The notes beneath the pieces were generated by a model that was not told the origin of the DNA, searched no databases, and saw nothing but the letters and a program-made list of their open reading frames with translations. 64,000 nucleotides of DNA from Aureimonas altamirensis (GTDB lineage Bacteria; Pseudomonadota; Alphaproteobacteria; Rhizobiales; Rhizobiaceae). The stretch lies in assembly GCF_023702225.1 (NCBI RefSeq), contig NZ_JAMQCO010000005.1:186001-250000 (forward strand). Direction: 5' to 3'. Made by a program: the position numbers and the translations under genes. Below are positions 1-64,000 of the stretch, piece by piece (positions within the stretch are counted from its first letter, which is position 1; every line of letters starts with the position of its first letter).

Positions 1-1296
1 GAAGCCCGGCTACTATTCGATGAAAAAGTCCGGAATGCTGGATCAATGTGGCCGTCGGTCAGCGTGGACGACCTGCTCGTTGAAAAGCTGCGCGCTGGAA
101 TTGCGGGACGACTGTCGGACGCAGAACTTCAGGAAATTGTCGGCGCACGTGTTGAGCACTTCCGCCGTATTGGCAACACTAACGCCGAGTTCGGAAGTGA
201 AGAATGGCGGATCGTCGCCCGCGCGATCTGCATATCGGACTATGAAGCTCTGTCCCGCGTGGCAGAACGCGACGAAGGTGACTTCACCGGGCAGATCGAG
301 CACCCCATGCTAAAGGACTTACAGCCGATCCCGGAAGAGAAGCCGCCCGTATCCCTGAAGAAGCTCTTCGCCGACTACATCGCCAGCCGCGTAGCTATTG
401 GCAAAGGCAAGGGCGCAGAGAAGCGTTGGACGCCTGTTTTCGAGAACCTTCGGAAGTTCGTAAAGCATGACGACGCGCGCCGCTTGACCAAACAGAACCT
501 TCAGGACTGGCGTGACGGTTTACTCAAAACGCACGCAGCGAAGACGGTAGGCGACGTGTATCTCGCGTCCGTTCGCACTGTGTTGAAATGGGCAGTGGAG
601 AACGACCGGCTCGAAGAGAACGTTGCCGAGAAGGTGCGGCAGCAAGTTCCAAAGAAGCAGTTGGACCGGGAACAGGGATACACTGACGCGGAAGCGCTTG
701 TGATCCTCAAGGCCGCGCGGGACTATCGCCCTGTCGCTTCCGACAATATCGCCACGAGCGAGCTTCCACAAACGACAGCCGCGAAACGTTGGGCACCGAT
801 CCTTTGCGCCTTTACCGGTGCGCGCATTGGGGAGCTTATGCAGCTTCGCAAGCAGGACTTCCGCAAGGAAGGGGAAACACACGTAATGCGAATCCGCCCA
901 TCGGCCGGCACGTTGAAAGCGGGTAGCTACCGTGATGTGCCATTGCACCAGCAGCTTATAGAGTCGGGCTTCCTTGAGTTCGTGCACACCTCACCAACCG
1001 ACGCGCTCTTCTATCGCGCATCGAAGGGGCGCGCAGCGACCAGCGGCGCGAAGGCGACTGCCGGACGAGTTAGCGTTTGGCTTCAAGGTCTCGGCGTTGT
1101 GCCTGAAGGTGTAAGCCCTAGTCACGGATGGCGGCACCGCTTCAAGACAGTCGGGCGCGAGGAAGGAATATCCGACCGGACGTTGGATGCAATTCAAGGT
1201 CACGCCTCGAAGACTGCCGGCGACAGCTACGGCGATGTGACTGTGAAGGCACGAAAAGCAGCTATTGATAAGCTGCCGAGCTATCCACTCAAATAG
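1..1296 (+). CDS. Tyrosine-type site-specific integrase (5' end outside window)
   Basis: Phage-type tyrosine recombinase that would integrate and excise the element. The frame is open back to base 1 with no stop; the first in-frame ATG is at 46, so the true start probably lies upstream of the window and the call is 5'-partial. An N-terminal SAM-like core-binding domain (roughly residues 105-200 counted from base 46) precedes the catalytic domain. Catalytic residues are visible: Arg in TGARIGEL, Lys in GTLKAGSYRD, His and Arg in HGWRHRFK, a second His in GHASKTAG, and the nucleophile Tyr in DSYGDV. The gene reads toward the portal gene. attL should therefore lie left of the window and cannot be seen. 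Family assignment is firm; the integration site is unknown. Confidence 0.93.
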   Translation, partial: EARLLFDEKVRNAGSMWPSVSVDDLLVEKLRAGIAGRLSDAELQEIVGARVEHFRRIGNTNAEFGSEEWRIVARAICISDYEALSRVAERDEGDFTGQIEHPMLKDLQPIPEEKPPVSLKKLFADYIASRVAIGKGKGAEKRWTPVFENLRKFVKHDDARRLTKQNLQDWRDGLLKTHAAKTVGDVYLASVRTVLKWAVENDRLEENVAEKVRQQVPKKQLDREQGYTDAEALVILKAARDYRPVASDNIATSELPQTTAAKRWAPILCAFTGARIGELMQLRKQDFRKEGETHVMRIRPSAGTLKAGSYRDVPLHQQLIESGFLEFVHTSPTDALFYRASKGRAATSGAKATAGRVSVWLQGLGVVPEGVSPSHGWRHRFKTVGREEGISDRTLDAIQGHASKTAGDSYGDVTVKARKAAIDKLPSYPLK

Positions 1297-1332
1297 TCTG
1301 TAAAAATTCTCGCATCATTCATACGATTTATG

Positions 1333-1384
1333 TTGCATCGCCGATTCGCAGTATGGGACAATATTGTCAAGATCAAATCTTGAC
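1333..1384 (+). promoter_or_regulatory. Candidate promoter with two overlapping palindromes before the morphogenesis operon
   Basis: Between the integrase stop and the portal start are TTGCAT (1333-1338) and, 18 bases later, GACAATATTGTC (1357-1368), a perfect 12-bp palindrome whose left part can act as a -10. It shares GTC with a second perfect inverted repeat, GTCAAGAT-CAA-ATCTTGAC (1366-1384). The arrangement suggests operator sites over the promoter of the operon starting at 1393. No repressor gene was recognised to match them. Confidence 0.5.
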
Positions 1385-1392
1385 GATGGCAA

Positions 1393-2634
1393 ATGGCTTC
1401 CACTCGCATCAAAGACGCAATCCGCGCCCTGTTCTCGTCTATTGAGACGAAGAGCGCAGACGTGCCGTTCAATGCGTGGGGATTGGAAGCATTCCTAACG
1501 CCTAACACCGTCTCTGGACACGTTATCACGCCAGAAGTTGCGATGCGTGTCCCGGCCGTGCTTGCGGCCGTTTCACTTTTGTCTTCAACGCTCGGCACAA
1601 TGCCGGCGAAGTTGCATCGCAAGCATGACGGACAGAAGGCCGTCGCCAACGATCACCCTGCGCACGCACTCATTCATCGGGAGGCCAACGAATGGACTAG
1701 CGCAGGCGAGCTACGTGCCTTGCTGACGCAGGACGCGCTCTTGCATGGCAATGGCTACGCCCTTGCCAATCGCGCCAATGCACGCGTTGTTGAGTTCATC
1801 CGGCTCGAGCCTACGTCCATACAGGTCCGCACCGATGATTACGGCGCACCGCTCTATGTCCATACGGCGACGGGCGGGCAGACAATCTACAACCACACCG
1901 AAGTTCTTCATCTTCGCTCGCGCACGTCCCTCGACGGCTTGTCCGGCGTAGCTCCTATTCGTTTGTGCCGTGAGGCCATCGGCCTTGCGTTGACGATGGA
2001 AGAACATGCGTCCCGCCTCTTCGCGGATGGTGCACGCCCCTCGGCTGTTTTGAAGCTTCCGGCCACAAATGGGCGTCCCGGCGAGGACGCAGCCAAGACG
2101 CAACGGAACATCATTGAGCGCGCCCGCGCTGGCCTCGCTGGCCTACAGAATGGCGGCAAGCTCGGCGTGCTATTCGATGGGGCCGACCTAGCGACCTTCG
2201 CTTTCTCGTCCGTGGACGCGCAGTTCCTCGAACTTCGCCGCTTCGCGATTGACGAGATCGCCCGTGCCTTCCGCATCCCGCCCACGATGCTCTTCGAGCT
2301 TGAGCGCGGAACGTGGAGCAACACCGAACAGATGGGGCAGCAGTTCCTTCAACTCACGCTCCTGCCGTGGATCGAAGCATGGCAGGACGCCTATGCCCGC
2401 GTGCTCCTGACACGCGAGGAACGCGCCTCCTACGGCGTTGAATTCATCGTTGAAGACCTCCTGCGCGCCGACACGGCCGCGCGATACGAGGCCTACAGCA
2501 AGGCCATCGCTTCCCGGTTCATGAATCCGAACGAGGCGCGCGCCCTCGAAAACCTGCCTTCATACGCAGGCGGCGACGAGTTCCTCAATCCGAACACGAC
2601 CGCCGCGACCGTCCCGGCAAACGAAGCCGCATGA
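1393..2634 (+). CDS. Phage portal protein, HK97 family
   Basis: Dodecameric head vertex protein through which DNA is packaged and to which the connector binds. The 413-residue length is typical of HK97-type portals. Family-like segments include the early VPAVLAAVSLLSSTLGTMP, the central LRRFAIDEIARAFRIPPTML and the following GTWSNTEQMGQQFLQLTLLPW. It is first in the morphogenesis operon, directly after the integrase, whereas HK97-type phages normally place terminase immediately upstream of portal. Its stop overlaps the next start (ATGA). Assignment is firm from the protein sequence. Confidence 0.93.
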   Translation: MASTRIKDAIRALFSSIETKSADVPFNAWGLEAFLTPNTVSGHVITPEVAMRVPAVLAAVSLLSSTLGTMPAKLHRKHDGQKAVANDHPAHALIHREANEWTSAGELRALLTQDALLHGNGYALANRANARVVEFIRLEPTSIQVRTDDYGAPLYVHTATGGQTIYNHTEVLHLRSRTSLDGLSGVAPIRLCREAIGLALTMEEHASRLFADGARPSAVLKLPATNGRPGEDAAKTQRNIIERARAGLAGLQNGGKLGVLFDGADLATFAFSSVDAQFLELRRFAIDEIARAFRIPPTMLFELERGTWSNTEQMGQQFLQLTLLPWIEAWQDAYARVLLTREERASYGVEFIVEDLLRADTAARYEAYSKAIASRFMNPNEARALENLPSYAGGDEFLNPNTTAATVPANEAA

Positions 2635-2951
2635 CCATATCGCACACTCAATTCTTCGGCGATCAGGAGCGCACGTTCATGCTCGCCGTTCCGCAGATCG
2701 TAGAGCTTGAGCGCCAGACCGGAACCGGCGTCGGCGCGCTCGCGCAGCGCATCATGCGCCGCGAGTTCGCGCTCAACGAGCTTCACCAGATCATTCGCCT
2801 CGGCCTTATCGGCGGCGGCACCGATCCCAAGGAGGCCACCGACCTGATGGCGGCTTACGTCTATCCCCGTCCAATCGAAGAGGCGCAGCTTATCGCAATC
2901 AACGTCATTTCCGCCGCCTACTTCGGCACACCGAATGAGGGCGCTGCCTGA
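2631..2951 (+). CDS. Gene-transfer-agent/tail-assembly-chaperone-like protein
   Basis: A 106-residue protein with the pattern of the small phage/GTA family often annotated as gene transfer agent family protein (TAC-like): a short beta-rich N-terminus, the phrase FMLAVPQIVELERQTGTGVGALAQR, then LNELHQIIRLGLIGGG. In GTA and siphovirus genomes these proteins sit between tail tube and tape measure and assist tail assembly. Here it is directly behind portal, with a 4-base ATGA overlap, away from the tail genes. The role is inferred from family resemblance. Confidence 0.7.
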   Translation: MTISHTQFFGDQERTFMLAVPQIVELERQTGTGVGALAQRIMRREFALNELHQIIRLGLIGGGTDPKEATDLMAAYVYPRPIEEAQLIAINVISAAYFGTPNEGAA

Positions 2952-3409
2952 TGCCTGTAGAGACCTTCAATATTTACGGCCAGCGAAAGGCCATCTCGCA
3001 GTTCGTGCTCGGCCCGAATGGGCGTCCAATTGATCGGGACGCGAATGGCGTTCCCGTTCCCACGCAATTCGTCTCCGAACCGATCCGCCTCGCCGGCCGC
3101 ATCGCGCTTCAAGTTGCGCCGGTCATGCGCTTCCTGCCGATCGACGCCCGGCTTTGGCTGGAGCGCTGTGTTGCTCCACCCCGTGAATCCGACACGGTCA
3201 TGGATTGGGCCGAAGCTACAAGCGAGGCGTTCGGCGGGTTCGATATCCAGATTCAGTCCTGGCAGGAAATCAATGCCACGAACGGCTGGATCACCAGTGC
3301 GCCCAGGCTCCGGCATTACGATGAGCCGGCCGCAGCGTGGTTCCGCGTTGTCGGCCTCTTCAAGCAGGATAACAGCGTCCACGTCTCATTGTCTGGGGGC
3401 GCGGTTTGA
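2951..3409 (+). CDS. Hypothetical phage structural-operon protein
   Basis: A 152-residue soluble protein that I do not recognise. It has no signal peptide, membrane segment or clear motif; the C-terminal half is rich in Trp and aromatics (DWAEAT, QSWQEINATNGW, AAAWFRVVGLF). It starts one base into the stop of the preceding gene (TGATG) and its own stop overlaps the TTG start of the protease gene, so it is translationally embedded in the head operon. Position suggests a role in head assembly or as a decoration or accessory protein, but that is only inference. Confidence 0.7.
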   Translation: MPVETFNIYGQRKAISQFVLGPNGRPIDRDANGVPVPTQFVSEPIRLAGRIALQVAPVMRFLPIDARLWLERCVAPPRESDTVMDWAEATSEAFGGFDIQIQSWQEINATNGWITSAPRLRHYDEPAAAWFRVVGLFKQDNSVHVSLSGGAV

Positions 3410-3912
3410 ACCTCATCGAGACAAAGGCCGAAATTACGTCCACCGAGACCGGCGAGATTTCTGGCCTCGCTTGGCCGTTCGGCACGCCCGACCGTGCCGG
3501 CGACATGATCCAGAAAGGCGCTTTTTCTAGTGCTTCTCTCCCGCTCCCGATGCTGTCCCGACATGATCCGGCCGCCCCTGTCGGCGTCTGGACCGGCGTC
3601 GAGGAAACTGACGAGGGCCTCATCCTCAAGGGCCGGCTTTTACTGGACGAGGTAGCAGGCGCGCGCGAGACGCTCGCGCTCGTGAAGGCCGGCGTTATGC
3701 GCGGCCTGTCCATTGGCTTCCGCACCTTGGCGACAGGCACCCCGACCCGTGGCCGTCGCCTGATCACGAAAGCCGAACTTGTCGAGTGCTCGTTCGTCAC
3801 CGTGCCGAGCCATCCCGGCGCAAAAGTCCTTTCGACCAAAGACGGAACGCGGGCTCTTGCGCTCGCAGACGCAATCAACCGGGCGACCCTAGCCCTCTCA
3901 CCCAAGAAGTAA
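3406..3912 (+). CDS. Prohead maturation protease, HK97 family
   Basis: Serine protease that cleaves the scaffold/delta domain of the capsid protein during head maturation. The 168 residues carry the family pattern: an early GEISGLAWPFGTPDRAGD segment, the catalytic His in LSRHDP, the catalytic Ser in GLSIGFR, and the acidic ELVECSFVTVP segment. The start is TTG at 3406, overlapping the previous stop by four bases; no ATG gives the conserved N-terminus. It lies immediately upstream of the capsid gene, as in HK97-type phages. Confidence 0.92.
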   Translation: MNLIETKAEITSTETGEISGLAWPFGTPDRAGDMIQKGAFSSASLPLPMLSRHDPAAPVGVWTGVEETDEGLILKGRLLLDEVAGARETLALVKAGVMRGLSIGFRTLATGTPTRGRRLITKAELVECSFVTVPSHPGAKVLSTKDGTRALALADAINRATLALSPKK

Positions 3913-3919
3913 GGAACCT

Positions 3920-5074
3920 ATGAACCTCGACCACTCGGCGTTTGCGAACGCCATCGAACTGAAGAGCGACGACGCCGACGCAAACGATATCGTGACGAAG
4001 GCGCTCGCCGACCTGACCACGACCATGGAAGCGCGCCTCGCCGCCATCGAGACGAAGGCCGCTGAACCCGCCTCCCGCCTCGACCGTTTGGAAGCTAAGC
4101 TGAACCGCCCGGCCATCCATACGAAGAGCGAAGAGGCACCCATCGAACAGAAGGCCTATGAGGGATACATCCGTCATGGCCTTCAGCAGATGACGGATAT
4201 CGAGACGAAGGCGCTCGTGCTCGCGAACGACTCGCAGGGCGGATACCTGGCCCCGGAAGCCCTCGCCAGCGAGATCCTTAAATCGCTTGTCGAATATTCG
4301 CCGATCCGCTCCTACGCCACGGTCACGACCATCGGCGCGGAATCAATCAAGCTCCCTCGCAAGACCGGCACCACGCAGGCCGTATGGGTAGAAGAGATCG
4401 AAGAGCGCACCGAGTCGCAGCCTTCCTTCGGCCAGATGAGTATCAAGCCGTGGGAACTTGCGACGTTCACCGATATGTCTGTCCAGCTTTTGGAGGACAA
4501 CGCCTATAACCTGATGGGCGAGCTGGCCGAAGACTTCGCCGAGAACTTCGGCAAGACGGAAGGGCTGGCATTCGTCAAAGGCACGGGCGTATCGCAGCCG
4601 ACCGGCCTGATGACGGCTCAAGGCATCGCCGAGCTTAACTCCGGCCATGCCTCCGGCTTCCCCTCGACCGACCCCTCTGACGTGCTCATCACCATGTATC
4701 ACGCCCTGCCGACCGCGCACGCACAGCGCGCGTGCTGGCTGATGAATCGCATGACGCTCGGCGAAATCCGCAAGTGGAAGGACGGCAACGGCCGTTACCT
4801 CATTGTGGACCCGATCAGCGAAGGCGCGCCGATGACCCTTCTCGGCCGGCCCATCGTTGAAGCCGTGGACATGGATAACATCGGCGCGGGCAATTTCCCG
4901 ATCCTCTTCGGCGACCTCAAGGGTTTCCGGATCGTGGATCGCGTCGGCTTTTCGACCATGCGCGACCCCTACACCCTTGCGACCCGTGGACAGGTCCGCG
5001 TCCACGCCCGCAAGCGTGTCGGCGCTGACGTGACCCACCCGGATCGCTTCATCAAGCTGCGCGTCGCGGCATAA
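3920..5074 (+). CDS. Major capsid protein, HK97 fold
   Basis: A 384-residue HK97-type coat protein. The N-terminal ~110 residues are charged and helical (KALADLTTTMEARLAAIETKA), as expected for a delta scaffolding domain removed by the protease. The mature part begins near ETKALVLANDSQGGYLAPEA and contains the usual P-domain and E-loop segments (SIKLPRKTGTTQAVWVEEIE) and the C-terminal FRIVDRVGFSTMRDPY. An AAGGAA ribosome site lies just before the ATG. With portal, protease and terminase this shows a full head-building set. Confidence 0.95.
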   Translation: MNLDHSAFANAIELKSDDADANDIVTKALADLTTTMEARLAAIETKAAEPASRLDRLEAKLNRPAIHTKSEEAPIEQKAYEGYIRHGLQQMTDIETKALVLANDSQGGYLAPEALASEILKSLVEYSPIRSYATVTTIGAESIKLPRKTGTTQAVWVEEIEERTESQPSFGQMSIKPWELATFTDMSVQLLEDNAYNLMGELAEDFAENFGKTEGLAFVKGTGVSQPTGLMTAQGIAELNSGHASGFPSTDPSDVLITMYHALPTAHAQRACWLMNRMTLGEIRKWKDGNGRYLIVDPISEGAPMTLLGRPIVEAVDMDNIGAGNFPILFGDLKGFRIVDRVGFSTMRDPYTLATRGQVRVHARKRVGADVTHPDRFIKLRVAA

Positions 5075-5091
5075 CGGGAGAACAAAGCACC

Positions 5092-5565
5092 ATGGCAAAC
5101 TTTTCCCAGAGCACCGGCACGAAGGTTTATGTCGCTGGCGAGTCATCCGCATCCACCCTCGCCGAGTTCGAGACCCTGACGTGGACCGAAATCGGCGGCA
5201 TTACGTCCATCGGCTCGTTCGGCGATGAACGCGAAGAAATCACCGTCGATATGTTCGGGGCCGGTCGGCGCATCAAGCGCCCCGGCGTCCGCGATGCTGG
5301 CACGTTGGAATTGGAAGTCGCTCGTGACGCGCTGGATGTAGGCCAGCAGCTTTTGCGCGACGGCTTCAATGGCGGGCGCACGCACGCCGTTCGGGTTGTG
5401 TTGGACGACCGACCCGCAGGTGGCGGCACGCCGACGAGCGTCTACTGCCTCGGCGTCATCCTGTCTGCCCGCATCGGTATCGACGGGCCGAACGATATCG
5501 TGAAGCAGACCTTCAACGTCTCGCTCACCGACGCGCCGCTCGAAGTCCCGGCAGAGGCGGCATAA
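5092..5565 (+). CDS. Phage tail tube protein
   Basis: A 157-residue major tail protein. It starts MANFSQSTGTKVYVAG and contains LTWTEIGGITSIGSFGDER, a pattern common in siphovirus tail tube proteins. The rest alternates beta strands and ends FNVSLTDAPLEV. It would polymerise around the tape measure to form the tail tube. It follows the capsid gene directly, without the connector genes that usually separate them; those occur about 2 kb later. Confidence 0.83.
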   Translation: MANFSQSTGTKVYVAGESSASTLAEFETLTWTEIGGITSIGSFGDEREEITVDMFGAGRRIKRPGVRDAGTLELEVARDALDVGQQLLRDGFNGGRTHAVRVVLDDRPAGGGTPTSVYCLGVILSARIGIDGPNDIVKQTFNVSLTDAPLEVPAEAA

Positions 5566-5571
5566 CGAACG

Positions 5572-6171
5572 ATGACGCGGCTCGCATGGGAAGCCGGGGC
5601 ACTCCAGCCCGGCGCTGAATCTTTACTCCCGACCATGCGGGCCGCGCTTCGGCTGGCGCGAGACTATGACGATTTCGCCCCTCTGTTCCGAGCCATTGCA
5701 GAGGGTTCCGTCACCGTCATCAGTCGCGTCATGAGGGAGTGCGCAATCAGTCCGGGCGCACTCCCTCTCTTTCCCGATCCCGATAAAAGCCTCGCCGTGA
5801 CCCTAAGTGAGCACCAGCCGCTCGCTTTCGAGCTTCTCGCCGGCCTACTCGGCGTTGACACGAACGAACAGCCGGAAAGCAGCCGGCCGGCATCCAAGCA
5901 CGCCAAACCAACGCGCCTCATCGAGCACTACGAATACCTTTTCGGCTTTGCGACCGGCATCCTGAAATGGACACCGGCTCAGACCTACGCGGCCACTCCC
6001 GGCGAGATAATCGCCGCGTTCGAGTTCCGGCAGAAGGCATACGCATCAAAGGACGACAAAGACGCCGCCAAGGACGCGCACGCGAAGCTCACCCTCAATC
6101 AGCAGGCAATAAAGGCATTCGCCGGCCTTGGTGCTCGCGTCGTCAAAAGGACGAAGCCCGATGCCGAGTAA
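5572..6171 (+). CDS. Probable tail assembly chaperone
   Basis: A 199-residue protein directly after the tail tube gene. The C-terminal third, with LKWTPAQTYAATPGEIIAAFEFRQKAY, resembles small phage tail assembly chaperones that deliver the tape measure to the growing tail. The N-terminal part is helical and less conserved. Its 3' end overlaps the HNH gene by 11 bases. Position after the tail tube and the C-terminal pattern support the call; no -1 frameshift product is evident. Confidence 0.55.
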   Translation: MTRLAWEAGALQPGAESLLPTMRAALRLARDYDDFAPLFRAIAEGSVTVISRVMRECAISPGALPLFPDPDKSLAVTLSEHQPLAFELLAGLLGVDTNEQPESSRPASKHAKPTRLIEHYEYLFGFATGILKWTPAQTYAATPGEIIAAFEFRQKAYASKDDKDAAKDAHAKLTLNQQAIKAFAGLGARVVKRTKPDAE

Positions 6172-6514
6172 GCCGCTCCGCATCTGTGCCTGTGGCAAGC
6201 GCGTCCCGGCTACACAGCGCTGCGAATGCCAGATCAACCGCGAGCGCGAGCGCAAGGCGCGCCATGATGCCAACCGTCCGACCGCCTCGCAGCGCGGCTA
6301 CGGCACGAAGTGGCGCGCTGCCCGCGTCACGTTCCTCGAACAGCACCCGACCTGTGCCAGATGCGGTGCGCCTGCGACCATCGTGGACCACATCATTCCC
6401 CATCGTGGCGACCTGACGAAGCGCGGCCTCTTCTGGAACCGGCGCAACTGGCAACCCCTGTGCAAGCCCTGTCACGACCGCGCGAAGCAATCCGAAGAGA
6501 AGAGCGCCAGCTAA
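6161..6514 (+). CDS. HNH endonuclease
   Basis: A 117-residue HNH nuclease. It has paired zinc-binding cysteines in the core (CARCGAP and CKPCH) around the HNH motif: DHIIPH supplies the first His, NWQPLC the Asn and CHDRAK the last His. An extra Cys cluster (CACGKR, CEC) is at the N-terminus. Start ATG 6161 has AAGGACG upstream; the frame is open further 5' but without a better start. In cos-packaging phages such HNH proteins act with terminase and map beside it; here the gene sits in the tail region, about 2.7 kb from terminase. Confidence 0.88.
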   Translation: MPSKPLRICACGKRVPATQRCECQINRERERKARHDANRPTASQRGYGTKWRAARVTFLEQHPTCARCGAPATIVDHIIPHRGDLTKRGLFWNRRNWQPLCKPCHDRAKQSEEKSAS

Positions 6515-6870
6515 TGCCCTTGCAGACCTTCAACCCGCCGCTCGCCCCTGTCGTCGGCTCATCCGTTCGTAACGAGATGAAGCTTCGGCGCACCGAGTTC
6601 GGCGACGGCTACACGCAGATCACCCGCGACGGCATGAACCATCATCGCGTCACCCCGTCGCTTCGCTGGGAATTGCTCGACCCCGAACAGCTTGTCGCCA
6701 TTGACGACTTCCTCAAGCACCACGGCGGCGACACCCCGTTCTACTACACGCTGCCCGGCCAGACGACGCCCACGAAGTTCACCTGCGAAGAGTGGACATG
6801 GACTGGCATGAGCGCCGGCTACGCCTCCCTCGACGCCACGTTCAAACAGTCCTTCAGCTTGCAGGTATGA
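6514..6870 (+). CDS. Minor tail protein, lambda gpM-like
   Basis: A 118-residue protein of the phage minor tail family (lambda gpM). It has the characteristic RRTEFGDGYTQITRDGMN near residue 30, then FLKHHGGDTPFYYTLPG and CEEWTWTGMSAGYASLDATF. In lambda gpM acts with the tail-tip proteins after the tape measure. Here its usual partners gpL, gpK, gpI and gpJ were not found. The start overlaps the preceding stop (TAATG). Confidence 0.85.
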   Translation: MPLQTFNPPLAPVVGSSVRNEMKLRRTEFGDGYTQITRDGMNHHRVTPSLRWELLDPEQLVAIDDFLKHHGGDTPFYYTLPGQTTPTKFTCEEWTWTGMSAGYASLDATFKQSFSLQV

Positions 6871-6871
6871 C

Positions 6872-7393
6872 ATGACCTACGAAGAAGCCCGTCAGATTGA
6901 CGTTGAAGAGTTCGCGACGGAAAGCCGCGACCTGATGCGCCGTGCCCTCGCTTACGCGGCTGAAAAGCGTGCCGAAGAGGTAGCGAGGTTCACCAGTGCC
7001 AAACCGGCACCATCCGCGCAGTTCAACAGGCAGGGCATCGGCACGTCTGTCTATGAGCTGGACGGCAAGCACATGTCACTGCCCGAATGGTGCGCTCATT
7101 ATGAGATCGATATCGCCGACGTGCGTCGTCGCCTCAAAGCTGGATGGACCTTGGATGCCGCTCTCAAAACCCGCAAGGGCACTGCGCGCGCCGCCAAGCT
7201 TTACGATCTCGACGGAGTAGAGAAGCCGATTGCCGCTTGGGCCTTGGAGCACGGCATTAGCTTACCGACCGTTATGAGCCGCCTCTACACAGATTGGACG
7301 CTGAAGCAGGCGCTCGGCATCGCACCGCGCGAACGTAAGCAGCGGACGCCGAAAGTGACCCCGGGGCGGGTCCGAACTTCTCTAGATGACTAA
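6872..7393 (+). CDS. Phage protein with two tandem helix-turn-helix-like repeats
   Basis: A 173-residue protein whose second half is a tandem repeat of about 50 residues. Unit 1 runs YELDGKHMSLPEWCAHYEI then RLKAGWTLDAAL; unit 2 runs YDLDGVEKPIAAWALEHGI then RLYTDWTLKQAL. The pattern (D-G, W, G/E-I, RL, W-T-L-x-x-AL) is the small helical DNA-binding repeat seen in some HNH/homing-type nucleases and phage proteins. No nuclease motif is present. It may bind DNA, for example at the packaging site, or be a remnant of a nuclease gene. It lies between gpM and the connector. Confidence 0.7.
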   Translation: MTYEEARQIDVEEFATESRDLMRRALAYAAEKRAEEVARFTSAKPAPSAQFNRQGIGTSVYELDGKHMSLPEWCAHYEIDIADVRRRLKAGWTLDAALKTRKGTARAAKLYDLDGVEKPIAAWALEHGISLPTVMSRLYTDWTLKQALGIAPRERKQRTPKVTPGRVRTSLDD

Positions 7394-7451
7394 GGGACCG
7401 GCGGGGGTTCCGCCGCGCAAGATTTCTCGCAAATGGGATTTTTTTGAATGA
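7386..7451 (+). CDS. MicroORF (21 codons) bridging two genes
   Basis: The 54-base gap between the repeat protein and the connector is filled by an ATG frame of 21 codons ending TGA at 7449-7451. The peptide begins MTKGPAGVPPR and ends KISRKWDFFE. Its ATG lies inside the end of the preceding gene and its stop overlaps the next start (ATGA at 7448), the coupling pattern used by the surrounding genes. It is basic and contains a CGGCGG-GGGTT-CCGCCG inverted repeat (7399-7415). Function is unknown; it could be a leader peptide or chance. Confidence 0.4.
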   Translation: MTKGPAGVPPRKISRKWDFFE

Positions 7452-7726
7452 CCGTCTCGACGGATGAACTGAAACAGCACCTCGCCATCGAAGGCGACGA
7501 AGACGATGCCATGCTGACGGCCATCATTGGCGAAGCCATGTCATGGATCGAGAACTACACGGGCCTCGAATCGTTACCGGTCGAAGAAACGCCGCCCGCA
7601 CTCAACCGAGCCGTGAAGACTCTCGCCGCACACTTCTATCAGCAGCGCGGCGATAGCTTCGAACCCCTGTCGATCCCGGCAGACGTGTTCGGCCTGTGTG
7701 CACCCTATAAAGAGTTCGCGTTCTGA
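7448..7726 (+). CDS. Head-tail connector protein, gp6-like
   Basis: A 92-residue protein of the HK97 gp6 / DNA-packaging adaptor family. It begins with an all-helical segment (TDELKQHLAIEGDEDDAMLTAIIGEAMSWIENYTG) and continues with helices that include AVKTLAAHFYQQRG. It forms the ring below the portal. In HK97-type genomes it follows the capsid gene; here seven other small genes intervene. Start and stop overlap the neighbouring genes by four and one bases. Confidence 0.85.
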   Translation: MTVSTDELKQHLAIEGDEDDAMLTAIIGEAMSWIENYTGLESLPVEETPPALNRAVKTLAAHFYQQRGDSFEPLSIPADVFGLCAPYKEFAF

Positions 7727-8145
7727 TGGCGCGCTCCCGGCAGGTCGACAAGCTTTTTCGACGCCTCAACCGCATTCCTGAGCGCGTCCGCGAGGCAGCT
7801 CAGCCGGCCGTCAATAAAGGCGCGCAGGACATGGCCGGCACCATGCGCCATCTCGCGCCCGTGGACGAAGGCGACCTGCGCGACAGCGTGACCGTCACCC
7901 CGGCCGGCCAGACGACCCCGCCTTACTCGCAGCCGGGCGGCTCAATCCTCGTTCCCGATGGCGCGGCTGTCGTGACCGCGGGCAACAGCGACGTGCGCTA
8001 TCCGCACCTTCTGGAATACGGCACCAGCGACACGCAAGCGCAGCCGTTCTTCTGGCCGGCCGTCCGGCTCAATCGCAAGCGCGCCGAGAACCGCATCAAA
8101 CGCGCCATGGCGAAGAGCGTCCGTGAGACGTGGGGCGGAAAATGA
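7726..8145 (+). CDS. HK97 gp10-like virion protein
   Basis: A 139-residue protein of the HK97-gp10/tail-completion group. It has a helical N-terminus, the phrase MRHLAPVDEGDLRDSV, then RYPHLLEYGTSDTQAQPFFWPAV, which is the family hallmark. It takes part in closing the head-to-tail joint. It starts on the last base of the connector gene and overlaps the next start (ATGA). Confidence 0.88.
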   Translation: MARSRQVDKLFRRLNRIPERVREAAQPAVNKGAQDMAGTMRHLAPVDEGDLRDSVTVTPAGQTTPPYSQPGGSILVPDGAAVVTAGNSDVRYPHLLEYGTSDTQAQPFFWPAVRLNRKRAENRIKRAMAKSVRETWGGK

Positions 8146-8549
8146 GTGAACCAACCCTCGCACTTCAAAAGGCCATCGGCGACCGCCTTGCATCCTCGCC
8201 CGCCGTCACTGCACTTGTCCCGGCCGACCGCATCGTGGATGCACCCGTGCGCCGCGACGACTTCCCGGCCATTGTCTTCGGCAACGCCCAGGCCGTAGCA
8301 GCGGACCTCACGTTCTCCCGGCAGCACGCCCGCGTGTTCCTCGACCTTCACGTTTGGACAACTAAGGACGCGCACGTCGAGGCGAAGCAGATCGTCGGCG
8401 CGATGACGGCAGCCCTGCGCGCCCGCCCTTCAATCGAGGATTTTGACCTTGTGGACTATCAGCAGATTGGCGCTCGTTTTCTCCGTGACCCTGACGGCGT
8501 GGGCCATGCCGTTGTGAGCGTCGAGGCGCTCATGGGATGGCGCACATGA
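8142..8549 (+). CDS. DUF3168 family tail completion protein
   Basis: A 135-residue DUF3168-type protein (tail terminator/completion). Start MSEPTLALQKAIGDRLASSPAVTALVPADRI, followed by HARVFLDLHVWT and the late VGHAVVSVEALM, all match the family layout. A GTG at 8130 is in frame, but the ATG at 8142 gives the usual N-terminus and the four-base overlap with the preceding stop. It would cap the tail tube before joining to the head. Confidence 0.84.
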   Translation: MSEPTLALQKAIGDRLASSPAVTALVPADRIVDAPVRRDDFPAIVFGNAQAVAADLTFSRQHARVFLDLHVWTTKDAHVEAKQIVGAMTAALRARPSIEDFDLVDYQQIGARFLRDPDGVGHAVVSVEALMGWRT

Positions 8550-8860
8550 TCGTATCGAGCCGCCTCAACCATCGCATAGTCATCGAGCGCCAGCGTGAAA
8601 CCGTTGACCAGTATCGCCAGCGCGTCACCACCTGGACCGAAGTTGCCAGCGTGCGCGCCGAGATCGTGACGGCCAGCCTCACCGAACTGACGAAACCCTT
8701 CGGCGAGGAAGATCGCAGCGCAGTCGTGTTTCGCGTCCGGCACCGTGGCGATATCTTGACCGCCGACCGCATCCAGCACGCCGGCCGGCTCTACAATATC
8801 CGTGAGCTTGTCGAGCTTGAGCGCAGGCGCGGCCTCGAACTTCGCTGCGAGGCGACATGA
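8546..8860 (+). CDS. Phage head closure protein
   Basis: A 104-residue protein of the head-tail joining family (SPP1 gp16 / HK97 gp7-like). The pattern SRLNHRIVIERQRETVDQYR then TWTEVASVRAEI near the N-terminus and AGRLYNIRELVELERRRG near the C-terminus is typical. The ATG at 8546 overlaps the previous stop by four bases (ATGA). It stoppers the connector after DNA packaging. Confidence 0.86.
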   Translation: MIVSSRLNHRIVIERQRETVDQYRQRVTTWTEVASVRAEIVTASLTELTKPFGEEDRSAVVFRVRHRGDILTADRIQHAGRLYNIRELVELERRRGLELRCEAT

Positions 8861-9264
8861 AGGGGCGCAGGCCAAACGAAATCGCGGCAGACACGGCAAC
8901 TTTGATGAACACGCCAAAGCCGCCCGCATGGCTGTCGAAAGACTCGAAAGCGGAATGGCGTCGTGTCGCCCCTATCCTTGTCGAGCGGGCTGTGCTGACC
9001 GAAGCCGACCTCGGCATTCTGGAATCCTATGTTGTGGCGATTGCCCGCGTCCGCGAGGCAGAGCGCACCATAGCCAGCGACGGCGCGACGATCACGAATG
9101 CCAAGGGCGAGTTCAAGCGCCACCCGGCCGTCACCTCTCAGGATGCCGCAATCAAGACCGCGCGCCTGTGCGCCAACGAGCTTGGCCTGACGCCCGTCAG
9201 CCGTTCCCGCCCTTCCATTCGAGCGACCAGTGACGAAGACGACCTATCCCCACTGGATATCTGA
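8857..9264 (+). CDS. Terminase small subunit, P27 family
   Basis: DNA-recognition subunit of the packaging motor, 135 residues. Characteristic pieces are the basic MKGRRPNE start, PPAWLSKDSKAEWRRVAPIL and the helical VLTEADLGILESYVVAIARVREAE, followed by HPAVTSQDAAIKTARLCANELGL. P27-type small terminases usually go with cos packaging and an HNH protein. It overlaps head closure by four bases and the large subunit by 35 bases, showing tight coupling. Confidence 0.9.
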   Translation: MKGRRPNEIAADTATLMNTPKPPAWLSKDSKAEWRRVAPILVERAVLTEADLGILESYVVAIARVREAERTIASDGATITNAKGEFKRHPAVTSQDAAIKTARLCANELGLTPVSRSRPSIRATSDEDDLSPLDI

Positions 9265-10858
9265 CGGCTCGGCAATCCCCGACCCACTCGGCCATGGCGA
9301 GCGCGCCGTGCGGTTTCTGCGTGCCCTCAAGCACCCGAAGAGCACGCTTCCCCGGCGTGCCTTCACGCTCGACCCGTGGCAGGAGCGTATCGTCCGGCGC
9401 ATCTACGGCCCACGCCATCCGAACGGCGACCGCATCGTCAAGACGGTTGTGCTGTTGCTGCCGCGCGGGAACCGCAAAACCAGCCTCTCGGCCGCGCTCG
9501 CTCTTCTCCATACCATCGGCCCGGAACACCGTCCGAACGGCGAGGCAATCTTTGCGGCCAGCGACCGCACGCAGGCAGGCATCGGCTTTCGTGAGGCGGC
9601 CGGCATCATCGAACAGGACAGGCGTCTCATCGCGGCGACCCGCACCTATGACGCGCACAACTCGGCGAAAAAGATCGTCTACGAGAAAGACGGCGCGTTC
9701 CTCGAAGTCGTGTCGAGCGACGGCAAAAAGCAGCACGGGCGCACCCCTGATTTCGTGCTTGCCGACGAAATCCACGTCTGGCGCGGCGAAGAGCTATGGG
9801 AAGCGCTCACGACCGGTCTAGAGAAGTCCGACAACGGCTTGCTCGTCATCGCCACGACCGCAGGGCGTGGGCAGGAGAACATGGCGTGGCGCACGATTGA
9901 GGATGCCCGCAAGGTTGCACGCGGCGAGGTAGACGACCCGTCCATTCTGCCCGTGCTCTTCGAGGCCGACGCGAAAGCCGATTGGCTGGACGAAACAGTC
10001 TGGCACGCGGTCAATCCCGGCTTGCAGCATGGCTATCCCTCGCTCGACGGCTTCCGGCGCCATGCCAATCGTGCAGAACGCAGTGCTGTGGAGCGTGAAT
10101 CCTTCCGTCAGTTGAAGCTCAATATCTGGCTCGACCAGTCCACCAGCCCGTTTGTGGACATGGCTGTCTACGACGAAGGCGCTGGCGAGATCGATCTTGA
10201 ATCTCTTCACGGATTGCCCGCGTGGATCGGCGTAGACATGAGCGCCACGACCGACCTGACGGCGGTCGTGGCCTGCGTCCGCGACGATGAGCGCTACATC
10301 CTTCTGCCGAAGTTCTTCCTACCCGGTGACGACCTGCGCGCCCGTGGCGACCGTGACGGCGTTCCCTATGTCGCATGGGCCGAACAGGGGCACGTCACGC
10401 CGACGCCCGGCAACGCCATTGATTACCGCGCCGTCGAGGCTGGCATCCGCGAGTTCTGCGACTTGTTCGACGTGCGCGAGATCGCGTTCGATATCGCCTA
10501 CAGCCAACCCGTCGCCGGTCCGCTCGGCGACGAGGGCTATCCCGTTACGACCCTTCGCCAAGGATGGGTTACGCAGTCGCCCGCCCTCAACGAGCTTGAG
10601 CGCGTGATTGTCGAGCGCAAGCTTGTCCACGGCGGACACCCGGCGCTGCGTTGGTGCTTCGGCAATGTAGCCATCCACACCGACAGCGCCGGCAACCGCA
10701 CCATGCACAAGGGCAAATCACACGGCGACAAAAACCGCCGTATCGACGGCGCGGTCGCGTCGTGGATGGCAGTCTCCCGTGCTGCCGCCGACGAACCCGC
10801 CCCGCTTTCCATCTATGCGTCCGACGATTTCGACCCGGCGCTTTGCACGATCTTTTAG
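9230..10858 (+). CDS. Terminase large subunit
   Basis: ATPase-nuclease that pumps DNA into the head, 542 residues. The motor domain has a Walker A-like PRGNRKTSLSAA after an adenine-binding DPWQERIVRRI, a Walker B FVLADEIHVW and the coupling motif VIATTAG. The nuclease domain has its first Asp in GVDMSATTDLTAV and a late acidic segment RRIDGAVASWM. Start is GTG at 9230, inside the small-subunit gene. Placing terminase as the last head gene, after the closure genes, is atypical for HK97-like phages. Confidence 0.94.
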   Translation: MTKTTYPHWISDGSAIPDPLGHGERAVRFLRALKHPKSTLPRRAFTLDPWQERIVRRIYGPRHPNGDRIVKTVVLLLPRGNRKTSLSAALALLHTIGPEHRPNGEAIFAASDRTQAGIGFREAAGIIEQDRRLIAATRTYDAHNSAKKIVYEKDGAFLEVVSSDGKKQHGRTPDFVLADEIHVWRGEELWEALTTGLEKSDNGLLVIATTAGRGQENMAWRTIEDARKVARGEVDDPSILPVLFEADAKADWLDETVWHAVNPGLQHGYPSLDGFRRHANRAERSAVERESFRQLKLNIWLDQSTSPFVDMAVYDEGAGEIDLESLHGLPAWIGVDMSATTDLTAVVACVRDDERYILLPKFFLPGDDLRARGDRDGVPYVAWAEQGHVTPTPGNAIDYRAVEAGIREFCDLFDVREIAFDIAYSQPVAGPLGDEGYPVTTLRQGWVTQSPALNELERVIVERKLVHGGHPALRWCFGNVAIHTDSAGNRTMHKGKSHGDKNRRIDGAVASWMAVSRAAADEPAPLSIYASDDFDPALCTIF

Positions 10859-10865
10859 GAGCCTC

Positions 10866-13490
10866 ATGTCCCGCGATACAGAACAGCTTGTCGTCACGCT
10901 CGAAGCGCGCGTTAACGATTTCCAGCGCCAGATGCAGCGTGCCGAACGACGCGCCAGCCAGAGCTTCGGCACGATGGAGCGCCGCGCGCAACAGGCCGGC
11001 AAGAGGATGGAGGACTCGCTTCGCTCATCCACGGCGAACATAAATCGCCTTCTCAGCGGCCTTGGCGTCGGCATCTCCCTCAACGAGCTTCGCAACCTTG
11101 CCGAGACTTGGACGGACCTGACCTCGCGCGTCAACATCGCGGCAGGCTCGCAGGAACAGGGCGCGGCTGTCATGGCTCGCGTCTCCCAAATTGCCCGGCG
11201 CACCTATTCCGACCTTAGTCAGACGGCAAACGCCTACGTGGCGAACAGCCAAGCTCTGAAAGACCTCGGCTATTCCACGCAGACGCAGCTTGATTATACC
11301 GAAGCCCTGAACAATGCGCTTGTCGTCTCGAACGCGAAGGGGCAGCAGGCCGAAAGCGTCATGGACGCCCTGTCGAAGGCTATGGCGAATGGCGAGCTTC
11401 GCGGCGATAACCTGAATACCGTGATCGGGACAGGCGGGCGCGTAGCGCAGGCCCTCGCCGATGGCCTTGGCGTCACCGTCACAGAACTGCGTGCCCTCGG
11501 GCAGCAGGGCAAGCTTACCAGCGACGTTGTGGTGAAAGCCCTTACCGGCGAGCTTGGCAAGCTTCGCGAGGAAGCCGAATCCATGCCGGCGACTATCTCG
11601 GACGCCCTTGTGCTCTTGCGTAACAGCCTGACGCAGTATGTCGGCAAGCTCAACGAAGCGAACGGCGTCACGTCCATCTTCTCGGACGGCATCATTCTCG
11701 TCGCCGACAATATCGAGACGATCGCGGCCGGCGCAGCTACGGCCGGCCTTGTGATCAGCGGGAAATACGTGCCGGGTTTGGTGCGCGCCACGGCAGCACA
11801 GGCAGCCATGATCGCGACGAACCCGTTCCTGTTGCTTGTATCGGCCATCGGCGCTGCCACGTTCGCCCTCTCGGCCTTCGGCGACCAGATCACGCCGATT
11901 GAAGGCGATCTTGCGAACATGCAGGACTATGCCGGGGCGGCTTGGACCGCGATCAAGGAAGGTGCTTACGCGGCGGGCACTGGCATCAACGATACCCTCG
12001 TTACTGCCATCAACTTCATCTCGGAAGCCATCGGCGGGGCTGAAGTCTCGTTCGGCGACCTCGCTGATTTCGTGAAGTCCGTCACCAACCAGATCATCGG
12101 CGAGCTTGGCCTCGTCTATGATACCGTCCGCATTGCGTTCACGAAGCTGCCCGGCGCGGTCGCAGAGGCAGTCGTCAACGCAATGAACAGCATGATCGCC
12201 GGGATTGAAAGCGGCCTGAATGGCGTTGTCGAGGCGGTAAACAGCACGATCACCAGCATCAACAGCGTCGGCGAGCGCGTCGGCGTCTCCCTTGGCACTA
12301 TCAGTTCCGTCACCCTCGGCCGCATCACGAACGCCTATGAAGGTGCTGGCGCTGCCGCAGGCGAAGCGTTTGCCGATGCCATGCGAAACGCCGGTAATGA
12401 TCATGTCGGCGCAGCCCTTGGAGCATGGCGCAACGCTGCCAACCAGCGCGCACAGGATCGCCTCGCAAACCAGCCCGAAGCGCCGCAGATCGATAGCGAG
12501 GATAACCCTGTCGCCCGTGCCCGACCCGGTAGCGGCAAGGGATCAGGCGGTGGCGGCTCGGGCCGTGGTGGACGCGGACGCGGCGGTAGGGGTGGTGAGA
12601 ATGAGTTCGACCGACAGGTAGGCCAGATCAACGAGCGCATTGCCGCGCTCAAGATGGAAACCGAAGCCCGGCGCGGCCTCACTGGCACCTTGGACCAGCA
12701 GGACGCAGCATTGGAGCGCGCACACCTTCGTCATGAGCTTCTCGTTGCAGCCCAAAAGGCCGGCCTCGCCATCACGCCGGAACTGGAAAACCGTATCAAC
12801 GCGCTCGCCGACGCCTATAGCTCGGCTTCGCTTGAGGCCCAGGCACTTGCCAAATCGCAAGAGGATGCAGCCCAGCGCGCCGATGAGTTCAAGTCCATGT
12901 CGTCGGACCTGTTGAAGGGGTTCGTCTCGGACCTGCGCAGCGGCAAGGGGCCGCTCGACGCGCTCCTGTCCGGTCTCGACAAAATCGCCGACAAGCTCCT
13001 CGACATGGCGTTGTCCAATCTGTTCGAAAACGCGCTCGGCGGCCTCGGGGGTGGATTGTTCGGTAAGCTCTTCGGCTTTGCTAATGGCGGCGAGGTGAAA
13101 GGCTACGCCACTGGTGGGCATGTGCGCGGTCCGGGCACCGGGCGCAGTGACAGCATCCCGGCCATGTTGAGCAACGGCGAGTATGTCATCAACGCACGCT
13201 CGACCGCGAAGCACCGCGCCTTGTTGGACGCGATCAACAGCGGCACCCTGCCGGCGTTCGCAGACGGCGGGCCTGTCGGACGTGCGCGGAAGGTGGGCAA
13301 CGCGGGGGCGGCGAGCGCCGGGCAAAGTATCACGATTGCGCCCGCGATTACCGTAAACGCCAATGGCGGCACGCCGGAACAGAATGCGGACCTCGCGCGC
13401 CAGACCGCGAAAGCTGCCGAAAACTCCATCCGCGCGATTGTTCAGCAGGAGTTTCGCAGCGCGACCAGACCGGGCGGAATCCTTCGCTGA
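10866..13490 (+). CDS. Tail tape measure protein
   Basis: An 874-residue length-determining tail protein. The start ATG 10866 has AGGAG just upstream; an earlier in-frame start overlaps terminase and is less likely. Order: coiled-coil N-terminus (RQMQRAERRASQSF), tape-measure core with MANGELRGDNLNTVIGTGGRV near residues 180-200, hydrophobic segment (IATNPFLLLVSAIGAATFALSAFG) near 320-345, a Gly/Arg-rich linker around 555-580, a helical part, and a C-terminal Gly-rich domain with GYATGGHVRGPGTGRSDSI. It is the last structural gene found; no tail-tip or fibre gene follows. Confidence 0.93.
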   Translation: MSRDTEQLVVTLEARVNDFQRQMQRAERRASQSFGTMERRAQQAGKRMEDSLRSSTANINRLLSGLGVGISLNELRNLAETWTDLTSRVNIAAGSQEQGAAVMARVSQIARRTYSDLSQTANAYVANSQALKDLGYSTQTQLDYTEALNNALVVSNAKGQQAESVMDALSKAMANGELRGDNLNTVIGTGGRVAQALADGLGVTVTELRALGQQGKLTSDVVVKALTGELGKLREEAESMPATISDALVLLRNSLTQYVGKLNEANGVTSIFSDGIILVADNIETIAAGAATAGLVISGKYVPGLVRATAAQAAMIATNPFLLLVSAIGAATFALSAFGDQITPIEGDLANMQDYAGAAWTAIKEGAYAAGTGINDTLVTAINFISEAIGGAEVSFGDLADFVKSVTNQIIGELGLVYDTVRIAFTKLPGAVAEAVVNAMNSMIAGIESGLNGVVEAVNSTITSINSVGERVGVSLGTISSVTLGRITNAYEGAGAAAGEAFADAMRNAGNDHVGAALGAWRNAANQRAQDRLANQPEAPQIDSEDNPVARARPGSGKGSGGGGSGRGGRGRGGRGGENEFDRQVGQINERIAALKMETEARRGLTGTLDQQDAALERAHLRHELLVAAQKAGLAITPELENRINALADAYSSASLEAQALAKSQEDAAQRADEFKSMSSDLLKGFVSDLRSGKGPLDALLSGLDKIADKLLDMALSNLFENALGGLGGGLFGKLFGFANGGEVKGYATGGHVRGPGTGRSDSIPAMLSNGEYVINARSTAKHRALLDAINSGTLPAFADGGPVGRARKVGNAGAASAGQSITIAPAITVNANGGTPEQNADLARQTAKAAENSIRAIVQQEFRSATRPGGILR

Positions 13491-13588
13491 CGATAGCGCT
13501 TCCCTCCCGGACTCCCCCTGTGTCATAATCGTAGCGCACACAACACATCGGGCGAGCGGCAGAGGAAGTCACTCGCGGACATAAGAAA

Positions 13589-13622
13589 CCCCACCACGAG
13601 TCTTTGCGGGATCGTGATGGGG
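13589..13622. terminator. Hairpin downstream of tape measure
   Basis: CCCCACCACGA (13589-13599) pairs with TCGTGATGGGG (13612-13622) except for one A-C mismatch, with a 12-base loop. It lies in the 165-base gap between tape measure and the HUH-like gene. No T-run follows on the + strand; on the - strand it is followed by TTTCTT. It may be a weak terminator or processing hairpin separating the structural operon from the accessory genes. Confidence 0.4.
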
Positions 13623-13655
13623 CTAACAATGCTGTTTTGATAGGATTAATATAAC

Positions 13656-14633
13656 GTGCTGTGTGTAAATGATCAACCATTATCGTCTAGCGAAATCGAT
13701 GAATTGTTCGCTGAGTTCTATCGTGACGATTTTGGCAGTCTGGTAAATCCCGAAGCCTCAGAATCACGCCCGACGCCGAGCCTTGAAGGCCCGCAAGCCG
13801 GGGCTTTGGGCCATCTTGCCCCAGCGCCCGCATGTGACGAGACTTTAGTATGGGAAACTCCTGTCTCCACTAACAACCCTCCATCTACCAACACGCTGAC
13901 AGAGACGCACACCCACGCAGACACCGTTCAAGAAACACTTGCGAACACGCTCACGGAAAAATCGTCGGCGCGCGCCAGCATCCATTCGTCCCCGTCTGTC
14001 CCTGACCTGAAAGACGTCCGCGAACGCGCCGACAACTGGCTCGCGTCACAGTCGAAGACATTCCAATCGAAGCAGAAGAATCGCCAAACGCTCATACAAG
14101 CCCAAGAGGCGCTTTCTACACGCTGGCGCGACCTCAGCGGCCCAACTCGCGCAAACGCTCTCACACGGGCCTGTATGGCAGCCGGCGAGACGTATCCTTT
14201 CACGCTGAACTTGAACCCTGCGACTGAGAAGGCCGCGCTCGCATCCGGCGCACCGCACACCTACCTCGCCAAGCGTATCACGCGGCACCTCAAGCCTATC
14301 CTCGGCGAACCTCTGTTCTGGATCGTCACGGAACAGGCCCAGAACACCGATCGCTCAGCACGTCTTCACGTCCATGGCTGCATCCGCGCCGACGAAGAGA
14401 CCCTCCCGGCCGTTCGTGAGGCGCTACGCAAAGCAGGCGGCGAATGGGAACAGCACCGGCAGTTTCAGGCGCATATCCTCAAGGACGCGCCTGATTTTGG
14501 ATGGCACGAGTATGTCAGCAAAGAAACCAAAACGTTCGCCGCGCCGCTCATAGCCAAACAACGTGCTCAGGCTATCCACGACGGGAAACGCGCCAGACGG
14601 AAAGCATACCGCGATCCCGCACCTAGATCATGA
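13656..14633 (+). CDS. HUH-endonuclease-like protein, possible replication initiator
   Basis: A 325-residue protein. The first ~130 residues are Ser/Thr/Pro-rich and look disordered. The C-terminal half resembles rolling-circle Rep proteins: a motif-1-like strand YPFTLNLNP (180-188), then FWIVTEQ, an H-x-H pair in LHVHG (His238, His240) and a Tyr-x-x-Lys in WHEYVSKE (Tyr286, Lys289). These are the metal-binding and nicking-Tyr elements of HUH endonucleases. Start GTG 13656 has AGGA ten bases upstream. An AT-rich tract follows the gene. The Rep assignment is inference from motifs; a relaxase or transposase relative is also possible. Confidence 0.5.
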   Translation: MLCVNDQPLSSSEIDELFAEFYRDDFGSLVNPEASESRPTPSLEGPQAGALGHLAPAPACDETLVWETPVSTNNPPSTNTLTETHTHADTVQETLANTLTEKSSARASIHSSPSVPDLKDVRERADNWLASQSKTFQSKQKNRQTLIQAQEALSTRWRDLSGPTRANALTRACMAAGETYPFTLNLNPATEKAALASGAPHTYLAKRITRHLKPILGEPLFWIVTEQAQNTDRSARLHVHGCIRADEETLPAVREALRKAGGEWEQHRQFQAHILKDAPDFGWHEYVSKETKTFAAPLIAKQRAQAIHDGKRARRKAYRDPAPRS

Positions 14634-14654
14634 GCTTCCCGGCACACCAACTTC

Positions 14655-14710
14655 TATTCATTTATCATAAGTCATTTTTTACTTATCTTATTTTATTTAA
14701 ATAACTTCTT
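14655..14710. other. AT-rich tract with inverted repeat
   Basis: In a GC-rich neighbourhood these ~55 bases are almost all A/T. They contain ATAAGT (14667-14672) - CATTTTTT - ACTTAT (14681-14686), a perfect 6-bp dyad. Lying directly after the HUH-like gene, it could be a melting site of an origin, a terminator for that gene (stem plus T/A runs) or a promoter region for the gene at 14787. Confidence 0.4.
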
Positions 14711-14786
14711 GCGTTCTGTCACGACCTGAATCAGAATCACAAATGCGCCGAATGGCTCGGCGCTTGATCCTCCCTGAGTATTCAAC

Positions 14787-15050
14787 GTGACAACCATCGA
14801 GTTCCCGGAACTGCCCGACCAACAGTATGAATCCATTGTCAGCCTTCTCCTGAAAACGGCGCACGCGCTCAACAGGCGCTCCATGCTCGACGCCGCAGAC
14901 GTGCGCGGCTTCCTTGCCGAGATGAGCATCTTTCCGATCAGCTCAAGCGAAGTCTGCGAGGCCCTGACGCCCGCCCCGGCCGACATTGGCAAGAGCCTGA
15001 CGCCTACGCCGAAGCACACTCTCTCGAACGCGCTCTATCGGCTCGTGTAG
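14787..15050 (+). CDS. Small hypothetical protein
   Basis: An 87-residue acidic/neutral protein, not recognised. It has a helical central part (YESIVSLLLKTAHALNRRSMLDAADVRGFLAEM) and no membrane segment or signal. The start is GTG or ATG-like only weakly supported: no strong ribosome site precedes 14787. It lies alone between the AT-rich tract and the palindrome-bearing promoter at 15106, with the same strand as the rest of the element. Probably an element accessory gene. Confidence 0.5.
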   Translation: MTTIEFPELPDQQYESIVSLLLKTAHALNRRSMLDAADVRGFLAEMSIFPISSSEVCEALTPAPADIGKSLTPTPKHTLSNALYRLV

Positions 15051-15105
15051 CTGCGTCCGGCAGACACCTCCATTCGCCGGCCCGAAAATATTTGCCCCGC
15101 CCTAC

Positions 15106-15138
15106 TTGCGATCCGGTTTTGGTTACAATAGATGTAAC
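15106..15138 (+). promoter_or_regulatory. Candidate promoter with operator palindrome
   Basis: TTGCGA (15106-15111) and TAGATG (15129-15134) are 17 bases apart. Overlapping the -10 is GTTACA-ATAGA-TGTAAC (15122-15138), a perfect inverted repeat typical of a repressor operator. A strong AAGGAGG (15149-15155) and the ATG at 15160 follow. Confidence 0.5.
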
Positions 15139-15159
15139 TGTAGCGAGCAAGGAGGTTTT

Positions 15160-15672
15160 ATGGCGCTGACATCGGCACAGAAGCAGCAGCGATTTCGCGA
15201 AAGGCAGAAAGCCAAGGAGGACGCGGAGGCCGCCGAGATGGCGACTTACATTCGTCGCCCCTTCTCGGAATTCTTCACCGAGCACAAGGACCACGACTGG
15301 AACAGTTCAGTCGAGGAAATGGCCGACCACGCCGGCCTAATTCTTCCGAACCTCGAAAGCGAGGAGTTCAAGGAGTTCGAGGAAAACCACCTAGCTGATT
15401 TTGAGTGGGCTAATCGCGGGGCAATGACCCGCGCGATGCTTCTGCGCGCAGCGTTCTATGAAGGTTATCGCGTGCTAACGGACATGCTCAACCAGTATCA
15501 GCGCGAAGAGATAGAGGCGCGTATCGCCGAGATCGAAGCGGCTGACCTGTCAGACCCGGCCGTTAAGAAGCAGGCACTCGGCGAGATCGTGAAGCTCAAC
15601 AAGCTTCTCGACAAGCTCAAGAAGACCGAGCGGCTGTCGTTCCCATACATGGAACACAAGCTACTCGGCTAA
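15160..15672 (+). CDS. Hypothetical phage accessory protein, coiled coil
   Basis: A 170-residue highly charged protein. The ATG at 15160 has AAGGAGG five bases upstream, the best ribosome site in this strip. The N-terminus (TSAQKQQRFRERQKAKEDAE) is the basic helix often opening phage DNA-binding proteins; the C-terminal half is a long charged helix/coiled coil (QYQREEIEARIAEIEAADL, VKLNKLLDKLKKTE). No enzyme motif is seen. The promoter ahead carries an operator-like palindrome, so it may be one of the few expressed lysogenic genes or a regulator of the element. Function unknown. Confidence 0.65.
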   Translation: MALTSAQKQQRFRERQKAKEDAEAAEMATYIRRPFSEFFTEHKDHDWNSSVEEMADHAGLILPNLESEEFKEFEENHLADFEWANRGAMTRAMLLRAAFYEGYRVLTDMLNQYQREEIEARIAEIEAADLSDPAVKKQALGEIVKLNKLLDKLKKTERLSFPYMEHKLLG

Positions 15673-15734
15673 CCGCAGCGAACCGAAGCAAGAGATTCCA
15701 ACCGACGCGGCTCCAACCGCGCCGGAAGGATAAG

Positions 15735-15810
15735 CCACGCCTCGGCGTGGAATGCAGGCCCGCGCAATGGCTTAGGAACCGCGCGGGAACGTCAACAGGC
15801 CGATACGGCC
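15735..15810 (+). ncRNA. Three successive hairpins in a leader region
   Basis: The 155-base gap before 15828 contains three perfect stems in a row: CCACGC/GCGTGG (15735-15750), CCCGCGC/GCGCGGG (15759-15765 with 15781-15787) and GGCCG/CGGCC (15798-15810). A purine-rich GAAAGGG ribosome site and the ATG at 15828 follow. This looks like a structured 5' leader or a small RNA; no known riboswitch family was recognised. Confidence 0.35.
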
Positions 15811-15827
15811 GATGAAAGGGCAATAAC

Positions 15828-16253
15828 ATGCGCAAGCGCACCACATCAAATGATATCACCGGCCGCGACGGCTACATTGTTACACAGGCGTTGATCTACG
15901 CAATCGCGCATATTCAAAATCTTCCGGAAGAAGATCAGGAATGGGCAAATATGCGCGACATGTGCAGGCTCGTGCGGGCTTCGACGTCTCCGTTCATTCC
16001 GCAGTTCATGCTTAGCGTCAAAAATCACACCGGCACGCTTCCGAACCTCTGGCCGGAGGAAGAGGGCGACTTGTCTGCCTCGGAGCTTACGGCGCGTGAC
16101 GAGTTTCAAGCAGAGTTGGCCGCGTTTGAAGAGCGGATGAATTTGCTCAGCAAGGGAGCCTACGCGCTCATGACGACCAACGATGGAACTGCGCAGGTGA
16201 TGGGGGATGACGGGCGCGGAAGACTCGACGCCTACCTCCTGCCGGCCGGCTGA
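15828..16253 (+). CDS. Hypothetical protein
   Basis: A 141-residue soluble protein, not recognised. It has a helical N-terminal half (YIVTQALIYAIAHIQNLPEEDQEWANMRDMCRLVR) and an acidic middle (WPEEEGDLSASELTARDEFQAELAAFEERM). The ATG has GAAAGGG upstream and the gene is preceded by three hairpins. It is followed within eight bases by a perfect 12-bp hairpin. The genes at 15160 and 15828 may form an accessory module, but no partner function can be named. Confidence 0.6.
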   Translation: MRKRTTSNDITGRDGYIVTQALIYAIAHIQNLPEEDQEWANMRDMCRLVRASTSPFIPQFMLSVKNHTGTLPNLWPEEEGDLSASELTARDEFQAELAAFEERMNLLSKGAYALMTTNDGTAQVMGDDGRGRLDAYLLPAG

Positions 16254-16260
16254 TGCCAAT

Positions 16261-16287
16261 CTGCCCTGACGAGTGTCGTCAGGGCAG
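16261..16287. terminator. Perfect 12-bp hairpin between two accessory genes
   Basis: CTGCCCTGACGA (16261-16272), loop GTG, TCGTCAGGGCAG (16276-16287): a perfect 12-bp stem just after the stop at 16253. There is no T-run on either side, so it is not a classic intrinsic terminator; it may stabilise or separate transcripts. Confidence 0.45.
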
Positions 16288-16325
16288 CCCTGCCAAAAGA
16301 TCCATCTACAGAAGGATTACCGCAC

Positions 16326-16706
16326 ATGAATTTGCGGGACAAACAGTCGTGCGCCATTTGCAGCGCCAGCCCAAGCCAAGTAATCAGCCTTTCTTCCCAT
16401 CCATCGCGCGGCGGTCATGCTCCCAGTGCAGTTCGCGGCCTCTTCGTCGATCTCGTCGAAGCCTACGCAATTGGACACGCCATGACGATTTGGGAGCATC
16501 GCAAACTCCGCGAACTGACCGGTAAGTTATGGAATTGCACTGATGCACTTCCCTGGCATTTGTATGGAGATATCGAAGCACTACAGTGCACAGTAGAAAA
16601 GATGCCTACGACCTACGCTCAAGCTGCTCGCTTCATACGCCAGCGGATGCTAAGAGACCGGCCGCGCATTCGTATACAAGCTGTGAGCCGGCCGCTTGCG
16701 CCTTGA
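16326..16706 (+). CDS. Hypothetical protein
   Basis: A 126-residue protein, not recognised. ATG 16326 has AAGGA about nine bases upstream. It has two early cysteines (CAIC, a possible half zinc knuckle), then a helical FVDLVEAYAIGHAMTIWEHRKLRELTG and a basic C-terminal helix (YAQAARFIRQRMLRDRPRIRIQ). It is the last + strand gene before the opposite-strand ATPase. Another frame opening at 16253 overlaps it but has no coding character. Confidence 0.55.
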   Translation: MNLRDKQSCAICSASPSQVISLSSHPSRGGHAPSAVRGLFVDLVEAYAIGHAMTIWEHRKLRELTGKLWNCTDALPWHLYGDIEALQCTVEKMPTTYAQAARFIRQRMLRDRPRIRIQAVSRPLAP

Positions 16707-16776
16707 TCGACCTTAAGAGGTTTCGCTCTTGAGCAAGCCCTTACCTGACTCTCGCTACAAGCCCTGAATGCGGAAC

Positions 16777-18474
16777 CTAACGCCCGATCCGAGGCTGCCG
16801 CTTTCCCCGTATATCCTCGATAACCTGCTCTCCCTGAACATTAAGCGCCCTATGCAGCATCGGATGGAGATGGACTTTTGTTTCTAGGTCAATCGTTTCC
16901 GGATTGATCACCGGCACGTCTTTATATGCGTAGATGTAGCGCTCCCCCGCTGATGTCTTCACGCCGACTGCACCAATTCGATACAGCTCGCTGACCAGCA
17001 TTCGACATGTATGCATTACGGCTGCCTCGGTCCCGTTAGCGAGGTAAGCATCAACTGCCTTTTTGATCGGGTCGGTTCGCGAAGTTATTCTCTGATCAAC
17101 TTCCAGAACGAAGTCGTCAAAAAACTCTTTGGCCGCAATCTCGGCTGACTTAAATCGCCCCCTTCGATTTGCCAGTAGGCGGAACGCAACCTCTAACGAA
17201 GGAAAGGCGCTCTGCCATTCGTGGATAAGCGCCTGCATTCTTATCCGCGAGTATTCCGACTCGGCTTCCTTCACGATCTTCTGCGTAACTTCCGTTGCGC
17301 CTTGAGCGCGTTCCAGACATTCATTGATGAATGAAATGACGTCTCTAGGGCGATGCAATGTCCTTTCAATGATATAATCAATAGGATCTTTCCCAGCGAC
17401 CTTGCTTTTAAATATGTCGTCAAAATGGACGTCCTTCGAGGTATACTTCCTTTTATAAAGTGAGTTAATCCGCTTCGCGACAAGCTCCTTCAATTGCTCT
17501 GGCGACCAGACTATCCGAAGGAAATAATCGTCGTATTTCTCGCGCTGAAAACCAGCGTCTTGATTTTCCTGAACAACTCTCTCAATGACGTCCTCTCGGA
17601 TTGCCACGACAATCTTCAAATTTGGTATCTTGTTGAATGACCTTAGGCATTCGATGAGAGCGCGAATAAGATCAAAACGAATTTCCTCATCGACCCACTT
17701 CTCGTCCAATCTGTCAATGATAATGTAGTATTGTTGAGCGTATTTTTCGCTTTGATGAGCTGTAGACAATAGTTCTAGAACACGGTTCAGTTCTGCCAGC
17801 TGAGAAGCGTTTACAATCTTCTTAGCACGCGCGACAAACTCAGAGCGTTTCTCACCACTTAGGGTTCGCGCGTATCCTGCCCGTGTAGTAAATTTATGCA
17901 GCTCTGCGCCAAACTCAAGGCCGACTTTCGACTCTAATTTTGAAGTGACCTCTTTAATATTCTCGTCCATTGTAATAAAAAAACGATTTGACCATTCTTC
18001 AAGATACTTAAGTGCAGATTGCTTTCGACCATCCGAAGAAAATATGTCACGCAGCCATTCGAATAAGTTTCTTGATGCCTCTTTGTTTTGAACGCCGTAT
18101 CGAAGCCTTATGAACTCTAAGCACAAAACGTGCTTCCAGAGAGCCTGAAAAAACAAGTCCAGATCTACATCAAGTGAGTTCAAAAAGCGAATGATATCAG
18201 AGTTTGCAACATAATTCATAGAGAGATCAGAAAGATCAACAGAAGATGTAGTCTTTTGATATTGCTTTTCTATCATCTTGGCTATGGCTGTTTTGCCTCC
18301 ACCGGTCCGAGCGGTGATAAACATGCGCGAGTTATTCGTCTCGCGAGCCACCGAATACGCGGGATGGTCTACAAAACAATCGAACAAAAACTCATTATCT
18401 TCTTCGGCCGCCATGTTACCAATTGTCGTATCTGGCCGGATTACAACTGGATTATTTCTTAAGTCCTTGGCCAT
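16777..18474 (-). CDS. P-loop ATPase, Sll1717-like; candidate defence cargo gene
   Basis: A 565-residue protein with one ATPase domain: Walker A ARTGGGKT (55-62), Walker B YYIIIDRLDE (249-258), then IVVAIREDV, a sensor-like strand. The C-terminal ~200 residues are helical with a winged-helix look (FRLLANRRGRFKSAEIAAKEF). It resembles the P-loop ATPase group named after cyanobacterial Sll1717, found in defence islands. The gene is antisense to the prophage, clearly AT-richer than its neighbours and stands alone, typical of a recently acquired moron. Role in phage exclusion is inference; no toxic effector domain is evident. Confidence 0.65.
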   Translation of the reverse strand: MAKDLRNNPVVIRPDTTIGNMAAEEDNEFLFDCFVDHPAYSVARETNNSRMFITARTGGGKTAIAKMIEKQYQKTTSSVDLSDLSMNYVANSDIIRFLNSLDVDLDLFFQALWKHVLCLEFIRLRYGVQNKEASRNLFEWLRDIFSSDGRKQSALKYLEEWSNRFFITMDENIKEVTSKLESKVGLEFGAELHKFTTRAGYARTLSGEKRSEFVARAKKIVNASQLAELNRVLELLSTAHQSEKYAQQYYIIIDRLDEKWVDEEIRFDLIRALIECLRSFNKIPNLKIVVAIREDVIERVVQENQDAGFQREKYDDYFLRIVWSPEQLKELVAKRINSLYKRKYTSKDVHFDDIFKSKVAGKDPIDYIIERTLHRPRDVISFINECLERAQGATEVTQKIVKEAESEYSRIRMQALIHEWQSAFPSLEVAFRLLANRRGRFKSAEIAAKEFFDDFVLEVDQRITSRTDPIKKAVDAYLANGTEAAVMHTCRMLVSELYRIGAVGVKTSAGERYIYAYKDVPVINPETIDLETKVHLHPMLHRALNVQGEQVIEDIRGKRQPRIGR

Positions 18475-18548
18475 AGCCGCTCCGCGCTACCCTGATATGT
18501 TAAAAATTCCGGCGAATCATATGACCTAAAATAATACTACGTTTGCCT

Positions 18549-18570
18549 GCGGTCCGCTCAAGCGGGCCGC
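18549..18570. terminator. GC-rich hairpin upstream of the ATPase gene
   Basis: GCGGTCCGCT (18549-18558) pairs with AGCGGGCCGC (18561-18570) through a 2-base loop with one G-U pair; GGATTTT follows on the + strand. It could insulate the ATPase promoter from read-through, but no + strand gene ends here. Confidence 0.3.
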
Positions 18571-18741
18571 AAGCGGATTTTCCCCTTGCAACTCCTGGGC
18601 GCTACCCCGTGCGCAGTCGCAGGCGTTACCGAATTGGCTGGTTACGACGTTACAAAGGGATTGCTAACCTGTTGATTGAATTATAATTAGTCAGACTTCA
18701 ATCCTCTCTCGCAGCACCATCCTATCCTTTTGAACCGTGAC

Positions 18742-18789
18742 GGTCAGGAGCTTCGGTCCAGCACGCGGCCGGGCGGCATCCTTCGCTGA
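18742..18789 (+). pseudogene. C-terminal remnant of a second tape measure gene
   Basis: Read on the + strand the codons give DGQELRSSTRPGGILR followed by TGA at 18787. The intact tape measure at 10866 ends QQEFRSATRPGGILR and stop. The last 14 residues match at 12 positions, yet codons differ at many third positions, so this is not a recent copy but the tail end of a related phage gene. Upstream reading soon loses similarity. It shows a past second prophage, or recombination, at the right edge of the element. Confidence 0.7.
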
Positions 18790-18890
18790 TTATTATTGGC
18801 GAATGCGAATGATCACAGCGTTTGCAGATCCGATGATCCCCTGTCATCATGAGGTGCCGATCTGGCGATGCCCATACGTAAGACAGGCTG

Positions 18891-19238
18891 ATGCAGGCCA
18901 TTAAACATCTTGTGCAAAACCGAATAGTGTGCGCGTTGGTGGCTCTGATAGTCCCGGCTGTTGTTCTGTTTATAGCCAGCAGTGACATCATCTTAAGTCC
19001 AGCCTTCCGATTGGCTTTGATTATTCCGGGTGGCTTACTCGGAATGGCCGTCTCGTTAGTGATCTATCCGTTTGCGATGGCGTTTTACGACTCTGGATCG
19101 ATGGATGGGGATGAGGGTCCGGCATTCTACATCGCGATCAGTTCTCTTTGCGGGATCGCGTTCTGGTGGTTCATCGGCTACGTTACGCTGATACTCCTTA
19201 GAAAGCGCATTGGCGGGACTTGGACGAAAAAGGCGTAA
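18891..19238 (+). CDS. Small membrane protein
   Basis: A 115-residue protein with three clear membrane segments: IVCALVALIVPAVVLFIA (about 12-29), LALIIPGGLLGMAVSLVIYPF (about 41-61) and FYIAISSLCGIAFWWFIGYVTLIL (about 79-102), ending in a basic tail. No family recognised. The ribosome site is weak (GACAGG). It lies between the tape-measure remnant and the IS3 remnant, so it may be phage cargo or host debris. Confidence 0.5.
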   Translation: MQAIKHLVQNRIVCALVALIVPAVVLFIASSDIILSPAFRLALIIPGGLLGMAVSLVIYPFAMAFYDSGSMDGDEGPAFYIAISSLCGIAFWWFIGYVTLILLRKRIGGTWTKKA

Positions 19239-19261
19239 TGCCTGCCCACTAAAATCACATG

Positions 19262-19320
19262 AGCACGCGGCGAGCCGCCGCTTTCGCATTCTCACGATCG
19301 TTGACGACTGCACGCGCGGG
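19262..19320 (+). pseudogene. Fragment of an IS3-family transposase (OrfB, DDE domain)
   Basis: The frame with codons 19282-19317 reads ASRRFRILTIVDDCTR, then GTSC and a stop at 19330. IS3-family OrfB proteins have a conserved stretch of the form GRRFRxLTIVDDxTRE that carries the second catalytic Asp. Nothing else of the transposase or terminal repeats is visible nearby. It is a short decayed insertion-sequence scar between the phage element and hchA. Confidence 0.6.
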
Positions 19321-19416
19321 ACGAGTTGCTGATGCGGAGCTCGTGGTCGGGGAAATCTCTCCGTTTGTCTTGCGACGGCCCCAGCCTACCTTTGGCTGTG
19401 TCAACGGAGACCGATC

Positions 19417-20286
19417 ATGCACATCCTACCCCTGAGCAAGGATCCCCAACCGGACGAGGCGGAGTTCAACGCCTTCTTCCCTTCGAAGTTCTCGTTGAAG
19501 GAGTTCACCAGCGCCAAGAGCGACCTCGAGGGTGCCGATTATCCGCAACCCTACCGCGGCAAGCGTCGCATCCTCGTCATCGGTACGGACGAGCGCTATC
19601 TGCGAATGGAGAACGGCACCCTGTTCTCGACCGGCAACCATCCGGTCGAGACGCTCGTGCCGATGTATCACCTGCACAAGGCCGGATTTGAGTTCGACAT
19701 CGCGACGGTTTCGGGCAATCCCGTCAAGTTCGAGTTCTGGGCCATGCCGAACGAGGACGAGGCGATCACCGGTCTTCACAAAGCCTATCTCGATCGTTTT
19801 CTCAGCCCCCTCAAATTGTCGGACGTGGCCGCAACGCTGGGTGCGGACACCGACTATGCAGCGATCTTCATTCCCGGCGGACACGGCCCCCTGGCCGGCC
19901 TGCCCTTCAGCGACGACGTCGCATCGACGATCCGCTGGGCGTTCGACAACGATCGCCACCTGATCTCCATCTGCCACGGCCCTGCCGCCTTCCTGGCCTG
20001 CGCCAGGGACGGAAACTCGGGAGAGTTCCCATTTGCCGGCTACACGATCACCGCGTTTCCGGATGCCGCGGACGCGATGACGCCGGACATCGGGTACATG
20101 CCGGGCCATCTGACGTGGAAGTTCGGCGAGAAACTGAAGGCCCTGGGCGTGACGATCGCCAATTCGGAGCCCGATAATTCGGTCCATAAGGACCGCAAGC
20201 TCCTGACGGGCGCAAGCCCGTTTGCGGCAAACGAGCTCGGCAAGCTGGCTGCAAGGACACTCCTTGACGAGGTTGGACCACACTGA
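19417..20286 (+). CDS. hchA: Protein deglycase / glyoxalase III, HchA (Hsp31)
   Basis: A 289-residue DJ-1/PfpI superfamily protein acting in the cytoplasm as a glyoxalase and holding chaperone. Family marks: GNHPVETLVPMYHLHKAGF with the active-site Glu, DYAAIFIPGGHGPLAGLP, and the nucleophile elbow LISICHGPAAFLA with the catalytic Cys. Length and the N-terminal extension with FFPSKFSLKEFTS match E. coli Hsp31. ATG 19417 is preceded by GGAGACC. It is the first intact host-type gene after the element. Confidence 0.93.
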   Translation: MHILPLSKDPQPDEAEFNAFFPSKFSLKEFTSAKSDLEGADYPQPYRGKRRILVIGTDERYLRMENGTLFSTGNHPVETLVPMYHLHKAGFEFDIATVSGNPVKFEFWAMPNEDEAITGLHKAYLDRFLSPLKLSDVAATLGADTDYAAIFIPGGHGPLAGLPFSDDVASTIRWAFDNDRHLISICHGPAAFLACARDGNSGEFPFAGYTITAFPDAADAMTPDIGYMPGHLTWKFGEKLKALGVTIANSEPDNSVHKDRKLLTGASPFAANELGKLAARTLLDEVGPH

Positions 20287-20442
20287 CCAAAGGCGGTGCG
20301 GCGTCGGAGGCGAGGCCTGCGCGCCGCACCGCCAGCTCTTCCAGTTCTGCATGCCTGACGCGTAAAACCATCACGTGCGGAGACTTTTCATCTCTGCTCT
20401 GCGCGCCACTTGCTCCTTCATTCGCATGAAGGAGATCGCATC

Positions 20443-22173
20443 ATGGCCAGGACGGTAGCGGACCTCGTGGTTGAAACGCTGGTATCGGCGGGAGTGTCGC
20501 GCATCTGGGGCGTCACGGGAGACAGCCTGAACGCCATAAACGACAGCCTCCAGCGATCCGGCTCCATCGCGTGGATGCATGTCCGCAACGAAGAGGCCGG
20601 CGCTTTCGCCGCCGGGGCGGAGGCGCACGCGACGGGCAAGCTGGCCGTCTGCGCCGGCAGCTGCGGACCGGGGAATCTCCACCTCATCAACGGTCTCTAC
20701 GATTGCCACCGCAACCGGGTGCCGGTGCTGGCGATCGCCTCGCATATCCCGTCTTCGGAGATCGGCCTGAACTATTTCCAGGAAACGCATCCGACCGACA
20801 TTTTCCGCGAGTGCAGCCACTTCGTCGAACTCGTCACGGATCCGCGCCAGATGCCGGAAGTCCTGCACCGGGCCATGCGTGCGGCCATCGGCCAGCGTGG
20901 TGTCGCCGTGATCGTGCTTCCGGGTGACGTCACGCTCAAGCCCGCCGCCGGCGGGCGCATGCCGCCCTTCGCCGCGATGGAGCCGCCGGTGGCGACGCCG
21001 GACGATGCGACCTTGCGCCGGCTGGCGCTGATGCTCAATGCCGCACCCGCCGTTACGCTTTTGTGCGGCAGCGGCTGTGCCGGCGCCCATGGCGACGTGG
21101 TCGCGCTGGCCGAGGCGCTGCAAGCGCCCATCGTTCATGCCTTTCGCGGCAAGGAGCATGTCGAATGGGATAATCCGTACGATGTCGGCATGACGGGGCT
21201 GATCGGCTTTTCTTCCGGGTATCACGCCATGATGGAGTGCGACGCCCTGCTGATGCTGGGGACGGATTTCCCCTACCGGAACTTCTATCCGGCGGGAGCG
21301 AAGATCGGCCAGGTCGATATCGACCCCCAGGCGCTGGGCCGCCGCGTGCCGCTGGACGTCGCGGTGCTTGGCGACGTGGGCGAGGCCGCCAGGCGTCTGC
21401 GTGGCATGATAGAGCCGAATCGCGACGCCGGCTTCCTCGACTCGGCCCGCGCCCATTACCGCAAGGCACGCGAGGGGCTCGACGATCTGGCAACGCCCTC
21501 CGCGTCGGGCAAGCCGCTGCACCCGCAATACGTGACAAAGGTGCTGGACCGGCTGGCCGACGACGACGCCGTCTTTACCGCCGATGTCGGCACGCCCGTC
21601 GTCTGGGCGGCGCGCTACCTGCGTATGAACGGCAAGCGGCGGCTGATCGGCTCATTCAACCACGGCTCCATGGCCAACGCCATGCCGCAGGCCATCGGCG
21701 CGCAGGCGGCCTTTCCCGGGCGGCAGGTGATTTCCATGTCGGGCGATGGCGGCTTCACCATGCTGATGGGCGACGTGCTGACGCTTTCCCAGCACGATCT
21801 GCCGGTGAAGATCATCCTCTTCAACAACGGTCAGCTCGGCTTCGTGGCGATGGAGATGAAGGCGGCCGGTTATCTCGATACCAACACGTCGCTGCACGGG
21901 GCCGACTTCGCGGCGCTGGCCGAGGCGGTGGGCATACGCGGATTGCGCGTGCGCGATTCGGCCTCGCTGGAAAGCATTCTCGCGGAAGCGCTGGCCCATC
22001 CCGGGCCGGTGCTGGTGGACGTGCCCATCGAGTCGCAGGAACTGGTGATTCCACCGAAGATCAAGGCGGAGCAGGCGAAGGGGTTCAGCCTCTATGCCCT
22101 GAAGGCCGTGTTGAGCGGGCGCGGCGACGAGGTGCTGGAACTGGCGAGCGCCAATCTCTTGCGCCGGCGGTAA
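20443..22173 (+). CDS. poxB: Thiamine-diphosphate pyruvate dehydrogenase/oxidase, PoxB-type
   Basis: A 576-residue ThDP enzyme that decarboxylates pyruvate to acetate and CO2, passing electrons to ubiquinone (PoxB) or oxygen. The N-terminal Pyr domain has the catalytic Glu region ([18 protein letters not shown]) and [18 protein letters not shown]; the central FAD-type domain includes [12 protein letters not shown] and [11 protein letters not shown]; the C-terminal PP domain has [11 protein letters not shown] to NNGQLGF, the Mg/ThDP motif. ATG 20443 has AAGGAG upstream, favoured over an earlier start. Membrane-binding C-terminus is not obvious. Confidence 0.88.
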
Positions 22174-22182
22174 GCCGGCCGC

Positions 22183-22959
22183 TCAGACGCAGAGATAGCC
22201 GCCGTCGATGGGCAGGATCGTTCCCGTGACATAGGCGGCGAGGGGCGAGGCAAGGTAGAAGACGCCGCCGACCAGGTCTTCCGGCTCGCCCCAGCGCTTC
22301 AGCGCGGTGCGCTGCTCGATGGCGGCACTGCGCTCCTTGTCGGCGGTCAGTCCCTCGGTCAGGGGGGTCCGGATCCAGCCCGGCGCGATCGCGTTCACGC
22401 GGATGGCGTCCGGCGCGTAGGCGATGGCGAGCGAGCGCGTCAATTGCGCGATGCCGCCCTTGCTGGCCGAATAGCCCGGCACCAGCCCGCCTCCGAAATA
22501 GGACAGCATCGACGCGGTGTTGACGATGGATCCGCCCTGCCGCGCCAGAAGCGGCCGGGCGCCCGCCGCCATGCGCATGCTGCCGTTGAGGTTGATATCC
22601 ACCACCTCGGCGAACACCTCCGGATCCAGTTCCGCGCCGCGCCGGATGATGCCGGCGCAATTGACCAGGATATCGAGGGCATCGAGCCCCGCGAAGAAGG
22701 CGCTGACCGCACCCGCGTCGCGCACGTCGAGCGCCTCGAGGCGGGCGCCTGTCAATATCGGGTCGGCCTCTGCGCGGGCGATGTCGGCCTCGCCCGCGCC
22801 GGTGCAGGTCACGCGCGCACCCGCCGCCAGGAAGGCCGAGGCGACCGCGGCGCCGATGCCGGACGTGCCGCCCGATACGAGCACATGCCGCCCGCCGGCC
22901 CAACCGGAGGCCCAGCCATGCGCCGCGCGCAACGCCTCAGCGGACGAACTGGTCGACAT
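22183..22959 (-). CDS. SDR family NAD(P)-dependent oxidoreductase
   Basis: A 258-residue classical short-chain dehydrogenase. Cofactor motif VLVSGGTSGIGAAVA near residue 35, LVNCAGII, catalytic Ser in NTASMLSYF and the Tyr-x-x-x-Lys in GYSASKGG are all present; the C-terminus GTILPIDGGYLCV is typical. ATG 22959 is chosen because a further 26 residues upstream lack SDR character. It overlaps the upstream cupin gene by 23 bases, implying coupling. Substrate unknown; cupin pairing hints at an aromatic or ketone pathway. Confidence 0.88.
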   Translation of the reverse strand: MSTSSSAEALRAAHGWASGWAGGRHVLVSGGTSGIGAAVASAFLAAGARVTCTGAGEADIARAEADPILTGARLEALDVRDAGAVSAFFAGLDALDILVNCAGIIRRGAELDPEVFAEVVDINLNGSMRMAAGARPLLARQGGSIVNTASMLSYFGGGLVPGYSASKGGIAQLTRSLAIAYAPDAIRVNAIAPGWIRTPLTEGLTADKERSAAIEQRTALKRWGEPEDLVGGVFYLASPLAAYVTGTILPIDGGYLCV

Positions 22960-23446
22960 AGTCGCTCCCAAGGCCGACCTTTTCGTAGTGGGCGCGGCAC
23001 ATGTCGATCTTGGTGAACACGTCCTCGAAGCCGACATGCCGGTCGTTTTCGTCCAGATAGACCATGCAGCCGGTGATGTTGAAGAAGGTGATCATTTCAG
23101 GCACGTCTTCCGGCACGGTCAGCGTGTGGATTTCGCCCGGCGGCTCCATGACGTAGGAGCCTTCGGTCGCTACCCAGTCATGCTCCAGGTAATGCCATCT
23201 GCCCTTCAGCACAAAGCCGTGCACGGGGTTGGGGTGAAGGTGCCGCGACAGGACGCCCGACTTGCGCACCCGCAGGAGGTTGCACCATTGCCCGGCCAGC
23301 GTGTTCAGCATCAGGGGACGAAACCAGACGTCCGGCGCTTGCGGGACCCAGACGCGCTCGTCGTCCGGAACGGCCGGTACGACGATCTCGTGCGGGGCAA
23401 GCCGGTGTGTCGTGCCCTTCATGTCGCGATAGAAACTGCTGTTCAT
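22937..23446 (-). CDS. Cupin, 2,4'-dihydroxyacetophenone dioxygenase-like
   Basis: A 169-residue cupin. The metal-binding cupin motif is visible: SGVLSRHLHPNPVHGFVLKGRW supplies His residues and EGSYVMEPPGEIHTL the Glu and last His; then NITGCMVYLDEN. This resembles the 2,4'-dihydroxyacetophenone dioxygenase group of Fe(II) cupins that cleave aromatic ketones. ATG 23446 follows GGAGG-like bases (GAGGAC). It forms an operon with the SDR at 22183 and diverges from another SDR. The exact substrate is inference. Confidence 0.75.
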   Translation of the reverse strand: MNSSFYRDMKGTTHRLAPHEIVVPAVPDDERVWVPQAPDVWFRPLMLNTLAGQWCNLLRVRKSGVLSRHLHPNPVHGFVLKGRWHYLEHDWVATEGSYVMEPPGEIHTLTVPEDVPEMITFFNITGCMVYLDENDRHVGFEDVFTKIDMCRAHYEKVGLGSDYVDQFVR

Positions 23447-23550
23447 CCTCGCTTGTCCTCCCTCGGCGCGGATGGTGCCGGCTTGCTGCCGACTTGATTC
23501 CCAAGTCGAACTTACGATCAATGGTCGCAACGAGGGAAGGGGACCAACGC

Positions 23551-24333
23551 ATGGATCTTGGAATCGCCGGCCGTACGGCCATCGTCTGCGCCTCCAGCAG
23601 GGGACTTGGCCGGGCCTGCGCGACGGCGCTGGCACGCGAGGGCGCGCGCGTCGTGATGAACGGCCGCACGCCCGAATCGATCGAGCCCGTGGCGCGCGCC
23701 ATCGCCGACGAAACGGGGGCCGATATCGTGCCCGTCGCCGGCAATTTGGACGATGCCGGCCTGCGGGCCGAACTGGTGGCGGCTGCCGGCGGGCAGGTCG
23801 ACCTGCTCGTCAACAACAATGGTGGGCCACCCCTGCGGGATTTCCGCCAGGTGGACGAGGCGGCGATGCTGGCCGGCCTGCAGGCCAACATGATCGCGCC
23901 GATCGACCTCGTGCGGCGCGTCATCGACGGCATGGTCGAGCGGCGTTTCGGCCGCATCGTCAACATCACTTCCGCCTCGGTGAAGATGCCGCTTCCCATG
24001 CTGGACCTTTCCAGCGGGGCGCGTGCCGGCCTGACAGGTTTTCTGGGCGGCGTGGCGCGGCAAGTGGCCGGGGCCAACGTCACCATCAACTTCCTGCTGC
24101 CCGGCGCCTTCGATACGGACAGGCTGAACGGCTCGATGGAGCGGGAAAGCGCGGCGCGCGGGGTCGATAAGGCGCAACTGGAGGACGAGCGTCGCAAGGG
24201 CATTCCGGCCGGCCGCTTCGGCACGCCGGAAGAATTCGGCGCGGCCTGCGCCTTCCTGTGCTCGGCACAGGCCGGTTATATCACCGGCCAAAGCCTCCTG
24301 ATCGATGGCGGCACCTATCCGGGCATCGTCTAA
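23551..24333 (+). CDS. Atypical SDR family oxidoreductase lacking Tyr-x-x-x-Lys
   Basis: A 260-residue SDR-fold protein. The nucleotide-binding CASSRGLGRACA, LVNNNGGPPL, Ser in ITSAS and C-terminal GQSLLIDGGTYPGIV fit 3-oxoacyl-ACP reductase-like SDRs. However the position of the catalytic Tyr-x-x-x-Lys reads LSSGARAGLTGF, with no Tyr or Lys. A subgroup of SDRs with a GAR-GL sequence here exists, so this may be a natural variant rather than a dead enzyme. It is divergent from the cupin-SDR pair across ~105 bases. Confidence 0.8.
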   Translation: MDLGIAGRTAIVCASSRGLGRACATALAREGARVVMNGRTPESIEPVARAIADETGADIVPVAGNLDDAGLRAELVAAAGGQVDLLVNNNGGPPLRDFRQVDEAAMLAGLQANMIAPIDLVRRVIDGMVERRFGRIVNITSASVKMPLPMLDLSSGARAGLTGFLGGVARQVAGANVTINFLLPGAFDTDRLNGSMERESAARGVDKAQLEDERRKGIPAGRFGTPEEFGAACAFLCSAQAGYITGQSLLIDGGTYPGIV

Positions 24334-24398
24334 CCCTTGCCATCGGACGCGCGTCGCGCACTTATCCGACGTCGCCATGCATTTCCGGGTGAGGTCGC

Positions 24399-24884
24399 TT
24401 GTTCGAGTTCCTGACGCGCGCCGCATTCGGCGTTGCAAGCATCGTTCTCATGCTGCTCGCCGGCGGGCTCATCGTCTATGCGCTGGCGGACGTCTGGCAA
24501 AGCTGGACGGTGCCCGACCAGGATGTCGGCCCGGCGCTCCTGGAAGCCGTCGGCTACACCGTCATCGCCATCGCGGTCTTCGACGTCGGCAAGTACCTTC
24601 TCGAGGAGGAGGCGATCCGTGGGCGCGAGATGCGGCAGGCGGCCGAGGCACGCCGCAGCCTGACCAAGTTCATCTCCACCATCGTCATCGCGGTGCTGCT
24701 GGAGGCGGTCGTGACGGTATTTCAGGCGGGCAAGGAAGACTTCTCCCGCATGGTCTATCCGACGATCCTCCTGTTTGTCGGCGTGCTGCTGTTCGTCGGG
24801 CTCGGAGCCTATCAATTACTGAGCGTCAGCGCCGAGTCGCAGGTGAGCGACCCACCCGAAAAAGACGATGAAGGCGCGCTCTGA
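24399..24884 (+). CDS. Integral membrane protein, unknown function
   Basis: A 161-residue protein with four hydrophobic segments: IVLMLLAGGLIVYALADVW (about 14-33), LLEAVGYTVIAIAVFDV (about 47-63), ISTIVIAVLLEAVVTVF (about 91-107) and TILLFVGVLLFVGLGAYQLL (about 121-141). The start is TTG at 24399 with GTGAGG five bases upstream. A charged loop (KYLLEEEAIRGREMRQAAEARRSL) separates segments two and three. It overlaps the endonuclease III gene by 17 bases, so they are co-translated; a shared role is not evident. Confidence 0.75.
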   Translation: MFEFLTRAAFGVASIVLMLLAGGLIVYALADVWQSWTVPDQDVGPALLEAVGYTVIAIAVFDVGKYLLEEEAIRGREMRQAAEARRSLTKFISTIVIAVLLEAVVTVFQAGKEDFSRMVYPTILLFVGVLLFVGLGAYQLLSVSAESQVSDPPEKDDEGAL

Positions 24885-25530
24885 GCGACTTGCGGCGGCT
24901 GAAGTGGACGAGTGCTTCCGCCGGCTGCGGGCGCGGATGCCGGGCCGCATTGCCGGTGCGAAGGGGCCGAAGGGCGAAGCCGACCCCTTCCGGGCGCTGG
25001 TGGCCTGCATGCTTTCGGCCCAGAGCCGGGACGCCAACACCCGGCTTGCCGCAGAGGCGCTGTTCCGTCTGGCGGATACGCCCGATGGCATGCTGACGCT
25101 GGACGAAGCCGTCATCGCCGACGCGATCCGCCCCTGCGGCCTCTACAATGCAAAGGGACGCAACATCCTGCGGATGGCCGCGGCCCTGTCGGAGCGGCAT
25201 GGCGGGATGGTGCCGACAACGCGCGAAGGCCTGATGGCGCTGCCCGGCGTCGGCCGCAAATGCGCCGACATCATGCTATCCTTCGTCTACGACCGCCCGG
25301 TCATTGCCGTCGATACCCATGTCTTCCGCGTCGCCAACCGACTTGGCCTGGCCTGCGCCACGACTGCCGATCGCACGGCGGACGAGCTTGCCGCCCGTTC
25401 GCCCGGATGGGCCTTGCAGGACGGCCATTTCTGGCTGATCCAGTTCGGCAAGGCGGTGTGCCATGCGCGCCGGCCCTCATGTTCCACCTGCTTCCTCTCC
25501 GATCTCTGCCTCTGGCGTCGCTCCGATTGA
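24868..25530 (+). CDS. nth: Endonuclease III-type DNA glycosylase/AP lyase
   Basis: A 220-residue base-excision repair enzyme. The helix-hairpin-helix LPGVGRKCADIML carries the catalytic Lys; VDTHVFRVANRLGL supplies the catalytic Asp; the C-terminal CHARRPSCSTCFLSDLC forms the C-x6-C-x2-C-x5-C [4Fe-4S] loop. All key residues are present. It starts inside the membrane protein gene. Many Rhizobiales have a second, longer nth elsewhere; whether this is the main copy cannot be told. Confidence 0.88.
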   Translation: MKARSERLAAAEVDECFRRLRARMPGRIAGAKGPKGEADPFRALVACMLSAQSRDANTRLAAEALFRLADTPDGMLTLDEAVIADAIRPCGLYNAKGRNILRMAAALSERHGGMVPTTREGLMALPGVGRKCADIMLSFVYDRPVIAVDTHVFRVANRLGLACATTADRTADELAARSPGWALQDGHFWLIQFGKAVCHARRPSCSTCFLSDLCLWRRSD

Positions 25531-25542
25531 CGTGGCTGCTGC

Positions 25543-26613
25543 TTATTGCAGGCCGAGGAAGTGGAATGGCGCGGCCGGCTGGAAGTCGGCCGTCGCGTCG
25601 CCGGAGAAGGTGTGGTCCTGCTGCGGACCGAGGTCCAGACGCTTCACCGGCGCGCCTTCCGAAAAATCGACGGCCTTGAGGTCGACCCAGAACGTGTTGG
25701 GCGTCATCGCGGATTCGAAGAAATACAGCCGCTCCTTGTGGTCGTAGACCGTACGCCAGCGGGTCGAGGAAATTTCCGGTTGGTCGGGCGTCGAAATGCC
25801 CAATGGCACCGACACGTTGCGGATGACGCCGAAAACGCTGGCGAGCGTCTCCTTGGGCGGGGCAGCCTGCGGGATCGCCCTTATGTAGAAATCGGCCCGT
25901 GCGAAGCGGTCCGATGCCCGGTTGGTGCCCGGCAGCATCACCGTGCCGCCGATCTGCGACCAGTAGGAAGCGAGCGCAAGCTGCTCGTCGTAGGTGGGCG
26001 AATTCGTCATCACCTGGTACTGGCGTCCGTGATGAACCACCAGCCGCCCGTCGATATACTCGAAGATGGCGCTGTCGCCGGTCGAATCCGACAGGGAGAG
26101 ATGCAGCGTGGTCAGCCGGTCTTCTCCCGGAACGGCATCCGTGACGACGGTGAAGGGCGGATTACCCATCACCGCCACCGCCTCCGACACGGTCGCGAAA
26201 TTGTCCAGGGCGTATTGCGCCCATGCGGCAATGGTCAGGCCCGGTTTCGAAGAGGCGTCGAAGGCGGGATATTCGGACTCCGTCAACCACAGAAGGTTTG
26301 CCACGAGGCCGCGTTCGTTGACGCCGTCGGTGGTGGATACGTCGTAGCCGGTGGCGACGACCGAGCCGTATCGCGCCGTCCATTCGATCGAATTCTCGCC
26401 GGCCTGCCCGTTGCGCGCGATGCCGCGGGGAAGCACGTAGAGATTGGTGCCGATCTCGGCCTTCCAGTCCATGGAGCGCGCCGTAACGACGGCATCGTCG
26501 GCGCCGATATAGACGAAACGGGTGCAGGCTAGGGCCGAAGGCGGGGCCGCCAGCGCGGCAAGCGCCAGCGCCGTCGTCAGAAGGATGCGGATGGCGCCTG
26601 CGGGTTTAGCCAT
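25543..26613 (-). CDS. Secreted linear amide C-N hydrolase (choloylglycine hydrolase family)
   Basis: A 356-residue Ntn-hydrolase. A signal peptide (TTALALAALAAPPSALA) ends right before Cys of ACTRFVYIGADD; that Cys becomes the N-terminal nucleophile after export. Further family residues: ARSMDWKAEIGTNLYV, GVNERGLVANLLWL and TNSPTYDEQLA. The family includes penicillin V acylases, bile salt hydrolases and acyl-homoserine-lactone acylases, so quorum-signal or peptide amide hydrolysis in the periplasm is possible. It is a single gene with convergent nth at 25530. Confidence 0.87.
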   Translation of the reverse strand: MAKPAGAIRILLTTALALAALAAPPSALACTRFVYIGADDAVVTARSMDWKAEIGTNLYVLPRGIARNGQAGENSIEWTARYGSVVATGYDVSTTDGVNERGLVANLLWLTESEYPAFDASSKPGLTIAAWAQYALDNFATVSEAVAVMGNPPFTVVTDAVPGEDRLTTLHLSLSDSTGDSAIFEYIDGRLVVHHGRQYQVMTNSPTYDEQLALASYWSQIGGTVMLPGTNRASDRFARADFYIRAIPQAAPPKETLASVFGVIRNVSVPLGISTPDQPEISSTRWRTVYDHKERLYFFESAMTPNTFWVDLKAVDFSEGAPVKRLDLGPQQDHTFSGDATADFQPAAPFHFLGLQ

Positions 26614-26739
26614 TGTCGGCCCTTCCGGGAGATGAGGGGTGGTGCGTTGCCGAACTCCGAAAGTCGGATCGTAGAGTAAGGCCGGCTATCCCGCCAGAGC
26701 GAGCGAGATGCCGGGCGCGAAGGTCACCAGCAACAATGA

Positions 26740-26774
26740 TGCCTCCCCATGGTCCAACAATGGGACCACGGGGA
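26740..26774 (-). terminator. Terminator hairpin after the MFS gene
   Basis: CCTCCCCATGGTCC (26740-26753), 7-base loop, GGACCACGGGGAGG (26761-26774): a 14-bp stem with one mismatch, about 70 bases beyond the MFS stop on the - strand. It fits the end of the oiaX-oiaK-transporter operon. The rest of the 230-base gap shows nothing else clear. Confidence 0.55.
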
Positions 26775-26843
26775 GGGTATTTCAGCTATGCCTATGGGCG
26801 ATCAACCAACGGATTTGTGAGCCAGGTGGGATCGCCGTTCGTG

Positions 26844-28157
26844 TCAGGCGCGGTCCCGGGGCTCATCGAGACGGGACAGCACTGCGAAGGACAGGATGGC
26901 GGACAAAAGCATGAAGCCGCCGACAATGGTCATCGGCAAGCCGTAGCCGCCGGTCCAGTCCTTGACCGCGCCGGTGATGTACGGTGCGGCGAAGCCCGCG
27001 ATGTTGCCCATCGTGTTGATGAGGGCGATGCCCGCGGCCGCCGCCGCCCCGGTCAAGAACCGTGCCGGGAAGGACCAGAAGTTCGGCAGCGCCGAGAAGA
27101 TGGCGCAGGCCGTCAGCGTGATGACCGCGATGGTCGTGGTGGGCGTCGGCATGGCCAGGGCCAGCGGGATGGAAACCGCGCCCAGCAACGCCGGAAGGCC
27201 GATATGCCAGGGGCGCACGCCGCGGCGGGAGGCGTCGCGGCTCCACAAGACGAGGGCGATTGCGGCCGGCAGATAGGGGATCGCCGTGATGAGGCCGCGT
27301 TCCATGACCGTGAACCGGGTGCCGAACTCGGCTTCGAAGCCACCGATGATGGTGGGCAGGAAGAAGCCCAGGGCGTAGAGCCCATAGATGAAGCCGAAAT
27401 AGATCAGCGACAACAGCCACACCCGGCCGCTCATCAACGCCTTGCCCGTATTGCGGCCATGGCTCGCGGCCTTGACCTTGTCTTCCCGCGCAAGTTCTCC
27501 GTTCAGCCAGTCGCGCTCCTCCTGCGTCAGCCAGCGCGCGTCGTTCGGCGTGTCCGGCAGGTAGAAGAATGTGATGATGCCGACGATGATGGCCGGCACG
27601 GAGACGCCGAAGAACATGATGCGCCAGCCCTCGAGGCCGAAGGCGCCATGCGCTTCGATCAGGGCGGAGGCGATGGGTGCGCCGATCACCGTCGTCAGCG
27701 GCTGCGCCACGTAGAAGACGGCCAGCACCTTGGCGCGGTGGCGCGCCGGCACCCACATGGACAGGAACAGGATCGCGCCGGGAAAGAAGCCGGCCTCCGC
27801 GACGCCGAGCAGGAAGCGCAGCCAGTAGAGCTGCGTCGCGCTCTGCACGAAGGTGAAGAGCAGCGAGACGATGCCCCAGGTGACCATGATGCGGGCCAGC
27901 CATTTGCGGGCGCCGAACTTGTGCAGGGCCAGGTTGCTGGGGATCTCGAGGGCGATGTAGCCGACGAAGAAGATGCCGGCGGCGAAGCCGAACTGCGCGG
28001 CCGTCAGCCCCAGATCCTGCGTCATGCCGTTCGGTCCGGCAAAGCCGATGGCCGTGCGGTCGAGGAAGTTGATGAAGAACATCAACCCCAGAAATGGCAC
28101 GAGACGCCAGGTGATCTTGCCGATCGCCGATGTCTCGACGGAATTGGTCGTTTGCAT
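26844..28157 (-). CDS. MFS transporter, anion:cation symporter (ACS) family
   Basis: A 437-residue twelve-helix permease. The opening ITWRLVPFLGLMFFINFLDRTAIGFA, then SNLALHKFGARKWLARIM (MFS motif A region) and LRFLLGVAEAGFFPGAILFLSMW are diagnostic of the ACS group that takes up sugar acids, tartrate, phthalate and similar anions. It lies 77 bases after oiaK, last in that operon. In context it probably imports D-apionate, apiose or a related acid; the specific substrate is inference. Confidence 0.88.
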   Translation of the reverse strand: MQTTNSVETSAIGKITWRLVPFLGLMFFINFLDRTAIGFAGPNGMTQDLGLTAAQFGFAAGIFFVGYIALEIPSNLALHKFGARKWLARIMVTWGIVSLLFTFVQSATQLYWLRFLLGVAEAGFFPGAILFLSMWVPARHRAKVLAVFYVAQPLTTVIGAPIASALIEAHGAFGLEGWRIMFFGVSVPAIIVGIITFFYLPDTPNDARWLTQEERDWLNGELAREDKVKAASHGRNTGKALMSGRVWLLSLIYFGFIYGLYALGFFLPTIIGGFEAEFGTRFTVMERGLITAIPYLPAAIALVLWSRDASRRGVRPWHIGLPALLGAVSIPLALAMPTPTTTIAVITLTACAIFSALPNFWSFPARFLTGAAAAAGIALINTMGNIAGFAAPYITGAVKDWTGGYGLPMTIVGGFMLLSAILSFAVLSRLDEPRDRA

Positions 28158-28234
28158 GCTGTGTCGAACCCCCCAACGAGGAAAAAAGACGGTCTCTTCG
28201 GCCGGGCCCCTCGTCCCGGCCGATCGTATCTGCG

Positions 28235-29563
28235 TCAGCCGCCGTCCCGGATGCGCACGAAGTAGTCGTCATTGCCGACCTGTCCGCCTTTCAGCGCCAC
28301 TTCGAGCCCGTCGAATGCGGGGTCGGTGCTGTAGGCCGTCGACAAGGGAGAGCCGGGCGTGTCCGCCATCGGCAGGCGCGGCGTCAGCGCAAAGACCGCC
28401 AGTTGCCGCAGCGCATGGCTGGACGTATCGCCGCCGGCGATGACGGCACGCTTAAGCCCGGCGCGGCGGACGAGCTCCGCCTGCAGGCGGCCGAGGCCCC
28501 GGCCGATGGCGTGACGGGCGCCCGGAGCATCGGCGATCTCGCCGCCGAGATCGCTTTCCGGCCCCATCGCGGTATGGACGATCACGCTGCCACCCTCGGC
28601 CAGCGTCGAATGGGCGCGGGCGGCAACGGCCTGTACCGCCGCTTCGTCGCCGGCGACGAGCGCGCGCGGGTCCAGCGCGATGGCCGTAAAACCCAACGTC
28701 CCGGCGTGGGCGATCTGCCGTGCGGTTGTGGGCGAGCAGCTACCCGATACCACGGACAAACGCTCCACTGCGGGCAGCGGGTCGAAACGCCCGGCGCCGG
28801 ACGCCTCGCCGCCCGAGATGAAGGCGTGGGCCAGGGCGTATTCCACGCCGGAGGAGCCGACGACGAAACGACATCCGGCCCTGGCGAGCCTGCGCAACTG
28901 CACGCCCGCCGCCGCCTGGCCATGCAGGTCCATGACGTCGATGAACACGCCGCCCGGCTCCCCCGCGATCGCGCGGTCGACGGCTGCGTCCGGGTCCTTG
29001 CCGGTCAGCGCGACGGGATCGACGAGGGCGACGGAAAGGGTCGTCTGCGCGGCGAGATGACGGATCAGGTCCGCCTCGTGCATCGGCGTCACCGGATGGC
29101 GGCTCATGACGGGATGGCGGTCGATGCGGAAGACCTCGCCGCGATAGGCTGCGAACAGCGTTGCGAAGGCGGTGTAGCGTTTCAGCTGCGGCGCGCCGAC
29201 AAGGATGGGAACGGGCCTGTCGCCGAAGGCCTTGCGCCCGAGCTCCAGCGCGCGTCCGATATTGCCGGCATGCGGCGCGGAATCGAAGGTAGAGCAGACC
29301 TTGTAATGGCATATCTCCGCGCTCTCGGCCGCCAGCGCGGCGAAGACGGGCGGCAGGTTCTCGTCCATCCACTCCGGCGTTTCGCTGCGGCTGGTGCCGG
29401 CGATGCCGAGCGCCCGTACGCCGGGGAAGCGTGCACGCTGGTCCGGATCGGGGATATCCAGAAACAGCACCGCCTCGATACCGGAGAGCGCCAGCGCCTC
29501 CATGACGTCGGTCGAGCCCGTAAGGTCGTCGCCATACCAGGTCATCAGAAGGGGGGAAGTCAT
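28235..29563 (-). CDS. oiaK: 3-oxo-isoapionate kinase (DUF1537 four-carbon acid sugar kinase family)
   Basis: A 442-residue kinase of the DUF1537 family. N-terminal substrate domain begins MTWYGDDLTGSTDVMEAL, the signature GDDxTG; the C-terminal nucleotide domain has VVSGSCSPTTARQI and IAGGDTSSHALRQL. ATG 29563 gives the family N-terminus; an open stretch upstream overlaps oiaX and is not coding. It sits 23 bases after a RuBisCO-like gene. Known D-apiose clusters pair this kinase with OiaX, phosphorylating 3-oxo-isoapionate at C4. Family certain; substrate assigned from the neighbourhood. Confidence 0.85.
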   Translation of the reverse strand: MTSPLLMTWYGDDLTGSTDVMEALALSGIEAVLFLDIPDPDQRARFPGVRALGIAGTSRSETPEWMDENLPPVFAALAAESAEICHYKVCSTFDSAPHAGNIGRALELGRKAFGDRPVPILVGAPQLKRYTAFATLFAAYRGEVFRIDRHPVMSRHPVTPMHEADLIRHLAAQTTLSVALVDPVALTGKDPDAAVDRAIAGEPGGVFIDVMDLHGQAAAGVQLRRLARAGCRFVVGSSGVEYALAHAFISGGEASGAGRFDPLPAVERLSVVSGSCSPTTARQIAHAGTLGFTAIALDPRALVAGDEAAVQAVAARAHSTLAEGGSVIVHTAMGPESDLGGEIADAPGARHAIGRGLGRLQAELVRRAGLKRAVIAGGDTSSHALRQLAVFALTPRLPMADTPGSPLSTAYSTDPAFDGLEVALKGGQVGNDDYFVRIRDGG

Positions 29564-29586
29564 CGTCGGACGTGTCCTTTGTGCGC

Positions 29587-30858
29587 TCAGGCGCCACCGC
29601 CGCTGCCGAAGCGGGCGATGGATCGTGCAAGTTCGGCATGGTCGCGGGCGTAGGTGGCGAGGTCGATGCCGGCCACGGCGGCCTGCCAGGCTTGCTGCAC
29701 CGCCCGAACGCCGGCGGCCGGCCCGTCGGGGTGGCTGACGACGCCGCCGCCGCAGAGATAGAGAAGGTTGGTCGTGGCCACCGCCTGCCATGTCGCAGGG
29801 GCCTGGCCGCCCCACTGGCCGGAGCAGACCACCGGCAAGGGCCTGTCCTCCGGCTTGAAGAGGGGGGTGTCGAGCGCGCGGAACGAGCGGATGAAGCTGT
29901 CGTCCGGCTCCCAGTATTTGGCGCCGATGCCGTTGATCTGGAACTGGTCGACACCGAGCAGCCGCCAAAAGGTCTCGTAGACGGAAAAGTCCATGCCGAG
30001 GCCGGAGTGCCGGGTCAGGATATCCCATCCGTTGCGATGGGCATGCAGCACGAGCGACGAGCGGCGGCGAAGGAAGGCCATCGCGCCCATGCCGATGGAG
30101 TTGATGTTGACGACGGCGGCGTTGCCGCCCGCCCGCGCGACGAGATCGTGGTTCCGCATCATCGTGTCGGGGTCGGTGGCGGTGATACCGAAAGCGACCA
30201 TCACCTTCTTGCCGGTCTTCTGCTCATGATCCAGCACCACGGGCATGATGGCGGCGATCCGCTCTTCCAGCGGGGAATAGGCCGGGTTCATCAGCTTTTC
30301 GTCGTCCTTGATGAAGTCGACGCCGGCCTCCACCAACTCCTTCACCATGGCGGCCGATTCATGCGGCCGAAGTCCGAGCGCCGGCTTGACGATGGTGCCG
30401 ATGATGGGCCGCCCGTCGACGCCGGTCAGCCGCTTGCTGCCTGCGATGCCGAACTGCGGGCCCGGCCATGCCGCCGCGAAGGCATCCGGCAGCTTCAGCC
30501 CGGTGATGCGGATGCCGCTGAACCCCTTTATGGAATAGACGCCGCCGATAGCGATGGTCATCAACGCGGCGAGATCCGTACCCACCGCCTCGATGGGGAA
30601 GGCGATGTCGGCCTCGCCCCGATTGAAGGCGGCCGGCCCGGCCAGATCGTCATGGTCGCGGCCGAAAGACGGTTCGCAGACCGGGGCCAGCGGGCGCACC
30701 GCGACAACCTCGGCTGCCACACGCGCCTTCAATTCGGGCGTTTCGCCCGGCAGCGGCACGAAGGTGCCGGTGGACTGGTCGCTGGCGATCTTTGCGGCAA
30801 GCTTTTCGACGCTGCCCGGCGTCTCGATGCGATAGGTGACGACGATCCTGTCGCTCAT
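29587..30858 (-). CDS. oiaX: RuBisCO-like 3-oxo-isoapionate-4-phosphate transcarboxylase/hydrolase
   Basis: A 423-residue RuBisCO large-chain homologue that is not a CO2-fixing enzyme. Shared elements: TIVKPALGL with the catalytic Lys, GVDFIKDDEKL with the carbamylated Lys and metal acids, VLHAHRNGWDILTRH, and SGQWGG near the C-terminus. Loop-6 and other carboxylase features are altered, as in RuBisCO-like proteins. Beside oiaK and the apn genes it fits OiaX, which splits 3-oxo-isoapionate-4-phosphate to 3-phosphoglycerate and glycolate. First gene of its operon; a candidate operator is 50 bases upstream. Confidence 0.87.
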   Translation of the reverse strand: MSDRIVVTYRIETPGSVEKLAAKIASDQSTGTFVPLPGETPELKARVAAEVVAVRPLAPVCEPSFGRDHDDLAGPAAFNRGEADIAFPIEAVGTDLAALMTIAIGGVYSIKGFSGIRITGLKLPDAFAAAWPGPQFGIAGSKRLTGVDGRPIIGTIVKPALGLRPHESAAMVKELVEAGVDFIKDDEKLMNPAYSPLEERIAAIMPVVLDHEQKTGKKVMVAFGITATDPDTMMRNHDLVARAGGNAAVVNINSIGMGAMAFLRRRSSLVLHAHRNGWDILTRHSGLGMDFSVYETFWRLLGVDQFQINGIGAKYWEPDDSFIRSFRALDTPLFKPEDRPLPVVCSGQWGGQAPATWQAVATTNLLYLCGGGVVSHPDGPAAGVRAVQQAWQAAVAGIDLATYARDHAELARSIARFGSGGGA

Positions 30859-30910
30859 GGCGATACGCCCTCATGACTGGAGCGTTTCCAGACGGAAACC
30901 GATAGTGGTA

Positions 30911-30924
30911 TGGTGATGACACCA
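30911..30924. promoter_or_regulatory. Candidate GntR operator between oiaX and gntR
   Basis: TGGTG-ATGA-CACCA (30911-30924) is a perfect 5-bp dyad midway in the 104-base gap between divergent oiaX and the GntR gene. Read on the - strand it contains TGTCATCAC, a word repeated in the apnO promoter at 35616. This suggests a site for the adjacent FCD regulator. Confidence 0.5.
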
Positions 30925-30962
30925 GCGGGGCACGATGCGCCGCGCCGTGCAGGACCGCATCC

Positions 30963-31676
30963 ATGGACACGACACCGGAGCCGATCGTTCGCCGTAAATT
31001 GTCGGACGAGGTCTTCGACCGTCTCAAGGGCATGATCGTTACCGGCGAGCTCGCACCCGGCGATGCCATGCCCGCCGAGCGAGACCTGATGGCGCGCTTC
31101 GGCGTCGGCCGCCCCGCCATACGAGAGGCGATGCAGGCCCTGGCCGGCATGGGACTGATCGCGATCAGCCATGGCGAGCGTGCGCGGGTGCTGGCCATGA
31201 CGCCGCAATCGGTCGTGCGGCAGGTGGACCGCGCGGCCGAGATCATGCTGTCGACCTCGCCGGCCGCATTGGACCATCTGAAGGAGGCGCGCATCCTGTT
31301 CGAGCGAGGCGTGGTGCGGCAGGCCGCCGAACGTACCGGGGACGCGGACATCGCCGCTCTTGGCTCCCTGCTCGACGCGCAGCGCGCCGTATTGGGCCGG
31401 CCCGACGCCTTCATCGCGGCCGACATGCAGTTCCATACGCGCATTGCCGCCATCTGCGGCAACCCGATCCTTGAGGCGGTATCGCATTCCATGCTGGGCT
31501 GGCTCAAGCAGTACCACACGGAGCTTCTGATCTGGTCCGGCCGCGAGAATGTGACGCTGGTCGAGCACCAGGAACTTCTGGATGCGTTGGCCGCGCGCGA
31601 CCCGGCTGCGGCGGAGGCGGCGCTGGTGCGCCACCTCGAGCGCTCGCGCGAGTTGTACGTTCACCAGGCGGGCTGA
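30963..31676 (+). CDS. GntR-family regulator, FCD (FadR-type) subfamily
   Basis: A 237-residue regulator. The N-terminal winged helix is DEVFDRLKGMIVTGELAPGDAMPAERDLMARFGVGRPAIREAMQAL (about 15-60). The C-terminal FCD ligand domain has metal-type residues in ADMQFHTRIAAICGNPIL and LVEHQELLDALAARDPAAAEAALVRHL. It lies between the two arms of the apiose gene set, divergent from oiaX and nearly touching apnL, so it most likely represses both in response to an apiose intermediate. Confidence 0.9.
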   Translation: MDTTPEPIVRRKLSDEVFDRLKGMIVTGELAPGDAMPAERDLMARFGVGRPAIREAMQALAGMGLIAISHGERARVLAMTPQSVVRQVDRAAEIMLSTSPAALDHLKEARILFERGVVRQAAERTGDADIAALGSLLDAQRAVLGRPDAFIAADMQFHTRIAAICGNPILEAVSHSMLGWLKQYHTELLIWSGRENVTLVEHQELLDALAARDPAAAEAALVRHLERSRELYVHQAG

Positions 31677-31684
31677 CGACGGCT

Positions 31685-33502
31685 TCATGCGCGCACCCGG
31701 CCCAGAAGCGCGTAGGGTGCAAGAACCGCCGTTTCGCCGGCGATATCCACCTGCTGGTCGCTGGCGGTCAGATTGGCGAGCCACAGGACCGTCGAACCAT
31801 CGGCGGCAAGCGCGGCGAAGCCGTCGACCCGCCCGGGCGCGTCGCTGTGCAGCACGAGGCGTGGTCGGCCGGCGAGTTGGGCCAGGGTCCGGAGCGCCGC
31901 GAAGGCGGGCGTCTTGCCGCCATCCGGCCGGACCACGCCGCGGGGTCCGCACAAGGAGCTTGCCGTCCAGCATTGCAACTCCGTGCCGGCAAGCCGTGCG
32001 GCATAGCCCACCAGCCAGGCTGCTCCGAAGGCGCCGCGGCCGCGCGGATCGTCATGGGCCATCGCAATGCGCCTGCCATAGGGGTTCGGCATCGTGCGCG
32101 AGCCATACGGATTCTGCCGCATGCCGATGGTCGTGGGGCCGATGCGGTATGCCGCCGTGCCTATGAAGCTGCGTGTCGACCGCGTGATGTAGGGAATAGC
32201 CTCCAGCGTCTGCATGACGCTCCTGTCATCGGCCGCATGTACGATCGGGCAGGTGGCGTGCGTGACGAAGTCGAGCAGCGCGGCCGGCACGCGCTTGCGG
32301 TTCAACTCCGTGAAATAGCTGAACATGCCGCCGCCCAGCGCGACGCCGGGGAAGGCCCGGCGCGCCTCGGCATAGATGTCTTCCAGCGGCGGGCAGGGCG
32401 GCCATGCGCTGCCCGGTGGGGTCGATCGGCGGTCGACATCGGCCAGCGCCGCGACCGCATGGGGTGCGAGGCCGGAGTGCAGGACGGCCGCAGCGGCGTC
32501 GTCGAAAATGCCGGCAAGCGGCCCGGATGTCGGAACGACGAACTCCAGCACGCGCTCCGCCAGCGGAGCGGCGTCCGCCAGGATGCGGAGCCGCTCCAAC
32601 TCCGCCACGCCATGGCCGATGCCGGGATCGAACGTCAGGAGCAGGCATTGCGGGTTCAGATCCGCCAGCGCATCGCGCGCGGCATCCATATCGACGATCT
32701 CGTCGGGCGAAACAGCCACGCCGATCGGCGGCATGTCCGCCGGAAGGCGCTCGCCGACATCGATCGACACGATCTCCGGTCGCCTTTTCGGTACCGCGCC
32801 GATGGACGGCTGGATCGTCAGCGTCACGCTCTGGCGCATGGAGCGGCCCGCCTGCAGCCGATAGGGCCAGGGCAGCGAAAGCGGCCTGACATAGGTCTTG
32901 TACGAGGCGTCGGACCAGGCGCGCTGGTCTTCCATCTCGAACGCGTCCCCCTCCATCCGGCAGGTGGCCCCGAGGCCGGGGACGGGAGAATGCTCGAGCG
33001 CCCTTATGTCGCGGAATGGCTGCCAGGGCTCGATCAGGTCGGGAAAGCGGGCGTCTTCGGTCGAGCCGTCCGTATGTGTGACGCGCACCGGCGCCCCGGC
33101 TACGCCTTCGATCGGATGCAGGACGCAGAAGCCCGTGCGGTTGGTCTCGAACGCGCCGTCCGGCGTGGCCTCCACGGAAAAAGTCAGCGTACCGTCCGCC
33201 GCACCCTCGATGCGGGCGGACATATGCAGCGCCACCCCTTCAGAAGAGGTACATCGGGCCGCAAAGCGGATGGAAAATCCGGTCTGCGCCTCGTCGACCG
33301 CGAGCTTTGTCACGGTGAGGTCATGGGTACCCCAGTCCCGGTCGCGTACGACGTAGTCGATAGCGCGCAGCACTTCATGCCCGTCGTAGCGTATGTCGCG
33401 AAGGCCGCCGGACACGAACTCGGCCGACAGCCCGCCGGCCGTGAGCCTGCGGCCTAAGACCGGCGGTTCGAGCGTGCCGTACAGTGCCATGTCGCCGCGC
33501 AT
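31685..33502 (-). CDS. apnL: D-apionolactonase (D-apionate lactonase)
   Basis: A 605-residue protein with a beta-rich N-terminal half (LSAEFVSGGLRDIRYDGHEVLRAIDYVVRDRDWGTHD) and a TIM-barrel-like C-terminal half (GGGMFSYFTELNRKRVP, THATCPIVHAADDRSVMQTLEAIPYI). This two-part layout matches the family of D-apionate lactonases found in apiose clusters, which hydrolyse D-apionolactone made by ApsD. ATG 33502 follows directly after the apsD stop; ATG 33490 is an alternative start. The assignment rests on family plus operon. Confidence 0.8.
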   Translation of the reverse strand: MRGDMALYGTLEPPVLGRRLTAGGLSAEFVSGGLRDIRYDGHEVLRAIDYVVRDRDWGTHDLTVTKLAVDEAQTGFSIRFAARCTSSEGVALHMSARIEGAADGTLTFSVEATPDGAFETNRTGFCVLHPIEGVAGAPVRVTHTDGSTEDARFPDLIEPWQPFRDIRALEHSPVPGLGATCRMEGDAFEMEDQRAWSDASYKTYVRPLSLPWPYRLQAGRSMRQSVTLTIQPSIGAVPKRRPEIVSIDVGERLPADMPPIGVAVSPDEIVDMDAARDALADLNPQCLLLTFDPGIGHGVAELERLRILADAAPLAERVLEFVVPTSGPLAGIFDDAAAAVLHSGLAPHAVAALADVDRRSTPPGSAWPPCPPLEDIYAEARRAFPGVALGGGMFSYFTELNRKRVPAALLDFVTHATCPIVHAADDRSVMQTLEAIPYITRSTRSFIGTAAYRIGPTTIGMRQNPYGSRTMPNPYGRRIAMAHDDPRGRGAFGAAWLVGYAARLAGTELQCWTASSLCGPRGVVRPDGGKTPAFAALRTLAQLAGRPRLVLHSDAPGRVDGFAALAADGSTVLWLANLTASDQQVDIAGETAVLAPYALLGRVRA

Positions 33503-33504
33503 CG

Positions 33505-34545
33505 TCACAGCCTGTCCGGGTCGATGCTGCGGCGCTGGGCGGCGCTGAGATAGGCTGCCTCGACAAGCGCGAGCGTCTTCAAATTGTCGGCCCCGGATGT
33601 TTCCGGCTCGATGTCGTCGCGCAGGCAGCGCACCCAGTGCCGCTGGATCGCAAGAACGCTTTCCTGGATGTTGTGCCACGGCCGCTCGGCCCATGGCAGC
33701 AGCGTCGGCGATACGTCCTCGCTCCGGCTGCCCTCAGGCGTGGTGACCGTCAGGCGATAGCCGGCGTCCAGGCGGATCGTGCCTTCGGCGCCGTCGATCT
33801 CGATCAGCGTCTCCGGAAAATTGTCCTTGGCCAGCCGCGTGGCATAGGAGCAGTCGACGATGCTGGTGACGCCGCTCGCATGGTCCAGCATGATCGTGGC
33901 CACGTCCTCGCCCCGGATCGCCGGGTTCACGCGGGCGATGCGGGCCGTGACGCCCGAAACGTCGCCGAACAGGTAGCGCGCGACGTCCAGCGCGTGGATG
34001 CCGAGATCCTCGATGATGAATCGTTCGCCCGTGGCAAGGTAGGGTTGCGCCGCGTAGACATCGAAGGCCGAGCGGAAAGAAACGCGCCCGAAGAAGGGCG
34101 CCCCGATGGCGCCGGATCGCAGAGCGGAAGCCGTGGCTCGAATGGCCGATTGCCAGCGGAAATTCTCGTGCACCATCAGCGGGGTGCCAGCTTTCCGCGT
34201 GGCGGCGACCATGGCGCGCGCATCGTCCAGCCGGGGGGCGAAGGGCTTCTGGCAGATGGCCGGGATGCGGTGGGACGCGGCGAGTTCCACTAAAGCGCGG
34301 TGGCTGGGCGGTGTCGTCGCGATATCGACGAAATCGAGCGCCTTGTCATTCATCATCGCCGCGGCGTCGTCATAGACGTCCGACACGGCGAAGCGTTCGG
34401 CCATGGCCCTGGCGCGGCCGGCATCGCGGTCGCACACGGCGACGATGTCGACATCCGCGATGTCGGCCCAGCCATGCATCTGGTTGACTGCGAAGAAGCC
34501 GCAGCCGATCAGCGCGCCTTGCAACCTGTCTCCGGCATGTCCCAT
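33505..34545 (-). CDS. apsD: D-apiose dehydrogenase (Gfo/Idh/MocA family)
   Basis: A 346-residue NAD(P)-dependent sugar dehydrogenase. Rossmann start ALIGCGFFAVNQMHGW, catalytic-region ICQKPFAPRLDDARAMV with the conserved EKP-like QKP, and IIEDLGIHALDVARYLFG with the general-base His region. ATG 34545 has GGAGG upstream. Operon order apnO-apsD-apnL indicates that it oxidises D-apiose to D-apionolactone. Note QKP in place of the family's usual EKP, a known variation that keeps the Lys and Pro. Confidence 0.85.
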   Translation of the reverse strand: MGHAGDRLQGALIGCGFFAVNQMHGWADIADVDIVAVCDRDAGRARAMAERFAVSDVYDDAAAMMNDKALDFVDIATTPPSHRALVELAASHRIPAICQKPFAPRLDDARAMVAATRKAGTPLMVHENFRWQSAIRATASALRSGAIGAPFFGRVSFRSAFDVYAAQPYLATGERFIIEDLGIHALDVARYLFGDVSGVTARIARVNPAIRGEDVATIMLDHASGVTSIVDCSYATRLAKDNFPETLIEIDGAEGTIRLDAGYRLTVTTPEGSRSEDVSPTLLPWAERPWHNIQESVLAIQRHWVRCLRDDIEPETSGADNLKTLALVEAAYLSAAQRRSIDPDRL

Positions 34546-34610
34546 TCTTGCGTCCTCCGCGCCAGAAATGCCCTGCCGGCGGGCCGGCAGGGCCTTGAGT
34601 GAAGCCGATA

Positions 34611-35438
34611 TCAGGTGATGCGGCGGATGGAGGCGGCGAGTTCCTCGGGTTCGAAGACGCGCTTCCAGTCGTCGCGCATCAGCATCGGCTTGCCGAACTC
34701 GATGGCCTTGTTGCACGCGTCGGAGAACACGCCCGGCGTTTCCTCGAAGATGACGGAGCCCAGAACGTTCATGTGGCCCAGCAGGAAGTCGCGTGCGGCT
34801 TCCTTCGGCACGCCGCGCGCCACCACCTCGTCCATGGCTTCCTTCATTGCCACCAGCAGGCTGGCGCAGACGGTTTCGGACAGGCCGGGCTCCAGCAGGG
34901 CCATCTGCTCCACGCTCACGCGGTGCGAGCGCATGACCGGCGCCCAGATCACCTTGGCGACTTCCTCACCCAGCGCATAATGCTCTTCGGGGCCCTGCAT
35001 CAGGGCGGAGGTGATGTGCTGCTTGGCGGCGATGCCGCCGAAGAAGTCGCGCTTGGCTTCCATGTCCGTCTCGTCGTTGAAGATCGGCGGATGGCATGGA
35101 TGGGTCACGAAATAGGTCAGGTCCGGCCGGTCGGGCAGGTGGCCGGCGAAGGGGGCCGCGGCATCCAGCACGATGACGATGGTGCCCGGCTTCAGGCTTT
35201 TCTCGATCCCGGCGGCCACTTTGCCGATCAGCGTGTCCGGTACGGCCAGCACGACGACCTCGGCGCCGTCCAGCGCGGCGTCCGCAGGCACGCAATCGAA
35301 GCCCAGACCTTCCTTGAGGCGCTTTGCGCCGGCTTCGCTGGGTTCGACATGGCGCACGTCGAAGCGGGAGCCTTTCAGGTTGCTGGCAAGCCGGTAGCCC
35401 ATCTTGCCGCCGGCGCCGAACAGGGCGATCGAAGTCAT
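34611..35438 (-). CDS. apnO: D-apionate oxidoisomerase
   Basis: A 275-residue NAD-dependent enzyme. It has a Rossmann N-terminus (ALFGAGGKMGYRLASNL) and a phosphogluconate-dehydrogenase-like helical C-terminal domain (EPGLSETVCASLLVAMKEAMDEVVARGVPKEAARDFLLGHMNV). THPCHPPIF is a distinctive conserved segment. In known D-apiose clusters ApnO converts D-apionate to 3-oxo-isoapionate, feeding OiaK. First gene of its operon; upstream promoter region carries the shared regulatory word. Confidence 0.85.
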   Translation of the reverse strand: MTSIALFGAGGKMGYRLASNLKGSRFDVRHVEPSEAGAKRLKEGLGFDCVPADAALDGAEVVVLAVPDTLIGKVAAGIEKSLKPGTIVIVLDAAAPFAGHLPDRPDLTYFVTHPCHPPIFNDETDMEAKRDFFGGIAAKQHITSALMQGPEEHYALGEEVAKVIWAPVMRSHRVSVEQMALLEPGLSETVCASLLVAMKEAMDEVVARGVPKEAARDFLLGHMNVLGSVIFEETPGVFSDACNKAIEFGKPMLMRDDWKRVFEPEELAASIRRIT

Positions 35439-35601
35439 GCTGAATTCCTTTCCTCTGGCAGCGTCGCGGCGCGTCGGCCGCCAAGCAGATTCGCTGAAGA
35501 GGCGAGGGCTGGTCCCGGGCGCGTTTGCGCATTGCGGGCCCTAAGCGAGCTCCTGGCCGATACGGCGCATGACCGCTCGAACCCTGCCTCCCAACAAGGC
35601 C

Positions 35602-35632
35602 TCTATACCACGGCATGTCATCACGCCGTCAA
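35602..35632 (-). promoter_or_regulatory. Candidate apnO promoter with regulator site
   Basis: On the - strand TTGACG (35627-35632) is followed after 19 bases by TATAGA (35602-35607). Between them lies GTGATGAC, the same core as at 30911; on the + strand it reads TGTCATCAC (35616-35624). ATACCA (35605-35610) and TGGTAT (35634-35639) flank it as an inverted repeat, and ACGGC/GCCGT form an inner one. The position fits repression by the GntR protein. The rest of this 302-base gap (35439-35740) shows nothing further. Confidence 0.5.
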
Positions 35633-35740
35633 CTGGTATAATGAGTATATGTTGTTTGGAGGGCCATGACGCGCCGAAGGGCGCGACGAACAATGGATGA
35701 ATCGATGGGAAAGACCGCGGATCGACCCACGGCAGGGCTT

Positions 35741-36493
35741 TCAACCCGATCGCGCCGATCCCGAGGGCGACAAGCCTGATCGCCTGTGCTCTTCGGTCAT
35801 GGCATCGCCGTTCATATGAGCCAGCGCGGCGAAGACCTGCCCCATCTGGGTCGATATTTCGGCGGGGTCGCGTGCCCGCAGGGTCGAGCCGGACCAGAGA
35901 GCAAGCAAAATGCGCGCGACCTGATCGCTCGGCATTTCGGCTTTCAACCCTGCGCGCTGAAGCAGATGTTCGGTGACGCCCGTGAAGGCGTTTTCATAGG
36001 CGCGCCTGACAGGTTCGAAACGGCTGCGGAACCGGGCATCCCTCCTGGCGTGGAGATGCAGTTCGATGACGAGGATCGACCGTTCCGGCTGCAGGGACAG
36101 GGTGCCGAGGCTGGTCGTCATGGCATCGAGCAACGCGTCCAGCGTCGCGGCCGGAGACGTGGCGATGATCGCTTCGAACGAGCGCACGAGCGCGCCCATA
36201 TGGTCCTCGACAAGCGTGAACAGGACATCGTCCTTGCTGGCGAAGTAGGAATAGAAGGCACCCTGCGAAAATCCCGCGCCTTCGCAAATTCCACGGATGG
36301 ACGCAGCCGCAACCCCGCCTTGCACGATCAGCTTCATCGCCGATTCCAGCAGCCGGGCGCGCGACTCGGCTCGCATTTCCGGGCGGGTTCGGCGCCGCGA
36401 GCCTGGTTGCCCGGATGTCGATCGATGGGTTGGCACAATCACGAAGATATGACGCCACACGCGGCTTTGCAACGGCGCCCCGGACCGCGACAT
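35741..36493 (-). CDS. TetR/AcrR-family regulator
   Basis: A 250-residue regulator. The HTH is RLLESAMKLIVQGGVAAASIRGICEGAGFSQGAFYSYFASKDDVLFTLVEDH (about 47-98), followed by a helical ligand domain. ATG 36493 is the most distal start; ATG 36376 would remove a 39-residue basic tail and give a more usual TetR N-terminus. It is divergent from the catalase-like operon, and a 26-bp palindrome lies between them, so it probably represses that operon and itself. Confidence 0.87.
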   Translation of the reverse strand: MSRSGAPLQSRVWRHIFVIVPTHRSTSGQPGSRRRTRPEMRAESRARLLESAMKLIVQGGVAAASIRGICEGAGFSQGAFYSYFASKDDVLFTLVEDHMGALVRSFEAIIATSPAATLDALLDAMTTSLGTLSLQPERSILVIELHLHARRDARFRSRFEPVRRAYENAFTGVTEHLLQRAGLKAEMPSDQVARILLALWSGSTLRARDPAEISTQMGQVFAALAHMNGDAMTEEHRRSGLSPSGSARSG

Positions 36494-36497
36494 TGGA

Positions 36498-36523
36498 ACT
36501 AATATATCATGCGATATGTTAGT
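36498..36523. promoter_or_regulatory. 26-bp palindromic operator for the TetR regulator
   Basis: ACTAATATATC-ATGC-GATATGTTAGT (36498-36523): 10 of 11 positions are symmetric. It starts five bases upstream of the tetR start and lies 33 bases before the catalase-like gene, covering the likely shared promoter. Confidence 0.65.
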
Positions 36524-36555
36524 GTGATGGACAACGAAGGGGCATTGCCGACGTT

Positions 36556-37641
36556 ATGGAACGAGCGCCGATCAGATATCACCCCGACCTGGAAGTGCCG
36601 CAGCCCGACGAGGCGGCGCTGACGACCGAGATCGTGGAAAGGATGGCGGCCATGCAGGCCGCCAATGCCGAGCGGCATCGTCATGCCCACCGCGATGCCC
36701 ATGCCAAGAGCCATGCGGTTATCACGGGCCGCATGACCGTGCATGCCGGCCTGTCGCCGGAACTGGCGCAGGGCATTTTCGCCGCCCCGCGCGACTATGA
36801 GGTCGTGGCGCGCCTGTCGTCTGCACAGGGCGACATCCACAGCGACGCGGTGCCGGCCCCTCGCGGCTTTGCGATCAAGGTGATCGGCGTGGAGGGAGAG
36901 CGGCTGTCGCCTGAATTGGGCGGGGCAAATCAGGACTTCCTGATGGTCAACTTTCCCACGCTCGCCTTCGGGACCATCGCCAAATACAAGACGATGCTGG
37001 GCCTTCTGGAGACGAACGCCGGTGCGCCGGAAACGCTCCAGCGTCTGACCGCAGCGGCGGCGCGCGGGGTCAAAGGTGCCGTCGAGGCGCTGGGCGGCAC
37101 TGCGAACGCAACCGTCGACGGCCTTGCGCGCGACTTTGCCAATATGCTGGGCGAAACGTTCCACAGCCAGGCCGCGATCCGGTTCGGCGATCATGTCGCC
37201 AAGCTCTCGCTGGCGCCGCTGGGCGAGGTCGCAGCACTTTCCGGCCAGGCGATCAAGCCCGGCTTTTCGACGATGCGCGATGCGGTCGTGGCTCATTTTG
37301 CGCGGCATGGCGCCCGCTATGAACTGCGCGCGCAACTCTGCGTGGATACCCAGGCGATGCCGATCGAGGACGCCGCCATCCTGTGGGATCCTGAAACGTC
37401 GCCCCATCGCGCCGTGGCGACCCTTACCTTCGCGCCGCAGGACGCCTATTCGCCGGGCCGCCAGGTGTTCGGCGACGATCATCTCGCCTTCAATCCATGG
37501 AACGGCGTGGCGGCCCACCGGCCGCTCGGCGGGATCATGCGCATCCGAAAGGCGGCCTACGAATCCTCCTCCGCGCAGCGCCACCGGCTGAACGCGCTGG
37601 AGCGGCGCGAGCCGACTTCGCTCGAAGCCGTACCCGACTGA
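36556..37641 (+). CDS. Catalase-family (heme) protein
   Basis: A 361-residue protein of the short catalase-related family. Conserved catalase-like blocks: HAVITGRMTVHAGLSPELAQGIFA with the distal His region, ARLSSAQGD, PRGFAIKVIGVEGERL, GANQDFLMVNFPTLAFG and the C-terminal AFNPWNGVAAHRPLGGIMRIRKAAYESS. It is shorter than true catalases, lacking the clade-specific tail. Related proteins bind heme and may act on organic peroxides. First gene of an operon with an unknown protein and a Dyp-type peroxidase, under TetR control. Confidence 0.83.
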   Translation: MERAPIRYHPDLEVPQPDEAALTTEIVERMAAMQAANAERHRHAHRDAHAKSHAVITGRMTVHAGLSPELAQGIFAAPRDYEVVARLSSAQGDIHSDAVPAPRGFAIKVIGVEGERLSPELGGANQDFLMVNFPTLAFGTIAKYKTMLGLLETNAGAPETLQRLTAAAARGVKGAVEALGGTANATVDGLARDFANMLGETFHSQAAIRFGDHVAKLSLAPLGEVAALSGQAIKPGFSTMRDAVVAHFARHGARYELRAQLCVDTQAMPIEDAAILWDPETSPHRAVATLTFAPQDAYSPGRQVFGDDHLAFNPWNGVAAHRPLGGIMRIRKAAYESSSAQRHRLNALERREPTSLEAVPD

Positions 37642-37668
37642 CGAATTTACCAAAAAGGAGATTGTGCG

Positions 37669-38364
37669 ATGAACGATACCAAAGACCCGCGCCTGGACGA
37701 TGAAACCAGGCTGGCCGAGTTTCGTCGTGTGGCGGCGGAAGTGGCCGCTGACGCCCCCACGCTGGCGCAGATCGCGATCAACGCGCTGATCCGCGACCAC
37801 AACCCGCTCTATGAAGGCAGTTCCAAATCGGCCGGCCGTGCGGGACGCCAGTCCGGCAACGTATCCGAACTGACTGCGATTGCCGATCTGAAGCCCGGCG
37901 GCGCCGATCGCCTGCGCCGCATCTTCAACCTGACGGGCGGGAATTTCGACGGGGCGCAAAAGGTGTCGACGCTGCATGACATGCGCTTCGTCTTTTTCGA
38001 CGACGATACGCGCATCCTGTTCGCCACCACCTATGACGGCGACTGGGACACCTACATCAACGATTTCGCGACCAAGATTCCGAACCTGATGGACCTTCTG
38101 TTCGCCAATATCGAGGGCTGGCCGGGGATCGCTGCCCCCGAGGTCAAGGATTTCATCGCAGGACTTCAGATCGACGCGGCGGGCTGGTTCGTGGCCAATC
38201 CGCAGGTGACGGTGGTCGATGTGCGCCGTCTCCAGCGGATGGAGCAGGCGCTGGACAAGTTTCTCGACACCATGTCGGCCAACGCGGACGCCGATCCGGC
38301 CACGCGCGAGGCGCTGAAGGCGCTGTCGGACCAGATCGCCCGGCCGCATGGAGTCGATTACTGA
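37669..38364 (+). CDS. Hypothetical protein of the peroxidase operon
   Basis: A 231-residue protein, AAGGAG upstream. Its core, HDMRFVFFDDDTRILFATTYDGDWDTYINDFATKIPNLMDLLFANIEGWPG, resembles parts of ferredoxin-like chlorite dismutase/Dyp-type folds but lacks a clear heme His. The family appears between catalase-like and Dyp peroxidase genes. The stop overlaps the next ATG by one base (TGATG style), implying coupling. It may be a partner or lipid-contacting subunit; function unknown. Confidence 0.75.
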   Translation: MNDTKDPRLDDETRLAEFRRVAAEVAADAPTLAQIAINALIRDHNPLYEGSSKSAGRAGRQSGNVSELTAIADLKPGGADRLRRIFNLTGGNFDGAQKVSTLHDMRFVFFDDDTRILFATTYDGDWDTYINDFATKIPNLMDLLFANIEGWPGIAAPEVKDFIAGLQIDAAGWFVANPQVTVVDVRRLQRMEQALDKFLDTMSANADADPATREALKALSDQIARPHGVDY

Positions 38365-39737
38365 TGGGTATTCTCCAGCACCTGAAGGACCGCTTCCGCC
38401 CCGACCGCGTAACGCTGCAACTGGAGGACATCCAGGCGCTGATCCTGCGCGAGCGTCCCGAACCCTATGTCGGCCTGCATGCCATGCTGCGCGTCGATGA
38501 CGCCGAGGGAGGCCGCGATCTCCTGGGTCGGCTGGCCCCATATGTTCCGGCCGCAGCCGACTGGACCGAGGATCTGACGGCGTGGACCGGCGTTGCGATC
38601 AGCCATTCGGGATTGCAGGCACTCGGCGTGCCCGAGGATAGCCTTGCAAGCTTTCCGTTGGCATTTCGCCAAGGCATGGCCGCCCGCGCCGAACAACTGC
38701 GCGACGTCGGCGAGAATGCGCCCGACCAGTGGGAGGAGGCCTATCGCGACGGCCACTGCCATATCGCGTTGACCCTTTATGCGGTGGACGAGGAGCGGCT
38801 GGACGAGGCGGTCCGTCAGGCTATGGCGGAACTGGACGCGTCGCAGGGCGTCACGCTGATCGGCACGCACAGCTTCGGCGCCGATGAGGACGCCAAGAAC
38901 CCGTTCGGCTTTCGCGACTCGATCTCGCAGCCGACGATCGCGGGCGCCGGCGTCGATCCGCAGCCGGGGCAGGAGCGGGCCATCGCGTCGGGAGAGTTCA
39001 TTCTCGGCGAGGACAGCGAGACGGGATCGCCGCTTTCCATGCCGCAGCCCGAGGCGCTCGGGCGCAACGGATCCTATGTGGTGCTGCGCAAGTACGACAG
39101 CCGGGTCGGGGCGTTCAACGATTTCGTCCGCAGCCATGCCGAGGGCGAGGCGGCGCAGGACCTGCTGGCCGCCAAGATGTTCGGCCGCTGGCGTTCGGGG
39201 GCGCCGTTGTCGCTGTCGCCCGAAGCCGATGACGCGGCGCTGGGCGCCGACCCCGACCGCCGCAACGCCTTCGACTTTGCGGGCGACAAGGCGGGCATGG
39301 TGTGTCCGCATGGCGCGCATGCGCGGCGGATGAACCCGCGCGGAGACCGCCTGACGATCCTGACGGACGAACATATCCATCGCATCATTCGCCGCTCCTC
39401 GACCTTCGGCCCGAAATGGTCGCGCGACGTGACGGCGGCCGACGACGGCAAGGTGGATCGCGGCATCTTCTTCATCTTCATCTCGGCGCGTGCCTACGAC
39501 ACGATCGAGTTTCTCCAGCAGGAGTGGATCAACCGCGGCAACTTCATGGATCTGGGCGAAGAGCGCGATCCCGTCGTCGGCTTGCACGAGGAACCGGGGA
39601 GCTTCACCATTCCAGCAGAACCGGCGCGGCGCCGCGTGGACGGGGTGACGACCTTCAACCGCCTGCGGGGCGGCGAATACATGTTCATGCCGTCGCTGAC
39701 CGCCCTGCGCTGGATCGCCGACGGCGCAGGGAGGTGA
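38364..39737 (+). CDS. Dyp-type heme peroxidase
   Basis: A 457-residue Dyp-type peroxidase. The family signature GxxDG is GFRDSISQP here, with the catalytic Asp kept but Gly replaced by Ser. Heme His region is CPHGAHARRMNPRGD; the distal Arg is near HRIIRRSSTFGP; the C-terminal RGIFFIFISARAYDTIEFLQQEWINRGNF and MPSLTALRWI are typical. It lacks a signal peptide. Third in the operon with the catalase-like and unknown genes; substrate likely an organic hydroperoxide or aromatic. Confidence 0.9.
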   Translation: MGILQHLKDRFRPDRVTLQLEDIQALILRERPEPYVGLHAMLRVDDAEGGRDLLGRLAPYVPAAADWTEDLTAWTGVAISHSGLQALGVPEDSLASFPLAFRQGMAARAEQLRDVGENAPDQWEEAYRDGHCHIALTLYAVDEERLDEAVRQAMAELDASQGVTLIGTHSFGADEDAKNPFGFRDSISQPTIAGAGVDPQPGQERAIASGEFILGEDSETGSPLSMPQPEALGRNGSYVVLRKYDSRVGAFNDFVRSHAEGEAAQDLLAAKMFGRWRSGAPLSLSPEADDAALGADPDRRNAFDFAGDKAGMVCPHGAHARRMNPRGDRLTILTDEHIHRIIRRSSTFGPKWSRDVTAADDGKVDRGIFFIFISARAYDTIEFLQQEWINRGNFMDLGEERDPVVGLHEEPGSFTIPAEPARRRVDGVTTFNRLRGGEYMFMPSLTALRWIADGAGR

Positions 39738-39916
39738 TGAGGACGGTCATTCCCTGATGCGAGAGCATGGTGCAGGGTTTGGGGGCGGCAGGTGCCTTTG
39801 CCGCTCCCGATAAATTTCTGACCATGGAAACTGGCGGCAAGCCGTCGGCATGGGGCGTCACCCATGTCTTCGGTGCGGTCTGTTACCCATATTTTCGGGC
39901 TGTACATGTACTGATA

Positions 39917-39993
39917 TGGCGCGCCCGAAAGGATTCGAACCTCTGACCCCCAGATTCGTAGTCTGGTGCTCTATCCAGCTGAGCTACGGGCGC
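39917..39993 (-). tRNA. tRNA-Arg (anticodon ACG)
   Basis: On the - strand the sequence begins GCGCCCGTAGCTCAG, has a D arm, an anticodon loop CTACGAA with anticodon ACG, the variable loop, TTCGAAT in the T loop and ends CGGGCGC G CCA. The 7-bp acceptor stem is perfect and the CCA is encoded (39917-39919). No integrated element is seen at its 3' end. Confidence 0.97.
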
Positions 39994-40089
39994 ATCCGGC
40001 GTTGGCAGGGGCTAGGCCCCGCGACCGGTGTGAGCGGTTCCTAACCGCTCCCCTCGGCGAAAGCAAGCGCCCCTGGCCGAAAAAATGCG

Positions 40090-41535
40090 TCACATCCGCC
40101 CGTCGCGCTTGCCGACCACGATTTCGAAGCGCGCTCCCGGCGATTGCCCTTCCACATGATGGATCGAGCCTCCATGCGCCTGCACGATCTCAGCCGCGAT
40201 GGCGAGGCCGAGCCCGGTGCCGCCCGCCCGGGTCGAACCGCGAAACGCCTTGAAGAGATGTTCCCGCGCCCGGGCGGAGAGGCCGGGGCCGGTGTCCTGG
40301 ACGCCGATCCGGACCCGGTTGCCGTCCACCTCTGCGGCATCCACCACGACCCGGCGGACCAACGCCTCGTCGGCGTCGTTCTCGAAGGCCTGGATCGCGT
40401 TGCGGACGAGATTGGCGATGGCCCGGTGGAAATGATCCGGGTCCACCTCCATCTCGAGATCCGTGGGCACCTCGTTGGCGAACTGAACCCGCTCGTCCAG
40501 CCCGGCCATCATGTCGAACACGTCGTCCACCAGAAGCCGCAGGCGAATCACGCGCTTCTGCGGGTTGCTCTCGACCGCGCGGCCATAAGCCAGCACCGAC
40601 TGCGTATAATGCAGCGCCCGGTCCAGGCTGCGGATCAAGGTCGGCGCAAAGCGCTGCACCTGCGGATCCGGAATGTCCGACAGGCGGTCCGAAACCAGTT
40701 GCGCCGAGGCCAGCGTGTTGCGCAGGTCGTGGTTGATCTTGGAGACGGCGAGGCCGAGATCGGCCAGATGCCGCTGCTCGCGCAGCATCCGTTGCAGCGT
40801 GCCCTGCATGTCGGCCAGATGCCGCTCGGCGATGCCGATCTCGTCGTCCCGGCTGCTGGCCGCGATGACGCGCGCCGGATTTTCGGGCTCTTCCCGAAAC
40901 CGCACCATCGATTCGGTCATGCGGCGCATGGGCCGCAACAGGTAGCGGCTGATGGCGAGATACACGAGAAGCCCCGCGAAGCTGGCCAGAAGCAGCGAGA
41001 TGGTGAAGATGTTGCGCGAATAGACGAGCATCGCCCGGCGCAACGGCTGCTCCATGAGGACGACCTCCGCCGTCATCGTTCCGTCGCCGATGGGGCCGAG
41101 GGCGCGGATGGTGCGCTGGCCGCCGAACAGCAGCGTGTCGAAGGCCGCGCGGATCGATGCCGGGACGGATTCGGTCGCAAGGTCGACCTCGCGGTCGACC
41201 GGGCCGACTTCCTCGGCCCGCGCCAGCAGCCGCGACATGCCCTGCGACTCGACCGCGATGAGCTGCGCGCCGAGCGAATGAAGAAGCTCCGCCTCGTCCT
41301 CGGGCGTCATCAGGCCGAACGGCCCGCCCGAACTGCGGCCGGCCGCAAGGCTGGCGGCCGCGACCGTCTCGACCTTGGTGTACAGCCAGTCGCGGCGAAA
41401 CTTGGAAACGGACGGCACGAACACCGCGACCTCGGCCAGCATGATCGAGATCATGGTGAACCACAGGATGCGCGTCGAAAGACGGCGCGGCAGCTTGGGC
41501 CGGTGGGCGTTCGCCTCTTCCCTGGCGCCCGTCAT
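40090..41535 (-). CDS. Sensor histidine kinase
   Basis: A 481-residue membrane kinase. Two membrane segments (ILWFTMISIMLAEVAVFVPSV about 24-44 and IFTISLLLASFAGLLVYLAI about 177-196) bracket a periplasmic domain of about 130 residues. A HAMP region (RMTESMVRFREEPENPARVI) leads to the H-box KINHDLRNTLASA and the ATPase domain with NLVRNAIQAFE (N box), VQDTGPGLS (G1) and GGTGLGLAIAAEI (G2). No response regulator is adjacent, so the partner is unknown. ATG 41535 has GAGAGG upstream. Confidence 0.9.
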   Translation of the reverse strand: MTGAREEANAHRPKLPRRLSTRILWFTMISIMLAEVAVFVPSVSKFRRDWLYTKVETVAAASLAAGRSSGGPFGLMTPEDEAELLHSLGAQLIAVESQGMSRLLARAEEVGPVDREVDLATESVPASIRAAFDTLLFGGQRTIRALGPIGDGTMTAEVVLMEQPLRRAMLVYSRNIFTISLLLASFAGLLVYLAISRYLLRPMRRMTESMVRFREEPENPARVIAASSRDDEIGIAERHLADMQGTLQRMLREQRHLADLGLAVSKINHDLRNTLASAQLVSDRLSDIPDPQVQRFAPTLIRSLDRALHYTQSVLAYGRAVESNPQKRVIRLRLLVDDVFDMMAGLDERVQFANEVPTDLEMEVDPDHFHRAIANLVRNAIQAFENDADEALVRRVVVDAAEVDGNRVRIGVQDTGPGLSARAREHLFKAFRGSTRAGGTGLGLAIAAEIVQAHGGSIHHVEGQSPGARFEIVVGKRDGRM

Positions 41536-41645
41536 CCAATATCCTCTCAGAACCTTCCTCGTCCGATTCCGCAACCGATACCGGCAAACGGCCATCGCGC
41601 CTTCGTACTTCTTAGGCTTTCGGGCTGCAGAATAGGAAGGCGCAA

Positions 41646-41674
41646 TTGACTTTCGTCCACGAATTTTCCATAAG
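41646..41674 (+). promoter_or_regulatory. Candidate rpmH promoter
   Basis: TTGACT (41646-41651) and CATAAG (41669-41674) are separated by 17 bases, about 125 bases before rpmH. The spacing and -35 match a housekeeping sigma-70-type promoter for the ribosomal protein and RNase P operon. Confidence 0.5.
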
Positions 41675-41800
41675 CGCCGCACCAGAGCGGGTGGCAGCCC
41701 GCGTCAGAGTGCTTAAGCATGTCCGACGCCCCGTCCGCCAAAGTCTATATAGAGACCTGTCGAACCAAGGGGTCCGCGGATATCGCCGCGGAATAAGAAC

Positions 41801-41935
41801 ATGAAGCGCACCTATCAGCCGAGCAAACTCGTCCGCAAGCGCCGTCACGGCTTCCGCTCGCGCATGGCGACCACCGGTGGCCGCCGCGTCATCGCGTCGC
41901 GCCGCGCCAAGGGCCGCAAGCGCCTGTCGGCCTGA
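41801..41935 (+). CDS. rpmH: 50S ribosomal protein L34
   Basis: A 44-residue basic protein, [18 protein letters not shown] onward, with the L34 pattern [24 protein letters not shown]. It binds 23S rRNA in the large subunit. It is first in the conserved rpmH-rnpA-yidC-engB order, transcribed rightward. Confidence 0.98.
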
Positions 41936-41966
41936 GGCAACGGCCGCCGGCGCACGCACTGCCAGG

Positions 41967-42341
41967 GTGGTGCAGCGACTCAAGAAGCGGTCCGAGTTTC
42001 TGGCCGCGCGCAAGGGCCGTCGTCTGAACGGCCCTTTGTTCTTTATCGAAGCTCTGGAACGCCCGGACGATGCCCCGGCCCGGTACGGACTGACGGTCAC
42101 GCGCAAGGTCGGCAACGCGGTCGAACGCAATCGCATCCGCCGACGCCTTCGTGAAGCGATCCGTGTCCATTCCGGGGCTGACATGGTGCCGGGCTTCGAT
42201 TATGTGATCGTCGCGCGCCGCGATCTTCTTGCAGCACCCTTCGACCGGATCGGGGCGGAGCTGTCCGCACGGTTTCGAAAAGTGGCGCGGGGCGACGCGG
42301 GCGGCCGTTCCGGCCAGAGGGCCCGTCCACCGGGAACGTGA
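41967..42341 (+). CDS. rnpA: Ribonuclease P protein component
   Basis: Protein subunit of RNase P, which trims the 5' end of precursor tRNAs. The core has RLKKRSEFLAARKGRR, then RYGLTVTRKVGNAVERNRIRRRLREAIR, the RNR motif that contacts RNA. The start is uncertain: GTG 41967 or 41970 gives the usual N-terminus (VVQRLKKRSEF), with no strong ribosome site; translation may be coupled to rpmH. A Gly/Arg-rich C-tail follows. Stop abuts yidC. Confidence 0.93.
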   Translation: MVQRLKKRSEFLAARKGRRLNGPLFFIEALERPDDAPARYGLTVTRKVGNAVERNRIRRRLREAIRVHSGADMVPGFDYVIVARRDLLAAPFDRIGAELSARFRKVARGDAGGRSGQRARPPGT

Positions 42342-44147
42342 ATGATGCAAAACAACCGCAATTTTCTTCTGGCGATGGTGCTGTCCATCGCGGTCCTCGT
42401 CGGGTGGCAGTTCTTCGTCATCAGCCCCCGCATGAGCGAGGATGGCGCCGCGACGACCACTGCGGCGGAGGGATCGTTGCAGTCGCCCACCGTTCCCGCC
42501 GGCACCCCGCAGGAACAGGCCGTGGCGCCCGCGGGCCGCGAGAGCATTCCGCAGGCCGCCCCGCAGGTCGATACGCTGTCGCGGGAGGCCGCCATCGCCG
42601 CCTCGCCCCGTGTCGCGCTGGATACGCCGTCGCTGTCCGGATCGATCAACCTGATCGGCGCCCGTCTCGACGATGTGCGCCTCAAGAATTTCCATGAGAC
42701 GGTGGACGATTCCTCGCCCACCATCGTCCTCCTGTCGCCCGAGCAGGCAGGCCATGACGCCTACTTCGCCGAGTTCGGCTATACCGGGCAGGATCTCGGC
42801 GCCCTGCCGGGCCCGACGACGCGCTGGCAGGCCGAGGACGGCCAGACGCTGACGCCGGGAACGCCGATCCGCCTGACCTACACCAACGAGCGCGGCATCG
42901 AATTCGTCCGCGAGATTTCCGTCGATCCGAACGCGATGTTCACCATCGCCGACAGCATCACCAACGCCGGCGACGCCGCGGTTTCGGTGCAGCCCTACGG
43001 GCGCGTCGTGCGCCATTCCAAGCCGCAGGTCGCCTCGGCCTGGGTCGTGTTCGAGGGCCTCATCGGCTATCTCGGCGAAAGCGGCCTCAACGAGGTCACC
43101 TATTCCAAGATCGAGGAAGAGGGCAGGGTCAGCCCGCCGCAGACCACCAACGGCTGGCTCGGCATCACCGACAAATACTGGGCGACGACGCTGATTCCGG
43201 ATACCAGCGCGCCCTTCCAGCCCGGTTTCCGCTTCTCGCCCGACAATGGCGGCCGCTACCAGACCGAGTATCTGAGCGACGCCGTCAGCCTGCAGCCCGG
43301 CGAAACCCGCGAACTGCTGACCCGGACCTTCGCCGGGCCGAAGGTCGTCAGCCTCGTCGACGGCTACCAGGAAAGCCTCGGCATACCGGAATTCAGCCGC
43401 CTGATCGACTGGGGCTGGTTCCGCTTCCTGACCCGCCCGCTCTTCTACGTCATCGACTGGATCTACAACTTCACCGGCAATTTCGGCGTCGCCATCCTGC
43501 TGGTGACGGTGCTCTTGAAGCTCATCTTCTTCCCGCTCGCCAACAAGAGCTACAAGTCGATGGCGAAGATGAAGAACGTGCAGCCGCTGATGATGGAGCT
43601 GCGCGAGAAATACGCCGACGACCGGATGAAGCAGCAGCAGGAGATGATGCGCATCTACAAGGAAGAGAAGATCAACCCTGCCGCGGGCTGCTGGCCCGTG
43701 CTGGTGCAGATCCCCGTCTTCTTCGCGCTCTACAAGGTGCTCTACGTCACCATCGAGATGCGGCACGCGCCCTTCTTCGGCTGGATCCAGGATCTGGCCG
43801 CCCCGGATCCGACGAGCATCTTCAACCTGTTCGGCCTCATTCCGCTGACGCTGCCGCACTTCCTGATGATCGGCGTATGGCCGATCCTGATGGGCATCAC
43901 GATGTTCGTGCAGATGAAGTTGAATCCGACTCCGCCGGACCCGACCCAGCAGATGATCTTCACCTGGATGCCGATCCTGTTCACCTTCATGCTGGCGTCC
44001 TTCCCCGCCGGACTGGTGATCTACTGGACGTGGAACAACTTCCTGTCGATCATCCAGCAATCCGTGATCATGAAGCGCAACGGCGCCAAGATCGAGCTGT
44101 GGGACAATCTGCGCGGCATGTTCCGACGAAAAGGCTCGGAGGCCTGA
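42342..44147 (+). CDS. yidC: Membrane protein insertase YidC/Oxa1
   Basis: A 601-residue insertase that places proteins into the inner membrane alone or with SecYEG. An N-terminal membrane anchor (NFLLAMVLSIAVLVGWQFFVI) is followed by a large periplasmic beta domain (about 60-360), then the conserved five-helix core with NFGVAILLVTVLLKLIFFPLANKSYKSMAKMKNVQPLM and FTWMPILFTFMLASFPAGLVIYWTWNNFLSIIQQ. It begins one base after the rnpA stop. Length is usual for alphaproteobacteria. Confidence 0.97.
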   Translation: MMQNNRNFLLAMVLSIAVLVGWQFFVISPRMSEDGAATTTAAEGSLQSPTVPAGTPQEQAVAPAGRESIPQAAPQVDTLSREAAIAASPRVALDTPSLSGSINLIGARLDDVRLKNFHETVDDSSPTIVLLSPEQAGHDAYFAEFGYTGQDLGALPGPTTRWQAEDGQTLTPGTPIRLTYTNERGIEFVREISVDPNAMFTIADSITNAGDAAVSVQPYGRVVRHSKPQVASAWVVFEGLIGYLGESGLNEVTYSKIEEEGRVSPPQTTNGWLGITDKYWATTLIPDTSAPFQPGFRFSPDNGGRYQTEYLSDAVSLQPGETRELLTRTFAGPKVVSLVDGYQESLGIPEFSRLIDWGWFRFLTRPLFYVIDWIYNFTGNFGVAILLVTVLLKLIFFPLANKSYKSMAKMKNVQPLMMELREKYADDRMKQQQEMMRIYKEEKINPAAGCWPVLVQIPVFFALYKVLYVTIEMRHAPFFGWIQDLAAPDPTSIFNLFGLIPLTLPHFLMIGVWPILMGITMFVQMKLNPTPPDPTQQMIFTWMPILFTFMLASFPAGLVIYWTWNNFLSIIQQSVIMKRNGAKIELWDNLRGMFRRKGSEA

Positions 44148-44153
44148 CGGAAC

Positions 44154-44792
44154 GTGTCGGAAGAGACCAGCCTCATCTTCAAGCGGCCATGGGTGTTCAT
44201 CCGCGGCGTGCCCGCCATGAAGTTCCTGCCGCCGGAGGGCCCGCCCGAGGTGGCATTTGCCGGCCGTTCGAATGTCGGCAAATCTTCGCTGATCAACGCC
44301 TTGCTGGGCCAGAAGGGCTTGGCGCGCACCTCCAATACGCCGGGCCGCACGCAGGAGCTCAACTACTTCGTGCCGGACGGCTATTCCGGCGGCGCGGACG
44401 ACCTGCCGCCCGTCGCCCTGGTGGACATGCCCGGCTATGGCTATGCCAAGGCGCCGAAAGAGCATGTGGACGCCTGGACGCGCCTTGTCTTCGATTACCT
44501 GCGCGGCCGGGCCTCGTTGAAGCGCGTTTTCGTGCTGATCGATTCCCGCCACGGCATCAAGAAGAACGACGCGGACGTGATGGCCCTCCTGGACAAGGCC
44601 GCCGTGTCCTACCAGATCGTGCTGACCAAGACCGACAAGATCTCCGCCCTGGCCCTTCCCAAGCTGATGGCCGCGACGCAGGAAGCCATCCGCAAGCGGC
44701 CCGCAGCCTACCCTGAAATCCTGTCCACCTCGTCCGAGAAGGGCGTCGGCCTATCCGAGGTGCAAGGCGCCATCGAATCCTTCGTCGACTGA
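44154..44792 (+). CDS. engB: Ribosome biogenesis GTP-binding protein YihA/YsxC/EngB
   Basis: A 212-residue GTPase for large-subunit assembly. G1 [15 protein letters not shown]3 [12 protein letters not shown]4 LTKTDKIS and G5 STSSEKGVG are all visible. The start is GTG at 44154, six bases after yidC, with GGAACG upstream. It completes the rpmH-rnpA-yidC-engB operon and faces the opposite-strand phosphatase gene. Confidence 0.95.
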
Positions 44793-44805
44793 AGGCCCTG
44801 GCGCC

Positions 44806-45258
44806 TCAGGCGGGGGAGGGCAGGCTCCGGGCCCGCAGGTCGCGCACTTTCGCCTCTATCCGGTGGAACACGTCGCGATAGGCATCGAGGATCTGTTCGC
44901 GGCTGCCGGTGGTGGCCGACGGGTCGGGCATCGGCCAGAACTCGATCGTCACGGCCTCGCCTCCGGTATGGTCCAGCGCGTAGTGATGCGCTTCGGGCGA
45001 CATGGTGACGATCATGTCGAAGAACCCGTCCTCCATATCCGCCATGCGACGGGGCGGCGTGCTGACGGGGGGCAGGCCCTCTTCCCGCAGGATCGCGTCC
45101 ACGAACGGGTCCGGCTGGCCGTCCTTGACCCCTGCCGAGGCGATGTAGATGCTGCCGGGCAGAAGGCTGCGCGCCAGGACTTCGGCCATCGGCGAGCGGA
45201 TCGCGTTCATGCCGCAGACGAACAGGATGGAGCCGGGGAGGGTGGTGCCCGTCGTCAT
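44806..45258 (-). CDS. Low-molecular-weight phosphatase-family protein
   Basis: A 150-residue LMW-PTP/arsenate-reductase-fold protein. The P-loop is FVCGMNAIRSPMAEVLAR, a C-x5-R with the nucleophile Cys and Arg present but with atypical loop residues (classic: CxGNxCRSP). The general-acid Asp is in WPMPDPS. It is conserved beside UPF0262 and hisD in Rhizobiales. Substrate unknown. It starts four bases after the UPF0262 stop. Confidence 0.88.
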   Translation of the reverse strand: MTTGTTLPGSILFVCGMNAIRSPMAEVLARSLLPGSIYIASAGVKDGQPDPFVDAILREEGLPPVSTPPRRMADMEDGFFDMIVTMSPEAHHYALDHTGGEAVTIEFWPMPDPSATTGSREQILDAYRDVFHRIEAKVRDLRARSLPSPA

Positions 45259-45262
45259 CGCG

Positions 45263-45742
45263 TCAGCTCCGCCAATGCAGCACGCAGATGAGGGTGAATA
45301 GGCGCCGCGCCGTATCCGTGTCGAGAACGATCTTGCCGGACAGGCGCTCGCGCAGAAGCTCTGAGCCGTCGTTGTGGACGCCCCGACGCCCCATGTCGAT
45401 GGCCTCGATCTGCGAGGGTGTCGCCGAGCGGATGGCTTCGTAATAGCTGTCGCAGATCAGGAAGTAATCCCGAATGATGCGCTTGAACGGCGTCAGCGAC
45501 AGGATGTGGGTCGTCAGCTTCCGGCCGTCCGGATCGCGGATATCGAAGACGAGACGTTTCTCCACCAAGGCGAGACGCAGGCGGTAGAGGCCGCCCGGCT
45601 CCATGCCCGCCGGCTCGAAACGGTTTTCCTCGATCAGGTCGAAGATGGCGACGGCGCGCTCGTGCTCGACGTCCGGGGTGGCACGGCCGATCGTCTCGTC
45701 CAATTCGATGTCGACCAGCCTGCCGTGTTCCCCCCTGTCCAT
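45263..45742 (-). CDS. UPF0262 family protein
   Basis: A 159-residue protein of the alphaproteobacterial UPF0262 family, with [32 protein letters not shown] near the N-terminus and [52 protein letters not shown] in the centre. The function is uncharacterised. It is nestled between hisD and the phosphatase gene in one transcription unit, an arrangement widespread in Rhizobiales. Confidence 0.92.
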
Positions 45743-45749
45743 CGCCGCC

Positions 45750-47048
45750 TCAGGACATGTTCAGCCGGATGGACACCGAGCGTGCATGGGCGTCCAGCCC
45801 TTCCACACGCGCCAGTTCCACCGCTGCCGGCGCGAGGGCCGCGAGGCTTTCGGGCGTCAGCTTCAGGACGGATGTGCGCTTCATGAAATCCAGGACGCCG
45901 AGCCCCGACGAGAAGCGCGCCGAACGGGCCGTGGGCAGGACATGGTTGGACCCCGAGACATAGTCGCCGATGACTTCCGGCGTATGCCGGCCCAGGAAGG
46001 CAGCGCCGGCGTCCGTGATGCGATCCAGCAGGCGCTCCGGTTCGGCGGTGGCGATCTCCAGATGTTCCGCGGCGATTCGATCGGCCAGCAGCGGAGCATC
46101 GCGCTCGAGATCCTGCACCAGGATTACGGCGCCGAAATCGTCCCAGCTTGCCCTGGCGGTTGTCTCGCGCGGGAGGCGGCGCAATTGCCGGTCCACGGCC
46201 TCCATGACGGACTGCGCGAAGCTGGCGTCATCCGTGATCAGGATCGACTGCGCCGCGGTATCGTGCTCGGCCTGCGCCAGGAGGTCGGCCGCGACCCAGT
46301 CGGGATTGTTGTCGCGGTCGGCGATGACGAGCACTTCCGACGGGCCGGCGATCATGTCGATGCCCACCGTGCCGAAGACCTGCCGCTTGGCTGCCGCGAC
46401 ATAGGCGTTGCCCGGACCGACGATCTTGGCGACGGGCGCGATGCTCTCGGTGCCGTAGGCGAGCGCCGCCACAGCCTGCGCCCCGCCGATGCGGTAGATT
46501 TCGTCGACGCCGGCAAGGTGCGCCGCCGCCAGCACCAGCGGGTTCAATTCCCCCGAGCGCGCCGGAACCACCATGGCGATGCGGCCGACACCGGCCACGA
46601 CCGCCGGCACGGCGTTCATCAGGACCGAGGACGGATAGCTGGCGGCGCCGCCGGGTACGTACAGGCCCACCGACCGGATCGCCGTCCAGCGCGCGCCGAG
46701 CGTGGCACCCAGCGCATCCGTATAGAGGTCGTCCGCGGGGCGCTGCCGCTCGTGGTGGCGCCGGATTCGCTCATGCGCGAATTTCAGGGCATCCATGGTT
46801 GCCTGCGGCGTCGCCTCGACCGCGGCGGCGATCTCTTCGGGCCCGACGCGCAAACCGCTGGAGGCAAGGTCCAGTCCATCGAAGCGGCGTGTCAGATCGA
46901 CGAGTGCTGCATCGCCTTCCGAGCGGATCCGGGCGATGATGCTGCGGACGGCCTCCTCGACATCGGGCGAGGCTTCGCGCTTCGTCCCCAGGAAGGTTTC
47001 GAAGCGGCTTTCGAAATCCGGCTCCCCCGCATTCAGCCTGATCGGCAC
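45750..47048 (-). CDS. hisD: Histidinol dehydrogenase
   Basis: A 432-residue enzyme that oxidises L-histidinol to L-histidine in two NAD-linked steps. Family blocks: [88 protein letters not shown] with zinc and base His, and [14 protein letters not shown]. Start is GTG at 47048, with AGGGAGT upstream, giving the expected VPIRLN terminus; a longer ATG start lies in the DUF2948 gene. Confidence 0.96.
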
Positions 47049-47067
47049 AGGATACTCCCTAAAAACG

Positions 47068-47523
47068 TCAGGCCCGGTCGTGGTCGGGCACCGCATCCGT
47101 GCTCCAGGCTGCTCCGAGGTCGGACAGCTGGGCTTCGATGCATTCGACCTGAAGCCTTATCGTAGCGTCGCCGGCAAAGACAAGCTCGATGACGCCGGAG
47201 GGCGCGTCCGTCTCTTCGAAGCGGATTGCGAGAAGGTCCAGCACCTCGTCCGGCATGCTCGTGGCGATGCCCTGCTGCCGCACCGAAACGACACGGTCGA
47301 AATGCAGGACGGAGCGGCGACGCTCGCGGCTGCGCCGGCGAAACCGAGCAAACCCCTTGCGCTCGTCCGCAGCCTCCCAGGCGAAGCGATTCATCACGAT
47401 GACGAACCGCCTGCCATGCGGCTCGAAGGTGAGATCCTGCGTCTTCATGACGGCGTCCTGGCAACATGCCGAGATGATCTGTAGGTCCTGGGCGTCGAGC
47501 GCCATGAGGCGTAGGTCTGTCAT
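47068..47523 (-). CDS. DUF2948 family protein
   Basis: A 151-residue protein of the alphaproteobacterial DUF2948 family: LRLMALDAQDLQIISACCQDAVMKTQDL at the start, then RRFVIVMNRFAWE and a late VLDLLAIRFEETDAPSG. No biochemical role is known. It lies 19 bases upstream of hisD, as in many Rhizobiales. ATG 47523 is chosen; upstream sequence has no family character. Confidence 0.88.
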   Translation of the reverse strand: MTDLRLMALDAQDLQIISACCQDAVMKTQDLTFEPHGRRFVIVMNRFAWEAADERKGFARFRRRSRERRRSVLHFDRVVSVRQQGIATSMPDEVLDLLAIRFEETDAPSGVIELVFAGDATIRLQVECIEAQLSDLGAAWSTDAVPDHDRA

Positions 47524-47596
47524 GGGCCGCTTCGTGTGGTTTAAGTCCGGAACCCATGTAGAGCAGATCGAGCGAAAGTGGAAACGCCGCGATCCG

Positions 47597-48388
47597 CTAG
47601 CCGCCGGCCTTCGCGAAGAAGGCCGACAGCGCCGCGGCGATATCGGGCACCACCTGCTCCACCACCACGCGCCCCTTTTGCGCGCTGGCGCTTGCCGCGG
47701 AACTGAGAACGCCATCTTCTGGAATGGTCGACAGGTCGAACGGATAGGGGTCGAAGGGCGGAAACTCCGCCGGCGGATGATCGGGTATCAGGTCTGCCCG
47801 TACGAGGTCGGGCCGCAGGTGCAGCATGACCGAGGTTTCCATGACGGCGGCATGTTCGAGCGCCCAGCTGACGAGCCCGTCCGGGAAGAGGATCTCTTCC
47901 GTTTCGGGGGTGATGAATTCCCAGTAGCCTAGCTTGATCGCGCGGACGGTGTCGATGCCTTCGCGCCGCTGGTCGCGCAGCATCAGGTCGATCGCCTCGG
48001 TGATGAACCACTGGTTCTCCATATGGCCGTCGAACACCACGATGTGGCGGATGCCGTGACGCACGAGCTCGTTCATCACATCGCGCAGCACGGCAATCAG
48101 CGTGGATGCGTCGAGGCTGAGCGTGCCGGGGAAATGGTTGCCGCCGCCTGTCTTCGGCTGGGATTTGTAGCCGTAGGAGATGGGCGGCGCGACGAGCGCG
48201 CCCATTCGCGCGGCGACGCGCATGGCGATCTCCTCGGGCAGGACGACATCCGTCGACAGCGGCAAATGCGGGCCGTGCTGCTCGATGGAGCCGACCGGCA
48301 GCAGCACCACCGGCGGCCCTTCCTGGACGAGGCGTCGGAAATCGTAGGAGGTGAGGTCCGCGATGCGGAGCGGGTGCGTTTCAAGCAT
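47597..48388 (-). CDS. Creatininase-family hydrolase
   Basis: A 263-residue metal-dependent amidohydrolase. Characteristic: VVLLPVGSIEQHGPHLPLSTDVVLPEEIA with Glu/His/Asp metal ligands, GGGNHFPGTLSL with the next His, and IVVFDGHMENQWFITEA with a further His and Glu. Family members cleave cyclic amides such as creatinine or formamidopyrimidines. It overlaps the amidohydrolase gene by eight bases, so the two products probably act in one pathway with the ABC transporter upstream. Confidence 0.87.
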   Translation of the reverse strand: MLETHPLRIADLTSYDFRRLVQEGPPVVLLPVGSIEQHGPHLPLSTDVVLPEEIAMRVAARMGALVAPPISYGYKSQPKTGGGNHFPGTLSLDASTLIAVLRDVMNELVRHGIRHIVVFDGHMENQWFITEAIDLMLRDQRREGIDTVRAIKLGYWEFITPETEEILFPDGLVSWALEHAAVMETSVMLHLRPDLVRADLIPDHPPAEFPPFDPYPFDLSTIPEDGVLSSAASASAQKGRVVVEQVVPDIAAALSAFFAKAGG

Positions 48389-49880
48389 CGGAGGCCCACC
48401 GGGTCATGCCGACGTCCATTCCGTAACAGCGCTTGACGACCTTTTCGAAGGCCGGCTCGAGCGCGCGGTTGGCGGCTTCGACGCCCAGCGTATACTCCTG
48501 AAACGCGGGCATCATCTCGCGCAGCTCGGCCAGCAGCGCCCTCTCGTCCACCCTGGTCAGGCGTCCGCCATCCACCACCATCTCGCCGTTGACGAAAACC
48601 TTCTCGATGGAGGATCCGTTCTCGCAGTAGACGAGGTGCTGGGTGAGATCGTTCAACGGCGTGAAGCTGGCGGTCTCCATGTCCAGCACCAGGAAGTCGG
48701 CCTTCTTGCCGGCCTCCAGCGAGCCCGTCTCATCCTGCAGCAGCGCAGTGCGCGCTCCGCCGAGCGTTGCGGCATGCAGGACTTCGGATGCCGTCAGCCA
48801 GCGCTTCCAGTCCGGGTTGTTCACCTTGTGCATCAGGCCGGCAGCCTTCATCACGTCGAATATGCGCGGCGTATCGTTGGAACATATGCCATCCGATCCG
48901 AGACCGACGTTGACGCCGGCCTCGATGAGCTTGCGCACCGGAGCCGTCCCCGCGCCGAGCTTCTGGTTGGAGATGGCGTTGTGGGCAACGGAAACGCCGG
49001 CCCGCCCCATGCGGGCGATGTCGTCGTCGCTGACCCAGATCGAATGGGCGATCGTCGTCCATGGGTTGAGGAGGCCAAGGTCGTCCATGTAGGCCATCAG
49101 CGACTTGCCGTAGAACTCCGGCCCCGTGACGCCCTGCACCTTGGTCTCGACGATATGGGTATGGAACGGGGCTTGCCATTCCTTCGCCAGCTCGTTGGCA
49201 GCCTGCATCAGGTCCACCGTGCAGCGTTGCGGGGCGGAGGGGGCGAGCATGGTGCGGATGCGGCCCGAACGGCCATGGAAGCGGGAATGCGCCTCCTTCA
49301 CGAAGGCGAGATAGTCCGGCGTGGACATCGGGATCAGGCGGCCGATCTCGTCCTGCAGATCCTGCGATACGTAATCGCGCGTGAAGGGAATCGTGTCGAG
49401 GAAGTTGCGGTTGACCACATGGGCCGAAACCGTGGCCCGGATGCCGACGTCGTCATAGGCGTCGATGGCCGCGCCCATGAGTTCCAGCTCGGAACGGGGG
49501 CTTTCGTAGAGATCGTCGGTGATGCAGGTGACGCCGGTGCGCAGGGATTCCATCGCCACCAGCATGCTGCGAAGGTAGACCAGGCGCGGCGGCAACGCCT
49601 TCGCGGCGCGGATCGGGTAGGAATAGAGCATCCAGATTTCGAGCGGCATGTTGTCGTAGCGGCCCTTGAACAGGGCTTCGTTGGAATGCAGATGCGCATT
49701 GACGAGGCCCGGCATGACCAGCTTGCCGCCGCCGTCGAGCGTGGGGGTGCCCTCGGCTGCGTCGAGGTTTGTGCCGATGGCCGCGATCCGATCCCCTTCG
49801 ACCAGCATGTCGCCGGTGAAGGGCTCCATGCCGGATTGGCCGCCGGCCAGGATCGTCGCGCCCTTGATCAGGATGCTCAT
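48381..49880 (-). CDS. Amidohydrolase, TrzA/AtzB/guanine-deaminase-like
   Basis: A 499-residue amidohydrolase-superfamily enzyme. Metal ligands: VNAHLHSNEA (His pair), FHTHIVETK (His), TIAHSIWVSDDD (His) and GLGSDGICSND (Asp). The N-terminal beta-sandwich contributes GGGKLVMPGL. It resembles deaminases and chlorohydrolases of heterocycles such as guanine, 8-oxoguanine or s-triazines. Operon context (creatininase-type hydrolase and polyamine-type ABC importer) suggests use of a nitrogen heterocycle as N source; substrate is inference. Confidence 0.87.
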   Translation of the reverse strand: MSILIKGATILAGGQSGMEPFTGDMLVEGDRIAAIGTNLDAAEGTPTLDGGGKLVMPGLVNAHLHSNEALFKGRYDNMPLEIWMLYSYPIRAAKALPPRLVYLRSMLVAMESLRTGVTCITDDLYESPRSELELMGAAIDAYDDVGIRATVSAHVVNRNFLDTIPFTRDYVSQDLQDEIGRLIPMSTPDYLAFVKEAHSRFHGRSGRIRTMLAPSAPQRCTVDLMQAANELAKEWQAPFHTHIVETKVQGVTGPEFYGKSLMAYMDDLGLLNPWTTIAHSIWVSDDDIARMGRAGVSVAHNAISNQKLGAGTAPVRKLIEAGVNVGLGSDGICSNDTPRIFDVMKAAGLMHKVNNPDWKRWLTASEVLHAATLGGARTALLQDETGSLEAGKKADFLVLDMETASFTPLNDLTQHLVYCENGSSIEKVFVNGEMVVDGGRLTRVDERALLAELREMMPAFQEYTLGVEAANRALEPAFEKVVKRCYGMDVGMTRWASDA

Positions 49881-49893
49881 GGATTGAACGCCT

Positions 49894-50961
49894 TCAGTTT
49901 GTGATGAGGTAGCCGGAATCGTCGCGCCAGCTTGCGAAGACCCTGGCGCCCGGCAGGTAGGCTTGCGCCTCGATGGCGCCCGAGGCCACCACGGCCTTCA
50001 GCTCCTGCCCGCCGGCGCATTCCAGGAAGACGGTCAGCGACGCGCCGTTGAAATCGGTCGTGGCCACGCTTGCCGCGACGCCGCCATCGGCGGGCGCCGC
50101 GGACGACAGCACGATCTTGTCCGCGCCCACCACGAGGGTCGCCGGGCCAGGGGAGGCCGCCGGCCCGGCGATGCCGAACGTGCCGATGGCCGTATCGATG
50201 ACCTGGCGTCCGCCATCCTGCCGCACGGTGCCGGGCACGAGATTGGAGCCGCCGAGAAACTCGGCCACGAAGCTGTTTGCGGCACGGCGATAGAGCGCGC
50301 GGGGCGCGCCGACCTGCTGTACCTTGCCCTCGTTCATGATGACGACGCGGTCGGCCATGGCGAAAGCCTCGGACGGGCTGTGCGTGACGCAGACGAAGGC
50401 GATGCCGAGCTCCCGGTGCAGGCGGACCAGCTCCGCCTGCATGCGCACCTTCAGATGCGGGTCGAGGGCGCTGAGCGGCTCGTCGAGCAGCAGCAGCTCC
50501 GGCTCGGTGGCCAAGGCCCGTGCCAGCGCCACGCGCTGGCGCTGGCCGCCCGATAGTTGATGCGGCAGCCGCCCGGCAAGCGCTGCGATGCCCATTCGCT
50601 CCAGCCACTCGTCTACCTTGATGCGGCGGATGGCGGCTTCGACCGAGCGCTGCTTGAGCCCGAACTCGACATTGTCGCGCACCGTCATGAATGGAAACAG
50701 GGCATAGTTCTGCCAGACCAGCGGCGTATCGCGGGCCCAGGGATGGTCGTCGTTGATGCGCCGCCCCCAGAGGCGGATGTCGCCGCGCGTCGGCCGTTCC
50801 AGCCCGGCGATCATGCGCAGGGTCGTCGTCTTTCCGCAGCCGGACGGCCCCATCAGCGCGATGAACTCGCCCTTGTGCACGGCAAGGCTGACATCCTCCA
50901 CCGCCATCTGCCCGTCATAGCTCTTGCCGACGGCGGACAGCTCCAGCATGGCTTGCGTCAT
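49894..50961 (-). CDS. ABC transporter ATP-binding protein (polyamine/iron-type)
   Basis: A 355-residue ATPase. Walker A GPSGCGKTTTLR, signature LSGGQRQRVALARAL, Walker B LLLLDEPLSALD and H-loop VTHSPSEAF are present, followed by a TOBE-type C-terminal domain (about 260-355). ATG 50961 overlaps the permease stop by four bases. Together with two permeases and a solute-binding protein it forms a polyamine/opine-type uptake system placed directly upstream of the amidohydrolase. Confidence 0.93.
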   Translation of the reverse strand: MTQAMLELSAVGKSYDGQMAVEDVSLAVHKGEFIALMGPSGCGKTTTLRMIAGLERPTRGDIRLWGRRINDDHPWARDTPLVWQNYALFPFMTVRDNVEFGLKQRSVEAAIRRIKVDEWLERMGIAALAGRLPHQLSGGQRQRVALARALATEPELLLLDEPLSALDPHLKVRMQAELVRLHRELGIAFVCVTHSPSEAFAMADRVVIMNEGKVQQVGAPRALYRRAANSFVAEFLGGSNLVPGTVRQDGGRQVIDTAIGTFGIAGPAASPGPATLVVGADKIVLSSAAPADGGVAASVATTDFNGASLTVFLECAGGQELKAVVASGAIEAQAYLPGARVFASWRDDSGYLITN

Positions 50962-51779
50962 GGATTGTTTCCCTTGATGCGGCCAGCCGCCAGCCGCCGG
51001 GCAGCGATAAGCTGCGCCAGCGCCACCAGCACGATCGAGACGGCGAAGACGAGCGCCCCGACCGCGTTGATGCGCGGGCTGACCTGTCCTTGCAGCATGG
51101 CCAGCACACGGACGGGCAGCGTTTCGTTGAGCCCGGAGATGAACCACGCGACCATGAATTCGTCGAAGGAGACCGAAGCCGTGATGAGCAGCGCAGCGGC
51201 GATGGCCGGCATGGCGAAGGGGACGACGATCCGGCGCAACGCCATCCACTGGCCGCAGCCGAGGTTCCAGGCGGCGGGTTCGAGATCCTTGTCGAGGTCG
51301 GCGAGCCGCATGCGGATGAGCGCCATGGCGAAAGGCGCGCAGATCACCACATGGGCGGCCACGAGGCCGGGAATGGTGCCCGACAGGCCGATGCGGCCCT
51401 GGAAGCTGAGCATCGCCACGCCCATGATGACGACGGGCACGGTCGGCGGCAGCGTGGCCAGCGCCATGTAGACGGCCTTGCCGAAGAAGCGATAGCGATA
51501 ATCGACATAGGCGGCGGTGAAGCCGAGCGCGGTCGATATCACCGCCGCGAAGCCTGCGACGACGAGACTGTTGCCGAGCCCGCGCCGTACCGTCGCGTCG
51601 GCGAAGATGGCCTCGTACCATTGCAGGGAGAAGCCTCCCCACGGCAGCGAGGGAAAGCGGTCCGCGTTGAAGGAGAAGACGACCGTCGACAGGATCGGCG
51701 CGAAGATGAACAGGAAGGCTACCGCCGCCCAGGCGGACAGCAGGCAATTGATGATGCGACCCGTCGTGTCGGTCTTCAT
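50958..51779 (-). CDS. ABC transporter permease (PotC-like)
   Basis: A 273-residue inner-membrane permease with about six helices. The coupling-helix EAA loop reads EPAAWNLGCGQWMALRRIVVPFAMPAI. Opening INCLLSAWAAVAFLFIFAPILSTVVFSFN and FVVAWFISG-type ending (FDEFMVAWFISGLNETLPVRVLAML) match PotC-type subunits. Overlaps both flanking genes by four bases. Confidence 0.92.
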   Translation of the reverse strand: MKTDTTGRIINCLLSAWAAVAFLFIFAPILSTVVFSFNADRFPSLPWGGFSLQWYEAIFADATVRRGLGNSLVVAGFAAVISTALGFTAAYVDYRYRFFGKAVYMALATLPPTVPVVIMGVAMLSFQGRIGLSGTIPGLVAAHVVICAPFAMALIRMRLADLDKDLEPAAWNLGCGQWMALRRIVVPFAMPAIAAALLITASVSFDEFMVAWFISGLNETLPVRVLAMLQGQVSPRINAVGALVFAVSIVLVALAQLIAARRLAAGRIKGNNP

Positions 51780-52621
51780 GACGGGCGTCTTCCATAGGCG
51801 AGCTTCATCAGGATGCCGAGCACGGCGGTGAGCGTCAGGATCATCACCACGGCGACGACCGACGCGCGGGGCCAGTGATTGCCGGATTTGACCTGGTCGG
51901 CGATCAGGATGGACAGGGTCGGCGGATTGGATCCGCCCAGAAATTGCGGACTGATGTAATCCCCGAAGCACAGGATGAAGGCGAAGGCGGCAGCCAGGAC
52001 CAGCCCCACCCGTGCCGAAGGCACGACGATGCGCAATACGGTCGCCATGCGGCCGCAGCCGAGGTTGTGTGCGGCCTGCACCAGGGTCCTGTCGACCGCG
52101 CCCAGCGCTATGGTTTGCAGCAGGATGACCAGCGGCGCTGTCAGCGTCAGATAGCCGATGAAGGTGCCCGCCGGCGTATTCAGGACGGAAGGTGCATCGA
52201 GGCCGAATGGCGTAACGAGCGCATGGATGATGCCGGACGGGCTGAAGAAGATCTGCATCGAATAGATGCGGACCGGAAAGCTCGTGAAGAAGGGCACCAG
52301 AAGCAGGCCGGCCAGCAGCAGCCGCCAGCGTGCCGGCGCTTTGAACGCCAGGGCGTAGGATACCGGGAAGGCGAAGAGGCTGACGGCAAGCGCGGCGAGC
52401 GCGGACAGGACGAATGTGTAGACGAAGGCGCTCTGGAAGAAGCCGGCCGAGAGCACCGTTTCCCAATTGGCCAGCGTGAAGTCCGGCCGCAAGCGGAAGT
52501 TGCGCACGGACCAGAAGGTCATCGCGACCAGGAAGAGAAGCGGGGCCACGAAGAACGCGGCCTGCCACAGGAACATGGGCAGGCCGAGGACAAGGCCGAA
52601 GCGGGAGCGGCGCACGGTCAT
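51776..52621 (-). CDS. ABC transporter permease (PotB-like)
   Basis: A 281-residue permease with six predicted helices. The EAA loop is QAAHNLGCGRMATVLRIVVPSARVGL and the C-terminal portion contains CFGDYISPQFLGGSNPPTLSILIADQ, typical of PotB/PotH-like subunits. It lies 15 bases after the solute-binding protein gene and overlaps the second permease by four bases. Confidence 0.92.
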   Translation of the reverse strand: MTVRRSRFGLVLGLPMFLWQAAFFVAPLLFLVAMTFWSVRNFRLRPDFTLANWETVLSAGFFQSAFVYTFVLSALAALAVSLFAFPVSYALAFKAPARWRLLLAGLLLVPFFTSFPVRIYSMQIFFSPSGIIHALVTPFGLDAPSVLNTPAGTFIGYLTLTAPLVILLQTIALGAVDRTLVQAAHNLGCGRMATVLRIVVPSARVGLVLAAAFAFILCFGDYISPQFLGGSNPPTLSILIADQVKSGNHWPRASVVAVVMILTLTAVLGILMKLAYGRRPS

Positions 52622-52636
52622 CCGGCCGGCCGTTCG

Positions 52637-53785
52637 TTACATCGCCTTGAATTCGGACCAGGTATCATTCCAGGTTTCGATATCCTGCTGTACCGGCGTC
52701 TGGCGGATGTGGATCTTGCCTTCCTTGTACTCGTCCATGACGTTGCGGGCGTCGAAGGTGTGGCGCAGCTTCACGGCGTCCTCGGGCGCCTGCGCATTCA
52801 TCATCTCCCAGCCCTTCCTGTTGGGGATGGAAGCCCAGTAGGCCGGCAGGCGGGCCGATCGGAACTGGCCTTCCGGCGAACTGGCATACTGGATGAACTT
52901 CCTGGCCAGGTCCTTCTTGGTGGAGCTGGAGACGATGGACATGGATTCGGTCCACTGGATGCCGCCCTGTTCCGGCACGACGGCATCCACGGGCACGCCC
53001 TCGTTCTGCAGCAGAAGCACGACCCAGTCGCCGATGCCGGGAATGACGGCGGCCGTGCCGTTGGTCAGCATGGCGAACTGGTCGGCCATGGAATAGAAGC
53101 CGCTGGTCTGCGGACGCAGGGAGAAGAGCGTTTCCGTCAGCTTCTCGTAGGCCGTCTCGTCGATGTCGAACGGCGATGCGTTGCCGTCGTACAGGCTGAG
53201 GCAGCCCATGGTGGGCAGGTACCAGTCGAAGAAGCCGACCTTGCCCTTGACCTTCTCGTTCCACAGCGCCTCGTAGGACGAGACGTCTTCGGCACTCAGC
53301 ATGTCGGTCCGGTAGGCGAGGCCCAGATAGCCGAAGCGGATCATGACGGAATAGAGCTCGTCGTTGACCCAGTGCAGAGGAAACTTCTGGAATTCCGGCC
53401 AGTAGTCGGCCAGCGGATAGTCGGCGGGGTCGAGAGCGTCGATGAAGCCGCCATCCTGCAGCATGCCGATATATTCCGCATCGGCCAGGACGACGTCGAA
53501 CGATCCGGGGGGCGACTGGTTCATCAGCGCCAGCATCGGCTCCCCACCGACATATTCCTTGGCGACGACTTTCACGCCATGCGCGTCCTCGAACGGCTTG
53601 ACGAAGGCCGGGTCGCCGTGTCCCGGCCACGTCAGGATGTTGAGGACGTTCTCCTGCGCCATGGAGGCTCCCGTTCCGAGCCCCAATGCAGCCGAACCCG
53701 CAAGCGCGCCCGCGCCTTGAAGCACGGTTCTGCGTGTCGGCCTGAGAAGAAGTTCGCGCGGATCGCGGATCAGGAAGCGGCTCAT
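52637..53785 (-). CDS. ABC transporter extracellular solute-binding protein
   Basis: A 382-residue periplasmic binding protein of the polyamine (PotD/PotF) type. A twin-arginine-like export signal, RRTVLQGAGALAGSAALGLGTGASMA, ends near residue 45; the mature part starts ENVLNILTWPGHGDPAFVKPFEDAHGVKV. Later blocks: SPPGSFDVVLADAEYIGMLQDGG and SSSTKKDLARKFIQYASSPEGQ. ATG 53785 gives the signal at the N-terminus. First gene of the transporter operon, divergent from a LysR regulator. Confidence 0.92.
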   Translation of the reverse strand: MSRFLIRDPRELLLRPTRRTVLQGAGALAGSAALGLGTGASMAQENVLNILTWPGHGDPAFVKPFEDAHGVKVVAKEYVGGEPMLALMNQSPPGSFDVVLADAEYIGMLQDGGFIDALDPADYPLADYWPEFQKFPLHWVNDELYSVMIRFGYLGLAYRTDMLSAEDVSSYEALWNEKVKGKVGFFDWYLPTMGCLSLYDGNASPFDIDETAYEKLTETLFSLRPQTSGFYSMADQFAMLTNGTAAVIPGIGDWVVLLLQNEGVPVDAVVPEQGGIQWTESMSIVSSSTKKDLARKFIQYASSPEGQFRSARLPAYWASIPNRKGWEMMNAQAPEDAVKLRHTFDARNVMDEYKEGKIHIRQTPVQQDIETWNDTWSEFKAM

Positions 53786-54141
53786 GGAAAGACCTTCTGG
53801 GCGTCGTATCGTGCCGCGACTGTGCATGAGCCGTTCCGGAAACGGAAAGACGAAAAACCGATCACTGCCCATAGGATGCTCCTATGACAATGCAAACCAT
53901 GGGACGTCGCATCGACAGCCGTCGTTGAATTCATTGATGTTATTGCGGTGACAAAACCGTCTGCGTTAAAATGCGGCAAATCCGGCGATTTCATTGCTTT
54001 GAAAAGCATCACTTATTCTATGGCGCTAATACCCAAGTTCAAAATTGAATGATCATTGTTTAGGCTATTGCCTATACCTTGAGCAAGTTGACAGATGACG
54101 TTCGAGTAACCATAGGTAGTTCCGAACGCAGGTCGAGGCGG
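53786..54141. promoter_or_regulatory. Divergent regulatory region, ABC operon / LysR
   Basis: These 356 bases separate divergent genes and hold no ORF. Near the LysR start are AATGATCATT (54048-54057), a perfect palindrome, and TAGGC-TATT-GCCTA (54061-54074), a perfect dyad. Either could be the LysR binding site; LysR boxes are typically T-N11-A dyads. Promoters for both directions should lie here. Confidence 0.45.
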
Positions 54142-55137
54142 ATGGACTTTCGGCAACTCAGATATTTCGTCGCGATTGCCGACAGCGGCACCTTCTCCCG
54201 TGCAGCCGAAACGCTGCGTATCTCGCAACCCTCGCTCAGCCAGCAGATCCGGAACCTGGAGGACGAGCTCGGCGTCGAGCTTCTGTCCCGCCATGCGCGC
54301 GGCGTCGCACTGACCGAACTCGGCCAGCAATTCTACGACCATGCGCGGCGGATCCTGTCCGGCGTCGAGCGGGCCCGGGAAGTCGTGAATGCGCGCCGGG
54401 AGCATCCGCGCGGGCGTATATCGGTGGGCCTGCCGACCTCGGCCGCACGCAACCTGTCCCTGCCGCTGTTCCGGGAACTCGCGGAACGCGGGCCCAACAT
54501 CGAACTCCATATCGTCGAGGCGATGTCGGGCTATCTGGACGATTTCGTACAGGGCGGACGGCTGGACGTCGCCTTGCTCTACGATCATCGGGCCTATGAG
54601 GATGTCGCCTGGACGGAGCTTGTCGTCGAGGATCTGTGCCTGTTCGTATCGCCGCGCCATCCCTGGGCCCGGCGCCGTCAGGTGGCATTCGACCGGGTGT
54701 TCGACATGCCGCTCGTCTTGCCGGGCCGCCCGCACGCGCTGCGGACGGTGGTCGAGCGGTTGGCGGCGCGGCGCGGCGTTACGGCAGACGCGCTGGATTG
54801 CGACAGCCTTCCCGCCATCGCCCGGCTGGTCACCTCCGAAGGGTTCGGCGCGATCATGCCGCATTTCGCCTTTCTGGACGAGCTGGCGCGGGGCGAGATG
54901 GTGGCGCTGGATATTTGCGATCCAACGCCGTCCTGGCGCCTGTCGGTCGTCGTGTCGCAGCGAACCGTCAACCCGCGGGGCAGCGAAGCGGTGGCGCGTG
55001 CGCTCGGCGATGTGATCGCACGGCTGGTCGGCGAGGGAACATGGCGTGCGCGGCTGTCGCAGCCGGCTGTCCCGGCCCTGTCGCCGGACGGCGGCAAGAC
55101 CTTGGCGACAGGTGACAGGCGGCAACCGCAGGTTTAA
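54142..55137 (+). CDS. LysR-family transcriptional regulator
   Basis: A 331-residue regulator. HTH: FRQLRYFVAIADSGTFSRAAETLRISQPSLSQQIRNLEDELGVELLSRHARGVALTELG (residues 3-62). The periplasmic-binding-like effector domain follows (GRISVGLPTSAARNL, LDVALLYDHRAY). ATG 54142 gives the standard LysR start. Divergent orientation from the ABC operon makes it the likely regulator of uptake and of the amidohydrolase genes. Confidence 0.93.
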   Translation: MDFRQLRYFVAIADSGTFSRAAETLRISQPSLSQQIRNLEDELGVELLSRHARGVALTELGQQFYDHARRILSGVERAREVVNARREHPRGRISVGLPTSAARNLSLPLFRELAERGPNIELHIVEAMSGYLDDFVQGGRLDVALLYDHRAYEDVAWTELVVEDLCLFVSPRHPWARRRQVAFDRVFDMPLVLPGRPHALRTVVERLAARRGVTADALDCDSLPAIARLVTSEGFGAIMPHFAFLDELARGEMVALDICDPTPSWRLSVVVSQRTVNPRGSEAVARALGDVIARLVGEGTWRARLSQPAVPALSPDGGKTLATGDRRQPQV

Positions 55138-55203
55138 CAGTTTGTTTGCCATGTTTCGGCAAGACTGAAGGCCGCACGCGCCGCATCATCCAGGACCCGC
55201 TTC

Positions 55204-56685
55204 ATGCCCCGTAACACCCCGCCGCACCCCGACGGTACAGCGCGGAAGCGCCCGCCCGCCGCCTTGCGCTGGGGCGTCGTCCTGCTTGTCGCCGCCGCAC
55301 TCGGAGCCGTCGCGGGCATGGCCTTCGATCGACTGTCCGATCCGGTCTACTCGGCGGTTGCGCGCATCGCGCTGGAGCCGGATGCCTACCGCGCCGAAGA
55401 GGGTGGGGACGACGCGATCCTGATGCCGCGCCTGCGCGGGAAGCTTGCGCAGATCACGGGGGATGACGTCCTGGCCGCGGCGTCTTCGGATCCGGCGGAC
55501 CTGCGCAGCCGGGTGACCGTTCACAGCCCGCCCGGGGAATTGACGGCCGATATCCTCGTGCGGGCCGCGACGGCCGGGGCCGCGGCAAAGGAGGCCGATG
55601 CCATCGCACGCGCCTTCGCAGATCGCGAGGCGCGTGACGCCGAAGGCCGGCGCACGGCGGAGCGGGAGGAAGCGGAGCGTCGGGTGCGTGAGGCGCAGTC
55701 CGCCCTGGCGCAAGCCGAATCCGCGCTGGCCATGGCGCGGCCCGCGGCCGGACCGTCGATCGATGCCGACGCGCCGGATGCAGAGATGTCGCGCCTGCAG
55801 CGGCAACTGGCTGCGCTGCAGCGGGCCGGCGCCGGCGAGCCCGGCGGCGGCGACCTGCCTGAAAGCGTCCGCACCTTGTCCGAAAGGCGGGATGCGGCGG
55901 CCGCCGAACTCGGCCTTCTGTCGCGAACCTATGGGCCTCGGCATCCGCGGCGCGTGGAGGCCGCAAGGCGGTTGGCCGCGGCAGAGGCCGCGACCCGGCA
56001 GGAGGCGACCCGCCTGGCGGCGGAGCGACAGGCGGCCATTGATGCCGCCAGGACCGCCCCGGTCCGGCCTTCCCCCGTCGAAGCGGCTGCGGCAGACCCC
56101 GCCCCGGAAGCGGCCGAGGTGGACCGGCTGCGGGCCGCGCTGTCGGAGGCCGACGCCTCGCTGGACGAATTGGCTCGCCGTCCGGCATCGGCCCCGGTGA
56201 CCATGGTCATCGCGGCCGAGCCGCCCGCCATGCGCGATGGCCCGTCGGAGGCGGCCTACGCCGTTATGGGGGCGGCCGGGGGCATCCTGGCCGGGCTCTT
56301 CATTCTTGCGGTTTTCGGCCTTTCGCGCGCCATCGGGCAGGGCGCGCGCCGGCCGGAGATGGTGCTGTCGGACGTATCCTATGCGCCGGTCGATCTGGCG
56401 CGGCGCGGCGACGCGTTGCGGCTTTCAGCTCCGGCCGAAACCGCCGAAGCGCCGCGTGACCCAGGCCCACAGACCGATCCTCGGCAGGACCGGCAGGCCG
56501 AAGCGACCGGCGAACGGCCGGCGGACGAAGAGGTTCTCCGCCGCCGCGAGCGGCTGCGCCGCGAACTGCGCGAGATGACGGCGCGGCGACAGGCACAACT
56601 GGATGGAGGCGGCGCGGCGCGGATCTTGAGTGCCGAAGAGTTGCAGCGCCGCCACGACGAGCGTAACGGGCCGTACCGACTTTAG
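55204..56685 (+). CDS. Wzz/GumC-like polysaccharide co-polymerase without kinase domain
   Basis: A 493-residue inner-membrane protein. First membrane segment LRWGVVLLVAAALGAVAGMAF (about 21-41), a long Ala/Arg/Glu-rich coiled-coil periplasmic domain, with the GumC-type phrase SRTYGPRHPRRVEAARRLAAAEA (about 239-261), and a second segment AYAVMGAAGGILAGLFILAVFGLS (about 350-373). It then has a charged cytoplasmic tail. It resembles chain-length regulators of exopolysaccharide export, but a Walker A kinase domain is absent. It faces a nucleotide-sugar dehydratase across a hairpin. Confidence 0.65.
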   Translation: MPRNTPPHPDGTARKRPPAALRWGVVLLVAAALGAVAGMAFDRLSDPVYSAVARIALEPDAYRAEEGGDDAILMPRLRGKLAQITGDDVLAAASSDPADLRSRVTVHSPPGELTADILVRAATAGAAAKEADAIARAFADREARDAEGRRTAEREEAERRVREAQSALAQAESALAMARPAAGPSIDADAPDAEMSRLQRQLAALQRAGAGEPGGGDLPESVRTLSERRDAAAAELGLLSRTYGPRHPRRVEAARRLAAAEAATRQEATRLAAERQAAIDAARTAPVRPSPVEAAAADPAPEAAEVDRLRAALSEADASLDELARRPASAPVTMVIAAEPPAMRDGPSEAAYAVMGAAGGILAGLFILAVFGLSRAIGQGARRPEMVLSDVSYAPVDLARRGDALRLSAPAETAEAPRDPGPQTDPRQDRQAEATGERPADEEVLRRRERLRRELREMTARRQAQLDGGGAARILSAEELQRRHDERNGPYRL

Positions 56686-56728
56686 CTGAAGCGCTTCCAT
56701 TCTCCATGGGAACGGAAACGCCTTTCAG
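56686..56728. terminator. Bidirectional hairpin between convergent genes
   Basis: CTGAA (56686-56690) with TTCAG (56724-56728) and GCGCTTCC (56691-56698) with GGAAACGC (56714-56721), one C-A mismatch, form a stem just after the stop at 56685 and ten bases before the stop at 56738 on the other strand. It fits a shared terminator. Similar AGCGTTTCC words occur near 30880 and 58803. Confidence 0.5.
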
Positions 56729-56737
56729 ACCGGCATG

Positions 56738-58702
56738 TCAGGACGCCGGCGGCGCGGGAAGCGACGGCGCCGTGCCCGCATTGTCGGTCAGCCCCGGACG
56801 CTCGCCCTGCGCGGGGCGGTAATCGGGGACGATATGCGACAGGAGCGCGATGGCGCGGCAGGCGTCGTTGGCGCGGATCGCCTTTTCCAGGGCTTCGAAA
56901 TTCCGCTTCAGGAACGATGTGTCCGACACGCGGGAGCTGGCCGCCAGCAGCCCGTCGCGCCCGGTCCGCTCGATGATCTCGCCGTCGCCGAACAGTTCCT
57001 CGTAAAGCTTCTCGCCGGGGCGCAGGCCAATATATTCGATGGCGATATCGACGCCGGGGCGCAGGCCGGCAAGCTGGATCAGCCTTTCGGCCAGCTCGGC
57101 GATCAGGATGGGCTCGCCCATGTCCAGCACGAAGATCCGACCCCGCTCGGTGCGCGCCGCAACACCGTGCCCCGCGGCATGCAGGATCAGCCGGCAGGCC
57201 TCCGGGATGGTCATGAAGAACCGGGTGATCTTGGGATGGGTGACCGTCAGCGGGCCGCCGCGCTGCAACTGCGACTGGAACAGGGGGATGACCGAGCCGG
57301 CCGAGCCGAGCACGTTGCCGAAGCGGACCGTCATGAAGCGGGTGGCGCTGCCCGAAAGGTCGAGCGCCTGGCAATAGGCCTCGGCCGCGCGCTTGGTGGC
57401 GCCCATGACATTGGCGGGGTTGACCGCCTTGTCGGTGGATACCATCACGAAGGCGGCCGCTTCGGACGCCAGGGCGGCGTCGGCGACGTTGCGGGTGCCG
57501 AGCAGGTTCGTTTCTATTCCTTCGACCGGGTTGTGCTCCACCAGCGGCACATGCTTCAGGGCTGCGGCGTGGAAGACGACATCCGGCTTGAAGGCGGTGA
57601 ATGCCGCAAGAACACGGTCGGCCATGCGGACGTCGAGGATCCGCTCTTCCGTCTCCACGCCCGGGAAGGAAGCCGCAAGCTGGCGCCCGATGGAATAGAG
57701 GTTGAACTCGGAACTGTCGATCAGCAGCAGCTTCCTGGGCTGGAAGGCCGCGATCTGCTTGCAGAGTTCCGACCCGATGCTGCCGCCCGCGCCGGTGACG
57801 GCGATGGCGCGGTCGTTGATCAGCTGCGCGACTTCGCGGATTTCCAGGTTCACTTCGCGGCGGCCGAGCAGGTCTTCCAGCGAGACGGGCAGCGCCTCGA
57901 TGGGCGCCTCGCTGTCGACGCCGCCGGCCTTCGAGATGTCGGGCAGGCGCTTGACGGCGATCTTCAGCGGGGCTGCCGCTTCCACCACGTCGGACATGTC
58001 GAGGGGCGGCAGGTTGGTCTGCGTGACGACGATCTGCGAGATGGGGCTGGCCGACAGCTCGTTCTTGCGGGCCAGGGTGGTGAGAGACGACAGATCCCCC
58101 ACGACCCGGACTCCGTGCAGGCGGCGGCGCCAGTTCTTGGGCCGTGGGTCCAGGATGGCGACGATGTGGGTGTTGGGCTGCGAGCGGCGGGCATTGCGGA
58201 TGAACAGGTCCGCATTGTCGTTGAAGCCGTAGAGCACGATATGCTCGACCTTGCCGATGCCGATCGGCCGCGTCGCCGTCTCGTTGAAACCGCGCTCCTT
58301 GGACAGGCGGTAGATGAGGCGCGGTCCGCCCAGCCCGACGATCATGATGAACCAGCACATCACCAGTGCTGAACGCGGCAGGAAGGCGCCGCGAAACAGG
58401 ATGAAGTGCCCCAGCAGGAAGACCGTCACGATGGCGGTGACGGCCTTGACGATCGAGACCACGTCGAGCAGCGAGGCATAGCGCCACGCGCCGCTGTTCA
58501 GGGAGAACAGCGGAAACATCAGCGCCGACAGGAGGGCGAAGCTGCCGACGATCGCCCAGAGCTGCCAGTAGACGGCAAAGGCGTTGAAGTTCCAGGCGAG
58601 GCCCATCGACAGCGCCATCGACAACGCGGCAACCATCACGTCGTGGACGATACCGAGTGAGCGGAGCGACCCGCGCGGCAGATGCGGCTTCGTGTCGAAC
58701 AT
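56738..58702 (-). CDS. Membrane nucleoside-diphosphate-sugar dehydratase/epimerase (FlaA1/WbpM/CapD-like)
   Basis: A 654-residue protein: four N-terminal membrane helices (DVMVAALSMALSMGLAW, LWAIVGSFALLSALMFPLF, AVTAIVTVFLLGHFILF, ALVMCWFIMIVGLGGPRL), a CoA-binding-like domain, then an extended SDR domain with VTGAGGSIGSELCKQI, HAAALKHVPLVEHNP, STDKAVNPANVMGATKR and VRFGNVLGSAGSV. The MGATKR replaces the usual Tyr-x-x-x-Lys by Met-x-x-x-Lys, as is normal for WbpM-type 4,6-dehydratases. ATG 58702 has GGAAGG upstream; ATG 58750 is possible. It makes a precursor for O-antigen or capsule. Confidence 0.9.
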   Translation of the reverse strand: MFDTKPHLPRGSLRSLGIVHDVMVAALSMALSMGLAWNFNAFAVYWQLWAIVGSFALLSALMFPLFSLNSGAWRYASLLDVVSIVKAVTAIVTVFLLGHFILFRGAFLPRSALVMCWFIMIVGLGGPRLIYRLSKERGFNETATRPIGIGKVEHIVLYGFNDNADLFIRNARRSQPNTHIVAILDPRPKNWRRRLHGVRVVGDLSSLTTLARKNELSASPISQIVVTQTNLPPLDMSDVVEAAAPLKIAVKRLPDISKAGGVDSEAPIEALPVSLEDLLGRREVNLEIREVAQLINDRAIAVTGAGGSIGSELCKQIAAFQPRKLLLIDSSEFNLYSIGRQLAASFPGVETEERILDVRMADRVLAAFTAFKPDVVFHAAALKHVPLVEHNPVEGIETNLLGTRNVADAALASEAAAFVMVSTDKAVNPANVMGATKRAAEAYCQALDLSGSATRFMTVRFGNVLGSAGSVIPLFQSQLQRGGPLTVTHPKITRFFMTIPEACRLILHAAGHGVAARTERGRIFVLDMGEPILIAELAERLIQLAGLRPGVDIAIEYIGLRPGEKLYEELFGDGEIIERTGRDGLLAASSRVSDTSFLKRNFEALEKAIRANDACRAIALLSHIVPDYRPAQGERPGLTDNAGTAPSLPAPPAS

Positions 58703-58847
58703 GGCCTTCCGGAATCGAGGCGCCGAAGGCGCGACCGGCCCCGTACGCATTGCGACGAATGGTCGGGACGATCGGAGACCGCCCCGGCCATGCCTTCATT
58801 CTAGAGCGTTTCCATCCATCAAGGAAGGAGGACGCGTCGCGACCGGC

Positions 58848-60665
<1,818 letters not shown>

Positions 60666-60675
60666 CGGAACCTCC

Positions 60676-61377
60676 TCAGCGGGCCCAGAATATCTGCAGG
60701 TCGTCGCGGCCGTCCTGCCGCAGGACCGCCCGTACGGGCATTTCTTCCAGCGGTCCGTCGGCCAGCGCCAGCCCAAGGGTTTCCCTCTTGTCCTCGCCCT
60801 CGATGTGCAGCGCCAGGAAATGCGCCGACAGGAGAAGGGGCAGGGTCAGCGTGACGCGCGGTTCTGCGGCGCCGGGCGCCTCCACGGCGACGACGGCGGC
60901 GCCGTCGGTGGGCGCGAGCGCGGCGCCGAGCTGTTCGGAGCCGGGAAAGAACGACGCGGTGTGGCCGTCATTGCCCATGCCCAGGATGGCCGCGTCGAGG
61001 GGCCGCGCCAGAACGCCGAACCGCTCCGACAGGTCCGGCGCGGCTTCTTCGGCGGTCCGGCCCGGTATGAAGAAGGGTTCGAAGCGCGCCCTGGCGGCCC
61101 TGCCACGGAGAAGTCCGTTGCGGACGAGGCGCGCGTTGGACCGTTCGTTGTCCTCGTCCACCCAACGTTCGTCGACGAGGAAGACGCACACCTTGTCCCA
61201 TTCGATGTCGGCCTGCGACAGTCGCTCGAACAGGAGGCGCGGTGTCGAGCCGCCGGACACGGCCAGGGACGCGGCGCCCCGTGCGTCGATCGCAGTTGCG
61301 AGTACGGCGGCTAGGCCCGTGGCCAGCCCTTCGGCCAGGGCCTCACGCGTCGGATATTCGTGGAAGCGCAGATCCAT
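60676..61377 (-). CDS. pgl: 6-phosphogluconolactonase
   Basis: A 233-residue enzyme of the DevB-type lactonase family. [53 protein letters not shown] and [20 protein letters not shown] hold the catalytic/phosphate residues. It is sandwiched between zwf and edd with gaps of nine and ten bases, the standard rhizobial order. Confidence 0.95.
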
Positions 61378-61386
61378 GGCTCGTCC

Positions 61387-62865
61387 CTACTCCGGCTCGT
61401 GCCAGGTTCTGCCGTCGCGCTCGATGAGCGCGATGGAGCCGGAGGGGCCCCATGTGCCGGCCGTATAACCCTGCGGGCGGATGTCCTTCTCTTCCCAGGC
61501 GGACAGGATGGGGCCGACCCATTCCCAGGCCGCCTCCACTTCGTCGCGCCGCATGAACAGCGTCTGGTTGCCGCGGATGACATCCATCAGCAGCCGCTCG
61601 TAGGCGTCCGGGTTCCGGACGCCGAAGGACTGGGCGAAGCTCATGTCCAGCGGCACGTGGCGCAGGCGCATCCCGCCGGGGCCGGGGTCCTTGATCATCA
61701 GCCACTGCTTCACGCCTTCGTCCGGCTGCAGCCGAAGCACGAGCTGATTCTGCTGCACGTGGCCGGCCGCCCCGCCGAAGATGTTGTGCGGAATGGGCCG
61801 GAAGGTCACGACGATCTCGCTCATACGCTGCGTCAGGCGCTTTCCGGTGCGCAGGTAGAAAGGCACGCCGGCCCAGCGCCAGTTGTTGATCTCGGCCTTG
61901 ATGGCGACGAACGTCTCGGTGTTGCTGGATTCTTCGCCCAGATCCTCGAGATAGCTCTTGGCGGGTCCGCCGTTCGAGGCGCCCGACCGGTACTGGCCGC
62001 GCACGGTGACATGCTCGACGTTGCGTGCGTCGATGGGCTTCAGCGCCCGCAGCACTTTCAGCTTCTCGTCGCGCAGGGCATTGCCGTCGATGGCGCCCGG
62101 CGGCTCAAGCGCCACCAGGCACATCAGCTGCACGATATGGTTCTGCACCATGTCGCGCAGCGCGCCGGCCTTGTCGTAGTAGCCCGCCCGCCCTTCGAGG
62201 CCGACCGATTCGGCGACGGTGATCTGTACGTGGTCCACGAAGGCCGAGTTCCACAACGGCTCGTAGAGCATGTTGGCAAAGCGCAGGGCCATCAGGTTCT
62301 GCACCGTCTCCTTGCCGAGATAATGATCGATGCGGAAGACCTGATGTTCCTCGAAATGCTCGCCGATGATCCGGTTCAGCTCGCGAGCGGATTCGAGGTC
62401 GCGCCCGACCGGCTTTTCGACAACTAGCCGGGTGCGGTCGTTGACGAGGCCGAAGCTGCGGATGCGCATGGCGAAATCGCCGAACAGCGATGGCCCCACG
62501 GCAAGGTAGAAGGCGCGGATCCGGCTCGGCGGCGCCTGGTCCAGCAGCGTCTTCAGCTCGTCCCAGCCGCCATCCGCCCGCGCATCGACCTTCAGGTAGA
62601 AGAGCCGGCCGATGAAGCGTTCTATGGCGGCCTCGTCATGGTCTTCCGCGGCGACGAAACGGTCGATCGCCTCGCGTGCGAAGGCACGGTATTCCTCGTC
62701 CCCGAGCGCCGTCCGCGATGCGCCGATGATCCGGGAATCGGCAGGGAGCTGACCGTCGAGGTCGCGATGGTAAAGGGCAGGCAGAAGCTTGCGTTCCGCC
62801 AGGTCGCCGTTGCCCCCGAAAACAACGTAGTCGAAACTCTCTACCGGGATGATATGGCTGGTCAC
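61387..62865 (-). CDS. zwf: Glucose-6-phosphate dehydrogenase
   Basis: A 492-residue NADP-linked enzyme feeding the Entner-Doudoroff and pentose phosphate routes. Signature: FDYVVFGGNGDLAERKLLPALYHRD, RIDHYLGKETVQNLMALRFAN with the catalytic His region, and the later RTGKRLTQRMSEI. GTG 62865 gives the family N-terminus (VTSHIIPVESFDY) and has GCAGGA upstream; an ATG 48 bases earlier has no good ribosome site. Confidence 0.95.
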   Translation of the reverse strand: MTSHIIPVESFDYVVFGGNGDLAERKLLPALYHRDLDGQLPADSRIIGASRTALGDEEYRAFAREAIDRFVAAEDHDEAAIERFIGRLFYLKVDARADGGWDELKTLLDQAPPSRIRAFYLAVGPSLFGDFAMRIRSFGLVNDRTRLVVEKPVGRDLESARELNRIIGEHFEEHQVFRIDHYLGKETVQNLMALRFANMLYEPLWNSAFVDHVQITVAESVGLEGRAGYYDKAGALRDMVQNHIVQLMCLVALEPPGAIDGNALRDEKLKVLRALKPIDARNVEHVTVRGQYRSGASNGGPAKSYLEDLGEESSNTETFVAIKAEINNWRWAGVPFYLRTGKRLTQRMSEIVVTFRPIPHNIFGGAAGHVQQNQLVLRLQPDEGVKQWLMIKDPGPGGMRLRHVPLDMSFAQSFGVRNPDAYERLLMDVIRGNQTLFMRRDEVEAAWEWVGPILSAWEEKDIRPQGYTAGTWGPSGSIALIERDGRTWHEPE

Positions 62866-63179
62866 GAATGGGAATCCTGCTGCAATCCTTGAGTCGGTTA
62901 TAGGGCGACCCATCGGCGAAGGTAATTCTAATCGATTGAAAATGAAAGATCGCAGCGCCGAATTTCCGAGGCGACGGCCCGGATCTGGCGTTGTGGCGTC
63001 CTGCCGGAATGACGCCGCATACGAAGGTAAAATTGCCGGATCAACATTACTACTGACGGTTATATTTCTATAAACAAATATACACTTAACATTCGTAATT
63101 TATTGAATTGTAAGGACTTTCAACATTTTTTCGACGTGCTATAACGCACGACGGAATTTTACGGCACATAGGGAGTAAA
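62866..63179. promoter_or_regulatory. AT-rich divergent promoter region, zwf / GntR
   Basis: No gene is present; 63040-63130 is strongly AT-rich. A dyad CGTGC-TATAAC-GCACG (63135-63150) contains TATAAC, a likely -10 for the GntR gene with TTTCAA 16 bases before it (63118-63123). Such a dyad over the -10 fits autoregulation. GGGAG (63171-63175) is the ribosome site for 63180. Confidence 0.45.
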
Positions 63180-63893
63180 ATGAGCCTCAAGACTTTCGAT
63201 CTTAGGCCCTTGTATCTGCAGGTCGTTGACGACTTCATAGGTCGAATAGTCTCTGGCGTCTGGCCGGCTGGTCAATTCATAGCCAGCGAGACGGAAATAT
63301 CCCGCGAACTCGGTCTCTCCATCGGCACGGTGCGCCGCGCCTTCGACATTCTCGATCAGTATGGCGTACTCGATCGTTCCCAAGGCAAGGGAACGTTGAT
63401 CCTGGACGCGTCCGGCGAAGAGGCGTCCCGGCGCTTCGTCACCTTCATCGACGGCGCCGGCGAGCGCGTCGCCGGCGAGCTCGAACTGATCGAAGCATCC
63501 ATGTCCAAGGCGGACGCTGCCGTCGCTGCCGACCTGAAGATCGATCCGGGCAGCGATATCCTGACGATGCGGCGGCAGCGCCGGTATGGCGAGCGCATCT
63601 TCCTGACGGAGATCGCGCAGAGCCCGTTCGTGCCGCCGGCCGGCGCACGTGGCAAGGCTGCCCTGATGGAAGCCGCGGAGGGGCGCTGGTTCGCCCACAG
63701 CCTGGCCGTCCGGATGACCGAGACGATCAAGCCGATTCAGGCAGACGCGGATGATGCCCGCTCTTTCGGTGTGCCGGCGGGAGAGGCCCTCCTGGAATTG
63801 ACGCGCATCATCTTCAGTTATGACGGCACGGCGCTGGAACGCCGCGTCGCGCACTGCTATCTGGGGCAGGATCTGTTCTACGAGAACAGCTGA
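63180..63893 (+). CDS. GntR-family regulator, HutC (UTRA) subfamily
   Basis: A 237-residue regulator. Winged helix: PLYLQVVDDFIGRIVSGVWPAGQFIASETEISRELGLSIGTVRRAFDILDQYGVLDRSQGKGTLIL (about 10-75). A UTRA ligand domain follows (about 85-235), ending LLELTRIIFSYDGTALERRVAHCYLGQDLFYE. ATG 63180 has a GGGAG site. Divergent from zwf; whether it controls zwf or the gene starting at 63913 cannot be decided from the window. Confidence 0.92.
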   Translation: MSLKTFDLRPLYLQVVDDFIGRIVSGVWPAGQFIASETEISRELGLSIGTVRRAFDILDQYGVLDRSQGKGTLILDASGEEASRRFVTFIDGAGERVAGELELIEASMSKADAAVAADLKIDPGSDILTMRRQRRYGERIFLTEIAQSPFVPPAGARGKAALMEAAEGRWFAHSLAVRMTETIKPIQADADDARSFGVPAGEALLELTRIIFSYDGTALERRVAHCYLGQDLFYENS

Positions 63894-63912
63894 GAGCAGC
63901 CCGGAAGGCCCG

Positions 63913-64000
63913 ATGTCACACGCTGAAGAACGTTCGCTGGCCATCACAGGCTCGGCGCTCCGCAGTCTTTCGGCCGCAAGCGACGGTTTCGATCTCCTGT
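63913..64000 (+). CDS. Start of an unidentified gene (runs off the window)
   Basis: An ATG frame from 63913 stays open to the end of the window; 29 residues are visible (MSHAEERSLAITGSALRSL and on). GGAAGG lies about six bases upstream, supporting a real start, and it begins 19 bases after the GntR stop. No family can be named from so little. The 3' end is outside the window. Confidence 0.55.
   Translation, partial: MSHAEERSLAITGSALRSLSAASDGFDLL

Follow-up and report, generated by a model that had tools for sequence, protein, structure and literature searches.

A probable capsid-forming phage satellite of Aureimonas altamirensis that encodes its own tail tube and no recognised tail-tip hub

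Can a phage-like element that encodes heads and a tail tube, and in which no tail-tip hub, lysis or repressor gene is recognised, be a working mobile element? This question is raised by a locus of Aureimonas altamirensis (contig NZ_JAMQCO010000005.1), analysed in a stretch of 64,000 nucleotides that we call the window. An earlier note on this DNA proposed either a satellite-like element or a frozen defective prophage. From gene content and from a comparison of relatives, we conclude that it is probably an integrative phage satellite, which forms its own capsid, makes a tail tube too, and would borrow tip and lysis from a helper phage.

Results

The element is larger than first described. It had been taken to span positions 1 to 16,706, whereas att repeats and the integrase frame place both ends outside that span, with 19,089 bp between two exact 24-bp repeats. 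The integrase forms the left end and adjoins attL in a tRNA-Thr gene, so that, judged by the repeats, the element is integrated into tRNA-Thr. Two same-genus genomes contain the empty integration site, and the element is patchy within the genus (TerL relatives in 0 of seven other same-genus genomes). Gene calls in the 20 kb left of the window look like host genes, and no lysis, tip or repressor gene was apparent among them. Features are given by window position:

Left of the window (L002:19608-19631; window -392): attL, 24 bp, 3' end of the tRNA-Thr gene (exact repeat)
From 278 bp left of the window, 1..1296 within it, + strand: tyrosine integrase, 524 aa (PHROG integrase E 8e-29; Pfam PF00589)
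1393..2634, + strand: portal (phrog_12 E 2.6e-95; PF04860)
2631..2951, + strand: tail assembly chaperone, GTA-gp10-like (PF11836 E 6.8e-21; phrog_8985)
2951..3409, + strand: protein without family match (nothing in PHROG at E up to 1, nor in Pfam at E up to 0.01)
3406..3912, + strand: head maturation protease (phrog_80 E 2e-37)
3920..5074, + strand: HK97-type major capsid protein (PF05065 E 9e-78)
5092..5565, + strand: major tail (tube) protein (phrog_158 E 1e-18)
5572..6171, + strand: phrog_7493 protein, with weak tail-chaperone similarity (PHROG, Pfam)
6161..6514, + strand: HNH endonuclease (phrog_144 E 5e-27)
6514..6870, + strand: lambda gpM-like minor (distal) tail protein (PF05939 E 3.8e-21; 45% to a Rhizobium phage gpM)
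6872..7393, + strand: HNH-family-like gene (phrog_3377 E 2e-13)
7448..7726, + strand: head-tail adaptor Ad1 (phrog_40)
7726..8145, + strand: tail completion or neck protein (phrog_5)
8142..8549, + strand: tail terminator (phrog_176)
8537..8860, + strand: head closure Hc1 (phrog_25)
8857..9264, + strand: terminase small subunit (phrog_83 E 5e-38)
9230..10858, + strand: terminase large subunit, TerL (PF20441, PF03354; phrog_9)
10866..13490, + strand: tape measure protein, 874 aa (phrog_17300 E 6e-151)
13656..14633, + strand: putative HUH replication initiator (HxHG motif and Tyr; predicted structure)
14787-15050, 15160-15672, 15828-16253 and 16326-16706, + strand: small genes without assigned function (nothing at E under 0.01; the first three against PHROGs and Pfam, the last against Pfam)
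16777..18474, - strand: KAP-type P-loop NTPase, 565 aa, inside the right end of the element (PF07693 and PF24883 above cut-off; 1-kb windows of 45-47% GC)
18697..18720, + strand: attR, 24-bp copy of the tRNA-Thr 3' end (exact repeat)

By these family matches, the element encodes proteins for head assembly and DNA packaging and, as far as the tape measure, those for a long tail tube, together with a gpM-type distal protein. All genes from integrase to tape measure were found in the order first reported, on one strand and with intact frames. Since the gpM-like protein (PF05939) is encoded, one distal tail component is present. The product of the HNH-family-like gene at 6872..7393 is probably DNA-binding. 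The HUH-like gene, already noticed with the small genes behind the tape measure, is supported by its motif, in which the first His, the Gly and the Tyr occur in 16 of 16 aligned relatives and the second His in at least 90%, and by a model (pLDDT 75) with weak fold matches to AAV and circovirus Rep domains.

As in the earlier note, no tail tip, lysis or repressor gene was recognised: searches of PHROGs and Pfam gave no gpL, gpK or gpJ hub gene, no holin or endolysin, and no AlpA, Pri-Rep or repressor in this copy, nor was a receptor-binding gene recognisable in the element, although a lysis protein of a new kind may be encoded. AlpA/excisionase-like genes do occur in relatives. Five raw open reading frames reach 450 aa: tape measure, NTPase, TerL, integrase and one that runs antisense to the tape measure. 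As these account for all frames of that length, no hub-size frame is left over.

What the tube might dock to is suggested by its distal parts. The C-terminus of the tape measure resembles that of a Rhizobium phage that encodes gpM-L-K-I-J. In this phage, RHph_N1_10, the order is tape measure-M-L-K-I-J; its M and its tape-measure C-terminus match the element, but its L, K, I and J do not. According to the available text of PMC5099701, phage TP901-1 needs the last ~60 residues of its tape measure, whose C-terminus has been proposed as a binding partner of Dit and Tal.

Relatives were collected by TerL. Matches at E up to 1e-60 occurred in 74 of 394 family genomes, and 69 of 94 TerL places reached at least 42% identity (the own copy included in both counts), the next one having 36%. 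Further relatives numbered at least 508 in IMG/VR and 226 in GTDB contigs, and the best 80 of each were taken. The 181 mapped loci were reduced to 97 with portal, capsid and enough flank, which were used for the tree; a locus was dropped if portal and capsid were not nearby, if TerL had less than 6.5 kb in front of it or 4.2 kb behind it, if TerL was shorter than 430 aa, or if its sequence duplicated another TerL exactly. Of the 97 loci, 71 have tape measure, terminator and neck. All 71 share the order portal-capsid-TerL-tape measure, and 65 the full order portal-capsid-Ad1-terminator-Hc1-terS-TerL-tape measure. The odd 3' position of the terminase, pointed out earlier, is a conserved family trait and not a rearrangement of this copy. 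The design repeats in many genera and at different tRNA genes.

Bounded elements are of similar size. A scan of 101 loci gave att repeats in 39, and sizes are given for the 24 plus six that had a class label, L185 being left out of the second group. The 24 tape-measure-bearing elements measured 14.1-19.4 kb, 23 of them 16.5-19.4 kb, and five elements without tube or tape-measure-like genes 15.5-16.7 kb. The median core length differs by ~4 kb between elements with and without these genes, and a similar size despite this difference is expected if the DNA must fit a fixed-size head. In one close pair of relatives dN/dS was 0.03 for the portal, 0.01 for the tube, 0.05 for the tape measure and 0.06 for gpM (0.01-0.15 across the named head and tail genes), 0.08 for the integrase and 0.23 for a 126-aa gene after the capsid. 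This pair shows strong purifying selection. A direct terminal repeat of 15-399 bases was found in none of the 80 IMG/VR loci taken, some of them trimmed contigs; thus, no circular or packaged form was caught among them.

The earlier note had also asked whether relatives with this order always carry tip and lysis genes. Among the families listed for them (25 of 69, 25 of 76 and 25 of 31), no lysis family was found, and the one tip gene was gpI, a homologue of which is kept in nine of the 97 relatives. Queries for hub, L, K and J gave no match in the 71 tape-measure-bearing loci, where the gpL query, matching its own phage only, leaves gpL absence without an independent positive control. For the hub an outgroup served as control (10 of 25 lower-identity TerL places), and the queries found a hub in three of the ten (G294, G367 and G117). 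Two of these, G294 and G367, are arranged canonically as terL-portal-capsid-...-tape measure-Dit, and their hub lies 2.1-2.4 kb beyond the Dit start. The seven loci without a match comprise five compact head-gene clusters and two of unclear type (G334 and G392), and in view of these two some hubs may escape the queries. An integrase lies to the right in 38 of the 71 loci. The interval between the end of the tape measure and this integrase is 0.6-5.3 kb long, and its longest forward gene called encodes 608 aa (a defence candidate), the next 398 aa. Genes of relatives were called by a codon score, and at least one long minus-strand frame (G354_C14) was missed in this way.

The tail genes vary among relatives. 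Of the 71 tape-measure-bearing loci, 44 gave a match for the tube protein, a number that an iterated profile raised to 48, which leaves 23 without a match. Hence, a self-made tube is shown for this element but not for all of its relatives. A tape-measure C-terminus of the gpM type was recognised in 29 loci and a gpM/Dit-like gene in 47, and all 71 have terminator, neck and length ruler together. On the trees, loci that have tail genes are intermixed with those that do not, with 10 changes for TerL, 11 for the portal and eight for terS. A clean split between the two classes was weakened: two of 23 'no tail' loci (L118 and L185) carry a divergent tape-measure-like gene, and the label 'with tail' required a tape measure and at least one other tail gene, not the tube protein. 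Given these two labelling faults, the 10 changes on the TerL tree are an upper-side estimate.

Candidate helper genes exist in this genome. Contig C23 starts with a 1229-aa hub-domain protein, which is broken by the contig end and has the single PF13550 match of the genome (E 2.8e-7, over the cut-off), and the 9.9-kb contig C17 holds a tail module broken by its ends. In the locus G321, which has no tube genes, TerL is directly followed by a stretch of 158 aa that matches the N-terminal part of the C23 hub protein. PF13550 hub-domain genes were present in 19 of 20 element-bearing genomes searched, many in open frames of ~1260-1370 aa. A phage remnant on C39 was rejected as helper, since it is broken. 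That a co-resident prophage shares the tape-measure C-terminus of the satellite proved to be no rule: the own prophage was the best match in two of five genomes (G116 with L080 and G334 with L079; not G165, G088 or this genome), with the L081 tape measure assigned tentatively in this comparison.

Discussion

The element is thus best explained as an integrative satellite that makes heads and a tail tube, and the following course is proposed. Growth of a helper siphophage in the cell would lead to excision of the element, which would replicate from its HUH initiator, and its terminase would pack the DNA into its own heads. The tail tube would be built on the tip complex of the helper, made of hub and receptor-binding proteins of the gpL/K/I/J type; gpM and the C-terminus of the tape measure may be the parts that dock to this complex. 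Particles would be released by the lysis genes of the helper, and the helper tip would then set the host range. For the family as a whole we lean slightly towards a broader model: widespread alphaproteobacterial satellites, almost complete siphophages, that would parasitise the last step only, namely helper tip complex and lysis. Tape-measure C-terminus and gpM would be the plug for an L-K-I-J tip, some members would bring gpI for assembly of the helper J, others may borrow the tube, and the tail module would have been gained and lost repeatedly with genome size fixed by the head.

Four other readings have to be weighed. That the element is a very small autonomous temperate phage, with tip, lysis and repressor hidden among small genes without known family, is unlikely. 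Its frames are intact, it has its own integrase, packaging, tail tube and probable replication initiator, and several of its genes indeed lack a known family; against this stand the lack of a spare hub-size frame among those of at least 450 aa, the lack of tip and lysis families in the element and, gpI apart, among the families listed for relatives, and the hub, L, K and J queries, which failed at all 71 loci, gpI being found in nine. A frozen defective prophage, or remnants propagated by descent, would equally lack tip and lysis, and some remnants are indeed found (in G353, near a tRNA-Val, 64 aa of a close tape measure; on C39, the broken relative). We nevertheless consider this very unlikely, since the elements occur in many genera, at different tRNA genes and within a narrow size range, with an empty site in the same genus, and since head, tail and integrase genes of the close pair are under constraint. 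This copy has no broken genes, the close pair shows no relaxed selection, and gene order and size are conserved across the family. Intact frames had been held to speak against simple decay; of the two proposals made earlier, family-wide design, size and purifying selection in one pair favour the satellite and not the frozen prophage.

Chances are slim that the locus is a gene transfer agent (GTA) or another host-owned particle. Its chaperone belongs to the GTA-gp10 family, and ~1260-1370 aa is the size of a GTA hub, so that the PF13550 genes of the 19 genomes fit this reading, although they could also serve as tip donors. A GTA is a fixed, vertically inherited locus without integrase, whereas here integrase, tRNA att sites, empty sites and patchy presence are traits of a mobile element; moreover, this genome has a single PF13550 match, in the 1229-aa protein. 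Just as improbable is a satellite whose tail genes do not serve its own infection, for example as a decoy that titrates or jams helper tails. The interleaving on the TerL, portal and terS trees would suit a decoy, as would the 23 of 71 loci without a recognised tube protein, by which a full tube is not essential to this way of life. Against it, the tested pair shows strong purifying selection on its tail genes, and terminator, neck and length ruler go together in 71 of 71 loci.

The satellite reading can be set beside known systems, as described in the available text of the papers cited. Like cf-PICIs, the element has integrase, att sites, its own capsid, protease, portal, connectors, HNH, terS and terL; cf-PICIs are described as helper-dependent for tails (PMC10690885; PMC11389934). 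It would work like a cf-PICI but departs from their 'no tail genes' feature by encoding tube, terminator, chaperone, tape measure and gpM, and in place of the alpA and Pri-Rep of cf-PICIs this copy has the HUH-type gene. Putative E. coli satellites (PMC10448857) are likewise att-bounded, and most of them are inserted at tRNA genes; they encode capsid proteins, a tape measure and a baseplate component and miss most tail genes, but they are without the terminase, protease and adaptors that the element has in addition to its tube. The Pseudomonas satellite AH14b (16.8 kb, helper AH14a) has an integrase and a gpI homologue of its helper, comparable to our nine relatives, and, unlike the element, is without structural or terminase genes (PMC4936722). 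The Streptomyces satellites MulchRoom and MiniFlayer have their own encapsidation genes, as here; they differ in their hosts and in genomes with direct terminal repeats, and the MulchRoom tail is taken as helper-encoded, while MiniFlayer has short tail fibres (PMC10690885). Rhizobium phages of the RHEph10 / RHph_N1_10 kind share gpM (38-45% identity in ten listed records) and the tape-measure C-terminus, but they measure 115-122 kb, and RHph_N1_10 has L, K, I and J. Among titles and opening lines of abstracts, with few subscription journals and bioRxiv preprints covered, none describes this element family.

If the satellite reading is true, an own tube with only the tip stolen would reduce the minimal dependence on a helper to host recognition. 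The compatibility of tip and tube, through tape-measure C-terminus and gpM, would be a testable rule for the pairing of helpers and satellites. Many small 'incomplete prophages' of Alphaproteobacteria would be working mobile elements, some with defence genes. In the present element the KAP-type NTPase is probable cargo and possibly a defence gene, for which PADLOC gave one weak candidate (E 4e-4).

An insertion in tRNA-Thr with head and tube genes

In the 4.33 Mb host genome (41 contigs; window at C37:186001-250000), the 3' end of a tRNA-Thr gene recurs at a spacing of 19,089 bp:

L002:19556-19630, just left of the window: tRNA-Thr (attL)
278 bp left of the window: start of the integrase frame, directed inward
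18697-18720: exact repeat of the 24-base tRNA-Thr 3' end (attR)

In two genomes of the same genus, G353 and G220, tRNA-Thr runs at once, or in less than 0.7 kb, into DNA matching the window from 20322-20337 onward; the element is therefore an insertion. A further stretch of about 1.6 kb between attR and the resumed host synteny (18721-20321), with a gene that we take to be HchA/DJ-1-like, is absent from this site in both. By gene calls, the 20 kb left of the window, where tip (hub and receptor-binding), lysis and repressor genes would have counted against the earlier note, is host-like.

Assignment of gene families with PHROGs and Pfam gave the order integrase, portal, GTA-gp10-type tail chaperone, unknown gene, protease, HK97-type capsid, tube protein, phrog_7493 gene, HNH, gpM-type minor tail protein, HNH-family-like gene, adaptor, neck, tail terminator, head closure, terS, terL and tape measure, followed by an HUH-like gene, small unknown genes and, on the opposite strand, a KAP NTPase as probable cargo. 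The two libraries recognised no hub, receptor-binding protein, holin, endolysin or repressor among the element genes, which bears out the earlier description of head and tube genes lacking tip, lysis and repressor. The HUH identity of the gene after the tape measure is suggested by its motifs and a structure model. Among 16 aligned relatives, the first His and the Gly of HxHG and the Tyr are invariant and the second His nearly so; the model (mean pLDDT 75) has AAV and circovirus Rep domains among its best PDB matches, none better than E 2e-3.

Satellites usually carry defence-like cargo. Relatives of the element carry a Drt3b-type reverse transcriptase (L122), a DpdF-like helicase (L116), a PDC-S49 candidate (L236) and, in one case, a BglII-type restriction enzyme. 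An element without tube genes (G354_C14) encodes a 1017-aa ORF on the minus strand (L044:15663-18716) with weak similarity (E ~1e-4) to SIR2/Argonaute-type defence proteins.

A family with conserved gene order

Among 394 genomes of the window's family, 69 of 94 TerL places (own included) reached at least 42% identity, with a gap down to 36% below them. IMG/VR contains at least 508 TerL relatives and GTDB contigs 226, with 80 of the former and the best 80 of the latter taken further. Named hosts include Jiella, Aureimonas, Devosia, Bradyrhizobium, Rhodopseudomonas, Xanthobacter, Ancylobacter, Martelella, Paracoccus and Azospirillum, which we take to be Alphaproteobacteria; two hosts are titled only 'Proteobacteria bacterium'. 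In 50,697 phage records, no TerL match was found at 60% identity or more (the matches listed were at 35-36%) and no tape-measure match covered 80% of the query.

Gene profiles from 14 bounded elements were mapped onto 181 loci, and 97 with portal, capsid and sufficient flank were retained. Tape measure, terminator and neck occurred together in 71 of these, all with the order portal-capsid-TerL-tape measure; the full order including adaptor, terminator, Hc1 and terS was kept in 65, and the neck gene followed TerL in 16. The profile search detected the tube protein in 48 of the 71 and not in the other 23, where it may be too divergent, lie elsewhere or come from another phage. Many relatives have a gene of 128-130 aa between portal and protease, which PHROGs assigned to the tail chaperones in the one member tested, in the position of the chaperone of the A. 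altamirensis element.

No tail tip recognised

In 38 of the 71 tape-measure-bearing loci the integrase lies on the right, 0.6-5.3 kb from the tape measure; the longest forward gene called in this gap has 608 aa and matches a defence candidate, and the others have at most 398 aa. Of the genes called in the remaining 33 loci, four exceed 500 aa: the DpdF-like helicase, an HUH-family gene in each of G088 and L205 and, in G383, a gene lying past attR.

The Rhizobium phage RHph_N1_10 provided tip queries. Its L, K, I and J had no match in the 14 bounded elements, of which five were matched by its M and four by its tape-measure C-terminus; L, K and J also had no match in the 97 element regions. A GTA-like hub and eight hub-domain proteins, one of them from host contig C23 and seven from prophage-like loci in genomes that carry an element, found nothing in the 71 loci. 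As positive controls, five hub queries matched five control loci each, and K, I and J matched a control prophage (L078). Four queries matched their own control only: L, the GTA-like hub, the hub from C23 and one further hub. Hub queries also found a hub in 3 of 10 outgroup loci. The C23 protein matched in part at two loci that lack tube genes, G321 (directly after TerL) and L132; the latter match is probably outside the element, since it lies right of the integrase. The G321 match is a 158-aa stretch like the N-terminus of the C23 protein (G321_C20, 10050-10511 of joined locus L050/L070).

gpI of RHph_N1_10 matched nine of the 97 regions. In all nine loci TerL is followed by neck and second-chaperone genes, and the nine do not group as a single clade in the TerL tree. 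In three loci inspected more closely, a tail assembly gene like lambda gpI stands directly after portal or after small genes; L, K, J and the tube protein were not found in these three:

L086:1236-1934
L175:3430-4101
L104:3477-4142

Genes after the tape measure in relatives include, among the matches listed, a distal tail protein, tail chaperone, integrase, and AlpA/excisionase-like and Arc-like regulators; one relative (G350) has an additional 195-aa tail protein. Nineteen larger unknown proteins of relatives were rescanned, with no lysis match.

Size and selection

tRNA-derived att repeats flank 39 of 101 loci scanned. The bounded elements with a tape measure (n=24) span 14.1-19.4 kb (median 17.5; 23 within 16.5-19.4), those with a tube protein (n=18) 16.5-19.4 kb, and those without tube or tape-measure-like genes (n=5) 15.5-16.7 kb. 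The core has a median length of 10.7 kb in the 71 tape-measure-bearing loci versus 6.6 kb in 23 loci labelled as lacking tail genes, in two of which a tape-measure-like gene was later found. That total length stays similar while the core differs by 4 kb suggests that the element's own head limits how much DNA can be packaged.

The earlier note had offered a frozen defective prophage as its alternative. Low dN/dS in the closest pair of relatives (G354_C2 and G222_C2), as distinct from the A. altamirensis copy, speaks against decay: the highest ratio among 19 genes, TerL not included, is 0.23.

dN and dS between G354_C2 and G222_C2
portal: 0.0043, 0.159
capsid: 0.0104, 0.162
tube: 0.0027, 0.191
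tape measure: 0.0078, 0.145
gpM: 0.0114, 0.185
integrase: 0.0129, 0.156

A probable satellite that may build on a helper's tip

The satellite-like reading in the note is the one we adopt: the family is real and widespread and probably a functional satellite type, with odds slightly lowered because searches for the tube protein failed in a third of the relatives that carry a tape measure. Capsid-forming PICIs are the nearest design; however, they leave tails to the helper, whereas the A. altamirensis copy encodes tube and other tail genes, and their AlpA and Pri-Rep were not found in it. By itself, a satellite tape measure has precedent, since putative E. coli satellites are described with tape measure and capsid and no terminase (PMC10448857). 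Our literature search found no integrated family of this breadth that combines head, terminase and tube genes and lacks those for tip and lysis.

Phage TP901-1 requires the final ~60 residues of its tape measure, whose C-terminus has been proposed as a binding site for Dit and Tal (PMC5099701). The C-terminal part of the tape measure can be aligned to its counterpart in RHph_N1_10 (34% over 155 residues for the element, 61.7% over 60 for relative G046), where M, L, K, I and J come next; the element's tail genes thus end where RHph_N1_10 begins its tip. In the simplest reading, tubes would start on the tip of a helper phage; docking onto this tip, the helper's identity, excision and lysis in trans are inferred. 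The nine gpI-bearing relatives resemble satellite AH14b, whose own gpI copy is 71-74% identical to the helper's (PMC4936722).

Other phage-like loci

Further phage-like loci in the host genome are:

C39:111000-118000 (L249): broken phage element near tRNA-Pro, with integrase-like, capsid-like and protease genes and two tape-measure pieces, 42-45% in one stretch to the element's tape measure
C23:392-4081 (L075): 1229-aa hub-domain tail protein at the contig end
C17 (L251): 9.9-kb contig with HK97-type head and tail genes

C23 and C17 are possibly pieces of one prophage and a candidate helper. In G353, a remnant near tRNA-Val (C1 near 2136800; L263:9795-9986) preserves the C-terminal 64 residues of a close tape measure, at 78% identity, and adjoins DNA resembling window 18745-19210. 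Another compact type of element (L266-L285; G167, G177, G393, G071, G153) has a distant TerL, at 32-34% identity, and arranges its genes as TerL-capsid-adaptor-protease-portal, with the integrase ~7-7.5 kb after the TerL start in four of five; these look like head-only satellites.
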